Of a stretch of 64,000 nt of DNA, positions 1 to 64,000 are shown piece by piece. The DNA is from Thuidium tamariscinum (lineage: Eukaryota; Streptophyta; Bryopsida; Hypnales; Thuidiaceae): positions 7,608,501 to 7,672,500 of the forward strand of contig OX344750.2 in the NCBI GenBank assembly GCA_947034885.2, given 5' to 3'. The translations under genes and the position numbers were made by a program. Within the stretch, counting starts at the first letter, position 1. Each line of letters starts with the position of its first letter. Under the pieces are notes generated by a model. It was not told the DNA's origin and did no database searches. It saw only the letters and a list, made by a program, of their open reading frames with translations.

Positions 1-1558
1 ATTTTGCACTTTGTGTGACTAAATTATAAACTTTAAATCTTTGTAGTTAATGGTGTTCAGTTAATTTTTCTAATCTTGCATACCATATTCTTTTAAACTT
101 TGAACTACAAAAATTCCAATCATAGTTGTATGGCTCTACCAAAATTATAAAAATTATAAGGTCTCAAAGGACATAGGACGTGGAAAATACACATCCATCA
201 ACAATATCAAATATATTGCTAAATATATGTAGGTACAAATACACATTATTTCATATCTTTGAATATCTAAACTTCCTCATTTGAATATATTTGATCTTGT
301 TCAAATTATAGTTAATAAGGGTCTTGTGAGATATGGAACACATGCATGTGTTATCATTGTCATTGAAGAAATTATATTACAATATCCACATTATAAAAAG
401 AAGAACAACCAATTCTCCCTCCAAAGGTTCAAAATCCTAGAATAATTTCTTAAAGATTTTCAATAGGTTTGTACAATGTCAAAATTTTAGTATAAGCTTT
501 GTAAAGTTTTTTTGAGGTCATGGAATGTACCGTCTTTATGGGAATGTGATTTTCATTACATTTGATGTCATGGAGAGAAAACTAGGCCCTCTTATAGTAC
601 AAAATGTTTGATTTCGTGTAGCAAAAAAAATGCAAAAAAATATTTTTGATTAATTTTTTCTTATTTAATTTGTATCATTTGGAGAATCTTTGATTTTTGT
701 GTATTTTGGTAAGTCCTTTAGATCAAATTTAGTTATTTTATTTCATGATATTTTCAAGATTTTTTGGATCTTGATTTTCTAAGTTACAAAGTATTGAACT
801 ATAAAGTAAGATGAGTCATCTTTAAGTAAAATTAATCGTAGAATCTTGTAGAAAGTCAAGTCCTTATCATCTCTACAAGGTTTGGTTTTAATCAAAGTCA
901 AATTTAAGAAGATTGTGATGTAAAAGTGAAGTGTGTTACAATAAAATCCATGTTTTGGTGTAGTTGAAATTGTGTTTTGTTTAGGGTTTAATGGGAAATA
1001 GCATTTTAGAAATTTGGCATCCTGCACTCATTTTTAAGATTACAAAGATCTACATACATAAAAACAAGTCATTTATAGGACCAAAAATGAGTGTGAAAAT
1101 GGTCTTGCAATAATGACTTCTTTATTCTTAAAATTTCAAAAATTAAGAGATAATTGGAAGGTTTGTCACATTTAGAGCTAGAATTCTAGATTGAACACAA
1201 TAGATTAAAAGAATACAAGAAAAGACACACAATATCATTTTTTTTAATGAAAAATGACTACAATCCAATTGCAAGATGAGTATTATAAAAGTTGTTGTTA
1301 GACACAAATCACGAAGAGGTAAAAAAACATATGCTTCTATTTCATTAGCTAGAATTCCCTATATAATAATCCTTCGACCCTTTACCAACAAGCCACTTAT
1401 ACTTCGGAATTTTTTTAAATTCAATAGCAAATTTTCTTCTAAATTTGAATACATCACTACTGACTTTAGTTTCTCTAAAATGAGTCCAAGTTCAAGTGAA
1501 TCTTTATGTTTCCAAGTCCAAAAATGACTATTCTAAAAATGATCAATCTATTTTCAAT
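1..1558. other. AT-rich intergenic DNA, nothing assigned
   Basis: Low-complexity AT-rich sequence. An 83-codon ATG frame at 1276-1527 has no recognisable motif and no coding composition. No inverted-repeat element could be bounded. Confidence 0.4.
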
Positions 1559-2520
1559 GATGCTAGTATGTGAACATAAAGATGTGAGCATGTGAACCTT
1601 GAACATGTATATAAGTAGATATACAAGGGTGATTGCAAGAAACACCGGTCCTATTTCCCGTCACAATTGGAGTTTTGTTGTTCTTTTCTGCTATAACTTT
1701 TGAATAAAAATATTTGAGAATATGAAATAATTATTGTACCTCTCTAACTTGAGGGTTTTTACATCCCTTATTTTTCAAAAATTAAAAAAAATCATTTTAT
1801 ATTTAAAATTAATTTTTGTTAATTTGTCACAAATTGAGGTTTAGGGGGTTTTACTACGTTAGGAGTACCCAAATTTAATGATCTAAAGTTGAAATTTTCA
1901 TAGTGCATTTGAATATTAGGAAAGCATATTCCTACTGAAGGAAATCTAAAAATACATTATTTTATATCCTCCACATGCGTGCAAACAGCACTCCAATTGC
2001 ACGCAATTTTTGACCATTGACAATGGTACTAAGATTATTTTTTTGGTGAAATCTCATCACCATCAACTCTTTCCAAATGGCCAATGCTTAGATTTGAGAA
2101 AAATAAATTTTCCTATTTTTTACAAATTAAAATGTAAGTATGTCCATTTTCATGAGATTTTCTACTTTTCTATTTCTCCTACTTAGAGAATTTTCCTAAG
2201 CTTTTCCTCCATAGGGTACTTTCTTCTTTAAGGTGTATACATTTTACATATTTTACATATATTTAAAAAAAAAAAAAAATAATACTCCTAAAGAAAAAGG
2301 GGGTGTACTGCAAAACGCTACGGAAAATGGTCGGTGTTTCTTGCAATGACCCACAACAACCATTGATGGTGATCATGATATAAACACCTATAATTAAAGT
2401 ATCTATAGTATAGCTGCACTATAATTATAGAAAATTTTCATACTATAGCCACCTAAACTATAGGTATGTAGTCTTTTAGGCTCATGAGCTAACACTCTTA
2501 GGCTCACATAGTAGCAAACC
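1559..2520 (+). mobile_element. MITE family B copy, interrupted by a nested family A element
   Basis: The left end GATGCTAGTATGTGAACATA and right end TCACATAGTAGCAAACC are the inverted ends seen in the other family B copies. Between them lies a 726-bp family A element. Without it the copy would be about 230 bp, as in the intact copy at 5365-5596. The interior carries the family hallmark of overlapping short palindromes built from TATAATATAGGT-type words. Confidence 0.75.
1627..2352 (+). mobile_element. MITE family A copy 1, 4-bp target duplication ACAA
   Basis: It begins GGGTGATTGCAAGAAACACC and ends with the near-complement GGTGTTTCTTGCAATGACCC. ACAA flanks it at 1623-1626 and 2353-2356. 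The family B copy into which it inserted reads as continuous when the element and one ACAA are removed, compared with the B copy at 28662. It matches copy 2 (32796-33528) along its interior in inverse orientation. No coding capacity. Confidence 0.8.
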
Positions 2521-2625
2521 TCATTTATTTTGGGTCACTACAAAATTTAAGATTTTTTATACTCAACAAAATGTAAAATTAATAATCATAAGATTCTTTT
2601 ATTTTGCACTAATGGCACTTTGAAT

Positions 2626-2866
2626 GATGCCTAAATATGAACGCATAGACAAGAGCCTACAAGCCTTGAATCTAGTTGTAAGTATGTCCCTACAATCATT
2701 TGAAGGTGTTTATAATATACATACCTATAATATAGGCAATTTATAACATGGAAAGAATTTATAACATATGCTTTTGTTATATAGACACTTATAACTATAG
2801 AAAGTGTCTATAATATAAACTACTAGGCTCATAGGCCCATAGATTCTATACTCAGACACTAGTATT
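2626..2866 (+). mobile_element. MITE family B, diverged copy
   Basis: It follows the order of intact family B: GATGCCTAAATATGAACGCA at the left, AAGCCTTGA, AAGGTGTTTATAATAT, repeated TATAATATAGG words, AGGCTCATAGGCCCATAG, and CTCAGACACTAGTATT at the right. The ends are decayed. It lies about 100 bp after the copy at 1559-2520. Confidence 0.6.
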
Positions 2867-4220
2867 TACAATTCCGCTCCTTTAGACTCGATTTTATAAT
2901 CAAGTCAAATACTATAAGATACTATTATTAATATACTATGAACAGGAATGAAGAATTTTGTCTGGCAATAGTAAAAAAGAACTTCCTACAAAAGAAATCA
3001 TATGGCCAATTTGAACATTATAACATTTGAGATGCTAAGAGTTGGGTTTTAAAATTAGTAAGAAATAAGTATGCTATATTAGTTTGATGGAAAATCTTGC
3101 AATTTAATTTTTGCAAAAGATTTTCACAAAAATCTTGATTTCCACTTATTTCCAAAATGTATTGTTTGTAATAGTTTTGGTAAAAAAATAATGAAAATAT
3201 TTTACAAGTTCTAAGCACTTTTCACCATTAATTTAAAATAATAAGTAAAAAGGCAATAACAAAAGGAATCATATTTAAAGCCTTTTCTAAAATCCCTTTT
3301 CAAAATTTGTTAATGAACTTTGTATAACCATATGAAAGACATGCTCCTCACAAGTTTTATAAGTTCTTTGCAATTTATAAAAACACCTGATTTATAAGAA
3401 CTTAGAGCTTCAAAAATGGTGTGCAACAAGGAATATAGGGGTTTGTGTAAGGATCATAGTTTAGGGGCTACTAACAAATCCCATGCAAAAAATGATTGGT
3501 TAGCTTTTCAAGGTTGTTAATTTTTTTTCATTGGTCTACTTACTAACCACATAGCATAATCGAGGCAACTCTACTCACTATGTAAGTTCTGAGAATTGAG
3601 AAGGAAAATCTTGAACTAAGTTTGACATCAACATCATCTAAACCTATACACATGTACAAATTGAGAAGGTCCTCAACTATTGAGTATGTAGGCTTAATTC
3701 TAAAGAGCCCACGGCACTTGTTAACATTACTCCCATTATGATAGGGCTTAGAACTTACTATGGACTTGCCAAAAAAAATGTTGAAGCTACATTGGGCTCA
3801 ATATCTAGGCATTCATTATCACTCTTTGAAATGAGTACATTAAGGGGGTTCAACAAAAAATTTGCTGATGCATTTTAAAACATTTTAAAGGATATATTTG
3901 GTGAAATATTCTTCCTTTTCTAATGGATGCAATTACAAAATTCTACCAAACTAATCTATGTGTGGTATTGTTCTATTTTGGATCAATGTACCCTCTTTTG
4001 GATGAAAAATATTTGTTCATCCATATATTGCAAGTTTCATCCATTTCCTTCACTCCAATGCAAATCACTTTTTCTGCAATGCCTCAAAGAAATGAAAGCA
4101 AACCAACCCTCCTTTATTTATGTAAAAAAACAACCCCTAAAACCCCCTAAAAAAAACTGGATTACGCCCTCAACAAGCTCGCTAAAAATCACTTAAGCCA
4201 ACTGCGCCTCCCCATTTATC
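2867..4220. other. AT-rich intergenic DNA, nothing assigned
   Basis: No gene or bounded element seen. Two overlapping short frames near 3923-4196 lack any family resemblance. Confidence 0.4.
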
Positions 4221-4234
4221 AAAAGTGCATCTAA

Positions 4235-4261
4235 AAAAAATTAAAAAATTAAAAAAAATTA
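4235..4261 (+). mobile_element. A/T-only tail insertion with 14-bp flanking repeats
   Basis: 27 nt of AAAATT units lie between perfect copies of AAAAGTGCATCTAA (4221-4234, 4262-4275). It looks like a retroposed tail alone, although simple tandem duplication is possible. Confidence 0.5.
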
Positions 4262-4592
4262 AAAAGTGCATCTAAGCTTTTCCTAAGCTAAGGAAAAGTA
4301 CCGGCCTATAGCAGAAAAAAATGACGTTTATCATACAAATTTGCAATTCCATTATATCAATAAAATCCAAATTTGCAATTCTATTATTATTACGACTGAG
4401 TGATTATATAAATGATGAGAAATGGGAGAGGTGCCACCCAATTGGCTCATTGGCCCCCAAAAGTACAGGAGTTGGATGGAGTGGGTCCAGTTAATTTAAT
4501 GGTTCCGAAGTGGTTGTCAGCCGTCAATTTTAGTTTCCAATTGATTTCCTGGGTCCCCCCCAACCCACGGTGGCTCCTAATAATAAATAGGT

Positions 4593-4646
4593 ACGCAGTG
4601 GGGTCTCCCCATTTGTTCAAAAATTAAAAAGAAATTAAAAAAGTAG
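4593..4646 (+). mobile_element. tail-type mini-retroposon with 12-bp flanking repeats
   Basis: 54 nt between TAATAAATAGGT copies (4581-4592, 4647-4658). The insert reads CAGTGGGGTCTCCCC, then ATTTGTTCAAAAATT and an A-rich tail. The same head recurs at 4893. Confidence 0.6.
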
Positions 4647-4892
4647 TAATAAATAGGTGGCCATATCCTCAAAAAATCAAATTCCTTCATGACACGGGTT
4701 CCCAAAAAAAAACCATTTGCCACAGAGAGATTCTCCAATCTCCATCATGAAGCAAATGATAAGCTTGAAAGCGTCATCCAAGGCAGCTGGGGCACTTGGC
4801 AACTTTGGGCCCTAATTAGAATTATTAGGCACTTTACCTTACCTTACCCCCAGTTGACTTGGAGGAATCATGAACTAAAAAAATCTTCATTT

Positions 4893-4937
4893 CAGTGGGG
4901 TCTCCCCATTTGTTAAAAACAAATAAAAAATAAAAAT
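4893..4937 (+). mobile_element. tail-type mini-retroposon with 9-bp flanking repeats
   Basis: 45 nt between TCTTCATTT copies (4884-4892, 4938-4946). It begins CAGTGGGGTCTCCCCATTTG, as in the insert at 4593, and ends in AAAAAATAAAAAT. Confidence 0.6.
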
Positions 4938-5364
4938 TCTTCATTTTATTTTAGAGATAAAAAAAAGTGAATAAATAAATTTTAAAAATTATATCAGCAA
5001 GGGTCTACACAATGCGTTTACATATCTAAATTGAAATTCTTTTTTGGAAAAAATTAAGAAATAATAGCAAAGTTGTAGGGGGACAAGGTTTGGGCAAGAG
5101 AATAATTTCTAAAATCCGATCCAATTCTTTTGAGATTTTTTTGGTAATTTTTAAAGAAATTATAGGAAATTAAAAATTATATATATATATCAATCATTGA
5201 ATATCTATTTTTAGTACATGATGAACACTATATTTTGCCAAAAAAATATGACAAAGATAATATGTTTGTGTTTATGTGAATGATATCTAATTGAGAGATT
5301 TTGTATAAAACCAACCAATGGTTGAATAAATATTCTACTTCTACCTTGCCTACAAGTCTATCAA

Positions 5365-5596
5365 GGATGCTAGTATGTGAGCATAGAAGTGTGAGTCTAT
5401 AAGCTTTGAGCCTAAGTAAAAGTAAGTATCTTACACTTATTGAAGGTGTTTATAACATAAACACTTATAATATAAGTGTTTAGAACATAGATATACTATA
5501 ATCATTGAGGTGTCTATGATATAGACACCTATACTATAGGTATATAAAATTTTAGGCTCATAGGCTCACACTTTCTATACTCACATACTAGCAACC
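5365..5596 (+). mobile_element. MITE family B, uninterrupted copy
   Basis: A 232-bp element with ends GGATGCTAGTATGTGAGCAT and CTCACATACTAGCAACC. The interior is rich in GTGTTTATAACATAAACAC-like palindromes. No clear target-site duplication could be read. It serves as the reference copy for the nested case at 1559. Confidence 0.7.
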
Positions 5597-6123
5597 AAAG
5601 TAGGTTTGTTTTGGCAAATCAATCATACTAGAAATTTTCACTTTTTTAATTCAATGATTCTAATAGGTGGATAGGATTTATTAGATTTTCAACACTTTAT
5701 GAGGATCCCCCTCACTTTGGATTGAATTCTTTCTAGTCACGTGTAAATGTGATCCTTTAAAAAAGAAATCTCAACAACAATTTTTAATTTTTTTGTAATA
5801 GTTGTAAATAATTTCCAAAATTTTGACGTCTTCCAAATTTTTCTGAGTTATTTACAAAAGTGACCTACACGTACAATGTTTGGATTGTTGTTCATATGTT
5901 CAGACTACTTCCGATTTATTTTTTACCTGTGATGGATTTTTGAAAAATATTAGTTAGCAATTTCAATGCCAAAATCCATCTACATTAAATCTAATCTTGG
6001 TTTTTAAATGAATCTTCAAGATAGTGCATCTAATACTCATAATATCATTATCTTTATTTCCAAAAGATGCATCTATCAAATTTACTTTTGTATTTTGAAT
6101 TACAATTTGAATGTGTGATTTAA

Positions 6124-6519
6124 GAGCATCCCACGCCTTCGCAAAAGAAGACGCAAACTGGGCAATTGGCCGGGCCCGGCCATGGGAATTGCCCCATGGC
6201 ACGCACGCGGAAATAAAAAATAAGCCCAGGCCCGAATAAATTTGGCGATGGCTTGGCCAAATGGCGAGCCATCAAGTGCACCCGGCAAGTCTTTTTTTTT
6301 GCCTTTTTTCCAACTTCCCAGGCACTTGGGATTAGAAAAAGGCTTTCTCATGTCGGAATCTCCTTAGGTGGCACCTCGAAGTCCGAAATTCCTTGCCTCC
6401 CCGCCTTGTTGGCCGTGTTGGGGTGGGGCAAATTTTTTTAGCCGGGCCCGGGCTTCTTTAATGGCTCGGCAAGTGGTCCCTGGCCGGGCCATTTGCCCGA
6501 GCCAGGCGTGGGGATGCTC
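6124..6519. mobile_element. Harbinger-like GC-rich MITE (family Q copy 1)
   Basis: 396 bp with ends GAGCATCCCACGCC and GGCGTGGGGATGCTC, flanked by TAA (6121-6123) and TGA (6520-6522). It is a GC-rich block (GGCCGGGCCCGGCC, GCCGGGCCCGGGC) in an otherwise AT-rich stretch. TAA/TTA duplications and GAGCATC ends suit PIF/Harbinger. The small open frames inside are by-products of composition. Confidence 0.65.
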
Positions 6520-6756
6520 TGACATTGGAAAGATTATCAGTGTAAGATTTGTAGAATAGATCTAATGTTGCCCATTCTTCAAAATAAGGCAAAAGTTCAC
6601 CATCAATTGCTACAAACTTTATGATGCCTATTAAAAAAGATTTTCAAATTAAAATTTAAACTACCCTATAAGAAGATCTAAAATGTCATTTGAGGATTAT
6701 AATGAATTAATTTGTGCAAATTTACCCTTCAATTTTAGAAGAGATATTAAGATATA

Positions 6757-7995
6757 TCCCTAAATGTCCAAATTGCATTCTTTGACAACATAACAATTTT
6801 GGGAAGCTCACTACAAATGGAGTTTTTATTTATTTTTCTTTTATATCTTCACACAACATTTTTTTTAGAGGTGTATACGTAAGGCCCAACAATTTCATAA
6901 CTTTTGACTACATAGTTAAAAAAATTATTGTATGATTTGTAATTTTCATTAATCGATGAGCAACCCAAGCAACAAAAAAAGATTCTTTGAAAATATTTTT
7001 CTTAAGAAATAGAAGTTTGGAATTGTTTTATTTATTTATATCTAAGTGGAAAACTTTGAATCATTCTATTTTGATCAATGAATCAAAAGTTATGAGAAGT
7101 TTTAGGTTGGGGTAGTTTGTAGGTAGTTAGAGAATGTCTATACTACAAAAAGTTTGAAATCCTTTATTAAATTCAATTTTTAGTATTCTTAGAAAAAAAT
7201 AAACATAGGAGGTGTAGATTGTTTATTACAACATTTTAACCACTGAAATTTGAAAATTTTCAATTCAATAAATTAATTGTTTATAATTTAGTATTTTTAA
7301 TCATTTTCTACTTCTTCCTACTTCCTAATTTTTTCTTATATGTTGTACAATTCCAAATGATTTGAAATTTTTCAAGCATGTAGCCAACTTGACTTGACAA
7401 ATAAATTCAAAGAGTAGCCACCAATTTGAACTTTTTTTCATATAATGACAATGAACAACAAGCAATGAGTCCAAAATATGGATACTGATATTTGAATATT
7501 GCATACGAATATTTGAATATTGCATACGAATATTTGAATATCGAGTACAGATATGACATACACATATTAGATATGGATACAAGATATGGATGACATTCTC
7601 ATCATTCCATACTAATTGTATAGAACCCTCTCAAAATTATAAGAGGTGGTGCGGTGTATGTAAAATCAAATTTATTAAAAATTTTACTACAAAATAAAAT
7701 TTTAAAATTTTAGAGCTCATTGTGTGAAATTTTTTTTAATACAAATGTGACCTTCTAAAGTTTAGCTGCTTGATTTTTCATAGGGTCAAAAAAATGATTA
7801 TTGTCAATTCAAATGCTAACATCTTGCAATTTACATGGTGAAAATTTCTAATTTTTTTTCCACACAAGCATACTATAAGACCCTATGGTTGCATAGGTTA
7901 GAAAAGGTTTTTTTTAAAAATTTTGGTATTTGTAATAGAAATGACAATTTTAGAGCATTATTAGTGAAAACATAATCTAAACCATTATTTTAGGG
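6757..7995 (-). mobile_element. TTAA-type MITE family C copy, inverted and interrupted
   Basis: The minus-strand left end sits at a TTAA (7996-7999), with the family words GTTTTCACTAAT and CTAAAATTGTCATT next to it. The other end, at about 6757, reads CCCTAAATGTCC, but its TTAA has decayed to ATAT. The middle matches family C phrases such as TTCCTATATGTTGTACAATT read in reverse. A foreign segment of about 280 bp splits it between about 7446 and 7731. Confidence 0.65.
7446..7731. repeat. insert in the family C copy, with a 21-bp tandem repeat
   Basis: This segment is absent from the other family C copies at the same point. It contains three 21-bp units TTTGAATATTGCATACGAATA at 7491-7511, 7512-7532 and 7533-7553, the third degenerate. 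I cannot define ends or assign a family. Confidence 0.5.
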
Positions 7996-7999
7996 TTAA

Positions 8000-9369
8000 A
8001 CTCTCCTAAGCTCTCTCATAAAAGAAGCAATTATTCTTGGGCTACACCTTTGCCAATATAAAGTTTTGTAGGCGTCTACTTTTTGGCAAGTTTGGTGTAC
8101 TTGCAATCTAGTCATTTTCAAACATTAAATCCTTTAATGTGCAGCTTGTTTACCAAACAATATGGATGAATACCATCTACACCAAAATAGCTAAAGCATA
8201 ATCACCTCTTTGTTAACTTTGAAAAGTTTGTTCAAGAATGGAAAACTACTTTAGATAAATTTTAGCCTATAAAGTGCCATAATAGTGTTTGATGTTTGGA
8301 TAGTGTTTCTTCCTACTTGTACAAACAAAATCTATGCTCTTTGAAGTGTTCCTTCAAGGGGGGGTTTTAGAAGGTTAATTTGACAAATTAAAACTTGAGG
8401 AAAATGAAAAAATTTATTACTTACCACCAATGATCAAAATTTTAAAATTTTAATTATTATTTGAAAATTTAAAAATACAAAATGAACCTCTCTAAAAAAA
8501 GCAAGTAGTTTTTTTAGATACCCCTATATGACTTCAAAAGGATATGGAAGTTTGTTTATACTTTCTTTCACCTCCATTCTTTTAGTAGGATTGTCATTGT
8601 ATTCTTGAGAGTATATGCTCTGTGTCTTTTTTTGAAATGCAAAATATATTTACAAGGGGGATTAGTCCATCTTCAAATTTCATAAGTCATAGATGCTTGT
8701 AACAAAATTAGAAACATGTCAATTGAGCCTTGTACTATTAGAAGGAAGATCCTAAGGCATTAAGGTAGTAATATAGTTTGGTTCAAAATCCACAAAGATG
8801 GCCTACAAATGAATGTTGAACCTCACTTTTATGATTATTTATGTGAATATTATTTTGATTTGTTGTTGTAAAGAAGGTATAATTAATCTAATTAAAAATG
8901 AGAAAAAAATGAAATCATTGGCTTTTAGACCAAATGAGACAAGGCTTTGCATTCATCTAAACTACATTTATTGATAGTGTAAACACATCCTTAGGAAAAA
9001 ACAATTTTGATGGTGATTGTCACTTTGCAACCTCAAGGGTGAAGACAAACTTATCTTGCATTGTCTCTCAAGGTAAGATAATTCAAAGTAGATGTTGTTG
9101 CTCAATTACACCCTCTACTACTTGTTATAATTTAGTTCTTTGACATTCCAATGTAGAAATAAGTAAATTGTAGTTTTACATAAAAGGGATTGAGACTATT
9201 TCAATTGGATTCCAAATTTGCAATTTCAGAAATAAAATTACCTCTATCTTTGGAGTATTAGTTATTCAACATGGTCATTCAATAATCTTATGCAAATAGG
9301 AATAAAGAACTTTCATAGTTACACCCAATCAATATTCATGATAATGCTTGTTTCATTTTTTCAAAGTCT
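8000..9369. other. AT-rich intergenic DNA, nothing assigned
   Basis: No gene, RNA or bounded repeat recognised between the family C copy and the family M arm. Confidence 0.4.
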
Positions 9370-9740
9370 TAGGAGGTGCTTTTATATTGTCAATGCATCA
9401 CTATAGGAATCTTTAAACCTACAATGACTCACAAAGTCGTTGGCCACCTTATAAATCACTCTTATAAATTGAGAAATTAAAATTATAAAGTGAAATTTAG
9501 ATATATTGTTGTACATAGGAGAATCTACCTTCATGTGTAGTTTCACTTAAAATGGACTATTTTTAGACCTATTATTATTTGAATAAAATTTCTATGAATT
9601 TTTTTTTTGAGAAGTCAAAATGTCTCAATTCTTTTTATAGGAAGAATGAACATCTTGACTAGAGTCATATGTTACAAGTTTCATGAACTTTGGATTTTTA
9701 TTCATTAAAATCTTATTGATTGAAATTTGACCTCAAAATA
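9370..9740 (+). repeat. family M single arm
   Basis: It shares CATCTTGACTAGAGTCATATG, ATAAAGTGAAATTTAGATAT and the TAATTTCACTTA-type words with the foldback at 14290, in the same order. Its ends are not defined. Confidence 0.5.
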
Positions 9741-10094
9741 TTGAACTTCTTATCTTTTACTCTATAAATTTACTAGAGTGATTTACATGGTGGTCAACAA
9801 CTTTTATATGTCATTGTACAATAATATTAAAAAAAAAAAGGACAATCTCTATCTATGGTTCATAATGAAAAGCTATATGTTATTGCTTTGACCATCTATA
9901 ATACACCATTTTTTAATTTATAAATGCGAGATGACCCAATTATTGATGAAAATACTCATTGATTTGCCAATTTGTTGCCAAAAATTGTATTTGAATTTGA
10001 TAAGTTTAGATATGTTCGACAATAAAATGGACTTTCTACCTCAATATTGTTTGCCTATACACACAAGATATATGGTGGACCATTTTATAATCAA

Positions 10095-11012
10095 CCCCTA
10101 AAGGACCATGACTATGTTTTCATGAAAAATACTCCAAAACTGTCATTTTTAGGACAAGTACCAAATTTTTTTAGAAACATTTTTAGACACATAAAATTGC
10201 AAGATCTTGTATTAGGTTGGTTTGAAAAGTTATGGGAAAAATTCCAGAATTTCCACCATGTGAATTGAAAGATATTAGCATTTGAATTGACAAAAATCCT
10301 TTTTTTCACCTTGCAAAAAATTGGGCAGCTGTACTTCTGAAAGTCACATTTGCATGAAAAAATGTTCAAAAAGGTTGTAACTCTTTGGATTCATTTTTCA
10401 TGTCAAGTTCTCTACATGCTTGAAAAAATTCAGATCATTTGGAATTGCACAACATATAGGAAAAAAATAGTAAGTAGGAAGAGGTAGATAATGATTCAAA
10501 ATACTAAATTGTAAATAATTTAATTATGGAATTGAAAAATGCCAATCCCAACAGTTGTAATGATGTATTAAGCAATCTACATCCTATGATTTTATTTTTT
10601 TCCAAAATATTGAAATTTGAGTTCAATAAAGGATTTCAAAGTTTATTTTGGGGTAGAGATTCTATAACTACCCGCAAACTAAAACTCCTCATAACTTTTG
10701 ACTCATTGATTGAAATTGAATGATTCAAAGCTTTCCACGTACATATCAATGTAGAAAAACAATTTCAAATTTTAGTTTTTAAAAAAAGTTTTTTTTTAAT
10801 CCGCCCGAACTACCTTGTTATAAAAAAAAGTAACATATGAGGTCACAATTTTTTGCTCACATTTCCAAATTTCATGAAATTTTGGCACATGAAAGATATT
10901 CCTCTTCCACACATTCTCTTAAAATTTCAGCCTAAAATATGAAAAACTCCATTCACACGTACCTACCTCAAATTTCTATACTACCAAAACACGCAATCCG
11001 GTCCTTTAGGGG
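10095..11012 (+). mobile_element. TTAA-type MITE family C copy (piggyBac-like ends)
   Basis: A 918-bp element whose ends are CCCCTAAAGGACC and its exact complement GGTCCTTTAGGGG. The right flank is TTAA (11013-11016); the left is TCAA (10091-10094), one change from TTAA. It carries no transposase frame. TTAA targets and CCC-starting ends are typical of piggyBac and also of some Kolobok elements. Confidence 0.75.
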
Positions 11013-12094
11013 TTAAACAAGTTTAAAACTAGCCTTGGCATTGTTGACCTTAACAAACATTTACATGGAATCAACTTTTTCCTTATGAAGGTCTTCTTTT
11101 TAAATATAACAAACATGAAAAAGTCTTAATAGTGTTGTGTTACTAGAAGCAAGGATTGATTAGTCAAAGTGTAATTTTATTTTGCAAAAAATTTATTCCT
11201 TTCATTACATCTATTCCTATGAAAATACTATGCAATGGTATACAAGGCTTTGCAATTTTTCAATGTGATGATAATGAAATTTGTATAAAAATGAATAAGA
11301 TGGTAGAATGTACAGGGCCCACTATTCGCCCCAAAACTGATTTTTGACAACCATTAGAATTGTCATTGGATTAACCTCTGAAGGACCAAACATTCAAAAA
11401 TGACTATTATGAATAAATAAAACTTCATTTTAATCAAATAATTAGAACTTAACATTTTCAATTCATACAAAAATTTGTGTAAGACTTACAATTATTCAAT
11501 TGACAATAAAATTTAAAAAGAATTTTGAATTTTATTGAAAAATATTAGTCGATATAGCCATTGATGTCTATATCCATCATGGATGAGAATTTGTTTTTGT
11601 TTTCATTTTTGAGGAACTACCATAGTAGTGATACAAAATGTTATAGTGGTCCTCTAAATTGCAACATTCATCCACTTATTGGATGTATAGTATGGTTTTC
11701 ATCCACAATCAAGCAATTTTATCTAATATTTTTCAAATTTCAAAGTTGTTTGGCAATTTCATCAAAGTTTTTTGGCATTTTCTAGCCAAGTTTTTTTTTG
11801 TGCTATTTGGGACTAGAAAGCTAAAAAATAGACCTTGATGAGATGTGTGGATTGTAATTTACAACTTTTGTTTGAAACTTGCATTGAATTGTTATTCTAT
11901 AGTACATACCTACAATTTTAGAAGTTTTGACTACTCCATGATCTTCAAAGGGTTGAATATTAAGCAATCAAAACCTAAAATTGTTAAATAGGAAACTTTA
12001 AAAATAATGAAATATCAAAGAAAATTTTGTGTTAAAATTCCTTTTTAAAAGAAGAATCTGAATAACTATGTTGTGTTATTTTATTGAGGTTTAA

Positions 12095-12975
12095 TCCCTA
12101 AAGGTTTTTGACAATGTTTTTACCAAAACCACTCTAAAATAGTGATTTCTAGGACAACTATCAAATTTTAGAAAAGAAAACATTTTAGACAAATATAACC
12201 ATAGAATATTTTAGTATATTAGTTTGAAAAAATGTAGAAAAAATTTTGAGCAATTTATGCCGTGTAGATTGCAAGATATTAGTGTTTGAAGTGACAAAAA
12301 TCCTTTTTTACCCATACAAAAATCCTAGCACTTGCACATCAGAAGGCCACATTTGTATGAAAAAAATGTCCAAAATGGTTATAACTCTTTGGATTCATTT
12401 TCAAGTCAAGTTGTCTACATGTTCAATAAATTTCAAATCATTTGAAATTGTACAACATATAGGAAAAAAATAGTAAAAAGAAGTAGAAAATGATTGAAAA
12501 TGCTAAATTATAAACAAATTATTTATGGAAATGAAAACTACCAATCCCAATGGTTGTAATATTGTAATGAAAAATCTTCCCCCGATGTTTTAATTTTTTT
12601 TTCAAAAACCTTTAACTACCAACAAACTACCCGAAACTAAAACTCCTCATAACTTTCATCTCATTAATCAAAATTGAATGATTAAAAGCTTTCCATATAG
12701 ATATAAATCTAATAAACTAATTTCAAATTTTTATTTGTTAAGAAAATAATTTTTAAAGAAGTGTTTTTAGTTGCCCAAGTTGTCCATTGAGTAAAAAATG
12801 ACATATCATGCCATAATTTTTTAATCATAGTCAAAAGTTATGAAACTTGTTGGACCTTAAAGTTACTCCTTAGGCATATGTTGTGTGAAAAACAAATTTA
12901 AGAGAAAAACTCCATCCATGGTGAATTGTACAAAATTGCTATGTTGCCAAAAATATAGTTTGGTCATGTTAGGGG
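12095..12975 (+). mobile_element. TTAA-type MITE family C copy with an empty paralogous site
   Basis: 881 bp, flanked by TTAA at 12091-12094 and 12976-12979. The neighbouring tandem duplicate has a single TTAA at 13783-13786 in the same sequence context (GAAGTTTAATTTCTCTATTT), the unfilled site. That comparison fixes both the boundaries and the 4-bp TTAA duplication for this family. Confidence 0.8.
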
Positions 12976-14028
12976 TTAATTTCTCTATTTGAATGTGTTG
13001 TGTTTTTTTATAATGGAATAAAAATATTTTTATTTAAAAAATAAAACAAATACTTTGAATTTTAATTAGCCTCTAAGTGCTCAAAGTAAAAAATACAATA
13101 TCACTTTTAATAAGTTATCCAAGCTTATCCAAAGCATCTACATCATTGTTCATTTTGAATATTTTTTCATCTTTCATTCTTACATTCTTCTTAGGGGCGA
13201 ATGGATTGAGATACACTATTTTGAAATGGAGGTTGTACAAGTTTTTTTGAACTTCTTTTAATGAACTTTGATTCAATGAATATTAATATTCAAAACATTC
13301 ATCATCCCCATTTGGTATAGTTGATGAACATTATGCACTTATAGTGATTCACTAAAATAGTGGGCCACTACATAAATTGCTCTCATAAATTGAGATTTGA
13401 AAATAATAAAGTGAAATTTAGGCATGTTGTTGTCTAAGAGAATTTCAAATTTTTGAAATGTAAATATTATTGAAAAATATTAGGTGATGTAGTAATTGAT
13501 GTTTATATCCACCACAAATAAAATATACAGATTGTATTTTACAACTTTTTTTTGAAATTTGTAATTGAATTATAATTCTGAAGTACATTCTTCCAATTTT
13601 GGAAGTTTTGACTACCTATGATCATCAAGGGGTTGAATATCAAGCAATCAGAATCTAAAACTGTTAGGTAGAAAACTCTAAAAATTTTAATCTATAAAAA
13701 ATGAAATATCTAAGAGAAATTGTGTGAAAACTCCTTTTAAAAGAGAAATGTGAATAATTATATTGTGTTCCTTTGTTGAAGTTTAATTTCTCTATTTGAA
13801 TGATGTGTTATGGTTTTGTAGAATGAAATAAAAACATTTTTGTTAAAAAAATAAAACAAATACTTTGTATTTTGGTTAATCCCTAAGTGCTCAAAGTAAA
13901 AAACACAATATCACTTTTGATAAATTATTCAAGCTCATCCAAAGCATCTACATCATTGATTCGTTTAGAAGCATTTTTCATTATTCATTCATACGTTCTA
14001 CTGCCAGTCTATTTGGAAGTAGTATATA

Positions 14029-14193
14029 TATTCTCAATGTCAATTGTATTGAAAATGGATACACTATTTTCAAATGGAGGTAGTATTCTCAATGTCAATT
14101 GTATTGAAAATGGATACACTATTTTCAAATGGAGGTAGTATTCTCAATGTCAATTGTATTGAAAATGGATACACTATTTTCAAATGGAGGTAG
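14029..14193 (+). repeat. three identical 55-bp tandem units
   Basis: The unit begins TATTCTCAATGTCAATTGTA and ends TTTTCAAATGGAGGTAG, repeated at 14029-14083, 14084-14138 and 14139-14193 without visible change. The upstream duplicate (near 13200) has only one related stretch, so the expansion is young. Confidence 0.9.
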
Positions 14194-14289
14194 TACAAGT
14201 TCTTTTGAACCTTTTTCATTTTGATTCAATGAATTTTAAAATTCAAAACAATCATCATCCCCCTTTGTGTGGTTGATGAACATTGAGAA

Positions 14290-15505
14290 CTTATAGTGAC
14301 TCACAATAGTAGTAGGCCACTGTATAAATCGCTCTCATAAATTGAGATTTCAATGTTATAAAGTGAAATTTGGGCATGTTGTTGAATCTACCTTAATGTG
14401 TAATTTCACTTAGAACGAACTATATTTAGATGTTTTATTATTTGGATGAAAACTTTATATAAAAAATAAACTTTTGTGAAAAGTTTGAATGCATCATTTC
14501 TTTTTATGGGAAGAATGTACATCTTGACTAGAGTCATATGTTACAAGTTTAATATATTTTGAATTTTTCACTCTAAAAATTGAAAAAAGTATGTTTATAA
14601 TATATGTAATTATTTGATGTTATTGTGATTTTTGATTTTTGATTTTTTTCAATTTTTCAAGTGAGAAATGAAAAGTTCAAAATATTGAGGTTAAATTTCA
14701 ATGAATAAAAATTCAAAATATATTAAACTTGTAACATATGACTCTAGTCAAGATGTATAGTTGGATACAAAAAAACTCAAAATTTTCTTTGAATAACATT
14801 ATTGCTAAAAAAATAGATTTTAATAAGATTTTGGTGTTTGAACCTTGCATTGATACTTTTTTTGAACCTTTGAGTATTATGGTACAATTTTTTTGCCAAA
14901 GTTTACTTAAAATATAGATATAATTGTTTTCCAAATTTTGGTTCATATTGAATTCTTCATAGATCATATTTTTGTTACTTAATGGGATAAAAGCAAGGAT
15001 AAAAGATGTGCTTAGGGGTGTCTTCTATATACCTACACAATCAAATTATAAAAATTCATGACTAGTTGTTTTCAATAAATTACTATATGAAACTATGGAA
15101 ATTGACTTAAAAAATTCACAAAAAAACAGAATTTTAGTTTTATAAGGTTGAAATTTGATATGCTTTATTAGGATTGCATTAGAATTGCAGGAGATATAAA
15201 ATATACAAAAATGTTCAAAATAGTACAATAGTAGTTTGGATTATTGTTGTACTCGATTGTATATTCTTCCTATAAGAAGAAACGAGTCATTTTAACTTTT
15301 CACAAAATGTTTATTTTTACATAAAATTTTCATTCAAATAATAATAAGTCTACATATAGTCGGACACTCTAAGTGAAATTACATATCAAACTAGACTTTC
15401 TTTTGGACAACAACATGCCCAAATTTCACTTTATAACTTTGAAATCTCAATCTATGAGAGCAATTTGTGTAGTGGCTCACTACTTTTATGAGTCATTGTA
15501 CATTA
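14290..15505. repeat. long foldback (family M) with a 50-bp perfect inner inverted repeat
   Basis: The left arm is 14290-14568. The right arm is 14683-14756 continued at 15264-15505, in reverse. The innermost arms, 14519-14568 and 14707-14756, are exact complements for 50 bp around a 138-nt loop. A 505-bp segment bounded by TGTATA (14754-14759, 15259-15264) interrupts the right arm. A single-arm relative lies at about 9370-9740. Confidence 0.65.
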
Positions 15506-15556
15506 GGATTAAGCTTAAGACAAACCCCAAGCCCAAATGCACCACTAACCTAAAAC

Positions 15557-15740
15557 CATGATCATTACTCTCCAAACTCAATATGTACATGAGTGGAAGA
15601 AATGATTTCAAAACTTCTACCACACTAAACTTCCACCCTCTATAACTTTTGCATATAATATCCAAATGTTGTGTTCTTTGGTGTGTTAGAACCCTCCTTC
15701 ACTTCTTAATACGGATTGAAGAAAATCAACCTTCTAATAA
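15557..15740 (+). repeat. repeat family O copy 1
   Basis: Contains CTCCAAACTCAATATGTAC, CTTCTACCACACTAAACTTC, ATAACTTTTGCATATAATATC and TTCTTTGGTGTGTTAGAACC, recurring in order at 54500-54680 and at about 56880-57440. Confidence 0.55.
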
Positions 15741-17575
15741 TGGAAACTATGAACAGACTCAGCAAGATGTGGTGGTTCTGGGGGTGCCCACCTTACTTGC
15801 AACCAGTCGCTAGTTTCCAGAGATAAGTTAACCGGGAAACCCAAGGTGCATGTCGATATCCTTCATATTCTAAAACTATAAAACACTGGAACTGAAACTG
15901 ATGAAATGAAACGAGGGTTCAGGAAATGTTCCAGGAAAGCGCTGCTGTGCCCCAATTTCTCCCGCAGTCATAAATGCAGGGAATCTTACACCAACTTAAA
16001 AAAAGGAAGTGGCCCAGAAAGCAAGGCGAGGAATCGAATGAATGAAGTGCCTGGTCTGAAGAAACTTTTTCGGGTGGCCGACCGAACCACACGAATCTAG
16101 TTCCAAAAGTGCTCCCCCTGTTTTAGATGCCAACAATTGGACCCTTCGGAACTGCGGACCTCGGAAGATTCCCATCTGCAACGGCGCCCAGAATAGAGAA
16201 AAAAAATGCACCACTTGGCGTTCCGCAGCGACCAAAAGAGTCGGACCACCTTGGCACGTCACTATTCCCGGACACGTCCGCCATTCTCTGCGGAATCGAC
16301 GCCGCGGTCGAGCGTCCATGCTGCCGCTCACTGCCGCGCGCGAGACAGATTTCGTCCACAAAATATCGATCTACCTACACCCAGTAGGAGAACTAATAAC
16401 CGAGGATTTTATGCGACTCGGCAGCCAAATCTTGAAAGGAGAATTTCCAGAGAGCCGTTGACTCTGCGTAATACTCAAGTTGATACAGGTTGAAAAGTTG
16501 TGGGAAAAAACAATCACTAGAGATGTTCATAGTACTTGAGATTCTCATAAAATGAAGTGTGACTCTCATCCAATTTCCAAGCAACCGACTGAATGTTTCA
16601 CTCGATTTGAACTACATCCATTCAAACTTCCATTCAATTAGTGTGAGGGACCTGCACTGTTCAAACTCACACTAATTGGATTGACTTCAGTCGCATCCAA
16701 AATACCCAAAACATTATGCAGATCATTTCCAAAATTGGTTAGTCGCCGGAACCAAATTCTCGGAACCACCCATCGAAAAAACAGAAGTCAAAAAAAATTC
16801 TGCGAGAGAAAGCGCCACCTCACATCGGAAGCCGTGCACACAATATTCTCCGGCCATGTCGACTTCCATTCAATGTAGCGTGCATGGCCTGGGGATTGGA
16901 TCCACCCATTCTCGGCTTGACGCGGCATTCCTTCGCAAATCCCAAGTCTAGTGAAAGTCAAACTCCTCCGGTTGCGATCGATCATGCACAAACGATGAAT
17001 CCGTAACTCATGAATTTGTAACGTAGTTTTCGGCTCCACGTCGATCGATATTATTCCCATCTGCGGGATAATAGGTTTGAGTGATCGACATCTGAACAGT
17101 CCGTTTGATGTATCACACCTACTTACTGTACATATCGAATGATGAACTCGATCGCATAGGGCGAAAATCGAATGTGGTTTGGCCACCGGAAGCTACTCGG
17201 CCCGCCATTCGCAATTAATTATATTCGATTCGGGAATTGGAACAGGAATCTACGGTACTAAAGCTCGCTGCACGGTTCTCGATTGAGAAGATCGACTTCT
17301 TCTAGATCTTCCGCTCGCTCTGTCAGGAATCTTCATGAAGTCGAAACTTGTGTGGAGTCTCGGTAATGATCAATTCCTAGCTAGGCACTCTACAGAGTTA
17401 CAACTACAGCTAGCTCGGTCCCATGTCTCTTGGCTTCCCAATGGACCGCGCGTAAATGAAATTTTTTGTTACTTCAGTTTGTGTTGTGTTCACTGAACTT
17501 TGCTTGCTGACCCCTCCAGCCCGTTCGCAGCTAAGGTTTGTTGTATTTTCTTGCAATGAAATCTCTTTACATTTG

Positions 17576-17603
17576 TCCATGTTCAAGAAAAAAAACAAAA
17601 AAG
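17576..17603 (+). mobile_element. tail-type mini-retroposon, 13-bp flanking repeats
   Basis: 28 nt (TCCATGTTCAAG plus an A-rich tail) between CTCTTTACATTTG copies (17563-17575, 17604-17616). Upstream bases 17531-17562 also match the body of the longer insert at 56578 (TTGCAATGAAAT), so an alternative reading is an older, longer copy with a partly duplicated end. Confidence 0.5.
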
Positions 17604-18448
17604 CTCTTTACATTTGAGTTTAAAAAATAAAATAAAATAAGTGTTTTTTGGTGCCAGGGATTCGTACTGTTTGGTAATTTTATTATTGTTTATTTGGAAA
17701 TCCAGAGTCATTACTTGATAGCTATGATACCCCTGAAAACAAGGGAAAGCAAATTCACCAGTTAATATTGAACAACAATTCTGCAGCTGCTTGCTTAGAA
17801 TATTTGCTTAATGCGTCAATTTCTTTCAACTGGCGATACTTCATTAGTTTGGTGCAGTTCCAGCCACGCAGCCTGAAGCCCAAATCTATACCCGACCTAC
17901 GTTGTGGCTTGAATTTAGACATTAATGAAGATTTTTTATTTTTTTTATTTAAACACGGACAATTTCCATACATTTGTGAAGATTTAAGTCACAAGACTTG
18001 TGGAATATCGCCATTTCAACGAATTTGACGTTTCTACTGAGTTACGTTAGTCTGCACCCCAAAAAACTAGAAAAGAATTCTTCGTCAATTAAGAATTAGT
18101 ACACCTAGCTCCCGTGTCTGTTCATCCACTAGCTAGATGATTAATTAACTTACCGTCCGTCACACTCTTTGAAGTTCCCGCTAGCGCGATATTATTGATG
18201 ATCAGATGCTCATGTTGCCGATTCCCGTAGCTAGGTTCTGTGTCGCTCGATGTCTGTTTCGGAACGGAACCAGTCCACCAGCGCGCGCGGCATCCCGAAT
18301 CAGTCCACACCACCATTGCGCGCATGCAGTCCGTCGGCCCGAACTTGCGTGTCGCTAGATATTCGATTGCCGAACGTCGTGACCCAACGAGGAGGGCAAT
18401 ATATTATATAATACAGAATTGGAAAAGAATTCAATTCGAACCTGCGAT

Positions 18449-18495
18449 TTTGTCTCCGAAAAACAAAAGCAAGAAAACAAAAACAAAACAAAAAA
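18449..18495 (+). mobile_element. tail-type mini-retroposon, 17-bp flanking repeats
   Basis: 47 nt (TTTGTCTCCG, then an A-rich run with scattered C) between perfect CAATTCGAACCTGCGAT copies (18432-18448, 18496-18512). The long exact flanks are hard to explain except as a target duplication. Confidence 0.65.
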
Positions 18496-18960
18496 CAATT
18501 CGAACCTGCGATCGATGCATGCGCACATGAGAAACATAATAAGTAAGACAATCATATCGATATTTGTAGCAAGTTTCTGCAAGACAGTCAGAGAGGCTAG
18601 CTATTCTAGCTAGCTAGCTTAACTCAGCCCGTGATGGAGGTGGTGGCAGAGCTTGTCTCTGGCGCGGCCCTGTTTGCCTGGACTCACTTGCTGCCTGGAG
18701 GCACAACATAAAGTTCAGTCCCTCGAATCTGCCAGTTTAATTAAGCACAACACTGACGACGGGATCGTCGATCGGAGCTAGACGCCGTGAATGGAGCACG
18801 ATTCCCTAATCGACGAGCTCGAAAAGGGGCAACTGGGCAAGCTATGTTGGAGTTATTGCCTCCACCAAGCACCCGGCCGGGGCTCTGCTGTTTGATAGAA
18901 CGCATGACCTGGAGTGGCGGTTATGGAGGGGAGGGCCTGTTCAATGGCCTCGGCTTCTAG

Positions 18961-18983
18961 TTCAGTTCAGTTCAGTTCAGTTC
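18961..18983 (+). repeat. TTCAG pentanucleotide repeat
   Basis: About 4.6 units of TTCAG inside the GC-richer island. Confidence 0.85.
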
Positions 18984-19821
18984 CCGGTTTCCCACCCTGC
19001 TGGCTAGCTGCCTCATTAGCTCGCCTGACAACTTGGATCGATGCAGGCTCAGGCGCAGGCGCAGGGCAGGGCCAGGCCGGGAGCCATGCCAGGTTCATTA
19101 CCACGTGACTGGGCTCGCTCCCACCTGGTGCAACCAAAGCTGAACTGAGGATCGGAAAGATGCAGTCAGTGGGCCGGAGATTGATTCAAGGCGAGGTATG
19201 ATTTTATTTTATTTCGGGGACCAATTTGAAAGGACCTTCAATTCATTGCTCGCAGGCAGAACTGCGCCAGTGGACACGCCACCTCAGCCGTCACACTGGC
19301 CGAGGCCCGAGGGGGGCAACTGATGAAGAACCCCGCCACGGCTCAAACAAGCATCCGGACTCACGACTTTCTGTGCAGCGAAGGGAGCCAATTAAGTTAA
19401 CTTCATTAGTATTCCGCGAACGGAGGGCCTGCTGCATTGCCACGGCACCAATAAGTTCCAATGAGTTGGTATCGCTACCGGGAGACGTAGCAGAATCAAA
19501 TACAAACCCCGACTGCCACTCCCTGTGAATCTTGCTTCAGTTGGGATTCTTTGGGGGCACGTTTTACATGCTGGGTGGGCAAAGTGTAACAACCGGCAAT
19601 GCATTTGCCTGGACCCAGTGGGGCAAGAATCACCCACCCTCCCTCCCTCCCTCCCCAATTGCACTTTTGTGGGAGAGCTGGGGCGGGCACTTGGGACCTA
19701 CATGGGCAAGACACGCAAATTGGATATCCCAAAAAACTTCTCGGCTCAATTAAAAAGCTTAGTAGACATATATGACAACTGCTAGTTTTGGGCCAATGGA
19801 TTGGTGCCAATTTCTCTTTAA

Positions 19822-20746
19822 CCCCTAAAGTTCTATGACTATGTATTCACCAAAAACGCTCGAAAACTGCCATTTCTAGTACAACTACCAATTTTCTTGA
19901 AAAAAACAATTTTTGACACATGTAACCGTAGGATCTTGTAGTATAATGTCTAAAAAAAATGTGGTAAAAATTTCAGAAAATTCCACCATGTGGATCAAAA
20001 GATATAAGCATTCAAATTCACCAAAACCATTTTTTCAATCTTGCAAAAAACCGGGCAGCTGCACTTCACAAGCTCACTTCTCAAGGAAAAAATGTTGAAA
20101 ATGGTGGTGCCTCTTTGAATTCAGTTTCCTAAACAAGATGGAGATATGCTCAAAAAATTTCATATCATTTGGAATTGTACAACATATAGGAAAAAAATAG
20201 TAAGTAAAAAGAAGTAGAGAATGATTCATAATACTAAATTGTTGAGAATTTAATTATAGAATAAAAAAAATGACAATCCCAATGGTTGTAATGTTGTAAT
20301 AATCAATCTACATCCTAGGGTTTTATTTTTTTACAAAAATATTGAAAATTGAGTGAAATAAACGACTTCAAAGTTTCTTTAATGGTGGAGAATCCATTAC
20401 TGCCCGCAAACAAAAAAACCTCATAACTTTTGACTCTTTGATTGAAATGGAATGATTCAAAGCTTTCCACTTATATATAAATGTAGAAAACCAGTTAAAA
20501 AAAGTGATTTTTGAAAAAAGTGATTTTTTCTAATCTGCCCGAACTGCCCAGTTACGAAAAAAAGCAACATATTAAGCCATAACTTTTGACTCATATCTCC
20601 AAATGTCATGAAATTTGGTACACATGAAGATATTCCTCGCCCCCACCTTCTATTAAAATTTCAGTCCAAAATATTCAAATTTCCAATCACACGTACCTGC
20701 CCAAAATTTCTATACGGCCAAAAAACGCATGTTGGTCCTTTAGGGG
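19822..20746 (+). mobile_element. TTAA-type MITE family C copy
   Basis: 925 bp with intact TTAA on both sides (19818-19821, 20747-20750). Ends are CCCCTAAAGTTCTATGAC and GTTGGTCCTTTAGGGG. The interior runs parallel to the copy at 10095, including the AACATATAGGAAAAAAATAG block. It marks the right border of the GC-richer island. Confidence 0.8.
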
Positions 20747-20750
20747 TTAA

Positions 20751-22802
20751 AGAGCATACTATGGCATGATTTAAAACTAGTAGGTGGATTAGTGGCTTGG
20801 AGTGTAGACAATGCCATTTTAGTCCATCCATCCAACTTGTAATAGCACCCCTATAGTTGTTACTTTGTTGAGGATTTGGGGCATTAAGAACTCAAGTTAA
20901 TTTAGGAGCAAAGAATTCAATGTTTATGGAGTGTGTTACTTTGTATGGAGAGGCACGTTTATGCATGTTGGTAAAGCTAGCCATGTGTGGCTCAAAGTAG
21001 CTATCTCATGTGATTTTAATAAGACCAAGGCCTTGATAGATAGTTAGCTCTCAGTTGGCTTTTGTGACAAATTCAAATAGAAACTTGCTCCCAAGACTCT
21101 CATCTCCATCACATTGCCCTCCCTATCCAAACTTTGGGGCGAGATCAGCTTGTGATTTTTTTCTTCTTTGCTTGATGGAAGCTAATTGTCAGTAAAGAAA
21201 GAAAAAGTCATTAAGCTATATTAGGATTTAGGAAGAATGATGTATGAATAGTTGTATATCTAGATGAGAATTTAATTGATGACATTGTGAGACAATTTGT
21301 ATTTTGTTCAAGAGATGAATGAATTTTTTTTATTATTTGGTGTTGTAAGCCTTGAAATTCGAGGCACTAAAATGATCATTTTTGTAGTTTGCCATTTATT
21401 CCTGTTGTTGCAAACCAATAAATTTTAGCATGCATGCTTGCAATGAACCAAGAAATATTATATGAGTGCATGTTCAAGTTTGGATGCACTTTTTTATACA
21501 CTTATTAGGTGTTTTAGTCTCAAAATTCAAATTCAAATCAATTTAATGTAATTTATTCACTATAAGCCTAATTTCATTTATCTAAAAGTAGTTTCTTATG
21601 AAAATCCAATATGTCCAGTTTTAATTGAAAGTTCTTTGGACCAACCAAATGGATTACATTGACAATGAACTAATCAACACTAAGGTAGACGAGCCTAATT
21701 CCGTCTCCAACCCATCTTTGTCACCCTATAGTCACGCCCATTTTTACCTATTCCACCATCCAAATTTGCTTAGAAATCTAACAAAATCAATGCTTTAATA
21801 CCATTTAGGGTAATGTGTCAATAGGTGATTGGTGAAACCTTAAATGCTAATAGGTATATAAGCAATTGGTTATGGGTTGTTGTTATTAGGGCATTTGTAA
21901 CCCTAGTTATTGGTGATTTTGTAATTTAGGATTGAATACTTCAAAAATTCATAGAAATTATAATTTTGATTGGAAAATTATAGTTCCACTTAGACTTGAT
22001 TTATGAAACATGCCCACACCTTTGAAAAATATGTGCCCCTCTTGGAATTGACTCCAAAATAGTCAAATTGCAAATCAGGGTAGTCATAGGCTTATCTACC
22101 TTAATGCTTTAGGTATTTTCAAACATTGGAGAAATTTTGAACCTTCAAAGAGGCCTCTAAAATGGCCTCAATTAGGATCCTTAATTGGATTTAAATGCGT
22201 ACTTGTCAAATAAAGGACAATTTTTCTCCCTATTTCCACCCATTTTGACATCATGATGTTTATAAAGGTACATTAGGTACTTCTTGTCATTCAAATTTTA
22301 AGTACATTGAGGGATTATTTTATTTGGAGAAGGACAAATTTGGTGCAATTAAGTACTAATGGCTCATGTGTTATTAGTACAATGAGTGAGACTTCTTTTT
22401 TATAAGATCATTGGTACTTCATGCTCATGATGTTTGCACTCTAAAATGCCTCTTATTGGACAATAGAACAATAGGTACTTTTTGTCATTCAAGTCCTTGG
22501 TACTATAAGTGAATTTTTTACATTGAAAAATTCAAAAGTACTTGATGAGATTCACACAAGGTAGTGACACATGTTGTGTACTTAGGCTACCAATTCTAGC
22601 CTTCAATAATTAGCTTTGCATGTCAATTCTTAAGGGCCTCTTTGAAGGTTTAAAATTTCTCCAATGTAATTTTGATTGCTACTTCTATCCAATATCAAAA
22701 CTATAACCATATTGAAAATATTCCAAGTAGTCAATCTCCCCTCAATCTCCTAAATCAATTAGTTCAAGTGCCTTGTCAAGCTCCTATTATAGTATTAGTA
22801 CG
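20751..22802. other. AT-rich intergenic DNA, nothing assigned
   Basis: Single-copy-looking sequence within this window. GGCCTCTTTGAAGGTT-like words occur once in each orientation (about 22140 and 22650), hinting at a decayed foldback. No gene seen. Confidence 0.35.
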
Positions 22803-22806
22803 TTAA

Positions 22807-23061
22807 CAACGAGATTTTCTTTCTTTCTTTCTTTAATTCTTAAAAAATGATTTGGTGATTGTGGAAATCATCAATTTTGATAGGTTTATGATTCATTGGT
22901 TTAAAAAAAAATCCAAAAGTACACATTGGAAGTCAAAAATACTATAAAAATTCTTTCCTTTCTACCCCTAATTTCAAGCATGAATAGTTGCACTTTTGTC
23001 CTACATAACAACATTGTCTCTCATTCATCAACCAAGAAACGTCCTCAGTGCCCGTCATGGG
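22807..23061 (+). mobile_element. TTAA-type MITE family D copy 2, older
   Basis: Left TTAA at 22803-22806 and right CTAA at 23062-23065. The interior follows copy 1: the TTGGTTTAAAAAAAAATCC region, CATTGGAAGTCAAA, TACCCCTAATTTC and TTGTCCTACATAA. A CTTT micro-repeat near 22818-22836 has expanded at the left end. A further fragment of the same interior lies at about 48890-48975. Confidence 0.65.
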
Positions 23062-23261
23062 CTAATTTTCACAAATGAGTCCCATTTGTCTCTGAGAATT
23101 TTTTTTCTATATCTTTTTTTTGGTTCCGTTTCAGCCAATGGCTCAACCCGTCCCCTTGAATTTTCAGAGTAGGTTAGCTATGCACCACGTGGGGTCCTCC
23201 TAGTGGCCCATTATAACTTGTTGTGTACCGGTTTGAAATGAATTTTACTGTAGGGTTACTT

Positions 23262-23312
23262 TTTATTTGTTTTTGACACAAATGAATGGCATTTCATTGC
23301 AAAAATAATTTA
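23262..23312 (-). mobile_element. inverted tail-family segment
   Basis: Minus strand reads TTTGCAATGAAATGCCATTC, then ATTTGTGTCAAAAAC and an A-rich tail, matching the insert at 56578. No clear flanking repeat. Confidence 0.5.
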
Positions 23313-23345
23313 CAAACCGAACTAACCATTAGCCCACCAAGTTAA

Positions 23346-23728
23346 GGGCAAAACACCCATTTCCACACCTGTTCCTTGCAATGGACTATAGATTCACCCA
23401 AATGCTTCAGTAGACTTCCCTTAATGTGTTTGCCACATGTATGATTGTAATTTGCTGACACAAGTGAAGGACACATAGGGAATTTTGGTTGGTTGAGTGC
23501 TGATTTTCGCAGGGTTCAATTTTTGGGGCACCTATAGGACAGTTTTACAGGTCTAGGGAGCCAACACTTTGAAATTTTTTAAAAATTACATACTGATTCC
23601 GAAAATTTTAATTTTTTTTTGAATATTCATGATTTTCACTCGCTAATACTAGAAAAATATCATTTTTAGAAAACGTTGCCTCTAACTATGCTGAATTCCT
23701 TATTTGGACGGTTTTGGGTGTTTCCACT
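23346..23728 (+). mobile_element. TA-type MITE family E copy 1
   Basis: Ends are GGGCAAAACACCC and GGTGTTTCCACTG next to TA dinucleotides. The interior shares GAGCCAACACTTTGAAATT, the GATTTTCACTCGCTAATACT block and GAATTCCTTATTTGGA with the other E copies. About 380 bp, non-coding. Confidence 0.7.
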
Positions 23729-24064
23729 GTACTCGCCTGGCTGGGGTAAGGTACCTCTTTCAGTTGATTTTTCCATGGCACGAAAGATTTTCTCAGAACT
23801 GACCCCAAGCCAAGGAAAGAAGGATTCTCTCCAGTGCCGCTGGCTCTCTTCAGACCCTCTCTCTCTCTCTCTCGGGTCTCTCTCTGCAGCAGGCGGGGCT
23901 TTAGCCCTGTAACTCCTAAGTGAGCTGGTTCCCGAGAGTGTGACAAAGAGAGGAAACCTATTCCTGTGTTTTTGAATTTAGAGAGTCAGAAAAGCAAGTT
24001 AGATGAATAGCTGGCTGCAATCTTTGACAGGGAAAGTGGAATGGGAATTTGGGGGAAGAGTGAT

Positions 24065-24337
24065 GGAGGACGTTAAATTCTACCATCGAAGGTGGATCCA
24101 GCAAGGTAATTTCGAGGTGATAATGAAGAAAAAAAAGTCCCCTATTTTGTGCCGTGGCTCTAGACCTCTATAATCTAATTGGGGGTCTGTGATTGCAAAT
24201 ATGAATTCAGAATTTTCAAAGACAATTCTGTCTGAAAATTCAGGACTACAAAATTGCTCTAAAAAAATTCCTGCATTTTCCCCTGAGGTAAATCCACCGT
24301 GCTGGCCCACCTTCGATGGTAGGATTTCACATCTTCC
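24065..24337. mobile_element. Mutator-like MITE family F copy, 9-bp target duplication
   Basis: 273 bp, flanked by AAGAGTGAT (24056-24064) and AAGAATGAT (24338-24346), a 9-bp duplication with one change. The inverted ends share TCTACCATCGAAGGTGG near the left and its complement near the right. Nine-base duplications are the hallmark of Mutator elements. Confidence 0.75.
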
Positions 24338-24922
24338 AAGAATGATGATCTTCAATCTTGTAGAAAAAAGTTACTTCCAAGGATTCTTTCTTTGTTTTTT
24401 GGGAGTCCTTGCGTGCAGAGAAAACAAGGACCTTCAGTTCAAAGTGTCAGAGAATACTCATGCCTTGTTCTCCACTGCCCCAACTCCTGCCAAAAAATAA
24501 AAATGGATAGATATTTGCAGTTTCTGTCCTCTCCAGAGCTGGCTGCCTCTCTAAAAACATCCATCGGACACTCAGTGTCCACTCCATGGTGCCGATGCAG
24601 GGTTGAGGAAGTTCTCATGACCGGATCTTTGGTCTCGAAGACCTCAATTTAGGCCCCCTCCCCTTCGCCCCTCGCCCAGTACTGTGCGTGTACAGCCTAC
24701 GACAGAAGAAGGTTTGCATTAAATGGCGGGGCGGGACGTCTCCTCATTATTAGAGACTGGTTGGGCGGACCTGAGGAATTGGGTGAGGAAGCCTCTAGAT
24801 CCTGTCAGGACCCAGGACCTGCAGGCAGGCAGGCAGCTCCAAGCCGAGGAAGGGTGGAAACACACACAACCGCCAAAATAGAAGCTTACAACCCATTTCC
24901 AACCACTTAAGGAATTTAGCAT

Positions 24923-25405
24923 GCGAGACATTAAATCGGTCCCATGAAGTCCCTGAATTTACCACAAGGATAAATACTATATTTTTTTATTTTTTTGCAA
25001 AATTTATTTTTTGCAAATTCTGAGTTCATACTTGGCATTACAGACCCTGAATATAACATTCAGTAGCCCATGGAAGGACTGCCTTCCCTTTAGTGAAGTC
25101 CCCATCACCTAATTTCATTTGACATTTCTTGGAGTTGCAATTTTAGTTACTGAATGGTGTGGAATATCATTGGTGCTAGATGGAATGGTGTGGGATATTC
25201 CACACCATTTCATCCGCAAGGAGGCAGTGTGACAGGTTGCTATTGAATGTTATGAATTAGCTTACACGGGGTTGAAAACAACCAAAAAACTCAACAAAAA
25301 CATAAATCTCAAACCTCCATCAACTCCTAATAAAATGAGTTTTATCCTGCTAGAGCCACATTTTACCCTTTGGACCCACTTTGTAGAACCAATTTAAGGT
25401 CTTGC
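24923..25405. mobile_element. Mutator-like MITE family F copy with empty site in unit 2
   Basis: 483 bp, flanked by perfect ATTTAGCAT at 24914-24922 and 25406-25414. Ends are GCGAGACATTAAATCGG and the complement of GCAAGACCTTAAATTGG. Unit 2 has a single ATTTAGCAT at the matching point (29433-29441), so this insertion either followed the segmental duplication or was cleanly lost. Confidence 0.8.
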
Positions 25406-25416
25406 ATTTAGCATAC

Positions 25417-25796
25417 GGTGGAAGCACCTACAAACTGTACAAATAAGAAATTAAGCATAGTTGGAGGTAGTTTTTTCTAAAAATAGTATGTTTCTAGTAT
25501 TAATGAGTGAAAATCAAGAATATTAAAAAAATAGATTTTTCGGATGTCATATGTAATTTCTATAATTTTTCAAAGTGTTGGCTCCTTAGGCCAATGAAAT
25601 TGTTCAGTAGATGCCCCAAAATGTGAATGCTCCTAAAATCAGTAGTGAGCCTATTAGATTTTGGTATTTGTCTTTTGATTGGGCTAGTCTATAATAGTCA
25701 AATGTTTGGCAAATACATTCACTGCAGTCTAGGGATGGTTTTGGATGAATCTAAGGTTCACTGCAAGGTACAGGTGTAATATTGGATGTTTTTCCC
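25417..25796 (-). mobile_element. TA-type MITE family E copy 2 (in duplication unit 1)
   Basis: Plus-strand left end GGTGGAAGCACC, right end ATGTTTTTCCC, with TA just outside (25414-25415 and 25798-25799). The same insertion is present at the matching place in unit 2 (29444), so it predates the segmental duplication. Confidence 0.7.
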
Positions 25797-26596
25797 TTAG
25801 CTCCGGGTTGGGGGATCTTTTTGTAGGGAAATACATATTTTAGACAGATTTGCAATTTTATTTCTTTAATTTTTGCCCAAAAACAAAATTATTGTGAATT
25901 TTTTTTCCATCAAGATTCTATAAAATTTATTCTTGATATAATAATTTGTTTGATTCTAACCATAGAATAGTCAAGAAATTCAAAAGAAAGCAAATCTCAT
26001 AGTAATACATCCTAATGGATAAGTTATTTCTACCTCCTTGCTTTGAAATAGAACAACCTAGACTTTGGAAATAGGGGGATTGGAGAAGGGTTGACTACAT
26101 TTAGCAATTCATTGTGGTTGGAGGCATAGGCACCTTTTACAAGGGGAAAAAAAGCATAAATGTGCTTTTGCAATATTAACAGTTGAAAATTATGATTGTG
26201 AAGATTACATAAATTTAACACAAGTGCATTCATGAAAGACATTGTGAGGGGTTCTATCAAAGAGAGGTTGATTTCACACAAAGTAAAGAACTTGTTGTTG
26301 CTAGGTATTAGACTCGTGACCACAACTTTCAATTTGGGTACCTTACAATTATTATAGAAGTTGTAGATTATTTGTGATTTGGCAAAAAAAATTTGAATAA
26401 GACATGTAATTAATGCGAATTTTCAAAGTGGCCTTTAAACTATTACATAACTTGGTTACAAAATTGAAATCTAAAGAATCAATAATCAACCAATCACAAT
26501 TAATTAAAAAAACAATTTGAGAAGAATGGATACACAAATGGTTTGGGATGTTTACACCTTAGTCTTATCCAAATTTCGTGCCAAAGTTTGTAATGG

Positions 26597-26609
26597 TAAT
26601 AATAATAAC

Positions 26610-26650
<41 letters not shown>
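26597..26650 (+). repeat. ATA microsatellite
   Basis: About 18 TAA/ATA units with one interruption (AACAAT). The matching place in duplication unit 2 has only a short GTCATAATATTAATGG stretch. Confidence 0.9.
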
Positions 26651-26693
26651 GGGTCCAAAGACTCATATGATGAATGAAGAGTCTATTTAAGTA

Positions 26694-27380
26694 AGGTAGA
26701 ACCACCCATTAGATGAAATTTGAGGGCATTGGAAGACTTCGAGTTCTTGGATTGCAGGAATAAGAATCCTACATGGGTGAGAGACTACCACGTCATTAAA
26801 TTTATTTTTTTAGAAAAAAAAATTTAGACTTTTTTTCATATTTCAAGATCCATTTAAAAATATTTATTTATTTATTTTGGATTAATGCTGGCCTAACAAC
26901 GGCCAGCAATATCAAAAACCATTTCAGGAATAAACCCGGAACGACCTTCCATTGCCCTGACATTTCTTCTAATTCCATTCTTGATCACCACCCCCATAAC
27001 CAATCAATAGGGTACCATATTTCCAACCAAGATTAAAATGGATTTCCATTTTTTTTCCTGGAATGCATATTTTGGTATTTTTTCAAGGTTGTGACCAATA
27101 ATTTAATGACACATAAGTGAGCAAGAAAGTATGAAGCAATGAGTGGAAAAGTAATTCTTCAATGATCAAAATTAGATGACTCTATATGTTGGTCACGGGT
27201 CAAGTCCAACTTTTGCTTTTCAAAATTCATAGTAATTTCAATTCACCTAATAAAATTACCAAAGTTTTTGCAGTCTGTATTATTTCTATCATTACACCTC
27301 TATAAATATTTTCTTTGCCTTGTACTATGCCAAATCATGTTTAAAATACCTTAAATGATCGATTATAGGTGGTTCTACCT
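26694..27380. mobile_element. TA-type MITE family N with nested H element and empty site in unit 2
   Basis: Inverted ends AGGTAGAACCACC and GGTGGTTCTACCT, preceded by TA (26692-26693) and followed by TT (27381-27382). Unit 2 of the segmental duplication lacks it: there TTTAAGTA joins directly to GTTTATTTG at about 31055-31072. A family H element occupies most of its left third. Confidence 0.7.
26712..26969. mobile_element. MITE family H copy 1, nested in family N
   Basis: Left end GATGAAATTTGAGGGCATTG after TTA; right end CATTGCCCTGACATTTCTTC before TAA. About 258 bp. The termini match the copies at 53247 and 55668. The target duplication is TA or a TTA/TAA variant and could not be decided. 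Confidence 0.65.
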
Positions 27381-28490
27381 TTGTTTATTTGTTTAATAAT
27401 TTTGATCATCCATCCTATCCTAGTATAAAATAATAACCTCATCAACACTACTTGTTTTGGAGGTGGCTTTAAAAGGTGGGCCGGTTACTTCACCTCTAGA
27501 ATCTCATGGCTTTTTCATCATCAAAAAGCATTCAAAATTGTCATTTCTATTGCAAAAAATGAAGGAAATATTATATATACATATATATATAACCGTGGGA
27601 CCTTGTAGTAGCCAAGTTCAAAAATGTTTGAATTCTTTCTTGAAAACTTTATTAGAGTAGGTTGCAAGATATTTGCATTCACAATGAAAAAAACAAGTTC
27701 TTCTTAAATATTTATATCACTTGATTATAAGACTTTGAATCTTCTTGATACAAAGTTCTTGCAATGCGAATTTTGATTTTCAAAGTTCATATGTTGAAGA
27801 ATTCAGTTAAAAGTCTAGATGAAAATATTTAAAAACAACAATTTGAATTCCATTATTAAGAAAATAGTTAATAAAAAATAGATACAAAATAGAATTAAAT
27901 ACAAAATCTTTAATAGCTCTCAAATGGAATTGACACTTATTAAATCCAATAGTGAGATTGTTCTAGAAAAGAAATTTAACTATGTGAAACTTTGTTTATA
28001 TAAAATTGTATAAATTGACTTTTTAAATGCCTATTATGTACTTTGATTGATACTCCTTTGATATGAAAGGCACAAAATACCATATCACATCTAAAGTTGG
28101 AGTTGTATGCAACAAGCATTGGATAATTGTTACAAAGATGTTACAACACACTCCAATTAAGAACAAAAAATATACTTATTAACAAGAAGGTTCTTATGAC
28201 CGTCCAACTACAAAGAGAGATCAATCTCCAAATAAAGTCTCTTTGCTCCCATGCTCCATCTTATATAATAGAGAAAAGCATGCGATGTATTGTTGCAACA
28301 ATTGAAATAAAATTAAAAGTGATTAAAAAAATTTTAATTCATAAAACTTTAAAATTCAATTTTTTTCCTACTATGAATTGACTTGCTAGAAAACAAATAT
28401 TGTATGTTCTTCCTCACCAAGAGCTTTCTGATGGCACCAAGAATGTAAGTAGGGACACATGGTCCACGAAATCTCAACATAACAAACAAC

Positions 28491-28519
28491 ACAAACAAAC
28501 AAACAAACAAACAAACAAG
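28491..28519 (+). repeat. AAAC microsatellite
   Basis: About seven AAAC/CAAA units in duplication unit 1; a shorter version lies near 32160-32180 in unit 2. Confidence 0.85.
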
Positions 28520-28661
28520 TCTTGAAGGTATGGATATGGAATATCAATAAAGACCACAAGCTCTTCAAATAGACTAGGATCTCATTTCTATTTATAGATT
28601 TCTATTCTTGATTTTATCTTGAATTATCTACTCAAACAAAAGTTATTGTTATACTTCCAAT

Positions 28662-28894
28662 GGTGCTAGTATGTGACCATAAAAGTATGAGCATGTGAGC
28701 CTTGAGTATATATATATAAGAAGATATCATGCAACCATTGAAGGTGTTTATAATATAAGCACCTACAATATAGGTATTTATAGTATATACACACTTTTAT
28801 CATAGAAGGTTACTATGATATAGACACTTATATCATAAGTATATATTCTTCTAGACTTATAAACTCACGCTTTTAATCTTACATAATAGCAACC
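28662..28894 (+). mobile_element. MITE family B copy within segmental-duplication unit 1
   Basis: Starts GGTGCTAGTATGTGACCATA and ends CATAATAGCAACC. TTGTTATACTTC occurs just outside on both sides (28646-28657 and 28896-28907), which may reflect a long target duplication. Unit 2 lacks the element, but its flank is also shortened there, so the empty site is not clean. Confidence 0.65.
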
Positions 28895-29443
28895 CTTGTT
28901 ATACTTCACCAATAATATCTTATCTAAATCAAATTCTATTCAGGTCATTTCCTATCCAAATTTTCATCTCTATTTGGAATTATCTAACTAAAAGTTGTAA
29001 CATTATCATGTTTATCTAGGGATTGTTGAACTTGAGTGCATTAGTCATGCAAATTGGGAATTGTCTTATCCAATTGTATATATTTGTCATTTGTAGATAT
29101 CTATCTAAGTACCTGTAGGTACTCCAATGCCTTTATCACCCAATTAGAATTGTTAAATTTCAATGCACAAATCCAATACATTAGATGAAAATTGAGTATA
29201 TGAAGAGATTGCAACTTTCCGGACTATAGGAACTCTAGGAACAATGCCACATGACATGTCCAAGACTGTGCCATGTCATATTTTAATTAAACTAAATCAA
29301 TTAATTAAAAAAAATTAATTCAATTTTCAAATACTTTTGAACTGTAGGCAAACAGTTCCAAGCGTAGGAAGGGTGAAAATACACAAAAACGCCAAAATAG
29401 AAGTTTACAACCCATTTCCAACTTCTTAAAGAATTTAGCATAT

Positions 29444-29821
29444 AGTAGAAGCACCCACAACTGTCCAAATAAGGAATTAAGCAAGTTGGAGGTAGTTTTT
29501 TTTTTAAATAGTATATTTCTAGTATTAACAAGTAAAAATCATGAATACTAAAAATATATATTTTTGGGATGTTGTATGTAATTTCTATAATTTTTCAAAG
29601 TGTTGGCTTCCTAGACTAGTGAAATTGTTCAATAGGTGCCCTCAAATCTAATTGCTACTAAAATCAATAGTGAGCCAATTAGATTTTGGTATGTGTCCTT
29701 TAATTGTGCCAACAAATTACAGTCAAATGTTTGGCAAATACATTCACCACAATCTAGAGATGGTTTTAGATGAGTCTAGGGTCCACTACAAGGTACAAGT
29801 GTAATATTGGGTGTTTCTCCC
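29444..29821 (-). mobile_element. TA-type MITE family E copy 3 (in duplication unit 2)
   Basis: This is the unit-2 counterpart of the copy at 25417: left end AGTAGAAGCACCC, right end GGGTGTTTCTCCC followed by TTAG. Shared flanks on both sides show it was duplicated with its surroundings. Confidence 0.7.
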
Positions 29822-30317
29822 TTAGCTTTAGGCTAAAGGGTTCTTGTGTAGGGAAATACATATTTCAAACAAATTTATAGTTTTATTTCTTTAATTTCAC
29901 CCAAAACCAAAATTGTTGTGAATTTTTTTCTGTCAAGCAAGATTCTATGAAATTTATTCTTCATATAACGCTATGTTTGATTCTAACCATAGAATAGTCA
30001 AGAAATTCAAAAGAAAGCAAATCTCATAATAATGCATCCTAATGGATAAGTTATTTCCACCTCCTATGCTTTGAAATAGAACAACTTAGACTCTGGAAAT
30101 GGGGGGGGTAGAAAGGGGTTGGCTACATTTAGCAATTCACTATGGTTGGAGGCATAGGCCCCTTTCACAAGGTAAAAAAAATGATAAACTCGCTTTTGCA
30201 ATATTAACAATTAAAAATTATAATAGTAAAGATTCTATAAATTTGACCCAAGTGCATTCATGAAATACATTGTAAGGGTTTCTATCAAAGAAGAGAAGTT
30301 GATTTCATACAAAGTAA

Positions 30318-30695
30318 GGGAGAAACACCCAATACCGCATCTGTACCTTGCATTGGATCCTAGACTCATCCAAAACCGTCCCTAGATTACAATTAGTGTA
30401 TTTGCCAAATGCTTGATTCAAATTTGTTGATGCATATTAAAGACACATACCCAAATTTAATTGGTTTACTACTGATTTTAGCAACGTTTAGATTTTAAGG
30501 CATCTATTGAACAGTTTCAATGGTATAGGGAGCCAACACTTTGGAAAATCATAGAAATTACATACAATAGCTAAAAAATTTATTTTTTTAATATTCGTGA
30601 TTTTCACTCACTAATACTAGAGAATATTATTTTAAGAAAAAATTGCCTCTAACTATGTTGAATTCCTTACTTGGATAGTTTGAGGTGTTTCCACC
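30318..30695 (+). mobile_element. TA-type MITE family E copy 4, with an empty site in unit 1
   Basis: Ends are GGGAGAAACACCC and GAGGTGTTTCCACC. The paralogous site in unit 1 reads AAAGTAAAGAACTTG at about 26280-26294, without the element. The junctions fit either a TA or a GTAA duplication; the other E copies favour TA. It inserted after the segmental duplication, or was lost from unit 1. Confidence 0.8.
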
Positions 30696-32795
30696 GTAAA
30701 GAACTTGTTGCTAGGTATTAGACTTCAAACCACAACTTTCAATTTGGATACCTTATAACCATTATGGAAGTTGCAGATTATTTGTGATTTAGCAATTCTT
30801 TTTTTGAAGAAGACATGTAATTATTGTGAATTTTCAAAGTGGCATTTGAAACTATTACATAGTTTGGTTACAAAATTGAAATCTAAAGAATCAATAATCA
30901 ACCAATCACAATTAACTAAAAAAACAATTTGACAATAATGGGTACACAAATGATTTTGGATGTTTACACCTTAAGCTTATCCGAGTTTTGCCCAAAGTTT
31001 GTAATGGTCATAATATTAATGGTATGAAGACTTACATAATGGTGAAGAGTCTATTTAAGTAGTTTATTTGCTTGATAATTTTGACCATCCATCCTATTCT
31101 AGTATAAACTAATAACTTCATCAACACTACTTGCTTTTGGAGGTGGTTTTAGAAGGTAGGCCAGTTACTTTACCCCTAGAGTCCCATGGCTTTTTATTTT
31201 TCAAAAAGCATTTAAAATTGTCATTTCTATTGCAATGAGTCAAAGAAATATTATTATTTTTTGTATGTGTAACCATAGGACCTTGCACTGGCGAAGTTTA
31301 AGAATATATGAATTCTTTTTTTAACTTTATAAGAGTAGGTTGCAAAATATTTGCATTCACAATGAAAAAACAAGTTTTTCTTAAACCTTTGTATGACTTG
31401 ATTATAAGACTTTTAATCTTCTTGACACAAAAATTTTGCATTGCAAATTTTGATTTTCAAAGTTCATATGTTGAAGAATTGAGTTAAAAGTCTAGATGAA
31501 AATATTTGAAAACAACAATTTGATTTCCATTATTAAGAAAATAATTAATTAGAAATAGATACAAAATATAATTTAAAAGAAAAATCTTCAATAGCTCTTA
31601 GATGGAATTGATATATATTGAATTCAATAGTGAGATTGTTTTAGAAAACAAATTGAACTATGTGAAACTTTGTTTATATGAAATTGTATAAATTGATTTT
31701 AAAAATGCCTATTATGTGCTTTAAATGATACACCTTTGATATAAAATGCACAAAATACCAAAGTTGGAGTCTCATGCAACAAGTATTAGATAATTGTTAC
31801 AAAGATGCTACAACAGATTTCAATTGAGAATTCAAAATATACTTATTGACAAGAAGGTGCTTACAAGAAGCTCAAAGCACCCAACCATAGAGAGAGATCA
31901 ATCTCCAAATCTAGTCTTTCTACTCCCATGCTCCATCTTATATAATAGAGACTAGTATGCCATATACTATTGCAAGCATTGAGATAAAATTAAAAGTGAT
32001 TAATTTTTTTTATTCTTAAATATTCAAAATTTAATTTTCTTCCCCAATATGAATTGACCTACTATGAAACAAGCCCATGTACATTTCTTCACCAAGAGCT
32101 TTTTGATGGCACCAAAAATGCAAGAAGAAGACAAATGGTCTACGAAATCTCAATATAACAAACAAAACAAACAAACAAATAAATACATCTCGAAGGTATG
32201 TATACGGACTATCAATAAAGACCACGAGTTTTTGAAATAGACTATAATTTATTTCTATTTATAGCTTTTTATTCTTAATTCATATCCTATTTAAGTCATT
32301 TCCTATCCAAATTTTGATCTCTATTTGGAATTATCTAACTATAAATTGTAACAATCTCATGTTTATCTAGAGATTGTTTAACTTTAGTGCATTAGTCATG
32401 TAAATAGAATTGTCTAACTCTATTGTATATATTCATCTTTTTGTATCTATTTATCTACTAGCACTTCAATGCTTTTATCACTTGGTTAGAATTGTTAAAT
32501 TTCAATGTACAAATCCAACATCTAAAAATCTCTATCTTCAAGTAGGCTCTACTTAGTTCACATCTATCAATGAACATTTCATCATTGAATAGTTCCTCGA
32601 TCAATACATTTGTCCATTAGAATTCATGACAAAAAGATTATAGCATAATTATTATAAATTTTTTCATATATCAATGCATTCATCCATCAAAGGTTGTGAC
32701 AAAGGTCACAACACAATCTCCTCCTTCAAGGTAATCTTTTGGCTTTATCAATAGCCTTTAAAATAATTTATTCTGATATATCAATTCTTAGTATG

Positions 32796-33528
32796 GGGTC
32801 ATTGCAAGAAAGACCGACCGATTTATGTAGCGTTTTCCACAGTACTGCTGAAATTTTCGAGAGTACTGTATAATTAGAAAAACAATTTTGAAAAAATGTA
32901 AAAAATATATTTTAGGTATATACCTTTAAGAAGAAGGTACCCTAGGAAGGAAAAGTGTAGGAAAATTCTCTAAGTAGGAGAACTAGAAAAGTGCAAATTT
33001 TCATGAAAATAGCTACTTTGACATTTTAATTTGTAAAAAATAGGAAAAAGAATTTTTTTTAAAACTAAAAATTGGCAATTGGGGAGAACTTTATGATGAA
33101 GATATTTCACCAAAAGAATAATCTCAAAACCATCTTAAATGTTCAAAAGTATGAGCGCAAGGGAGGCCTGTTTGCGCATATGTAGAGGAAAGAGAATAAT
33201 GATTTTAAAGATTTCCTTCGATAGAAACATGCCTACCTAGTATGGGAATAGGCCACAAAAATTTCAGCTTTAGATCATTAATTTTGGATGCTCCCGAGTA
33301 CTAAAAACCCCTAAACCGCAAAGTGTGACAAATTAGTTTAATTGAAATTTAATTATAAAATGATTTTTGAAAATTTATGAAAAACAAGGGATTTGATTGT
33401 TGTCATGTCAGAAATCTTTAATCAAAATTTCAAGTTAATATGGTTCATACTTTAAAAGTTATAACCAATAACAACTCCATCATTCAAAGTGTGACGCAAA
33501 ATAGTACCGGTCTTTCTTGCAATCACCC
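32796..33528 (-). mobile_element. MITE family A copy 2, 4-bp target duplication TATG
   Basis: Ends are GGGTCATTGCAAGAAAGACC and GGTCTTTCTTGCAATCACCC. TATG flanks it at 32792-32795 and 33529-33532. The interior is the reverse complement of copy 1 at 1627-2352, for example the paired phrases around ACCCCTAAA and the AAGATTTCCTTC region. It lies just right of the segmental duplication. Confidence 0.8.
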
Positions 33529-33532
33529 TATG

Positions 33533-34961
33533 ATCCCATAAGTAATGTTCTTCTAGAATAACTAAAAATAGAACCAAATACTATTAATATTGATAAAAAA
33601 AAACTACTTGATTTTTCTTCTTTAGATTCTAAATCATTACATAGCTTATACTTGATAGGCCCAAGTGGCACTTGTCTCTCAACCCGCCTCCAAGGCTCAA
33701 CCACCTAAGACAATTGGACTGATAATTTTTTTTCTTCGTATGTTTTTAAATGCATTGGATACCATTCCTTCGGAAAAATGATCACTCATAGAAACATCAA
33801 TTGGAACAACTACTATGACTACTTTGATTCTTGTCGCTAGACATCCAATTCAAAATCAAATTGTAAGAATATCACATTTACACGTATAGTTTAAAAAGAG
33901 ATTAATAAAATAACAATGAAAATCTAGTATTTGGAAAATTTCGAAAATTCACTACTCACCTTCCTAGCTCCTACAAGTGTCCAAGTGATGACTATGTGGT
34001 CATTGGATTATAGAAGACTTGTCAAAGAAAAAACACAAGACAAAAATTGCAATTGGACTTAACATGAATTTGTAACAAAATAGCTTTATTTTTCAATTGT
34101 ATGAATTTGATAGTTTCTATTTACATTGTATACCACATAAACACCCATGTAATACTTAGTGGTTAGAATCAAGTTAAATATTTTGAAAAATAGATGAAAG
34201 AATTTGGAGATATTTTTAAATTTGATATATATATATATATATATAAATTGTACAAGACTAAAAAAAATATGTACACCTTTCTATTTTGGAATATCTCCTT
34301 AATCTCATTTGTCACATTTAATTAATTATTCTATGAGGAAGGACTTGCTTCATGAGAATAATAGGCAACACTTTCCAAAATGCAATGCCTCTAGAAGAGG
34401 GCTTTAAAACAATGCGGGCATTTTCAACTATCCAATAGGAGGCTGTAAAATGGATACCTGATTGTAGAAAAATAGCCTCTTGATTACATCAAAGCATGAT
34501 AAGAATTGGTTTATACTTCTTCAATAGATGGTTTAAGAGCCACAATGAGTTTTTTCCTAACTAAGTGAATAGGTGCCTACTAATTTTATTCAAAATAAAA
34601 ATTGGTAGTCCAACTGCCTTCTTATAAATGTTAATTTTTTTGAAATAATGATTGATTCTAGCATTCATTCCCGCATTCATTTGAGTTTAGGAAGGGTCGC
34701 ATTTAGAAACCATCTCTATTACTTTTTACATGTTGCAATGCTAGTTTTTGAACAAAACCATATTTTTCTTAAAACTAAGCATGTGTGGGTTTCCAAGGCC
34801 TATGAATCACAAATAGGGACCTATGCTAGATTTTGTTTGGAAATTCATAAGTAATTCATAATCGCTTTCAAAATTATAAAATGACTTGTGTTAGATTCCT
34901 CATTTACTTCTCTTTCATTGAAAAATGAGCAAAAAATATTACCATTTAAAAAAATACATGA
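33533..34961. other. AT-rich intergenic DNA, nothing assigned
   Basis: Contains a short TA run near 34226-34246. A 68-codon frame at 34648-34854 has no recognisable motif. Confidence 0.35.
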
Positions 34962-34963
34962 TA

Positions 34964-35241
34964 AGGTAGGTACACCCAAAAGCGTCAGTTTTTCATATTG
35001 TACCTAATTCCTGTTATTATGTTGTTCAGATTTTTTTACAGTCTTGTTGGTGAGTGAAAGCACGTTTTAACGCACCAAAGAACAGTGTATTTGGGTACCG
35101 TATGCAAAAGTTATTAACAGTCAAAATGTGTTTCTGAAAGCGCCATCTACAGTCTAGGTACATGACTGATTTTGAAAATGTGTGCACGTTGTACAGTACA
35201 GGGTGCTTTAAGGTCAGATGCCATTTTGGGTGTACCTACCT
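34964..35241. mobile_element. TA-type MITE family I
   Basis: 278 bp with perfect inverted ends AGGTAGGTACACCCAAAA and TTTTGGGTGTACCTACCT, flanked by TA at 34962-34963 and 35242-35243. This fits the Tc1/mariner target rule. The identical ends suggest fairly recent movement. No coding capacity. Confidence 0.8.
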
Positions 35242-35643
35242 TAAAGGCAAACCGGCCCTAAATGAGCATTTTCTGAGCCTCTTACCTTACATTTAATTAT
35301 ACACAAGAATTTACCAAAAAACTTCATAATTTGGGGGCATTTTTTAGCCAAATTATTATTTTTTGCAATCAGGCACAAGAAAGCCAAAAAGAAGCCTTGT
35401 CATCAACCAACCTCAGCATCAATCAGTAGAGTAAACAAGGTTGATTGATCCAACATGTCATTTCAGTATGAGTTTTCCAACTATTTAAGCAATTGTCACC
35501 GACTTCAATTGATGTTCGATAAGAAATTCATCGAGTTCCAAGTCGACAAATGTTTGATGCCATCAACAAAATGTCAACAATCTGATGATTCCCTGCATGT
35601 AAGGTACGACAATTCATGGGAGAGTGACCCTCATTGCGCACAA

Positions 35644-35711
35644 GTTAACATGTTCATTATAGCTGAAAAACAATGGAGTTAATATGTTCATTATAGCTGA
35701 AAAACAATGAA
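35644..35711 (+). repeat. 34-bp tandem duplication
   Basis: GTTAACATGTTCATTATAGC recurs at a 34-bp spacing as GTTAATATGTTCATTATAGC, each followed by TGAAAAACAATG. One base differs. Confidence 0.85.
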
Positions 35712-35926
35712 ACCTCTGAGTGAGTGGTTAGGAGGCCTTGATTGATGGGTTATGGTAATCAGTCAAGTTAATAGAAAAGACCTTCAACTGAATGGTCTGG
35801 AGTGACAAAACATTGGCTTCTGAAAGTAGAGCTTCGATTTGTCGCACAACACATACAAAATGATCATTGCTGAGTTAGTCAAACTCATCTCTGTTTACAG
35901 ATTGTATCCATTTTTAACTCCTTAAC

Positions 35927-36146
35927 CCCTAAACGACGAGCCAGTGGCCGTGGAATTGAGGAATTTTGATACCGTGGGAATCATTGGTTAAAAAAAATCT
36001 AAAAACACACGTTGGAAGTCAAAGCACTATAGAAGATCTTCCTTTTCCACCCCTAATTTCGAGGAGGAATGATTGCAATTCTGTCCTACATAAAAAGATT
36101 CCTTGAAGTTTATCGACTAGAAAATGGCTTCGACGTCGTTCAAGGG
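35927..36146 (+). mobile_element. TTAA-type MITE family D copy 1
   Basis: 220 bp between TTAA at 35923-35926 and 36147-36150. The ends CCCCTAAACGACG and CGTCGTTCAAGGG are near complements. The first seven bases match family C ends, so C and D probably use a related transposase. The interior matches the copy at 22807. Confidence 0.75.
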
Positions 36147-36259
36147 TTAAAAAAGTTAAACTCCAAGGAAATGGATAGCTCCTAAATCATAGTATGAATG
36201 ACAATTTCCTCAAGGACTTTTTAATTACTTTCATTGGTTTCTTTTTGGTTTGTAATACT

Positions 36260-36630
36260 CTTTGTCATGCACAACAATCTTGGCCAGTTTTTAAGTTAAG
36301 AGAAGCACTCATCTTAGAGATAAAACTGATTTGGAGGAGGTAGAACTTCTTGAAATATTTTTTTTAGTGAATACTTTGTGCAAAGCAAATAGAATTGGCA
36401 TCTATACCAAATTGTTTCATGTTTTTTTGGAGCTTTAAGGAATTGGTTATGAATTTTTAAAGTCAAAATGGCATAGGACTCTAAAACTATCTACCTCTTC
36501 AAATGTATACTATTTGTACATTCCTGTAAAGATGAAAAAGAAAGATGTACAAATAGTATACATTTGAAGAGGTAGATAGTTTTAGAACTTAAACACATTT
36601 TGAGCCTCCTTACTTACTTAGAGTTTAGCA
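36260..36630 (+). repeat. repeat family J copy 1
   Basis: It shares CTTGAAATATTTTTTTTAGT, AATTGGCATCTA, TTTTTTGGAGCTTTA and GGAATTGGTTATGAATTTTT with copies at about 46240-46500 and, inverted, 54670-54960. Its right half is the perfect hairpin annotated separately. Ends are not defined. Confidence 0.6.
36481..36585. repeat. perfect hairpin, 41-bp arms and 23-nt loop
   Basis: 36481-36521 is the exact reverse complement of 36545-36585. The arm starts CTAAAACTATCTACCTCTTC. It sits in repeat family J, where the relative at about 54690-54790 keeps only an imperfect version. If transcribed, the RNA would fold into a 105-nt precursor-like hairpin. Whether it yields small RNA is unknown. Confidence 0.9.
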
Positions 36631-38352
36631 ATTGAAGGCCAGTTGGGTTGCAAAGAATTCTAGCACAATTTATATGAGAATGCAAAGTTTGGCACACCTT
36701 TATTTGTGTTGAAAAAAAAAGGTTGGACAACAGATAATGATTTAGTGAGCTTCTACAAGGTTAACTTCTTAAGCACATGGCCAATGTGGTTGACTCATAT
36801 TGTACATTACGATGTATTACACCTTTTGTATTCATTTATTTCACCAAGGGATGCACACCCATTGTGTATCCTTAAGCCAATTATATCCCACATTCTGCAT
36901 ATTGAAAAGATTAGTGTAGTTGTACAACAAGGTCAACAAAAAATGATTCTAAAAGAAGATGGAAATTTTTGATAGAGATCAATTTTGAAAAATACAAAAA
37001 TTGTATTGTAGAAAATATATTGACAAAAACTTATATTTTTAACATTTATTGAATCCTTTTTTTGAAAATAAATATTTTGACAAAAAGGTGACAATTCTAC
37101 CCTACATTAATTTTATTTTAATAAACCAATATTTGTTTTTTTTCATACATGGTTGCAATCACGTTTCTTTGGGGTTCAAACCCATCTTCTAATGAGCTAG
37201 TAAGGACATGGCTCTTTCCAAATGGGGTGATGTCCCACTCCTTGGTGTCGGCTTTTAATTGTCATTTTGGAATGGATTTGGTTTAATTTTCTTTACTATT
37301 TGGAAATTGAAAATATTTTTTATTGAAATTGTGGCTTTTGGATTGTGTATTGCTTTTTCTATCAATAAACAGAGAGACACATGTACACATAATTATATGT
37401 AGTGTGTGTATATTTTTATTGAAACTATTCCATCATGGTTCATGCCTAAATGTATACCTTTTGGACACAAGAGCTTAGAATGATTTTTTGTGCAAACAAT
37501 ATTGGTATTTGAATATTTTATAGCATTAAAAAACTAAATAATATGAAAACATGAATCCTACTACAATTGCTAATTGGACCCAAAAAATGAATATATTTAA
37601 TACTATAATAAAGACTATTTTAAGGTGATGTTTTAAATGATTTGGTTTAATTACCCTATGTAGGTATAAAGAATGAAAATTCTACTTAGACATTTTTTCT
37701 TGTAAGAAACTAAAGACAAGACTTGGTTGTTTTAGAAGGTTCAATTCTAAGCTATCAAAGAAAAGGGTAGGCAAAGCATAGGAAAAATGCTAAGAACTAA
37801 TGAAAGATGTTCAAATATTTACTTATTTAGTTTGTTGAAAGTCCAAGTTTTGGTTTTTGGCCTCCTAAAAGTAGAACTTGAACTTGATTTGAGCCCCATG
37901 TATAAGCCAAGGACCTTTTCCAATCTATTAGAAAGCCATAGACTAATGAATGTATACTAAATTAGGACAAGTTTTCATTTGAGGATCAATCTTAGCCCAT
38001 TTAGGGTGAATACTAAATGTCAAATTACCTCATTACATTGACTAATATTTGGATGGAATTGCATGGATAAGCAAGAGTATGTCAAGTATAGCCTTATATT
38101 GCCTCCTCCCCAAAATGTTCAGTCTAGTAGAATAAGTAAGAAAATTTGATGTAAGGTCCTAACATCCATCAACAATATATAGATTTGTCTAAATACTAAT
38201 TGTGACACTAATTTTCCAAAGTTGTGCTTATTTGAATTATTTAGTGTAAGTTCAAACATTAGTGTATTGAACCAATTTCCACCAGAATATTTCTTTGCAT
38301 CGATACTAATTGTTCTAGTCAACTCTAACTTCTCCCCTCACTAATAATGCAA
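36631..38352. other. AT-rich intergenic DNA, nothing assigned
   Basis: An 88-codon frame at 36706-36972 starts with an ATT-rich context and matches no family. No bounded element. Confidence 0.35.
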
Positions 38353-38592
38353 TCAAAACATGTTTCAATGTGACGAAAGAAATTACCCATGAGAACACCT
38401 ACACAACCAATTAGACTAATTGGCAATCTCATTGGGATTAGAAGAAATTTGAGGGCTTCGGAAGAGTGTGAGTTCTTGAATTGCGAGAACATAGAAACTA
38501 TATTTCAAAATATGTTTCAACTTGACCAAAGAAATGACCCATGAGAAGGCCCTCACGACCAATTCCACTAAATTGTTGGTCTCATTGGGATC
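38353..38592. repeat. direct repeat of about 80 bp around a family H end fragment
   Basis: A segment including ACATGTTTCAATGTGACGAA at 38353-38434 recurs as ATATGTTTCAACTTGACCAA at 38512-38592. Between them, 38436-38508 carries the left end of family H (GATTAGAAGAAATTTGAGGG and GTGAGTTCTTGAATTGC). It looks like a local tandem duplication that caught part of an H element. Confidence 0.55.
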
Positions 38593-39224
38593 GTTGTTGC
38601 TCTTGTCCCGCCATGTTTCCAACCAAATCACCAACTTTCATTAGGGCATCCTTCGGCCTACTCCTTTGCCTGCTGACTGCTGACTTCACCATTGACCGTT
38701 TTGAGACGGACTGCGTTTCTAAATTTGGCTTCCTGGACCACAAGGAGACAATTGTTTGTTTGTTATAAGTCAGTTCCGTGGGCGTGGACTTGCAGAACCC
38801 GCAGGTACAGCGTGCTGCTGGATTTGGGGACCGGACCCCTTTCTCATGGAAGGACACCTTCCAAATTTGATTCTCAGCGGCGTAAGTTAACTGGACTTAC
38901 TTAGATTGGCATCAGCTTGCGGGTTAGGTTATGGGTTAGGTTAGTAGCTGAGTTTGAGATCGGAAACCATACCGGTAAGAGTACCAAAAGAGCCACAGAT
39001 TCTGAAACTAGCAACTAACTTTTCCGTTTGCAGTCTCATTAGCAAGGGGTCAGCTCACCTGCAGAATCAGGAATCAACAGTCTGAGATCGAATCAATGTC
39101 GGACTCCTCAATTCAGAATCAACCAAGATAACATGCGCAGACGGGGTGGATTTAGAAGAAGACCACACCCCAACTTAAGTTATTGGGAATCCCAATGTGG
39201 ATGATGTCCATGCAACTACTACCT
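38593..39224. other. moderately GC-rich spacer, nothing assigned
   Basis: Short overlapping frames on both strands and a GGGTTAGGTTATGGGTTAGG stretch near 38921 that resembles, but is not, the plant telomere unit. No gene supported. Confidence 0.35.
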
Positions 39225-39227
39225 TAA

Positions 39228-39667
39228 GGGCATCTGCAATGCAGCAGCGGCAAATAAGGAAGCCCTGGAAAGGAAATTGGCCAGCATAGTGCCCATTTTT
39301 TCTTTGCACAAAATGACCCAATGCAAAGCTGGCTATCCGAACGTCAAATGGACGTTTTTGTATTAAAGAAAGAAAGAAACAAATTTCATTAAAAAAAAGG
39401 CTTTCCATGAAAACAAGGTAAAGTTACATTGATTAGCACACATATCAATGCTTGAAAAGTGTTGAAAATAGTGTTTATCTCTTAAAGGGTCAACTTACAC
39501 GCCCTCCATATATTGCATATTAACTGATCCTAGGTGGTCGCATATTGAGGCCGTGAAATTGAAGGCCCTCATAATGGTTACATTGGAGCCCAAATTTAAA
39601 TGAAATTTGGTTTCTACCCGGCATAGTGTTGATACTCGGCCTATTATTGGTAGGATTGCAAATGCTC
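39228..39667. mobile_element. Harbinger-like MITE (family Q copy 2)
   Basis: 440 bp with ends GGGCATCTGCAATGC and GATTGCAAATGCTC and perfect TAA flanks (39225-39227, 39668-39670). An AAAGAAAGAAAGAAAC / AAATTTCATT stretch near 39365-39400 resembles the reverse of the A-tailed tail family. Confidence 0.65.
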
Positions 39668-39670
39668 TAA

Positions 39671-41819
39671 GTTAACTACTTGCTTGAAGTCGTTTCATTT
39701 GTTTCAAAAAGCAAAGCAAAGTACCTGCTTGGTTCCAAAAAAAATTAAATTAAATTAAAAGAGAAAAGAAAAAAAGTACCTTGTTGTATTTATTTCATTT
39801 GTTTAAGTTTTTTTTTAAATACCACTTTAATTACTTCTTTTTATTAGTTTTCCAAAAAACAAACACCAATTCTAACTACAATGGGATAGTTTACCTTACA
39901 TCTTCTTAAGTTATTTATTGAGATCCATTAAAAGTGTCAATTAGATTCATTCTTTGTTTATCCTTGGGGAAACATTGAAATTTTTTTAATTTGCTACCCA
40001 TGATAAAATTTGGACATTTTGAACTTAAATGTTGGATTTAGATGACCCTATTGAGTTAGTAGATGTGAAGAATAGATGACACTAAACAACCACAAAATAG
40101 AGGTAATTTCACACAGAGAAAGCAAAATGCAAATGATTGTTTTGATGTCTTACCTTTGTTTTTTCTATTTTGATGGAGAACTCATGATATAAGATGGAGG
40201 CTAATTTTCAATAAGATTTACTTAACTTTCAATGCATGAAGAGTTGAAAACTTACTACACTTATGAAAATATAGTCTACATAGATTAGGAAAATGACTAA
40301 AAAAAGATCCACCCATTGTCATGTTTGTTGTGTGGATCTTCTTCTAGGTCATTTTTCTAATCTATGCAACTTATATCTCTACTTGAAACTACTCAATCCT
40401 TTAAATTTTTTTGGAAGAATTCATTTTTTCAACTACAACCGATGGCTTTAAGAAATTATAGCAATCATCGATATTGTTGATTTTTGGGAAGTAGTAACTT
40501 CTAATTCATCATATTTATAACAATTTTTGTATCACTCTATTTACTAGTAGAAAGGAAGGTTTAATTAAACTATTAAAGCCTAGTGCCTCCAAAACGCTTC
40601 TATACTTGTGAAAGAAGTTCCCTTTGAAGTCAAAGGTTTGAGTTTGTGAAAGCAAATTTTCAACTAATGGGAGATTTAAAATTGAAAATAGAAAAGAATG
40701 TAATTTTTGCAATTAAAATTCTAAGCCCAAGGGAGTAAAAATGACATAAATAACACTTTTGTCTTCCATCACCAAAAAAATAGACCAATTTTGAGTCCAC
40801 TATGATTTTATTCAAATCTACTTAAAGATGTGAACTAGATTGTAATTTTAGAGGCTCTTTGGTCCAAAAGTCTCATACAAAAAAAAAACTTGCATCATAA
40901 GTGAGATTGGTGTATCTCAATTCCATCTAAGTAGGGCTATTAACAATTTTATTTTCCTTTCAATTGGGAACTCATTTCTTCTTAACAATTTTTTAGTGAG
41001 TAAATTTTTTTTGAATTCTAAATTTTTTTTCCTAGACTCTCAACACAATCCTTCAAAAATAAAAAAAATTAGGAATTTAAAATCATTAGTGCTAAAACTT
41101 TAAGTTAAGAAGATTCAAAGCTAAAGACTCTAATTGAACAAGGTGCAAAAAATTATTTTCTTCGCTTAAAATGTAAATGTTTTACAATCTATGCAATTAA
41201 AGAATTTGAAATTTCTTCCATAAATTATTAGATTAGTCTTATATTAGATTGTATGGTCATGAATTCAACCTCCCAAAATTTAGAAAAAAATTGCACTTTG
41301 CAATAGAAATGGTAGTTTTGAGTGGCTTTGGATGAAAAAATGGCCTCAAGACTTCATGGGATTTGAAAATATGTCAAAAAAAATTTAATAACCTCTACTT
41401 ATCTTAAATTTGAGCTTACAATACTTTTTTTTAGAGTCACTTGCTTTTGGATGAAGACTAATATTAGATTAAATTTTATTCATTTATAATTGTCCAAATT
41501 TCATTTACAATGAAGGCCAAAAATTAATTTAATTTAGAAGGAAATTTGAATTTTTCCTTTCAAAATTTATAGAAAAATATTGGTGATAACAAAGATAAAT
41601 CTAAGAGTATGGATAGAATCTAAAACTCAAACTCTACAATTCTTATTTGCATCTCAATTTCAAATTCTTCTTCTTAGTGGTACTTTATGATGATTTCTCC
41701 CAAGTTGCCAACTTCGGAGATGGATCTTGAAGCTTCAGAGTCAACGAAACACCAAATAGAGGGATTTCTTTTACGTACACCTCTGCAACAAGGTGATTGA
41801 GGGGTTAGGGCAAACCAAC
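39671..41819. other. AT-rich intergenic DNA, nothing assigned
   Basis: No gene. A distant echo of family C (TTGCACTTTGCAATAGAAATG at about 41290) is visible, with another at about 52630. Confidence 0.35.
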
Positions 41820-43810
41820 CCCTTACTCAGCGTTTTAGTAAAATGCTGAAATTTTTATTTTCCATGCATGATCAAATTTGCAAATTTTTGAATTCATATT
41901 TGCAATTAGAGGGCTCAAATTAGCTAGTTAAAGGGTGTACTAGGTAAATTAATCAAGCACAAAATAGGAGATTTTTTTTTTAATTTAAAATTTTTTTCCA
42001 AAGAGATGGCAACATTAACCTTGAAGTGCTCTGATGTCCATATTCTAAATGATGAACAAAGGACTTCAAGGCACTGTTTCATCCAACTAACTTCTCATTT
42101 ATCTAATGTAAAACTTGAATCCAGAAAAGACAACCGTCCTCAATGACCAAACTCTTTTAGCAAATGACCAAATTCATTAACTTTTGGTATATGATATAGC
42201 TGTACAAAGCTAAAAGCAAAAATGTGCAAAATTTCAAAAAAGGATTGAAATGTTTAGGGGTTTAAAAACAAAATGGAAGGGGAACTCTAATTTTATTTTA
42301 TTTTTTGAAAAAGGGTGGTGATCATTAAAAACCAAAAGGAAAGAAAAACAATCAATCTGGCTCACGTGGGAAATTCAACCTTAATTTCTTACTTGCATCC
42401 TTAGAATGACTTGGAGTGGCTGAGCAAGGGGGCCAATTCACCCCACCAATGCCCCCCCCCCCCCGCCCAGTTGGGCTCCCCCTCCCTACTTTAGTCAACG
42501 GTCAAGAGCCTGGTCTCCCCCCAGTCCCAGTTCCAGTAGTTTTTCTGTTCAGGTAAGGTAATGTGGTACCACCCCCACTCAGTTGTCCTCGCGGCCTTAG
42601 CAATGGGTGGTACACTTGCACACACCTCAAGTGAGTTTCAAAATTATCCTCATCGTAGATATTATCTGGTGCCAGATCCCGCCTCACTGATGGAATCAAA
42701 TTCCGCAAGCGGCAAACTGAAGGAGCAAGCAAGGACTCCCCCCAGACCCCGCCCACACTCTCCCCAGTACCTTCCCTGAGGAAAAAATCTACTGGAGGTT
42801 CCCCGGGATCTGGAGGGGAATTGAATTGGCTCCCCCTGCCCTGCCCTGCCCTCCCTGGGATCTAAGTTAGTTTTTACTGCACCCAGCATCCCCGCCAGAC
42901 CAGTCGGCCACGGTGAGTGGGCGCTTGTTAAATCCTGTAATCGAAACTAACGTGGCGCAACTGAATTTACCCCAGGGTAAATACTGAATTTTTTTATTTT
43001 TTTCAAATCCTGAATCCATATTTGGATTTGGAGACCCCAAATTAGATAGGTAGGACCTTGACACAACCAAAAACAAAACAAAAACATAAACCCCCAAATC
43101 CTTATCAACCCTTGGTAAAACAAATTCTACCTGCAGGGGGCTTGATTTACCTGCGCCACGTCAGGTTCATTTACAGGATTTAATGTCTTGCCGGTGAGTG
43201 AGAGGCGGGCACTCAACGAGGGAGAATGACCAACATTCCAAGTCATAATTATCATCCGGGCTCCATCCTCCGTCGCCCGTCCCTCCCAACTGACGGAACC
43301 CCGGCCTGCCGCCGCAGGTACCAACCCAGCCCCATCCACAGAAGGGAAGGGAAGTGCAAGGCGGGGCGATGATGAATGTGCGAGCGAGCTGCTGCGGGTG
43401 CCCAGACATGAGTGGGAGGGACGGAGTCCATGGAATGATGTCATGGCCCGGTACACCTCCATTTCCCAATCATTTGAATGGACTCACCTACAGACGAGGA
43501 AGCCTCCTGGAGGGAGGAAGCCTCCGGATAAGAGCCAGGGCTGGATTGGGCAGGGTCAAGCTTAGAAGGCTTCATTTGGTCGGGGGAACCTACCCCTTCG
43601 TGTGGCCGCTCAGGAAAAAAAAACCTGGAATTTTTAAATTTTCACTCATGATAAAATTTTGAATTCATATTTGCAATCAAAGACCCCAAATTAGCTACAG
43701 GGTATGCAAAGGTCCCCAAGTTTCTTTCAAGCCCCAAACAGGGGTCTTTTTATTTGACTTGCAGCCCTGAGATGACTTCAAGTGGCGGAGTGAGGGGGCC
43801 AGTTCCCCTG
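41820..43810. repeat. patchwork of family F-like interiors and G/C-rich blocks
   Basis: Phrases such as TTGAATTCATATTTGCAAT with a following CAAATTAGCTA recur at about 41890-41930 and 43655-43700. AGTGGCTGAGCAAGGGGGCC (about 42416) recurs as AGTGGCGGAGTGAGGGGGCC (about 43782). A 13-C run lies at 42452-42464. The open frames here are short and of no recognised family. Confidence 0.4.
42920..43191. mobile_element. Mutator-like MITE family F copy, 9-bp target duplication
   Basis: 272 bp, flanked by perfect CGGTGAGTG at 42911-42919 and 43192-43200. Ends are GGCGCTTGTTAAATCC and GGATTTAATGTCTTGC, followed inward by ACGTGGCGCA and its complement. The middle has the TTTTTTTATTTTTTTC stretch shared with the copy at 24923. 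Confidence 0.8.
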
Positions 43811-44049
43811 GAACCTTCATTTGTCTAACCAAATTAAGTTCAGTATACTGATGCTGTGTTTCAACAAACTTTCAGAGCATGTCTTGTCAAGCTGAGGGCG
43901 AGCATAACTGTGAGCTCAATAATTATGTTGGGACACTCCATGAGTGTCTGATTGCAACGTTTTATCATAGAACTGACCCTCTTGCGTACGTTGATGATTA
44001 CTTTGTACACATGACGTGGTTGTTTTCCCCCTTCAATTTGTGCACCTAT

Positions 44050-44215
44050 CGAAGGAGGAAACACCTCATATCATCAAAATAAGCAATTCAACATAGTTGG
44101 AAGTCTTTTGGGGGGAAGGAAAAACATGTGTTCATGTAATATTTGCAATTGAAAATCATGAATTTTGTTTATAAAGTAGAACTCCTTAGGCCAGTGAGAC
44201 TATTACATAGTTTGG
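44050..44215 (-). mobile_element. family E-like fragment
   Basis: GGAGGAAACACCTCATATC is followed by AAGCAATTCAACATAGTTGG, then AACTCCTTAGGCCAGTGAGA, the order found in family E. The right end is missing. It lies about 200 bp before the C copy at 44427. Confidence 0.5.
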
Positions 44216-44426
44216 TCCTGAAACCAAAATTCAGAGAAATCAACAATCAACCAATTGCGACTAAGTATGGGGAACACACAAAAAAATTTGAATTCTTTTT
44301 CAATTTCCAACAAGCCATTGGAAAAAACAAAGACAATGAACAATATCAATCATGCTCAATTATTTATGAGAAGGATTCAAGGTGTTGTTTCCCCTTACTT
44401 GAGCAAAATTTTTAATGCATCCTTAA

Positions 44427-45372
44427 CCCCTAAACCCCTAACCTCTATGTTTTCACCAAAACCGCTTCAAAACTGTCATTTCTTAGACAATTATCAATTT
44501 TTTTTTTAAAAACATTTTTTGACAAAATTAACCGTAGGATCTTTTAGAGAACAAGTTTAAGAATATGTGGAAAAAATTTCAGAAATTTCCGTCGTGTAGA
44601 TTGCAAGATATTAGTGTTTGAAGTGACAAGAATCAGTTTTTTACCACTGCGGAAATCCGGGCAGCTGCACTTCAGAAGACTATATTTGTGTGGAAAAATA
44701 TCCAAAATGATTGTTACTCCTTGGATTCATTTTTCAAGTGAATTTGGCTACATGCTTGAAAATTTTCAGATCATTTGGAATTGTGAAACATATAGGAAAA
44801 AAATAGTAAGTAGAAAGAAGTAGAAAATGAGCCAAAATACTAAATTATTAACAATTTATTTATAAAGTTAAAATAAGACAATCCCAATGGTTGTAATGTT
44901 GTGTTAAACAATATACACCCAATGTTTTTATTTTTTTTCAAAAATATTGAAAATTGAACTAAATAAAGAATTTCAAACTTTTTTTTGTAGTGTAGAGATT
45001 TTATAACTAGCCGAAACTACCTCAAACTAAAAAACCTCATAACTTTTAACTCATTAATCCAAATGGAATGATTCAAAGATTCCCATTCCTGTATAAACCT
45101 AAAGAATCAATTTGAAATTTCACTTTTGAAAAAAAAGTTTTTTTAAAGAAGTTTTTTCAGCTGCCCAGGCTGCCCTCACTTCAAACAAAATGACATATCA
45201 TGCCATAACTTTTTACTGTGTAGTCAAAAGTTACAAAAATTGTTGGGCCTTGAAGCTACTCCTTGGACACATGTTGTATCAAATTTTCAAAGAAAAAAAG
45301 TATAAACTCTATTCGTAGTGAGCTGCCCAAAATTTCTATGTTGCCAAAAAACGCAGCTCAGGGCTTTAGGGG
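44427..45372 (+). mobile_element. TTAA-type MITE family C copy
   Basis: 946 bp with TTAA at 44423-44426 and 45373-45376. The left end has a small local duplication (CCCCTAAACCCCTAACC); the right end is GGGCTTTAGGGG. The interior aligns with the other C copies throughout. Confidence 0.8.
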
Positions 45373-45376
45373 TTAA

Positions 45377-46239
45377 CACCCTTCATTCAATTTCTTTTTT
45401 GAAAATAATTTTTTTTCTTCCGCAAGGAATAATATGCCTTATGATGAAAACTTCTTAAAATGTTTTCTAAAGAAATGAAACTCATCCATGTCCCTGCCCC
45501 TTTAGCTTTTACCATACAAAATGAGGGCGGGTTCATTCGGGCTCACGTGTTGGATTCCCACAAACAAATGTAAGCTTGTGTAGTTACAAAGGAGGGCAGG
45601 GAACAACCCTATGGACCTCCGCTTCTTTAAATTAAAAATTTAAAAAAAAAAAAAAAAAAGACTTGTTACCACACCAGGGAACTTGACTGAAATTCTTGCC
45701 TGCCCAAGGTGAAAAATGATTGTGTCTACTGGATCATGTGTTGGCAAGATTTGCAGTACAAACTTACAGGCCAGGCAATGAATTTACAGTTTGCTTCTGC
45801 ACTTGAATGCACTCCCTGATTAACTTACCTTATGTTATGGCTGCATTGGAAGCAGTGATCCCAAAACTGGCTAAATTTCGCTCATTTTCTACTCAATTTT
45901 TTTCATGCCCTTTGTATACATTTTAAAAAATCTTCCAAAAATGAACATTTGACTAAAATTCCTGAATTTGTTTTGAGATCACTGATTGGAAGTAAGTTCG
46001 ACTGGATGGGGAAAAGTACATTACATGGATGACCATAGAGAGCCTCTAATGGAGCTTCAGTTAACTTAAGTTCATCAATTGACTGCTGACGGGTGGAAGG
46101 GGAGGAGGTTCATAAAGTGCCCATTTAGGAGCTGGAATTGAATTTGGGAAGAATGTTTTCTCAGTAAGTTTTTCACTTTACTTTGGAAAACAACTGGAAA
46201 TTGGCATCATTCGAAGGGAAGAGGTCCCTAAACCAACCA
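45377..46239. other. intergenic DNA with a long A run
   Basis: A 17-A run lies near 45643-45659. No gene or bounded element. Confidence 0.35.
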
Positions 46240-46500
46240 TCTAAGGGCTGAAACTGAACTTTGGGGAGGTGAAATATCTTGAAATATTTTTTAGTAAATT
46301 TTTCTTGAGAGACAAATAGAATAGGCATCTAACCCAAGTTCTTTCATATTTTTTTGAGCTTTGTGGAATTGGTTACAAATGTTTTAAGTTAAAAAAAAGT
46401 GTTCTTTTGTGGTCATCAAAAGCAACCACCTCCTAAAATGTGTGGATTTGGTACACTGAAGAAAGAAAAATGTATCTTTAAGTCATGTTTGCTTTAAATG
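46240..46500 (+). repeat. repeat family J copy 2, diverged
   Basis: GAAATATCTTGAAATATTTT, AATAGGCATCTAACCCAAG, TTTTTTTGAGCTTTGTGG and AATTGGTTACAAATGTTTTA match the other J copies. Its hairpin region is degraded. Confidence 0.55.
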
Positions 46501-46520
46501 TCATGTCGGAGTTCAAGCCT

Positions 46521-46522
<2 letters not shown>

Positions 46523-46576
<54 letters not shown>
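46523..46576. repeat. (TA)27 microsatellite
   Basis: 54 bp of uninterrupted TA. It could extrude a cruciform and is likely length-variable. Confidence 0.95.
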
Positions 46577-46583
<7 letters not shown>

Positions 46584-47475
46584 ACTTTTTTTTCTATCCA
46601 ATTTCTTAGGGAAGGTATTCTAATTGAAAGAAGGCATAGAGAATTCCACCACAAGGAATAGAGCCCACAAATGAAGTGCCATTTTCCAATTACACAATTG
46701 CACTTTCCTTCATTCTATGCATGTATGTATACTTGAGCATTATTCAACAAGGCAAAAAAATCCACTTGTATAAAAAGTTGAGGGCACAAATTTTTATAGA
46801 TATAAGTGCATCTTCAATCACATCCAAAATAACAACCAAAAATTGGCTCTCTATCAATTTTGTGAAGTACAATCTTGCCTTCTTTGTCTTTCCTTTAGAT
46901 CCAATAAAGACATTTTTTTAGTGAAATTTTGCCAAATTTGTTAGAATCTTATGAAGCAGTAGTTGTCCCTAAAAAAACTAGCATATTGAAGAAGGCCAAC
47001 ATGGGAGACTTTGGTCCCCAAAAAATCCTAGATCCAATTAATTACCCAAAAATAAACCTTAAAACAACCTTACGCAATAAAACTTCAATAAGTTGTAGTG
47101 ATAAGTTGCAAAGGATGTGAAGTAATTTCTAAAGATACTTCAATCAATGTTATTGTCCCAAACAAGCTTTGAGGTAGAATTTGATGACCTCGCAAATTTC
47201 TAAGGGTTGTCACCAAGTGCATTGAATCCTTGAATTAATTCATTCAAAGGGCCCCGTGTGTATGTTGCAAGTTGCCATCCATTAGTAGCAATCAAAAGAA
47301 CATGACTAAAAAGTAAGTACAATAAATAAGAGCCTTGTAACAACATACTACTATCAAATGGTCTTCTTCATTTGTAAATTCTATCCTCTTAGCTTTTATG
47401 CACAATTCAAAGACAATATGATACCTAGATATTTGGTTTATTTAGATGATATAATCAATAAGTTGTTTGTTTTAC
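46577..47475. other. AT-rich intergenic DNA, nothing assigned
   Basis: Two short frames (46676-46921, 46929-47120) are adjacent but share no recognisable domain. Nothing else seen. Confidence 0.3.
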
Positions 47476-47479
47476 TTGT

Positions 47480-48109
47480 GGGTGATTACGAGAAACACTT
47501 GTCCTATATTTTATCCTCTTGGCCTTGGATAAGTGGTTTCTAACTTATAACCTTTGCATCCTTTGTTCATTTGCCACTGAACTTGAAATGAAGGTATATA
47601 TAATAGCTATAGACATCATGTAATTTTTTGAAGTTTTTAAAAATTATTTTTCTATTTTTAAACATCCCCCAATTGGATATCTCCTTTGGCCATTTTAGGG
47701 TGTTTTAGTCCTATTTTTGACCCCAAAATGGAAATTTTAAGCTCAATATTGGAATCTAAAGTTACAGAAGCTTATGAAGAGATTTAAAAAATAATAATAG
47801 ATTGTCTAACTTCCACATGTGTTCAAGGTGCACTACTTTTGTGCACGTGTAGAGAACACAATTTATTCTTCTCCAAGATGAAAATGGTTGAGGACAAGCA
47901 TCTTTTAAGTTATAACTTTTTTAGATTTAAGATAAATTCTTACTATTTAAAAAATCAAACATCAAAGTTTTTTATTTTCATTATATTTACTATTGTGTTT
48001 TTTTTGGACATAACTTTTAGATTTAAAAAAAAATTATTCCAAAAGTCTCAATACTCATTGAAATAGGCCTTTTTTAGCCAAAAATGATAAGTGTTTCTTG
48101 CAATGATCC
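47480..48109 (+). mobile_element. MITE family A copy 3, diverged interior
   Basis: Ends are GGGTGATTACGAGAAACACT and AAGTGTTTCTTGCAATGATCC. Flanks are TTGT (47476-47479) and TTGA (48110-48113), a 4-bp duplication with one mismatch. The interior only loosely follows copies 1 and 2, sharing the TGTTCAAGGTGCAC-like middle. It is older or represents a subfamily. Confidence 0.65.
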
Positions 48110-48619
48110 TTGAATTAAAAATCACTACGGAATTCTCTATTAGGCTAGCCATTTTATTTGTTTTTTAAATCCATAAGCACCTTTAGTTGTTAAAGTTAGG
48201 GTTTGAAGTTGTTCCCATCTTGTGGAATTATGTGATGGTCTTCCATTATATGACTTGTGACTTTTCAAGACTAGCCAAAGGTCTTGTAGAGGCCTTGATT
48301 TGACATCCATTTTCCATTTTTCCATTTTTTAAACTTCTCCAAAGAGAGCCAAGACTACTTTCTTTGTCACTTATATTGTAGGAGATTTTCTATCCATCCT
48401 CAAGTGCATTCCATGTCTTTAGTATATGAAAAATTTATGAAATTTGCAAATTCTAATATATAAAAAAACAAAAACATAGACAAGAAAAATCCTTGTATTA
48501 ATGTATTTCATTGTAGTAGCTTGACCAATCATGAGTATTTATTTCAATTATTTTGATATCATATCAATGCAAGTATTTTTATTCATAATCCTTAAACAAT
48601 GAGGTGGTGACTATAGGAG

Positions 48620-48850
48620 GGTTACTATTATATGAGTTTAAAAGTATGAGTCCATGAGTCTAAAAGACTATCAGCCTATAATATAGGTATCTACATTATA
48701 GTAACCTTCTATGATTATAGTACATATATCTTATAAATACATATATTATAAGTGTTTATGTTATAAGTACCTTCCATGGTTGTATTATATCTACTTATAT
48801 ATATGCTCAAGACTCTCATACTCACTCTTCCGTGCTTACATACTAGCACC
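48620..48850 (-). mobile_element. MITE family B copy, inverted
   Basis: Read on the minus strand it starts GGTGCTAGTATGTAAGCACG and contains the AAGGTACTTATAACAT and CTATAATATAGGTATC words of the family. It ends with GGTTACTATTATATGAG at the plus-strand left edge. Confidence 0.65.
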
Positions 48851-49996
48851 GTTGAAACTCTATATAAGACATCTTCTTTATATATAAAATTATGAGGATG
48901 AATAGTTGTATTTTGTCCTATAGATAAGGATTCTTTGTCATCCATTGACTATAAAATGTCCATGGCATTGTTTATGAATTAAATCATCTCTATCATTACC
49001 TTCTTGATTATCCCTTTGAAGGTTGTTTCTCATCTAAAATATTTGATCCACTAAAGATGCACCAATGGGATTTAAAATAGAAGGCAAGTTGCATTTTCTT
49101 TTTTTCAACGATACGATGTAAGTTAAGAGCCAAAGGCAAGTTGCATTTGATCTCAATGATGACAACATTGCTTAATTAAGAGAACTAATGATGTGCCCAT
49201 TTTGCACTTAGACAATGTACAACCTACTCAAAATCTACTCAACATCTAGCATAGTTGGGAGATGCTATGCAACTATGGCAAAATAACAAACCACCAAGAG
49301 TACCATGTTATGAGAGGATTTCATTACACCTACGCTACTTATGGCTTATAAAAACTTGTTTGAGCACAAAGATGTACAGATCTTCTTAGTTGTTGATCCT
49401 AAATCAAAAAGATTGAACCCTTCAAATTAATCACCTTGGTACATCTAACTTAGAAAAAAAAAACAATGAAGATAATCTTCATCAATATTTCAAGACTTGA
49501 TTATAAATCTTGAAAACTAAAACTACTAAATTGATATTAGAAACACAATTAAAGACTAGCATTTTACTTTTTGACCTCACTGACATTTATTATTCTTTAA
49601 CGATTTTTTTATTCTATTGAAAGCAATAATTTATAAAATTTATAATGATGAGTTTTGTGGCATATTGTAATTGAACAAAATATTTGCCACACTTTACATA
49701 ATTAGTATTTTTGAAAACATGAATTCATCTCATTCTTTACAAAATCATAAGAAAGAAGTTTTCATTCAATAATAAATTTTTGGGGGTGAATTTAGGATGA
49801 TTGAGCTTCAAATTTGTTGTTTGCAATTTTTTGTTTTCACTAGTGGCAATGCCTTAGAAGTAATAGGAAAAAATAACAAAAGGTCAACTTTACATACCAT
49901 ATAAAAGACATGCAACCTCCTCTCTATTGCTAAAGAATAAGACTTTAAACTAAGAGCTACGATGATTCAAATTTTTGGTTCACATTATTTTCCTAT
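48851..49996. other. AT-rich intergenic DNA with a family D fragment
   Basis: About 48890-48975 resembles the right interior of family D (GAATAGTTGTATTTTGTCC). The remainder is unassigned. Confidence 0.35.
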
Positions 49997-49999
49997 GAA

Positions 50000-50163
50000 C
50001 ACTATAAGAATATAGGGGTGTAAATGACTTATCCACAATGACTATGCCAACAACAATGACTGCAAAATAGTCATTTTGTAGTCATTTTGTAGTCATTTTG
50101 CAGTCATTGTTGTTGGTGCAGTCATTGTGAACAAGTCATTTATACATCCATTTTCTTGTAGTG
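50000..50163. mobile_element. CACTA-type mini-foldback (family K), 3-bp duplication GAA
   Basis: 164 bp, flanked by GAA at 49997-49999 and 50164-50166. The ends CACTATAAGAATAT and ATTTTCTTGTAGTG are the CACTACAAGAAA termini of plant En/Spm elements. The arms pair along nearly the whole length (TGTAAATGACTT, CACAATGACT, CCAACAACAATGACTGCAAA), and the centre holds three TTTTG(T/C)AGTCA units. Confidence 0.85.
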
Positions 50164-50166
50164 GAA

Positions 50167-51692
50167 CAACGATACTCAACAAATGAAGCCAAACCCTAGA
50201 GCATTTGTTGCATCCAAGCATGTAGTATTATCCAAAGCTTAGAGAAGATTTAGTTTGCAAGTGCAAGCAACAAAGTCTACCAACATCAAGTCTGGAAAGA
50301 GAAATCAATCAAAGTGTAAACTTTAAAGGGTGGGACATTGTAAAAAAAGAGTGTTGGATAGAATGAACAAACTTTGTGAAGTCAAAAAAACTGCCTCCAA
50401 TGTCAATTTGCATCACATAGTTTACAAAATTTATATCCTTTATGATCCATTTATTAAGGAATACAAAAAATAAAAAATTCTTGGATGCCTAAATAATTGG
50501 CATATTACAATAGAAATAACTAAAATCTACATCTTATCATTAATGACATCCTATCATAGTTATATTGCTCCAAAAACAATATCACTTAGCATGTCATATA
50601 TCTATGCAATTTATAATTTGTTGATTTAAAACATAAAATCTATCCAATAGTCTTTTACATATAGTTTACAAATATTTTCTAAGTAAATTCCTTGATAATA
50701 AACTTACACAACCAAAATTTATCAAAATCAAGTTGTATTAGCCAATAAAATACAAAACCAAATTGTAGTTGCCCAACAAATCACTGTGGACAAATAATAC
50801 ATTTTATACCATTATCCTTAAGTAAGCAAAAATAAGAATTTAACAAATCATTGTTGTATCTAATTATAGTATATCCTTTACACAGATCAAATAACTTACT
50901 ACAATAACTCCATACTTCTTTTGTAATATTCATTTTGTAAATAAGTTTAGAGTTTAAGAGAGTAAATTGCATAAATTAACTTATATGAGAGCATGTTATA
51001 TAGTATTGAATATCGTCATTTGCAACTTAAAAGGCCCCAAGGGAAATTTGAAGAGGTTAGTGGCTCATTCGGGCATTAGTGTACTTTAGATTTGGGCTTT
51101 CTGACCTCAGGGACTAAAATTAATGTGTGTTGTATTCTTTGTTGGGTTTGTTTGTATATTTAGCCCAAATTTTTACAACTATTTCTTTTGAACAAATAAA
51201 TAGGAATCTCAGTTGAATATATATGCCTTTTTAAAGGACTCTTTGCATACAAGCATTTTCAACCATTTCAACCATTTAGGGTTAATTCACATGATGTCAA
51301 AGGAACATGTATTAAGAGAACTTGAATTTATTTATTTAAATTCCTAAAGAGATCACCATACATTTGCCTTTGCAATTAGAAGGTATTTTGTTGTAGATGT
51401 ATAAATGCATTTTTTATGAAATGTTCGAATGAGAACTTTTGTTCACTAACTTGGACTCATAGAAGTTGCACAAAAACATTGTATGTGTTTTAACCCCTAT
51501 AAGGATATTATCCTTGAATACACATTTTTAAAGTTTTACTAGGTGTCCACGATTTCAATCAGGCACGATTTCATTTTTTTTATGATAGAAGGATAGATTA
51601 ATTTTATAGGTCTAAAAATTATTTTAAATTTTTTGCCAAAAGAATTTTTTTGCCATCCAAAGAAATAATAGATCAATCAAGGTAGAGCCAAC
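50167..51692. other. AT-rich intergenic DNA, nothing assigned
   Basis: No gene or bounded repeat recognised. Confidence 0.35.
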
Positions 51693-52074
51693 AATGCTAG
51701 TATGAAAGCATGAAAATGTAAATATGTGAGCCTTGAGTACGTATAGAAGTATATATACTACAATCATTGAGGGTGCTTATAATAAAAACACCTATGATAT
51801 AGGTATCTATAATATAAATACATTATTATAATAAAAGGTTTCTATATTATAGATATTAACGGCATAGATGTACAATCTTATAGGCACACATAATAGCAGC
51901 CTTCACTATAGTTGTCTATAATAGAATTTTTTAATGATTATAGCATAAATATATTATAGATACCTATATTATTGATGTTTATATTATAAAACACCTTCAA
52001 AGGTTGTAGGATATCTTCTTAAACTTATATTCAAGGCTCATGTGCTTGCATTTCTTTACTCACACACTAGCATT
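51693..52074. mobile_element. composite family B foldback (two copies head to head)
   Basis: Bases 51693-51901 form a forward family B copy from ATGCTAGTATGAAAGCATG to ATAATAGCAGCC. Bases 51902-52074 carry a second left arm in reverse, ending CACACACTAGCATTG. The outer ends AACAATGCTAG and CTAGCATTGTT are exact complements, so the pair behaves as one 382-bp foldback. Confidence 0.6.
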
Positions 52075-53246
52075 GTTAATGGAAACTTTTGATTAATTTC
52101 ATTTGGATTAGTAAAAGGGAAGTTATTAAGATTCTTGTTTTATATGAAAGCATTTTTAATAAATAATGACATATAAGATTTGTTCCTAAGCTTAGTTTTT
52201 ATATTTTTTGAAAATGGATTCCTTAGGCTTCATAGTTCTTGATAAACACACTTTCATTGTTATAATTGACATATTTCAATTCCATTTTATATCTATAAAC
52301 AATTTGATTTTTCTGCCATTTGGTATTTATTTCTACTTAGTAATTTAAAAAAAAGAAAGTAAAAAGAATTTGATTTGAAAAAAAATTCAATTCATTTCTC
52401 TACTATAAATGATTTTTACAATAAATCTCTTTTGTGCAAAAATAATAAGTTGTAAGGATTCAAAGTCTATAAATCTAATTTGACAATGTACAAAAGATTG
52501 GAAACTTTTTTCTTTAAACATTAATACTATACAATTTACCAAGTCAAAGTTTTTGAATTTCTTTCATACATTCTTATACTAGTCCAATGCAAAGATCCTA
52601 TAGTTGAACATGCAATTTTTAAAAAAAATTGCACTTTGCAATTTTAAGAGAAATTGTAGTTTGGAATGTTTTTTGATGATAAAGGTCTTGGTCTCCCAAG
52701 GATTAATAACATTTTGGTTGTAGGAAAAACAAAATCTTTATAATGTATGTGAAAGAACTAGTACAAAATACTTGTACTTACCTAGAGCTGAAAAGTCTAC
52801 TATTTTTAGAAAGTATAGACATTGACCTTTGCATCAATAAATCTCACCTTGATTTTCATTTAGTAAAGCAAAAATTGCAATTTTGACAAATTGAGGATTT
52901 TTTCTAAAGATTAAAAATTGTATTCATATAGAATTTTTGAAGTTAATTTTTCAAAATTCATTTGAAATAGCTCTATAAATAGTTTTAAAGTTTGGATCAT
53001 TCAAATATTTTTTGCTTGACATTGCCCTCTTTGAGGCAAACTTCAAAATAGTTAAAGAAATTGTGTTTAATAACACAATTTTATTTTGCATAAAATCTTT
53101 GGGTTAAATTTTTTTTGGTTCAAATTAGTGTAAATAGGAATGATCAGATTGAGGCACTTGTAAATCTATTTGGGAAGATAATTTGAATAGTGAAAAATGG
53201 TGGCAAACTACATTCCCTGAAATTTGAATGAATATTAAAATCATTA
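52075..53246. other. AT-rich intergenic DNA, nothing assigned
   Basis: No gene. The stretch at 52610-52700 loosely resembles the left part of family C. Confidence 0.35.
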
Positions 53247-53497
53247 GAAGGGATTTGAGGCCTCTAAAGGGCCATTTCGGGGTTGTTCCCCAGAACTATT
53301 CCCATAATTGTTCGCCGTTGCCAGGCCAACATTTACCCAAAAAAAGGGTCCTGAAATATGAAAAAAAAACCCCAAAATAATTCAATTTTTTAATAACATG
53401 GCACTCTCTCAACCACGTAGGATTCCTATTCACGTGGTAAAAACTGCATTCCCACAGTTTGGGAACCCGCAGTTTTCCAATGGCCTCAAAAATCCCC
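53247..53497. mobile_element. MITE family H copy 2
   Basis: Left end GAAGGGATTTGAGGCC after CATTA, right end GGCCTCAAAAATCCCC before TAATG. The interior shares GGGTCCTGAAATATGAAAA, CACGTAGGATTC and an AAAACTGC-TTCCC word with the copy at 55668. Confidence 0.7.
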
Positions 53498-54499
53498 TAA
53501 TGGCACTCCTTGAAGACTTTATATTAGTTGTTCATCAATCAACAAGTTCCTAGTGAATTATCTAAATTCATATACTTCTAATGCACTCAATTTTGTAGTT
53601 GATGCCAAAGGCCAGCTTGATGCACAAGCATGCAATTTTAAACATTTCACTACTTTCTGAGGCCAAATTTTTGCTTTCGTGCCAATTAGTAGGACAATTT
53701 CCAACAATATCCAACCAAATTTTTGTAGCTTAATAACATGATACTAGATTCAAATGCTTATTTGGACTCTTTTTTGTACAATTACTATACGTAATGACAT
53801 TGTAGTTCATCGTATTTTTTAGATTCAAATAAAAATGTAAATACAACAACTTTATCCAAATACCAAGTTTTTATCACTAGGCAAATTTTAAATGCTTGGT
53901 TGCTATACTTCTCATAATTTTTGGTTGATATATTGATCTTAGTTTTAGTATAAATATTGAATGACAATCCAATATCTTACAAAAAAAATTGAAAAAATTG
54001 AAAAAATATATACAAATGTAGTGCTTGAAGTGGGGCAACAACAACAACAACAAAATGGTTGCTTGACTACCTCGAGCATTGTCACCCATTGCCCTTAAAC
54101 AAAGCTAAGAGAATGGGGTCTCTTGAGCTTTGTTGCCATTGGCACATTGATCCTAGGTTTTTTCCTTTCCCTACCCATCTGCGCCCTTGAGGATATGCCA
54201 AACCAAGTAAAAGTCATGCATTGATTACTTGACAAAATCAAAAGTCAACCAACAAACTAGATAAGATCAAGCTAAAAGTCAAATGACGATAGAAACACTA
54301 TTTTAGTATTTGAAAAGGGAATATTGGAGTGATTAGTTTCTTTTTGTCTGTAGTTAGGTTTGCAAAGGAAGACTATTTATTGGCCTGCTATGTTCTAAAT
54401 TGGTCCAACCATCTTCTCTAGGAATGGGTGGCCATGTTCTTAGAGTTTTATATGAATAGTACTTAAAGCACCACATGTTTAACACTACCATCATCACTC

Positions 54500-54680
54500 T
54501 ATAAACATCTCCAAAGTCAATATGTACCTCTATAGAAGAAACAATTTTAGAACTTCTACCAAAAATATTTTAAACCTTAGTTCATAACTTTTGCATACAT
54601 TATCCGAATGCCATCTTTATAGGTGCAATAGAGCCTCCTTTCACTTGTCAACAATAAGGTAGGAGGTTGGAAATTTACTT
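54500..54680 (+). repeat. repeat family O copy 2
   Basis: CTCCAAAGTCAATATGTACC, GAACTTCTACC, CATAACTTTTGCATACATTA and AGAGCCTCCTTTCACTTG match copies 1 and 3. Confidence 0.55.
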
Positions 54681-54960
54681 AAGCTCTAAAACTACCCACC
54701 TCTTCAAATGTACACTGCTTGTGCATCTTGCTTTTTCAACTTTACATGATTATTCAAATAGTGTACATTTGACAATTTTAGGGCCTAAAGTGATTCGACT
54801 TCAAAAATTCACAAGTAATTCCATAAAGCTCCAAAAAACATGAAACAACTTGGGTTCAATGCCAATTTCTTTTCTCTTTCAAGGAAAATCTGCTGGCAAA
54901 TATTTCTACAAGTTTCAGCTCCCCAAGCTTGTCCGAATTCCGTTTCAGCTCTAGATGAGC
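54670..54960 (-). repeat. repeat family J copy 3, inverted
   Basis: Minus-strand order: GGAGCTGAAAC, TTGGCATTGAACCCAAG, TTTTTTGGAGCTTTATGG, then an imperfect hairpin whose outer words are CTAAAATTG and GGGTAGTTTTAG. It comes directly after repeat O at 54500. Confidence 0.6.
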
Positions 54961-55500
54961 AGTTTCTGCCCCTCCTACCTTAGTGCCTACCTAGCCTACC
55001 TAGCCTCCCTTCCTATTTATTGCCCACTTCTTTCCCCAGCCAATCCCGTAGTAGCTGATTTGAGGCTCCCTGTTCCAGTATGGATGAAATTCATCCATAT
55101 CAGCTTTCAGTTAGCCTGGCCTTCAGTTCCAGTTCGGTTGTACTCCTGGCTGGCTCCTGTGCGGTTGTGGAGTTAGTTAAAATAAAACACAAAACCAAAG
55201 GCAGGCACATGGTACGACAGCCCCCCAGCCCCGCCCCGCCCAGCCCAGCCCAGCCCCCCACTCACAGCAACAATCATGACTGGATGTTTTTCCTGTAAAC
55301 GCCAGTCCATTCCTTGTGTCAGAGAACAACAGACCACACACTAATAGTTTAATTAGACTATTTCCCATAATTTTAGTTCTGACACCAAAGGGATTCGGGA
55401 TATTTAGTGCCCAAGGCCCCAAGCTTTGCATGGACGGGAGGGAGGGCTCCAAACACGGCAAAGGGGGGATCATGCCAGCCAGCTTAAACTACGTCCCCCA
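54961..55500. other. GC-richer spacer with CCCAG-rich tract
   Basis: A CCCCGCCCAGCCCAGCCCAG-like tract lies at about 55226-55260. Overlapping short frames on both strands have no recognised domain. Confidence 0.35.
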
Positions 55501-55667
55501 ATGAAAAAAGGCCTAAACTGTTACACCTTAAGTTTATCTTAATCTCTCCAACTTATAGAATGGGGCTTCCAACTACAAATAAACTTCTTACATTACATTC
55601 CAAGAGAGAGAATATTCTCTAAATCCTATAGATGGAATTCCATTCCTTGGTTTTGGTCTTTGCATTA

Positions 55668-55925
55668 GATGAAATCTGAGGGCATTATAGGGCCGTTTCG
55701 GGTCTATTTCTGAAACGGCTCCCAATGGCGATGGATGCCGTCATGTCGATTTTTATCAAAAAAATAAAAAATAAAAAATAAAAAATTTGGGTCCTGAAAT
55801 ATGAAAATAAATCCAAAAAAAATTGAATTTTTTTTATTACATGGCAGGGGCGTGATCACGTAGGATTCAAGTTCATAGGGCAAAAACTGCGTTCCCGCAG
55901 TCTCCTAATGCCCTCAAATTTCATT
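55668..55925. mobile_element. MITE family H copy 3
   Basis: Left end GATGAAATCTGAGGGCATTA after TTA, right end TAATGCCCTCAAATTTCAT before TTAA. A run of AAAAAATAAA units sits in the middle. Interior words match the copy at 53247. Confidence 0.7.
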
Positions 55926-56004
55926 TAATGGTTCTGTGTACTTTTTTCCTTTGAAATGGAATTTGTCCATGTGTTTAAAAAATAAATTAAAAAACCCACT
56001 CCTC

Positions 56005-56045
56005 GTTGAATTGTACATGTGTTTCAAAAATAAAATTAAAAAATT
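56005..56045 (+). mobile_element. tail-type mini-retroposon, imperfect 9-bp flanks
   Basis: GAATTGTACATGTGTTTC plus an A-rich tail lies between CCACTCCTC (55996-56004) and CCATTCCTC (56046-56054). A sister segment GGAATTTGTCCATGTG with its own tail is just upstream at about 55958-55994. Confidence 0.5.
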
Positions 56046-56347
56046 CCATTCCTCCCCAAATCAATAACCTAATCCATGCAATACATTAAATTTTCTGTTT
56101 TTTCCAAATGAGTCCAACTGAATAGATAGAAAGAAATCTAACTAGCATCAAAGTAATAATAAAATTTGGGGTGAAAAGAATCAATTAAAGGCAGAGAATG
56201 TTTATGGGAATTACTTAATAACCAGAATCAAATGCAATCCAACTAATTTGTTACAGAGTAATAATAGAACTGAAGTGAAAAGGAATCAATTAAACTCTCA
56301 AGGAATGTATGGGGAATGGTTTTGGCCTGCGGTTCTGTGTACCTTTT

Positions 56348-56388
56348 ATTTTTTATTTTTTTAAACACATGGGCAATTCCCATTAATG
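56348..56388 (-). mobile_element. tail-type mini-retroposon, inverted, imperfect 15-bp flanks
   Basis: Minus strand: GGGAATTGCCCATGTGTTTA and an A-rich tail, between TTCTGTGTACCTTTT (56333-56347) and TTTTGTGTACTTTTT (56389-56403), 13 of 15 matching. A forward copy, GAATTTGTCCATGTGTTC with tail, follows at about 56415-56464. Confidence 0.5.
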
Positions 56389-56577
56389 TTTTGTGTACTT
56401 TTTCCTTTGCAATAGAATTTGTCCATGTGTTCAAAAAAAATTAAAAATTAAAAATTAAAAAAAGGATGGGGAATGTCGCAAAAAATCAAGTATAATAAAA
56501 TTGAAGTAAAAACATATGCTCACAATCAAAGTGAATAGTCTGTGGTACCTTTGCATTGGAAATGAGAATGTTCTTCT

Positions 56578-56661
56578 CTCCGCCAGGCCACTTGTGGCTG
56601 GCGGCTTTGTTCTCCTTCTTTGCAATGAAATCCTGTTTCATTTGTGCCAAAAAGAAAAAAA
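56578..56661 (+). mobile_element. mini-retroposon with 19-bp perfect target duplication
   Basis: 84 nt between GAAATGAGAATGTTCTTCT copies (56559-56577, 56662-56680). The insert contains TTTGCAATGAAATCCTG, CATTTGTGCC and an A-rich tail. It is the longest flanked member and the best guide to the source sequence. Confidence 0.75.
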
Positions 56662-56879
56662 GAAATGAGAATGTTCTTCTTGTCATCCCAATAAATCCAA
56701 AATATTCAAACTCAAAATCCATGTAATATGTGAAAAAGAAATTTCAGCCCAGTCCAATTTTTTTTTTTAAATTGTTAATGAAAAAGCAGTAATGTATCAG
56801 AAGTGTAAAAGAGTTAATGTATGGGGATTGCCAAAAAATGGGTACACCCTGCCCAACACCATCGTCACAACCATGTGTA

Positions 56880-57440
56880 CATTTTCACAATCATATGTAT
56901 GCATAGTGAAGAAATGATTTTAGAATATCTACCAAATAGATTTTTTTATAAATTTTAAGTATATGGAAAAATTCCATCGTAAGACAAAGAGTACAAAGCA
57001 GCCAAGCCAAATAGGCTAGACAAAAGCGCAGAGAAGAAAGAAGCAAGGGGAAAAAAACTAGAAAAAGAAATAGGGATCGCGCCCCTATCTCATCCAAATA
57101 ATACTATCACCAACTCTAGAAGCTAAAATTGGGGATTGAATCCAAGTAGCATCAAAATGAAGCCAAGTCCTGTTGGTTTGTTGAGGACAGCGTTTAGCAT
57201 GTTGTTTGGCCTTGAGATGTATTGCCCTTCGATAGTCAAGCAAGGCCTCCCATAAGGTAGATTGGATGTATGTCAATGGCCATTGCTCATGAGTGAACAC
57301 AATTTTGTTTTGTGATATTGAGATGATCTATAGTGTGGCTCCTTTAAGAACATGCACCAAATAGAATTTTGACCCTTCATAACTTTTGCATACAATTTTC
57401 AAATGCTGCATTCTTTGGTGTGTTGAAACCTCCTTTACTT
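56880..57440 (+). repeat. repeat family O copy 3, split by a LINE-like insertion
   Basis: The left part ends at CTACCAAATAGA (56940); the right part resumes at ACCAAATAGAATTTTGACCC (57356) and continues with CATAACTTTTGCATACAATT and TTCTTTGGTGTGTTG. The 415 bp between is annotated separately. Confidence 0.55.
56941..57355 (-). mobile_element. 5'-truncated LINE-like retroposon, minus strand
   Basis: The insert splits repeat O and is flanked by ACCAAATAGA on both sides (56931-56940, 57356-57365). On the minus strand it ends in an A-rich tail (TTTATAAAAAAA). A 71-codon frame (57085-57300) carries WEALLDY and TWLHFDATWIQSP, of the sort seen near the C-terminus of plant L1-type ORF2 proteins; that resemblance is my judgement, not an alignment. 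Only the 3' few hundred bases are present. Confidence 0.45.
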
Positions 57441-58744
57441 TTGCAAGAAGAAAATACGAAAATTTGACCAATTTAATAATAATAGTGAGATAGGGTAGTA
57501 AAAAGGTGTCTATTGTTAAGAATATCCACCTTGTGATAGAAATCAAGGTTTGAATCATCTAATTTGTTCACAAAGGTATAATATAAATCAAAGTGTGAAG
57601 AGCTCAAGGAATAGATAGGAAGTGCAATTCATTGCAAGACCTAAACCTAATCCATCTAATATGATCAATTCAATGTTGCCAACCACCTAATTCCAACTTT
57701 TATGAGTCCCTCCCATTTTGCATTAGTCACCCACCCATTTTTTTTAAAGTGTCTAACTTTTTTCTTTGAATTGCAAGTAATTGGGTGATATTGTTAGGAA
57801 ATGACATCAAGTTTGCATCTATTTATCAAGAATTTAAGATGTGCTTCTATAAATGTTGGTTTAGATGGGCTTGATTGTGAATAAATGCTTGTCAAAATAA
57901 GTTGTAGCTTCAACCAATAAAACAAAGATGCTTTTAGAGTGTGAACTTGTGCTTTTAAAACACTCATCAAATGGGATTAGGAAGGTAGGTCACTAGTTTT
58001 GAACCATTATAACATGGTCGTGACTCCACCTACTAATGGCTTTATTTTTACACCAAATGTGTTGGAAAAATTCTTATAATTTTGATATTTTTATAATCAA
58101 ATTAGCATGATTTCACTTGAACTTCAGTCATTTCGACTAATTCTTACTTTGAAAAATAATATAGGCAACAACTATTACATTGAAAATTGAAAATTGATAC
58201 CTAGATTGAAAATTGTGTGGTGATAGGTTGTTCTACCTTATATTGGAATGAAATTCCAATCCAATCAAGTCCAAAAATCAAACATCAAAATCAAATGCCA
58301 ACAAAACCATTCTAAAATAGTAATGAAAATAATGCATAGGCTTCGTCTTGGAATAAACTTTGGGTTCAAAAATACAAAAAAAAAAGAATGCATGGGGACT
58401 TCAACTTAAATAAAAATTCCAACTCTAGCCATCTAATTTAATTCAAAAGTATAATTAAAACCAAAGTGGATAGAATTCAATAATGAAAGGGAATGTATGG
58501 GAAGTGCAATTCAAAATCAAACACAATGCTATTCCTTTCCATTCCAATTTTTGTTTTTTTGGCTCCTTCCTCTTGTGACCATTTCCTCAATTGCAAATTC
58601 ACACATCATCCCCTCCAAATTTCTTAATAAAAACTACAAAATTTTAATAATTAATTCCTGTTCCAGTTGTGTGAAACATAGAATTTTTTTTTTTAAATCG
58701 TAAAATTTACTAAAATAAAATAGTGGTGGGATAATGAGAAACGA
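57441..58744. other. AT-rich intergenic DNA upstream of the ERF gene
   Basis: No gene seen. GGGAATGTATGGGAAGTGC and related words near 58488-58510 resemble phrases at about 56300 and 57610, suggesting a further dispersed repeat that I could not bound. Confidence 0.35.
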
Positions 58745-59653
58745 ATCCCCAAGTGAAGGAATGGAAGTGAATTCAGTGCAGGGCAGGGTAACTTAATGAG
58801 ACGGTGACAGAGGGAGGAATCTAGGCTCCGTGACCCCGCCCGACCAAATTCTGGGACTCCAGGGACGCAGTCCGCAAACGACGTCCGTCCCAGGGGACGC
58901 CCTGACGGAGACGACGTCCACTGGCAGGGCCGGTCGTCAGAAAACTTCGCGTCCGGCATTTAACGGTCTTTGAGGGAACCTCACATTCTCCACTTTCGTT
59001 GCGAACCTTCGGTTCTATCTCGACCTTTCTCGCTGCGATCGCTGCTTCTACGTAACTTAAGTAGGCCACACACTTCAGCAGAAGTTTGCACTTCAGACAG
59101 TCGTCAAACCATTGCGAAGCTTGAGAAGAAGCTGAAGAAGCCGAAGCCGAAGCTTGGGAACAATCTGAAGCACTAAGATACCAGCAGGTGATTCACGGCT
59201 CTGCTTTGCTGCTTCCACTCCATTGATGCTGAAAGTGAAAGTAGCAAGGAGCTTCTTCTGTCTGTTACCCTCGCACGTGGGGTGCACACATTGCACTTTG
59301 GGGAGGGAGCTTGGATGACACTCGGGGTGTTTTTACTGCAGTAATCGAAGCTTGCGAGCAAGTCTTTGACTCTCGTGCTGTGTGTGGTTTTGCTTCCCGA
59401 GTTTAGATTGGAGGAGTGTGGGTTTACGGTGCGCGATTGTACGAGTGGCTGGTTTGTGTTGTGAGTTTGTGATACGGGGTTAGATTTGGGTTCATGGCTG
59501 AGCTTTAGTTGTGAAAGGTTTGGAAGTGCGCGATCATGTGACTACTGTTTTTTTGCATGCATGTGATTGCACAGTGTCTGGCTACCTGGGCACGTAATTA
59601 GCTCGCCCGATAGAGGTGGAGATAGAGACGCTGTCTGTTTTGATTCGTCGTCG
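58745..59653 (+). promoter_or_regulatory. GC-rich promoter and 5' leader region of the ERF gene
   Basis: Composition changes sharply at about 58.74 kb from AT-rich repeats to CpG-rich DNA. Two GACGTC palindromes lie at 58880-58885 and 58913-58918 with a TGACG at 58903-58907, a cluster of the ACGT/TGACG type bound by plant bZIP factors. No convincing TATA box was found, so the start site is not fixed. A CAGCAG|GTGATT donor-like site near 59187 and an acceptor-like TTTAG near 59405 would allow an intron in the leader, but this is not established. Open frames here begin with non-ATG codons or lack coding character and were not called. Confidence 0.45.
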
Positions 59654-59680
59654 ATGGTGGTTCTCCCCATGGCGTTGTGA
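59654..59680 (+). promoter_or_regulatory. short upstream ORF before the ERF start codon
   Basis: An ATG at 59654 opens a nine-codon frame (MVVLPMAL, then TGA at 59678-59680) that ends 41 nt before the main ATG. It contains two ATGs, at 59654 and 59669. If the leader is transcribed as drawn, ribosomes would meet this uORF first, so it may damp translation of the main frame. This is seen in the sequence; the effect is inferred. Confidence 0.45.
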
Positions 59681-59721
59681 GAATTCGTGAGTTCGGTGGA
59701 AATTGGGAGAGACTGAGATCG

Positions 59722-61708
59722 ATGGGGGCTCGCGCCTTGGAGCGGAAGGGGGGTTCCAAGAAGGGAACGAAGAACAAGCCGCAAGAGGGGAAGTACCGCG
59801 GAGTGCGCCGACGGCCTTGGGGCCGGTACGCGGCTGAGATCCGTGACCCGCACACGCGCGAGCGGCGATGGCTGGGGACGTTCGACACCGCGGAGCAAGC
59901 GGCCGTGGCGTATGACCTCGCGGCGCGCTCCATGCGCGGCTTGAAAGCGCGCACCAACTTCGTCTACCCCACGCACCAGACGTGCTTGCTGTCCGCCGCG
60001 CTGGCTGCTTCGCGAGCCACCACCACTGGCGAAGGCTTCTTCGGCAATAGCAGTTCCAAACTTGGAACCAAAGCACTGCCCGCGCTTGGACACACCAATT
60101 TAGACTGGAACACGGCATTGGGGTCGTCCTCGCTCAATGACCGCAATAGCAGCGCGGCGGCGTTCTTGCTGGGGCCGCTAGGGGGGGACTCCTTCATGAT
60201 GGACCCATCCAGTGAGCCCTACAGACACATGTACGAGTCCGTGGAGCGCCTGGCGAGTGCTATCAGCGACCCACGACCCTTGAAATCGAACACTCGTGAC
60301 GCGGAAGACGCCGTCGTGCCCATGAGTTATCCCAGAGCCAACAACAAGCTCACGAACGGGAAAAGAGATGGCGCCGTGGTGAAAAGAGAGCCGTGGGTCC
60401 TGCAAAAAACTGGGCGAATTGTGTCCGCACACGATCCACAACATGGTTGCGTTACCGTCGCAATTGCATCTCCTCAGGTGCTTAACCCAACTTGTTTCCC
60501 GAACCCTCATAGCGTCAAAATATTTTCGTCACTTTCTCCACGTTTTAAACATCATTCACGTAATATCACGCAAAGCATCCTTGAATAGTGATGAGTCTTT
60601 TTGTCAATCTTGGCCATGCTTTCAGCTTTCCACCAATGTTGCTAATCTCCTCGTTATGATTTTGAAATAACATCAATTCTAGAGTACCGTCCGCACTTCC
60701 CACACCGCCATTTGCTTGTATCCCAATGTCACAGTTTCGAGGCTAGTGAGTGTTCTGCTAATGCTCCCTTACAAGATTTCATTGCGATTTTGCCAGGTGA
60801 CGGGCTTGGGTGACAACAAAGTAACCGTATCGAACGAGTCCACATTAACGAACGCGCGTCCCTCTTCCCGAGCATCGAAATTTCTTGATGAAGAGGCTGG
60901 AACGCTTTCCCAGGTGGTCTTGAAATATATCACCATTGACAATGAAATACTGCGCGCAGTGCCCTCGAATTCCTTCGACAACGAGGACCCGCCCGTCGAC
61001 CCCAGTCCGTGTTTCCTCTCAACCCAAGTCCCTTACTCCGAAGACTCCTCCACCTCCTCCGTTTCGCCCTTGGGCGACACCGCCACCTCCCCAGACTCCC
61101 CAACGTTGGTCCAGCAGCTCCCAGTCGCAATCCCCGAGGCCAACCAATTGCAGAACCCTGACAATTTACAGAGCATTCTTCCACTGAGCATCTGCTCCAG
61201 TGCACCACGTGAATGGCCAACAGTTTACGACGTTTTCCCGTCTCGTGAGAGCTCCTGGAACGGAGCAACATGCGGGGCTCCTTCCGAGAGCTGGAGCACG
61301 TTGTGTGAGCTTCCAGCTGCGTGGCAATACTACACTGATCCTGGTATGGTGGCGAATGAGATGGAGCACGAGCTGGTGGACGTGAAGCGCGAGCTTGCAC
61401 TGCGAAGTTATGGGGACAAAGAAGCAGCGTCTTCATGTGCCTGGCTGACGTTTCAGGACGAGGGGTGTGATGCGTGCTTTTCCAGTGACCACTGGCGGTT
61501 CCCTGATTCTGCTGGTGCACGAACAGAGAATTCTGCCGTCTCTTGTTTGTCTGATCTCGGGGACGACTACTTGTGCAACGACGCACAACAGCAGCAGCAG
61601 CAGCAGCAGCAGCCCAGTTGCAACGATTACGGGGAGGAGACTCGGCTGTTTCCTGTCTACATTGTGGAGGAGCCGCTAGGCTGTTGCTATGAGATTCCCG
61701 GCCTGTGA
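59722..61708 (+). CDS. AP2/ERF transcription factor, ERF group VIII-b-like (two exons)
   Basis: Coding sequence is join(59722..60477, 60797..61708), 555 codons plus TGA. The AP2 domain spans about residues 24-83: [19 protein letters not shown], then WLG at 50-52, [14 protein letters not shown] and a KARTNFVYP end. The AAEIRD motif marks an ERF rather than a DREB (VSEIRE) type, and the whole domain reads like PUCHI, LEP, ESR/DRN and FZP, which act in organ initiation and meristem fate. The lysine-rich stretch before the domain (residues 8-24) is a likely nuclear signal. The rest is low-complexity and Ser/Pro/acidic, with nine glutamines at about 516-524 and a hydrophobic-acidic C-terminus, plausibly an activation region. 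At 555 residues it is much longer than typical angiosperm relatives of roughly 250-400. I chose the ATG at 59722 because the open frame upstream (from 59677) has no earlier ATG. The domain is sure; the exon joint is inferred from splice consensus and frame. Kinship with moss STEMIN and liverwort LAXR is inference. Confidence 0.9.
60478..60796 (+). other. phase-0 intron of the ERF gene
   Basis: The donor reads CAG|GTGCTT and the acceptor TTTTGCCAG|GTGACG. Both exons are open on either side in the same phase (0), and a CTAAT branch-point-like motif lies at 60758-60762, about 35 nt before the acceptor. The 319-bp segment is visibly more AT-rich than either exon. Without splicing the frame runs on to a stop at 60586-60588, which would give a 288-residue protein that keeps the AP2 domain but loses the long C-terminal half. 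A second acceptor-like CTTTCCCAG ending at 60913 is in the same phase and would remove 39 more residues. Confidence 0.75.
61586..61612 (+). repeat. CAA(CAG)8 run encoding nine glutamines
   Basis: A CAA followed by eight CAG codons lies inside exon 2 of the ERF gene. The nearly pure CAG run is prone to slippage, so the glutamine count may vary between individuals. Polyglutamine tracts are common in plant transcription-factor activation regions. Confidence 0.9.
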
Positions 61709-62580
61709 TCTCGATGCAATCATCGCTCTTATAGTCATGAAATTGGTTAACTGCTCTTTGGCGGATCTAGTGTACACATGAGTTTAGGAAGAGCGACCCA
61801 AGCTAGAGAGCTGTTGTGATCTTATCAAGGTGTAGATACATTATGTAATTAAGGTGAGATTCCGTGCTAGTCTCTTCGCACATGTAAACAGTCGTAGGCA
61901 ACGATTTCAAACTGTTGAATGTTCTCTTAACTGTGAATGCAGAAGCTTGCAGCTTCTGCATGTTGGACAATTATGTAGGCTTTGTTGTAGTGAACTACCT
62001 CGTTCATCCGACTCTTTCGTGATTACAGAACAATGTGCCGTGGATTCATCAGTGAACGAGGTACTTGACGCAATGGTGCAAGACTTCCTCCTGTTGCGTC
62101 AAACACCGTTAACGCAGCGTGTAAATTTTCTCATGCAGTTGACTGTTTAATGTTTACTTTGCACTTCAGCTTTCCTTTCTTCAGTTGTATTGACACGGCA
62201 ATGTGGCTCTCATGTCAACTGCGGCACTTGTTCCTCGTACCTCCTGGTTTTTTGTTTTCTAAACTGTTTCATTCGTTTGTTGTGCGCTGTCGTAAGTGCT
62301 CAAGTCTCTGGATTCACCTTCTCCAACAGTTACAGCATTCTAGAGTGCTTCATGTACCCAGACTACTGCACCATGTCCTCAATCCTCAGCAAATCCTCAA
62401 TGCTGATACGGGTAGCAAGCACCCACTTCTTCTAAAAACCTTTACTGATTGCATAAGTTTCCAGCAACGAGAGTCAACCCTACAATTGAAGCGGAGTAGG
62501 CCAACCTAAAACAAGGTGATGTCACCGCCGCGAACATGAGGTCGGATTGCTATCATTTAAAGGCCGTTTTTTAGGACATG
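61709..62580 (+). other. 3' untranslated / downstream region with three short hairpins
   Basis: This CpG-containing DNA follows the ERF stop codon. Three inverted repeats stand out: 11-bp arms at 61937-61947 and 61951-61961 with a 3-nt loop; 11-bp arms TACCTCGTTCA at 61996-62006 and 62053-62063; and 9-bp arms TTGACGCAA at 62065-62073 and 62094-62102. Open frames of 98 and 119 codons overlap the region but resemble no family I know. An AATTAA-like polyadenylation context sits near 61848-61853. The transcript end is unknown. Confidence 0.4.
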
Positions 62581-63430
62581 AGCAGGTGAGTGTTTAATGT
62601 CTGGCGCTTTTTTCTTCCATCCGAAACCAGCTGATCCGACTGTTGCCTTTTCTTTTCCATGAAAACTGGAAGCCGAAATGTGGAAACTGAGGAGCGAAAT
62701 CGGGGAAAAAGGCCGAAAACACACGGTGGGACCAAAGTGGAATAAGTTGGTTGGCAGATGACTGCCAACAGAACTGAAGCGCCGTCCTAGCAATAGACAT
62801 TTAGGTGGCAATGGCATTCCAGTAGGGAATAGGGAGAGAATTCATAAAAAGGGTCGAAGATGCGGTGATCCTTTGATTCTTTGGTATTAATAAAGACTGA
62901 GGAGGGTTGTTTGCAGCAGCACAGCAGTACTTACTACTTAAGTTACTACTTAGTAGTAGCCCTGCCAGATTCTCATTCCAGGCGTGCTGATTACCACTCT
63001 GCTGTGTATAATTGCGCGGAGGAGGAGGAGTCATCAATATCAACAGGAAGGAAGGAGCAGATAATGAGATTATGGTACTTAAAAACATTAATCCCTTAAA
63101 GTTACCTGCCTCCACATTTTCATCTCTTCCAACTTAAATTATTATCCTGAGTTCCTGACCCACATACAAGATCTTAAGATGCAGACAAGTGTCTGCCTGA
63201 GGTTCCAGGGAAGGAGTAAATTAATTAGCTTTAAGCAGATGAAGAATGTGGATTGGACGAGGAGGATGGAGCCGTGTGCCACTTGCCTTTGGGAAAAAAA
63301 ATCTCACTGCCTGCATTTGGAGTAAGATTGAAGTTTAAGTTAAGTTAAGTTACGCAGCCTTCACTTGTGTCAAAAAAAAGATGAAAAGAGTTACCTTATA
63401 CGGAGTAAAATACTTGCAGCCTCTGCCTGT
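62581..63430. other. downstream intergenic DNA, no gene recognised
   Basis: Mixed-composition DNA containing an AATAAA at 62888-62893, a TTAAG micro-repeat near 63338-63352, and an A-tailed CACTTGTGTC segment at about 63369-63387 that matches the tail family described at 63547. I see no supported coding frame. Confidence 0.35.
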
Positions 63431-63450
63431 TAAGAAATTTCCAAGTCCAT

Positions 63451-63481
63451 GAATTGTCCATGTGTTTAAAAAAAATAAAAA
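63451..63481 (+). mobile_element. tail-type mini-retroposon, 12-bp flanking repeats
   Basis: 31 nt (GAATTGTCCATGTGTTT plus A-rich tail) between TTCCAAGTCCAT copies (63439-63450, 63482-63493). Confidence 0.65.
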
Positions 63482-63546
63482 TTCCAAGTCCATTGCAAAA
63501 ACTTCCAGTGAGTTCAGTTCCTTTTTTTTCACAAATGGGGATACCT

Positions 63547-63577
63547 CATTTGTGTCAAAAACACCAAAAAACAACAC
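63547..63577 (+). mobile_element. tail-type mini-retroposon, 15-bp flanking repeats
   Basis: 31 nt (CATTTGTGTCAAAAACACC then A/C-rich) between CAAATGGGGATACCT copies (63532-63546, 63578-63592). It lies less than 70 bp from the insert at 63451. Confidence 0.65.
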
Positions 63578-63867
63578 CAAATGGGGATACCTTACTGCCA
63601 CTTTTGTTTAGGGTCAACTAATGTTTCCATTTATGAGATGGAGGCCATACTGTCCATGCAACTTATGATAAAACCAATAATTGATGAATGTTGGACTAAA
63701 CTTGAGGAATTGAGGTACAAAGTGGTTACGATTTAACTCCTTGGTTCATCCCCAAGTTGCAAGTTGGTATGCTCTTGATATTTGGTTGATGGAAGGTTGT
63801 CATGTTCGCAAATTTGGGTGTACTAGGATGAGAATGGGACATTTTGGGTTTCATATTGTGGCTAAGG

Positions 63868-64000
63868 TAGAAACACCTAAAATCGTCATAATGAGCAATT
63901 AAGTAGAGTTGGAGGCACCTTTTGTGGAAATTTTCTTTATTTGTAGTATTAGCAATTGAAAAGTCTTGAAATTTTTAGGAAAAAAATAGAATTTTTTTTT
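63868..64000 (-). mobile_element. TA-type MITE family E copy, cut off by the window end
   Basis: It starts AGGTAGAAACACC after a TA, then continues with the AATTAAGTAGAGTTGGAGGC phrase seen in copies 2 and 3. The remainder lies beyond the window. Confidence 0.55.

Follow-up and report, generated by a model that had tools for sequence, protein, structure and literature searches.

The short A-tailed inserts analyzed here are very probably the severely 5'-truncated 3' ends of several plant L1-type LINEs, placed by target-primed reverse transcription. They lie in a 64,000-nucleotide window of Thuidium tamariscinum DNA (C2:7608501-7672500 of a 363-Mb assembly in 19 contigs), in which A-tailed inserts of 24 to 84 nt are found between direct repeats more often than chance predicts. 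For each of the 136 A-rich tracts in the window, the best flanking direct repeat was scored on both strands, and as a control the upstream flank of each tract was paired with the downstream flank of another. Nine tracts scored at least 18, compared with 0.91 expected with permuted flanks, and six scored at least 22, compared with 0.20. The flanking repeats on which the initial annotation had built its case thus stand well above the permuted expectation. One of the nine, 56309-56475, has 147 nt between its repeats and is not classed as ultrashort. Nine of the ten short inserts that had been described with flanking repeats are supported, 56348 more weakly, and the tenth, at 56005, scores 13.3, which is at chance level.

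The same pattern is seen at larger scale. The scan was extended to 312 kb, made up of the window and 77 of loci L002 to L083 (the duplicates L009, L040, L052, and L053 were left out, as was L051), a set that is not random because the loci are centered on LINE or reverse transcriptase matches. At a score of at least 20, it contains 13 inserts of 20 to 60 nt and 8 of 60 to 100 nt, with 0.0 expected in either class, and 10 of 100 to 200 nt, with 0.24 expected. We also tested 97 sites at which a CATTTGT/CATGTGT-like word is followed by an A-tail. A repeat within 75 nt upstream scoring at least 16 is present at 27 of them (one locus counted twice), compared with 1.5 expected, and at 18 of the 97 when the tail is excluded from the repeat, compared with 1.4 expected. 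The repeats at those 27 sites have a median length of 13 nt, 25 of them falling at 11 to 17 nt; duplications of 13 to 15 bp are given for the L1 clade in excerpts of PMC4245944. The duplication opens with at least three As in 32 of 42 events over a background of 4%, an effect that is inflated because the same As partly helped to locate the repeats.

Empty sites were sought by joining the flanks of 14 inserts and searching the genome with the result. A paralogous empty site is seen for the L087 insert in 15 rows and for the L002 insert in 2, and these matches span the junction and lie within 5 nt of the query in length; in the L087 rows, 14 of the 15 extend just 14 to 16 nt past the junction and one extends 34 nt. 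The other 12 joined sites match only themselves in the genome search. Target-primed reverse transcription, which had been proposed from the long direct repeats around A-tailed inserts, is accordingly upheld by repeats far above the permuted control, their median length, the A-run targets, and the paralogous empty sites of two inserts. That A-rich slippage tracts happen to lie between direct repeats is extremely improbable. The tails are indeed A-rich and irregular, with TAAA-like periods, but LINE words precede them, and the repeat-score controls together with the paralogous empty sites led us to reject slippage.

The source of the inserts can be traced from their matches in the genome. The body of the 56578 insert returns 40 scored matches, including itself, of 542 candidates, and the 4593 region returns 15, again including itself. 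The matching loci identify the short inserts as the ends of longer elements. Three 3'-end families can be distinguished, namely A (ending in GCAGTGGGGTCTCCCCATTTGTTC or GCAATGGTTCTTTCCATTTGTTC), B (ending in TGCAATGAAATTCCGTTTCATTTGTGCC), and C (ending in CAATGGAAATTGTCCATGTGTTTC). The word CATTTGTTCAAAAA occurs 476 times in the genome and its reverse 11 times, TTGTCCATGTGTTNAAAA occurs 95 times and its reverse never, and the exact word TTTGTCCATGTGTTCAAAAA occurs once. When the genome was searched for the zf-RVT domain (150 scored of 305 candidates), the domain of ORF2 was found 520 to 584 bp upstream of family A ends and 670 to 681 bp upstream of family B ends, on the same strand in both cases. 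Such neighbors accompany family A in two lists of places, at 3 of 100 in the first and at 6 of 25 in the second; among these six, one lies at 1,917 bp, and one element is common to both lists. Family B has them at 3 of 40 listed places. These 12 rows represent 11 distinct elements, ten at 520 to 681 bp and one at 1,917 bp, and in none of the listed places is zf-RVT on the wrong strand or the wrong side of an A or B end. Frames in L028 and L048 likewise match zf-RVT (Pfam), a domain that by itself does not establish the L1 clade. For family C, zf-RVT is found within 2.5 kb at 0 of 40 and 0 of 95 listed places when compared with the best 150 of the 305 candidates; family C is probably also a LINE.

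The initial annotation had instead seen a hint of one SINE-like source, and this gives way to at least three 3'-end families, two of which lead into LINE ORF2, with copies of many lengths. That hint had come in part from segments with TTTGCAATGAAAT, located at 17531 and 23262, and these are family B LINE ends. For families A and B, a single SINE source is ruled out by the LINE ORF2 upstream of the longer copies: where a SINE would carry a Pol III promoter in a 5' part derived from tRNA, 5S, or 7SL, LINE sequence is found. A tiny SINE-like family with a short gene of its own could be argued most readily from family C, which has no nearby LINE ORF in the 135 listed places and whose verified inserts are short. 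Nevertheless, such a family is very unlikely to be the source, given that A and B lead into ORF2, that the window contains no tRNA gene as predicted by ARAGORN, and that there are several families of many lengths with no one fixed 5' end. An earlier reading of recurrent match starts as shared 5' ends was dropped because fast-diverging upstream sequence explains those starts equally well.

Directly before the CATTTGT/CATGTGT word, the LINE ends share a predicted hairpin, its stem made of five pairs of which one may be G-U and its loop measuring 3 to 11 nt. It is present in 59 of 94 ends, compared with 9.6 when arms are swapped and 1.5 when the upstream sequence is shuffled; this set omits five loci as duplicates and a further 26 that belong to repeat groups or duplicated pairs. 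When the repeat groups are kept in, the stem is present in 63 of 115 ends, compared with 10.5, and in these hairpin counts related copies are counted many times. The main stems are ATGAA/TTCAT, GTGGG/CCCAT, ATGGG/CCCAT, ATGGA/TCCAT, and ATGGA/TCCGT. They vary between families and subfamilies yet remain paired through exchanged base pairs of several types. The 5' base of the hairpin lies about 21 to 24 nt from the tail (manual count), so that a body of 21 to 30 nt starts at the edge of the hairpin or slightly beyond it, and one of 8 to 20 nt starts within it.

The inserts of the window can be placed against this framework. On the plus strand, the family A tail at 4581..4658 (insert 4593-4646) has 12-nt perfect repeats, a score of 21.0, and a body of 26 nt that begins roughly 5 nt upstream of the terminal hairpin, and a second family A tail at 4879..4946 (insert 4893-4932, body 22 nt) is flanked by TCTTCATTT after As with a score of 18.6. 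An older, degenerate family B 3' end with its own tail, recognized by reading the sequence, occupies 17513..17640 on the plus strand and shows 71 to 78% similarity to seven family B loci over 62 to 93 nt. As this older end hosts the ultrashort insert 17576-17599 (17559..17616, plus strand, repeats CTCTTTACATTTG, score 25.2), the latter is a nested insertion. Family B is also represented by the plus-strand tail at 56559..56680 (insert 56578-56661), which has 19-nt perfect repeats, a score of 35.8, and a body of 73 nt that includes a larger upstream inverted repeat, and by a longer minus-strand copy at 23220..23300, which has the hairpin and no near direct repeat.

Family C tails begin at the hairpin base or inside the hairpin. 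The minus-strand insert 56348-56391 (56336..56403) has a body of 25 nt from the hairpin base and scores 16.3 in the window scan, or 19.0 when two mismatches are allowed, and it is overlapped by a family C 3' end and tail on the opposite strand (56375..56447, plus). In the plus-strand tail at 63435..63493 (insert 63451-63477, score 24.5), the 17-nt body starts inside the hairpin. A further family C 3' end and tail lies at 55917..55993 on the plus strand, next to the family C-like tail at 55996..56054 (plus), which is the 56005 site with its chance-level repeats. Two more plus-strand inserts have very short bodies: 18449-18495 (18432..18512), with a body of about 10 nt, 17-nt perfect repeats, and a score of 34.4, and the LINE tail 63547-63577 (63532..63592), with a 10-nt body from the 3' arm of the hairpin, 15-nt perfect repeats, and a score of 30.3 that was picked up only with a laxer tail definition.

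Two details of the earlier description need adjustment. Of the eight repeats called perfect, those at 17576, 63451, and 4893 are perfect in their cores only; and while the A-tail is mostly preceded by a short word, the insert 4235-4261 (4221..4275, plus strand, 14-nt perfect repeats, score 26.0) is a bare A-tail with no recognizable LINE body. Two inserts had also been overlooked, both on the minus strand. One is clean, at 49097-49132 (49081..49148), with a 27-nt body of no known family, 16-nt perfect repeats, and a score of 31.0. The other is weaker, a family C tail near 17935-17976 (17919..17985) whose body runs 23 nt from the hairpin base; its imperfect repeats, at 17926-17985, amount to 9 nt with a score of 16.2, or to 16 nt with a score of 18.1 when two mismatches are allowed. 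Separately, a frame with an AP2 domain (Pfam) is present at 59644-60585 of the window, which, along with the zf-RVT-bearing LINEs, suggests a land plant.

The statement in the initial annotation that almost every copy ends a few dozen bases from its tail at most holds for the window but not for the sites sampled outside it. We classed by eye 70 of the 476 CATTTGTTCAAAAA sites, the first in position (55 on contig C1 and 15 on C2). Of these, 29 read as LINE ends and 41 as other sequence, including repeat families with one tail each. Among the 29 LINE ends, about eight are ultrashort, with bodies of 8 to 28 nt (L088 and L147 with weak repeats), seven have bodies of 50 to 123 nt, two reach 166 and 294 nt, and 12 have no acceptable repeat. 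Motif-bearing inserts number 7 in the 64-kb window and 4 or 5 in about 275 kb of other loci outside query matches (manual count), and their density is uncertain because the window was picked for having many.

To describe the lengths, we assembled a table of 31 events that were not selected by length, drawn from the window, the sample, and the flanks of other loci. One event has a body of 0 nt, 10 have bodies of 8 to 20 nt, 12 of 21 to 30 nt, none of 31 to 49 nt, six of 50 to 130 nt, and two are longer; grouped, 22 events fall at 8 to 30 nt. The table leaves out L097 (62 nt) and L133 (123 nt) and includes four weak-repeat events (L051, L048, L088, and L147) as well as 49097. The L018 event in it adjoins the element through which its locus was collected, and the L094 and L089 groups, host repeats with one tail each, are taken as single events. 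One 37-nt insert is present in the length-selected loci (L045).

Taken together, these observations suggest a sequence of steps. A LINE endonuclease would nick the T-rich strand, the LINE RNA would be primed at its A-tail, and synthesis would often stop within 8 to 30 nt, while copying its own 3' hairpin or just after doing so. Host end-joining would then close the stub, mostly directly and with little microhomology. At the joins of 29 events, mean microhomology is 0.72 nt, compared with 0.45 nt when permuted (P of 0.04), only a weak excess by which to tell abortion from run-off. Of the two possibilities offered originally, early abortion is better supported, and a tiny or trimmed RNA is not needed.

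Whether the hairpin takes part in the stopping is a separate question. That it causes the early stops itself is plausible at somewhat less than an even chance. The enzyme, moving 3' to 5' on the RNA, meets the 3' base of the hairpin first. Of the 22 ultrashort ends, however, 12 are located at the 5' base or beyond it, and a simple block is therefore insufficient. We suggest more tentatively, and as the less likely case, that in the L1 lineages of this plant, the hairpin by which the RNA is marked for reverse transcription is also a decision point, with many insertions ending within or just past it and those of 20 to 30 nt forming a separate class that would escape repeat annotation.

It is also possible, if unlikely, that host repair seizes the break quickly enough to leave most copies very short, that the hairpin plays no part, and that lengths decay smoothly. 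Such host-driven decay stays a rival because, in excerpts of PMC2666801, end-joining factors in chicken cells are described as favoring the truncation of a zebrafish LINE, and the present sample, at 28 events, is small. A single exponential fitted to those 28 events, from 8 to 130 nt, expects 12.0, 5.6, 5.8, and 4.4 in the four classes, compared with 10, 12, 0, and 6 observed, and so misfits at 21 to 30 nt and at 31 to 49 nt, in bins that were picked after the data were seen.

The crowding of ends around the base of the hairpin may alternatively reflect a tiny or trimmed source RNA. It can be imagined that 5' degradation shortens the LINE RNA, that a hairpin bound by LINE protein shields the last 20 to 30 nt and the A-tail, and that this stub is copied to its end. 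Consistent with this, 12 of the 28 ends lie at 21 to 30 nt, at or a few nucleotides outside the 5' base, where a protected fragment would end, and in bodies of 19 to 37 nt the microhomology is near chance (mean of 0.5 nt in 14 events, compared with the permuted 0.45 nt over all), as for run-off. However, 10 of the 28 ends fall within the hairpin or on its 3' side, and the longer truncations, being of several lengths, require ordinary abortion anyway, so we consider trimming of the template rather doubtful.

Early abortion on LINE RNA can be compared with known systems. Like the 5'-truncated L1-clade copies of plants and mammals, the inserts have an A-tail, duplications of L1 length, A-run targets, and LINE 3' sequence; unlike them, they have bodies of 8 to 30 nt, and their 5' ends crowd at a terminal hairpin. 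For truncated LINE members, excerpts of PMC3747384 give 100 to 1,000 bp, more than the bodies seen here. In the same excerpts, Ohshima reports that one monocot L1 lineage within ME1 has a 3' hairpin whose loop is UCU and whose stem shows compensatory changes, and takes such a hairpin to signal stringent template recognition. The hairpin described here resembles it in lying near the tail and in the compensatory changes of its stem, and the loop of the young family A is also UCU if the stem is drawn as TGGGG/CCCCA; it differs in its 3' flank, which is CATTTGT/CATGTGT and not the CGAG of those excerpts. By analogy, the present hairpin is likely to be of the stringent kind. SINEs that share a LINE 3' end are likewise short, A-tailed, and LINE-like at the end, whereas for the inserts here neither a 5' part with a promoter nor a constant length was found.

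The copying mechanism that generates truncated LINE copies is already known; what looks unusual is how extremely short the inserts are and that they are linked to a hairpin, and in the titles and abstract openings of the open-access literature, no plant insertions of such length were found. As the 5' ends mark where reverse transcription stopped, the role of the 3' hairpin could be tested by counts within a genome. Each such insertion adds a small A-rich insert and a target-site duplication, and if the process is general, LINEs would leave numerous insertions that repeat maskers miss because of their small size and could thereby form a hidden source of small indels.

In family B, one of at least three 3'-end families, the small terminal hairpin that precedes the A-tail is not the only inverted repeat: upstream of it, the insert at 56578-56661 and the family B loci carry a larger one, CCGCCAGGCCAC / GTGGCTGGCGG. 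Changes between copies within this larger inverted repeat appear to be paired.

LINE-like tails and words are also carried within other repeats of the assembly. A single tail lies inside another repeat at loci L094, L103, L105, L108, L112, L115, L140, and L141, and this host repeat has spread as copies that are 95-99.8% similar. Similarly, the word CATTTGTTCAAAAAG is found at one site of a second repeat family with nine similar copies (L089, L092, L098, L117, L132, L136, L139, L144, and L151), where similarity to L089 is 95-98%.

The window itself contains a tandem repeat with three copies of a 55-nt unit (14029-14195; 100% matches) and diverged pieces of a repeat of ~1 kb, present in both orientations (10112-11017, 19839-20751, and 44445-45377; inverted at 6990-7857) with ~60-85% identity. 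An open frame at 59644-60585 contains an AP2 domain (Pfam, E 4.5e-13) and is presumably that of an ERF-type transcription factor.

At two loci, A-tailed units occur in pairs. At ~1455-1650 of L018, two A-tailed inserts adjoin in opposite orientations, with ATATTTGAAGATTC present three times around the pair, as if a single site had been used twice. On the minus strand of L045 (~1277-1340), two CATTTGTTT units with A-tails are flanked by an unusually long direct repeat of 28-34 nt, as if the same site had been hit twice or one retroinsert had been duplicated in tandem.
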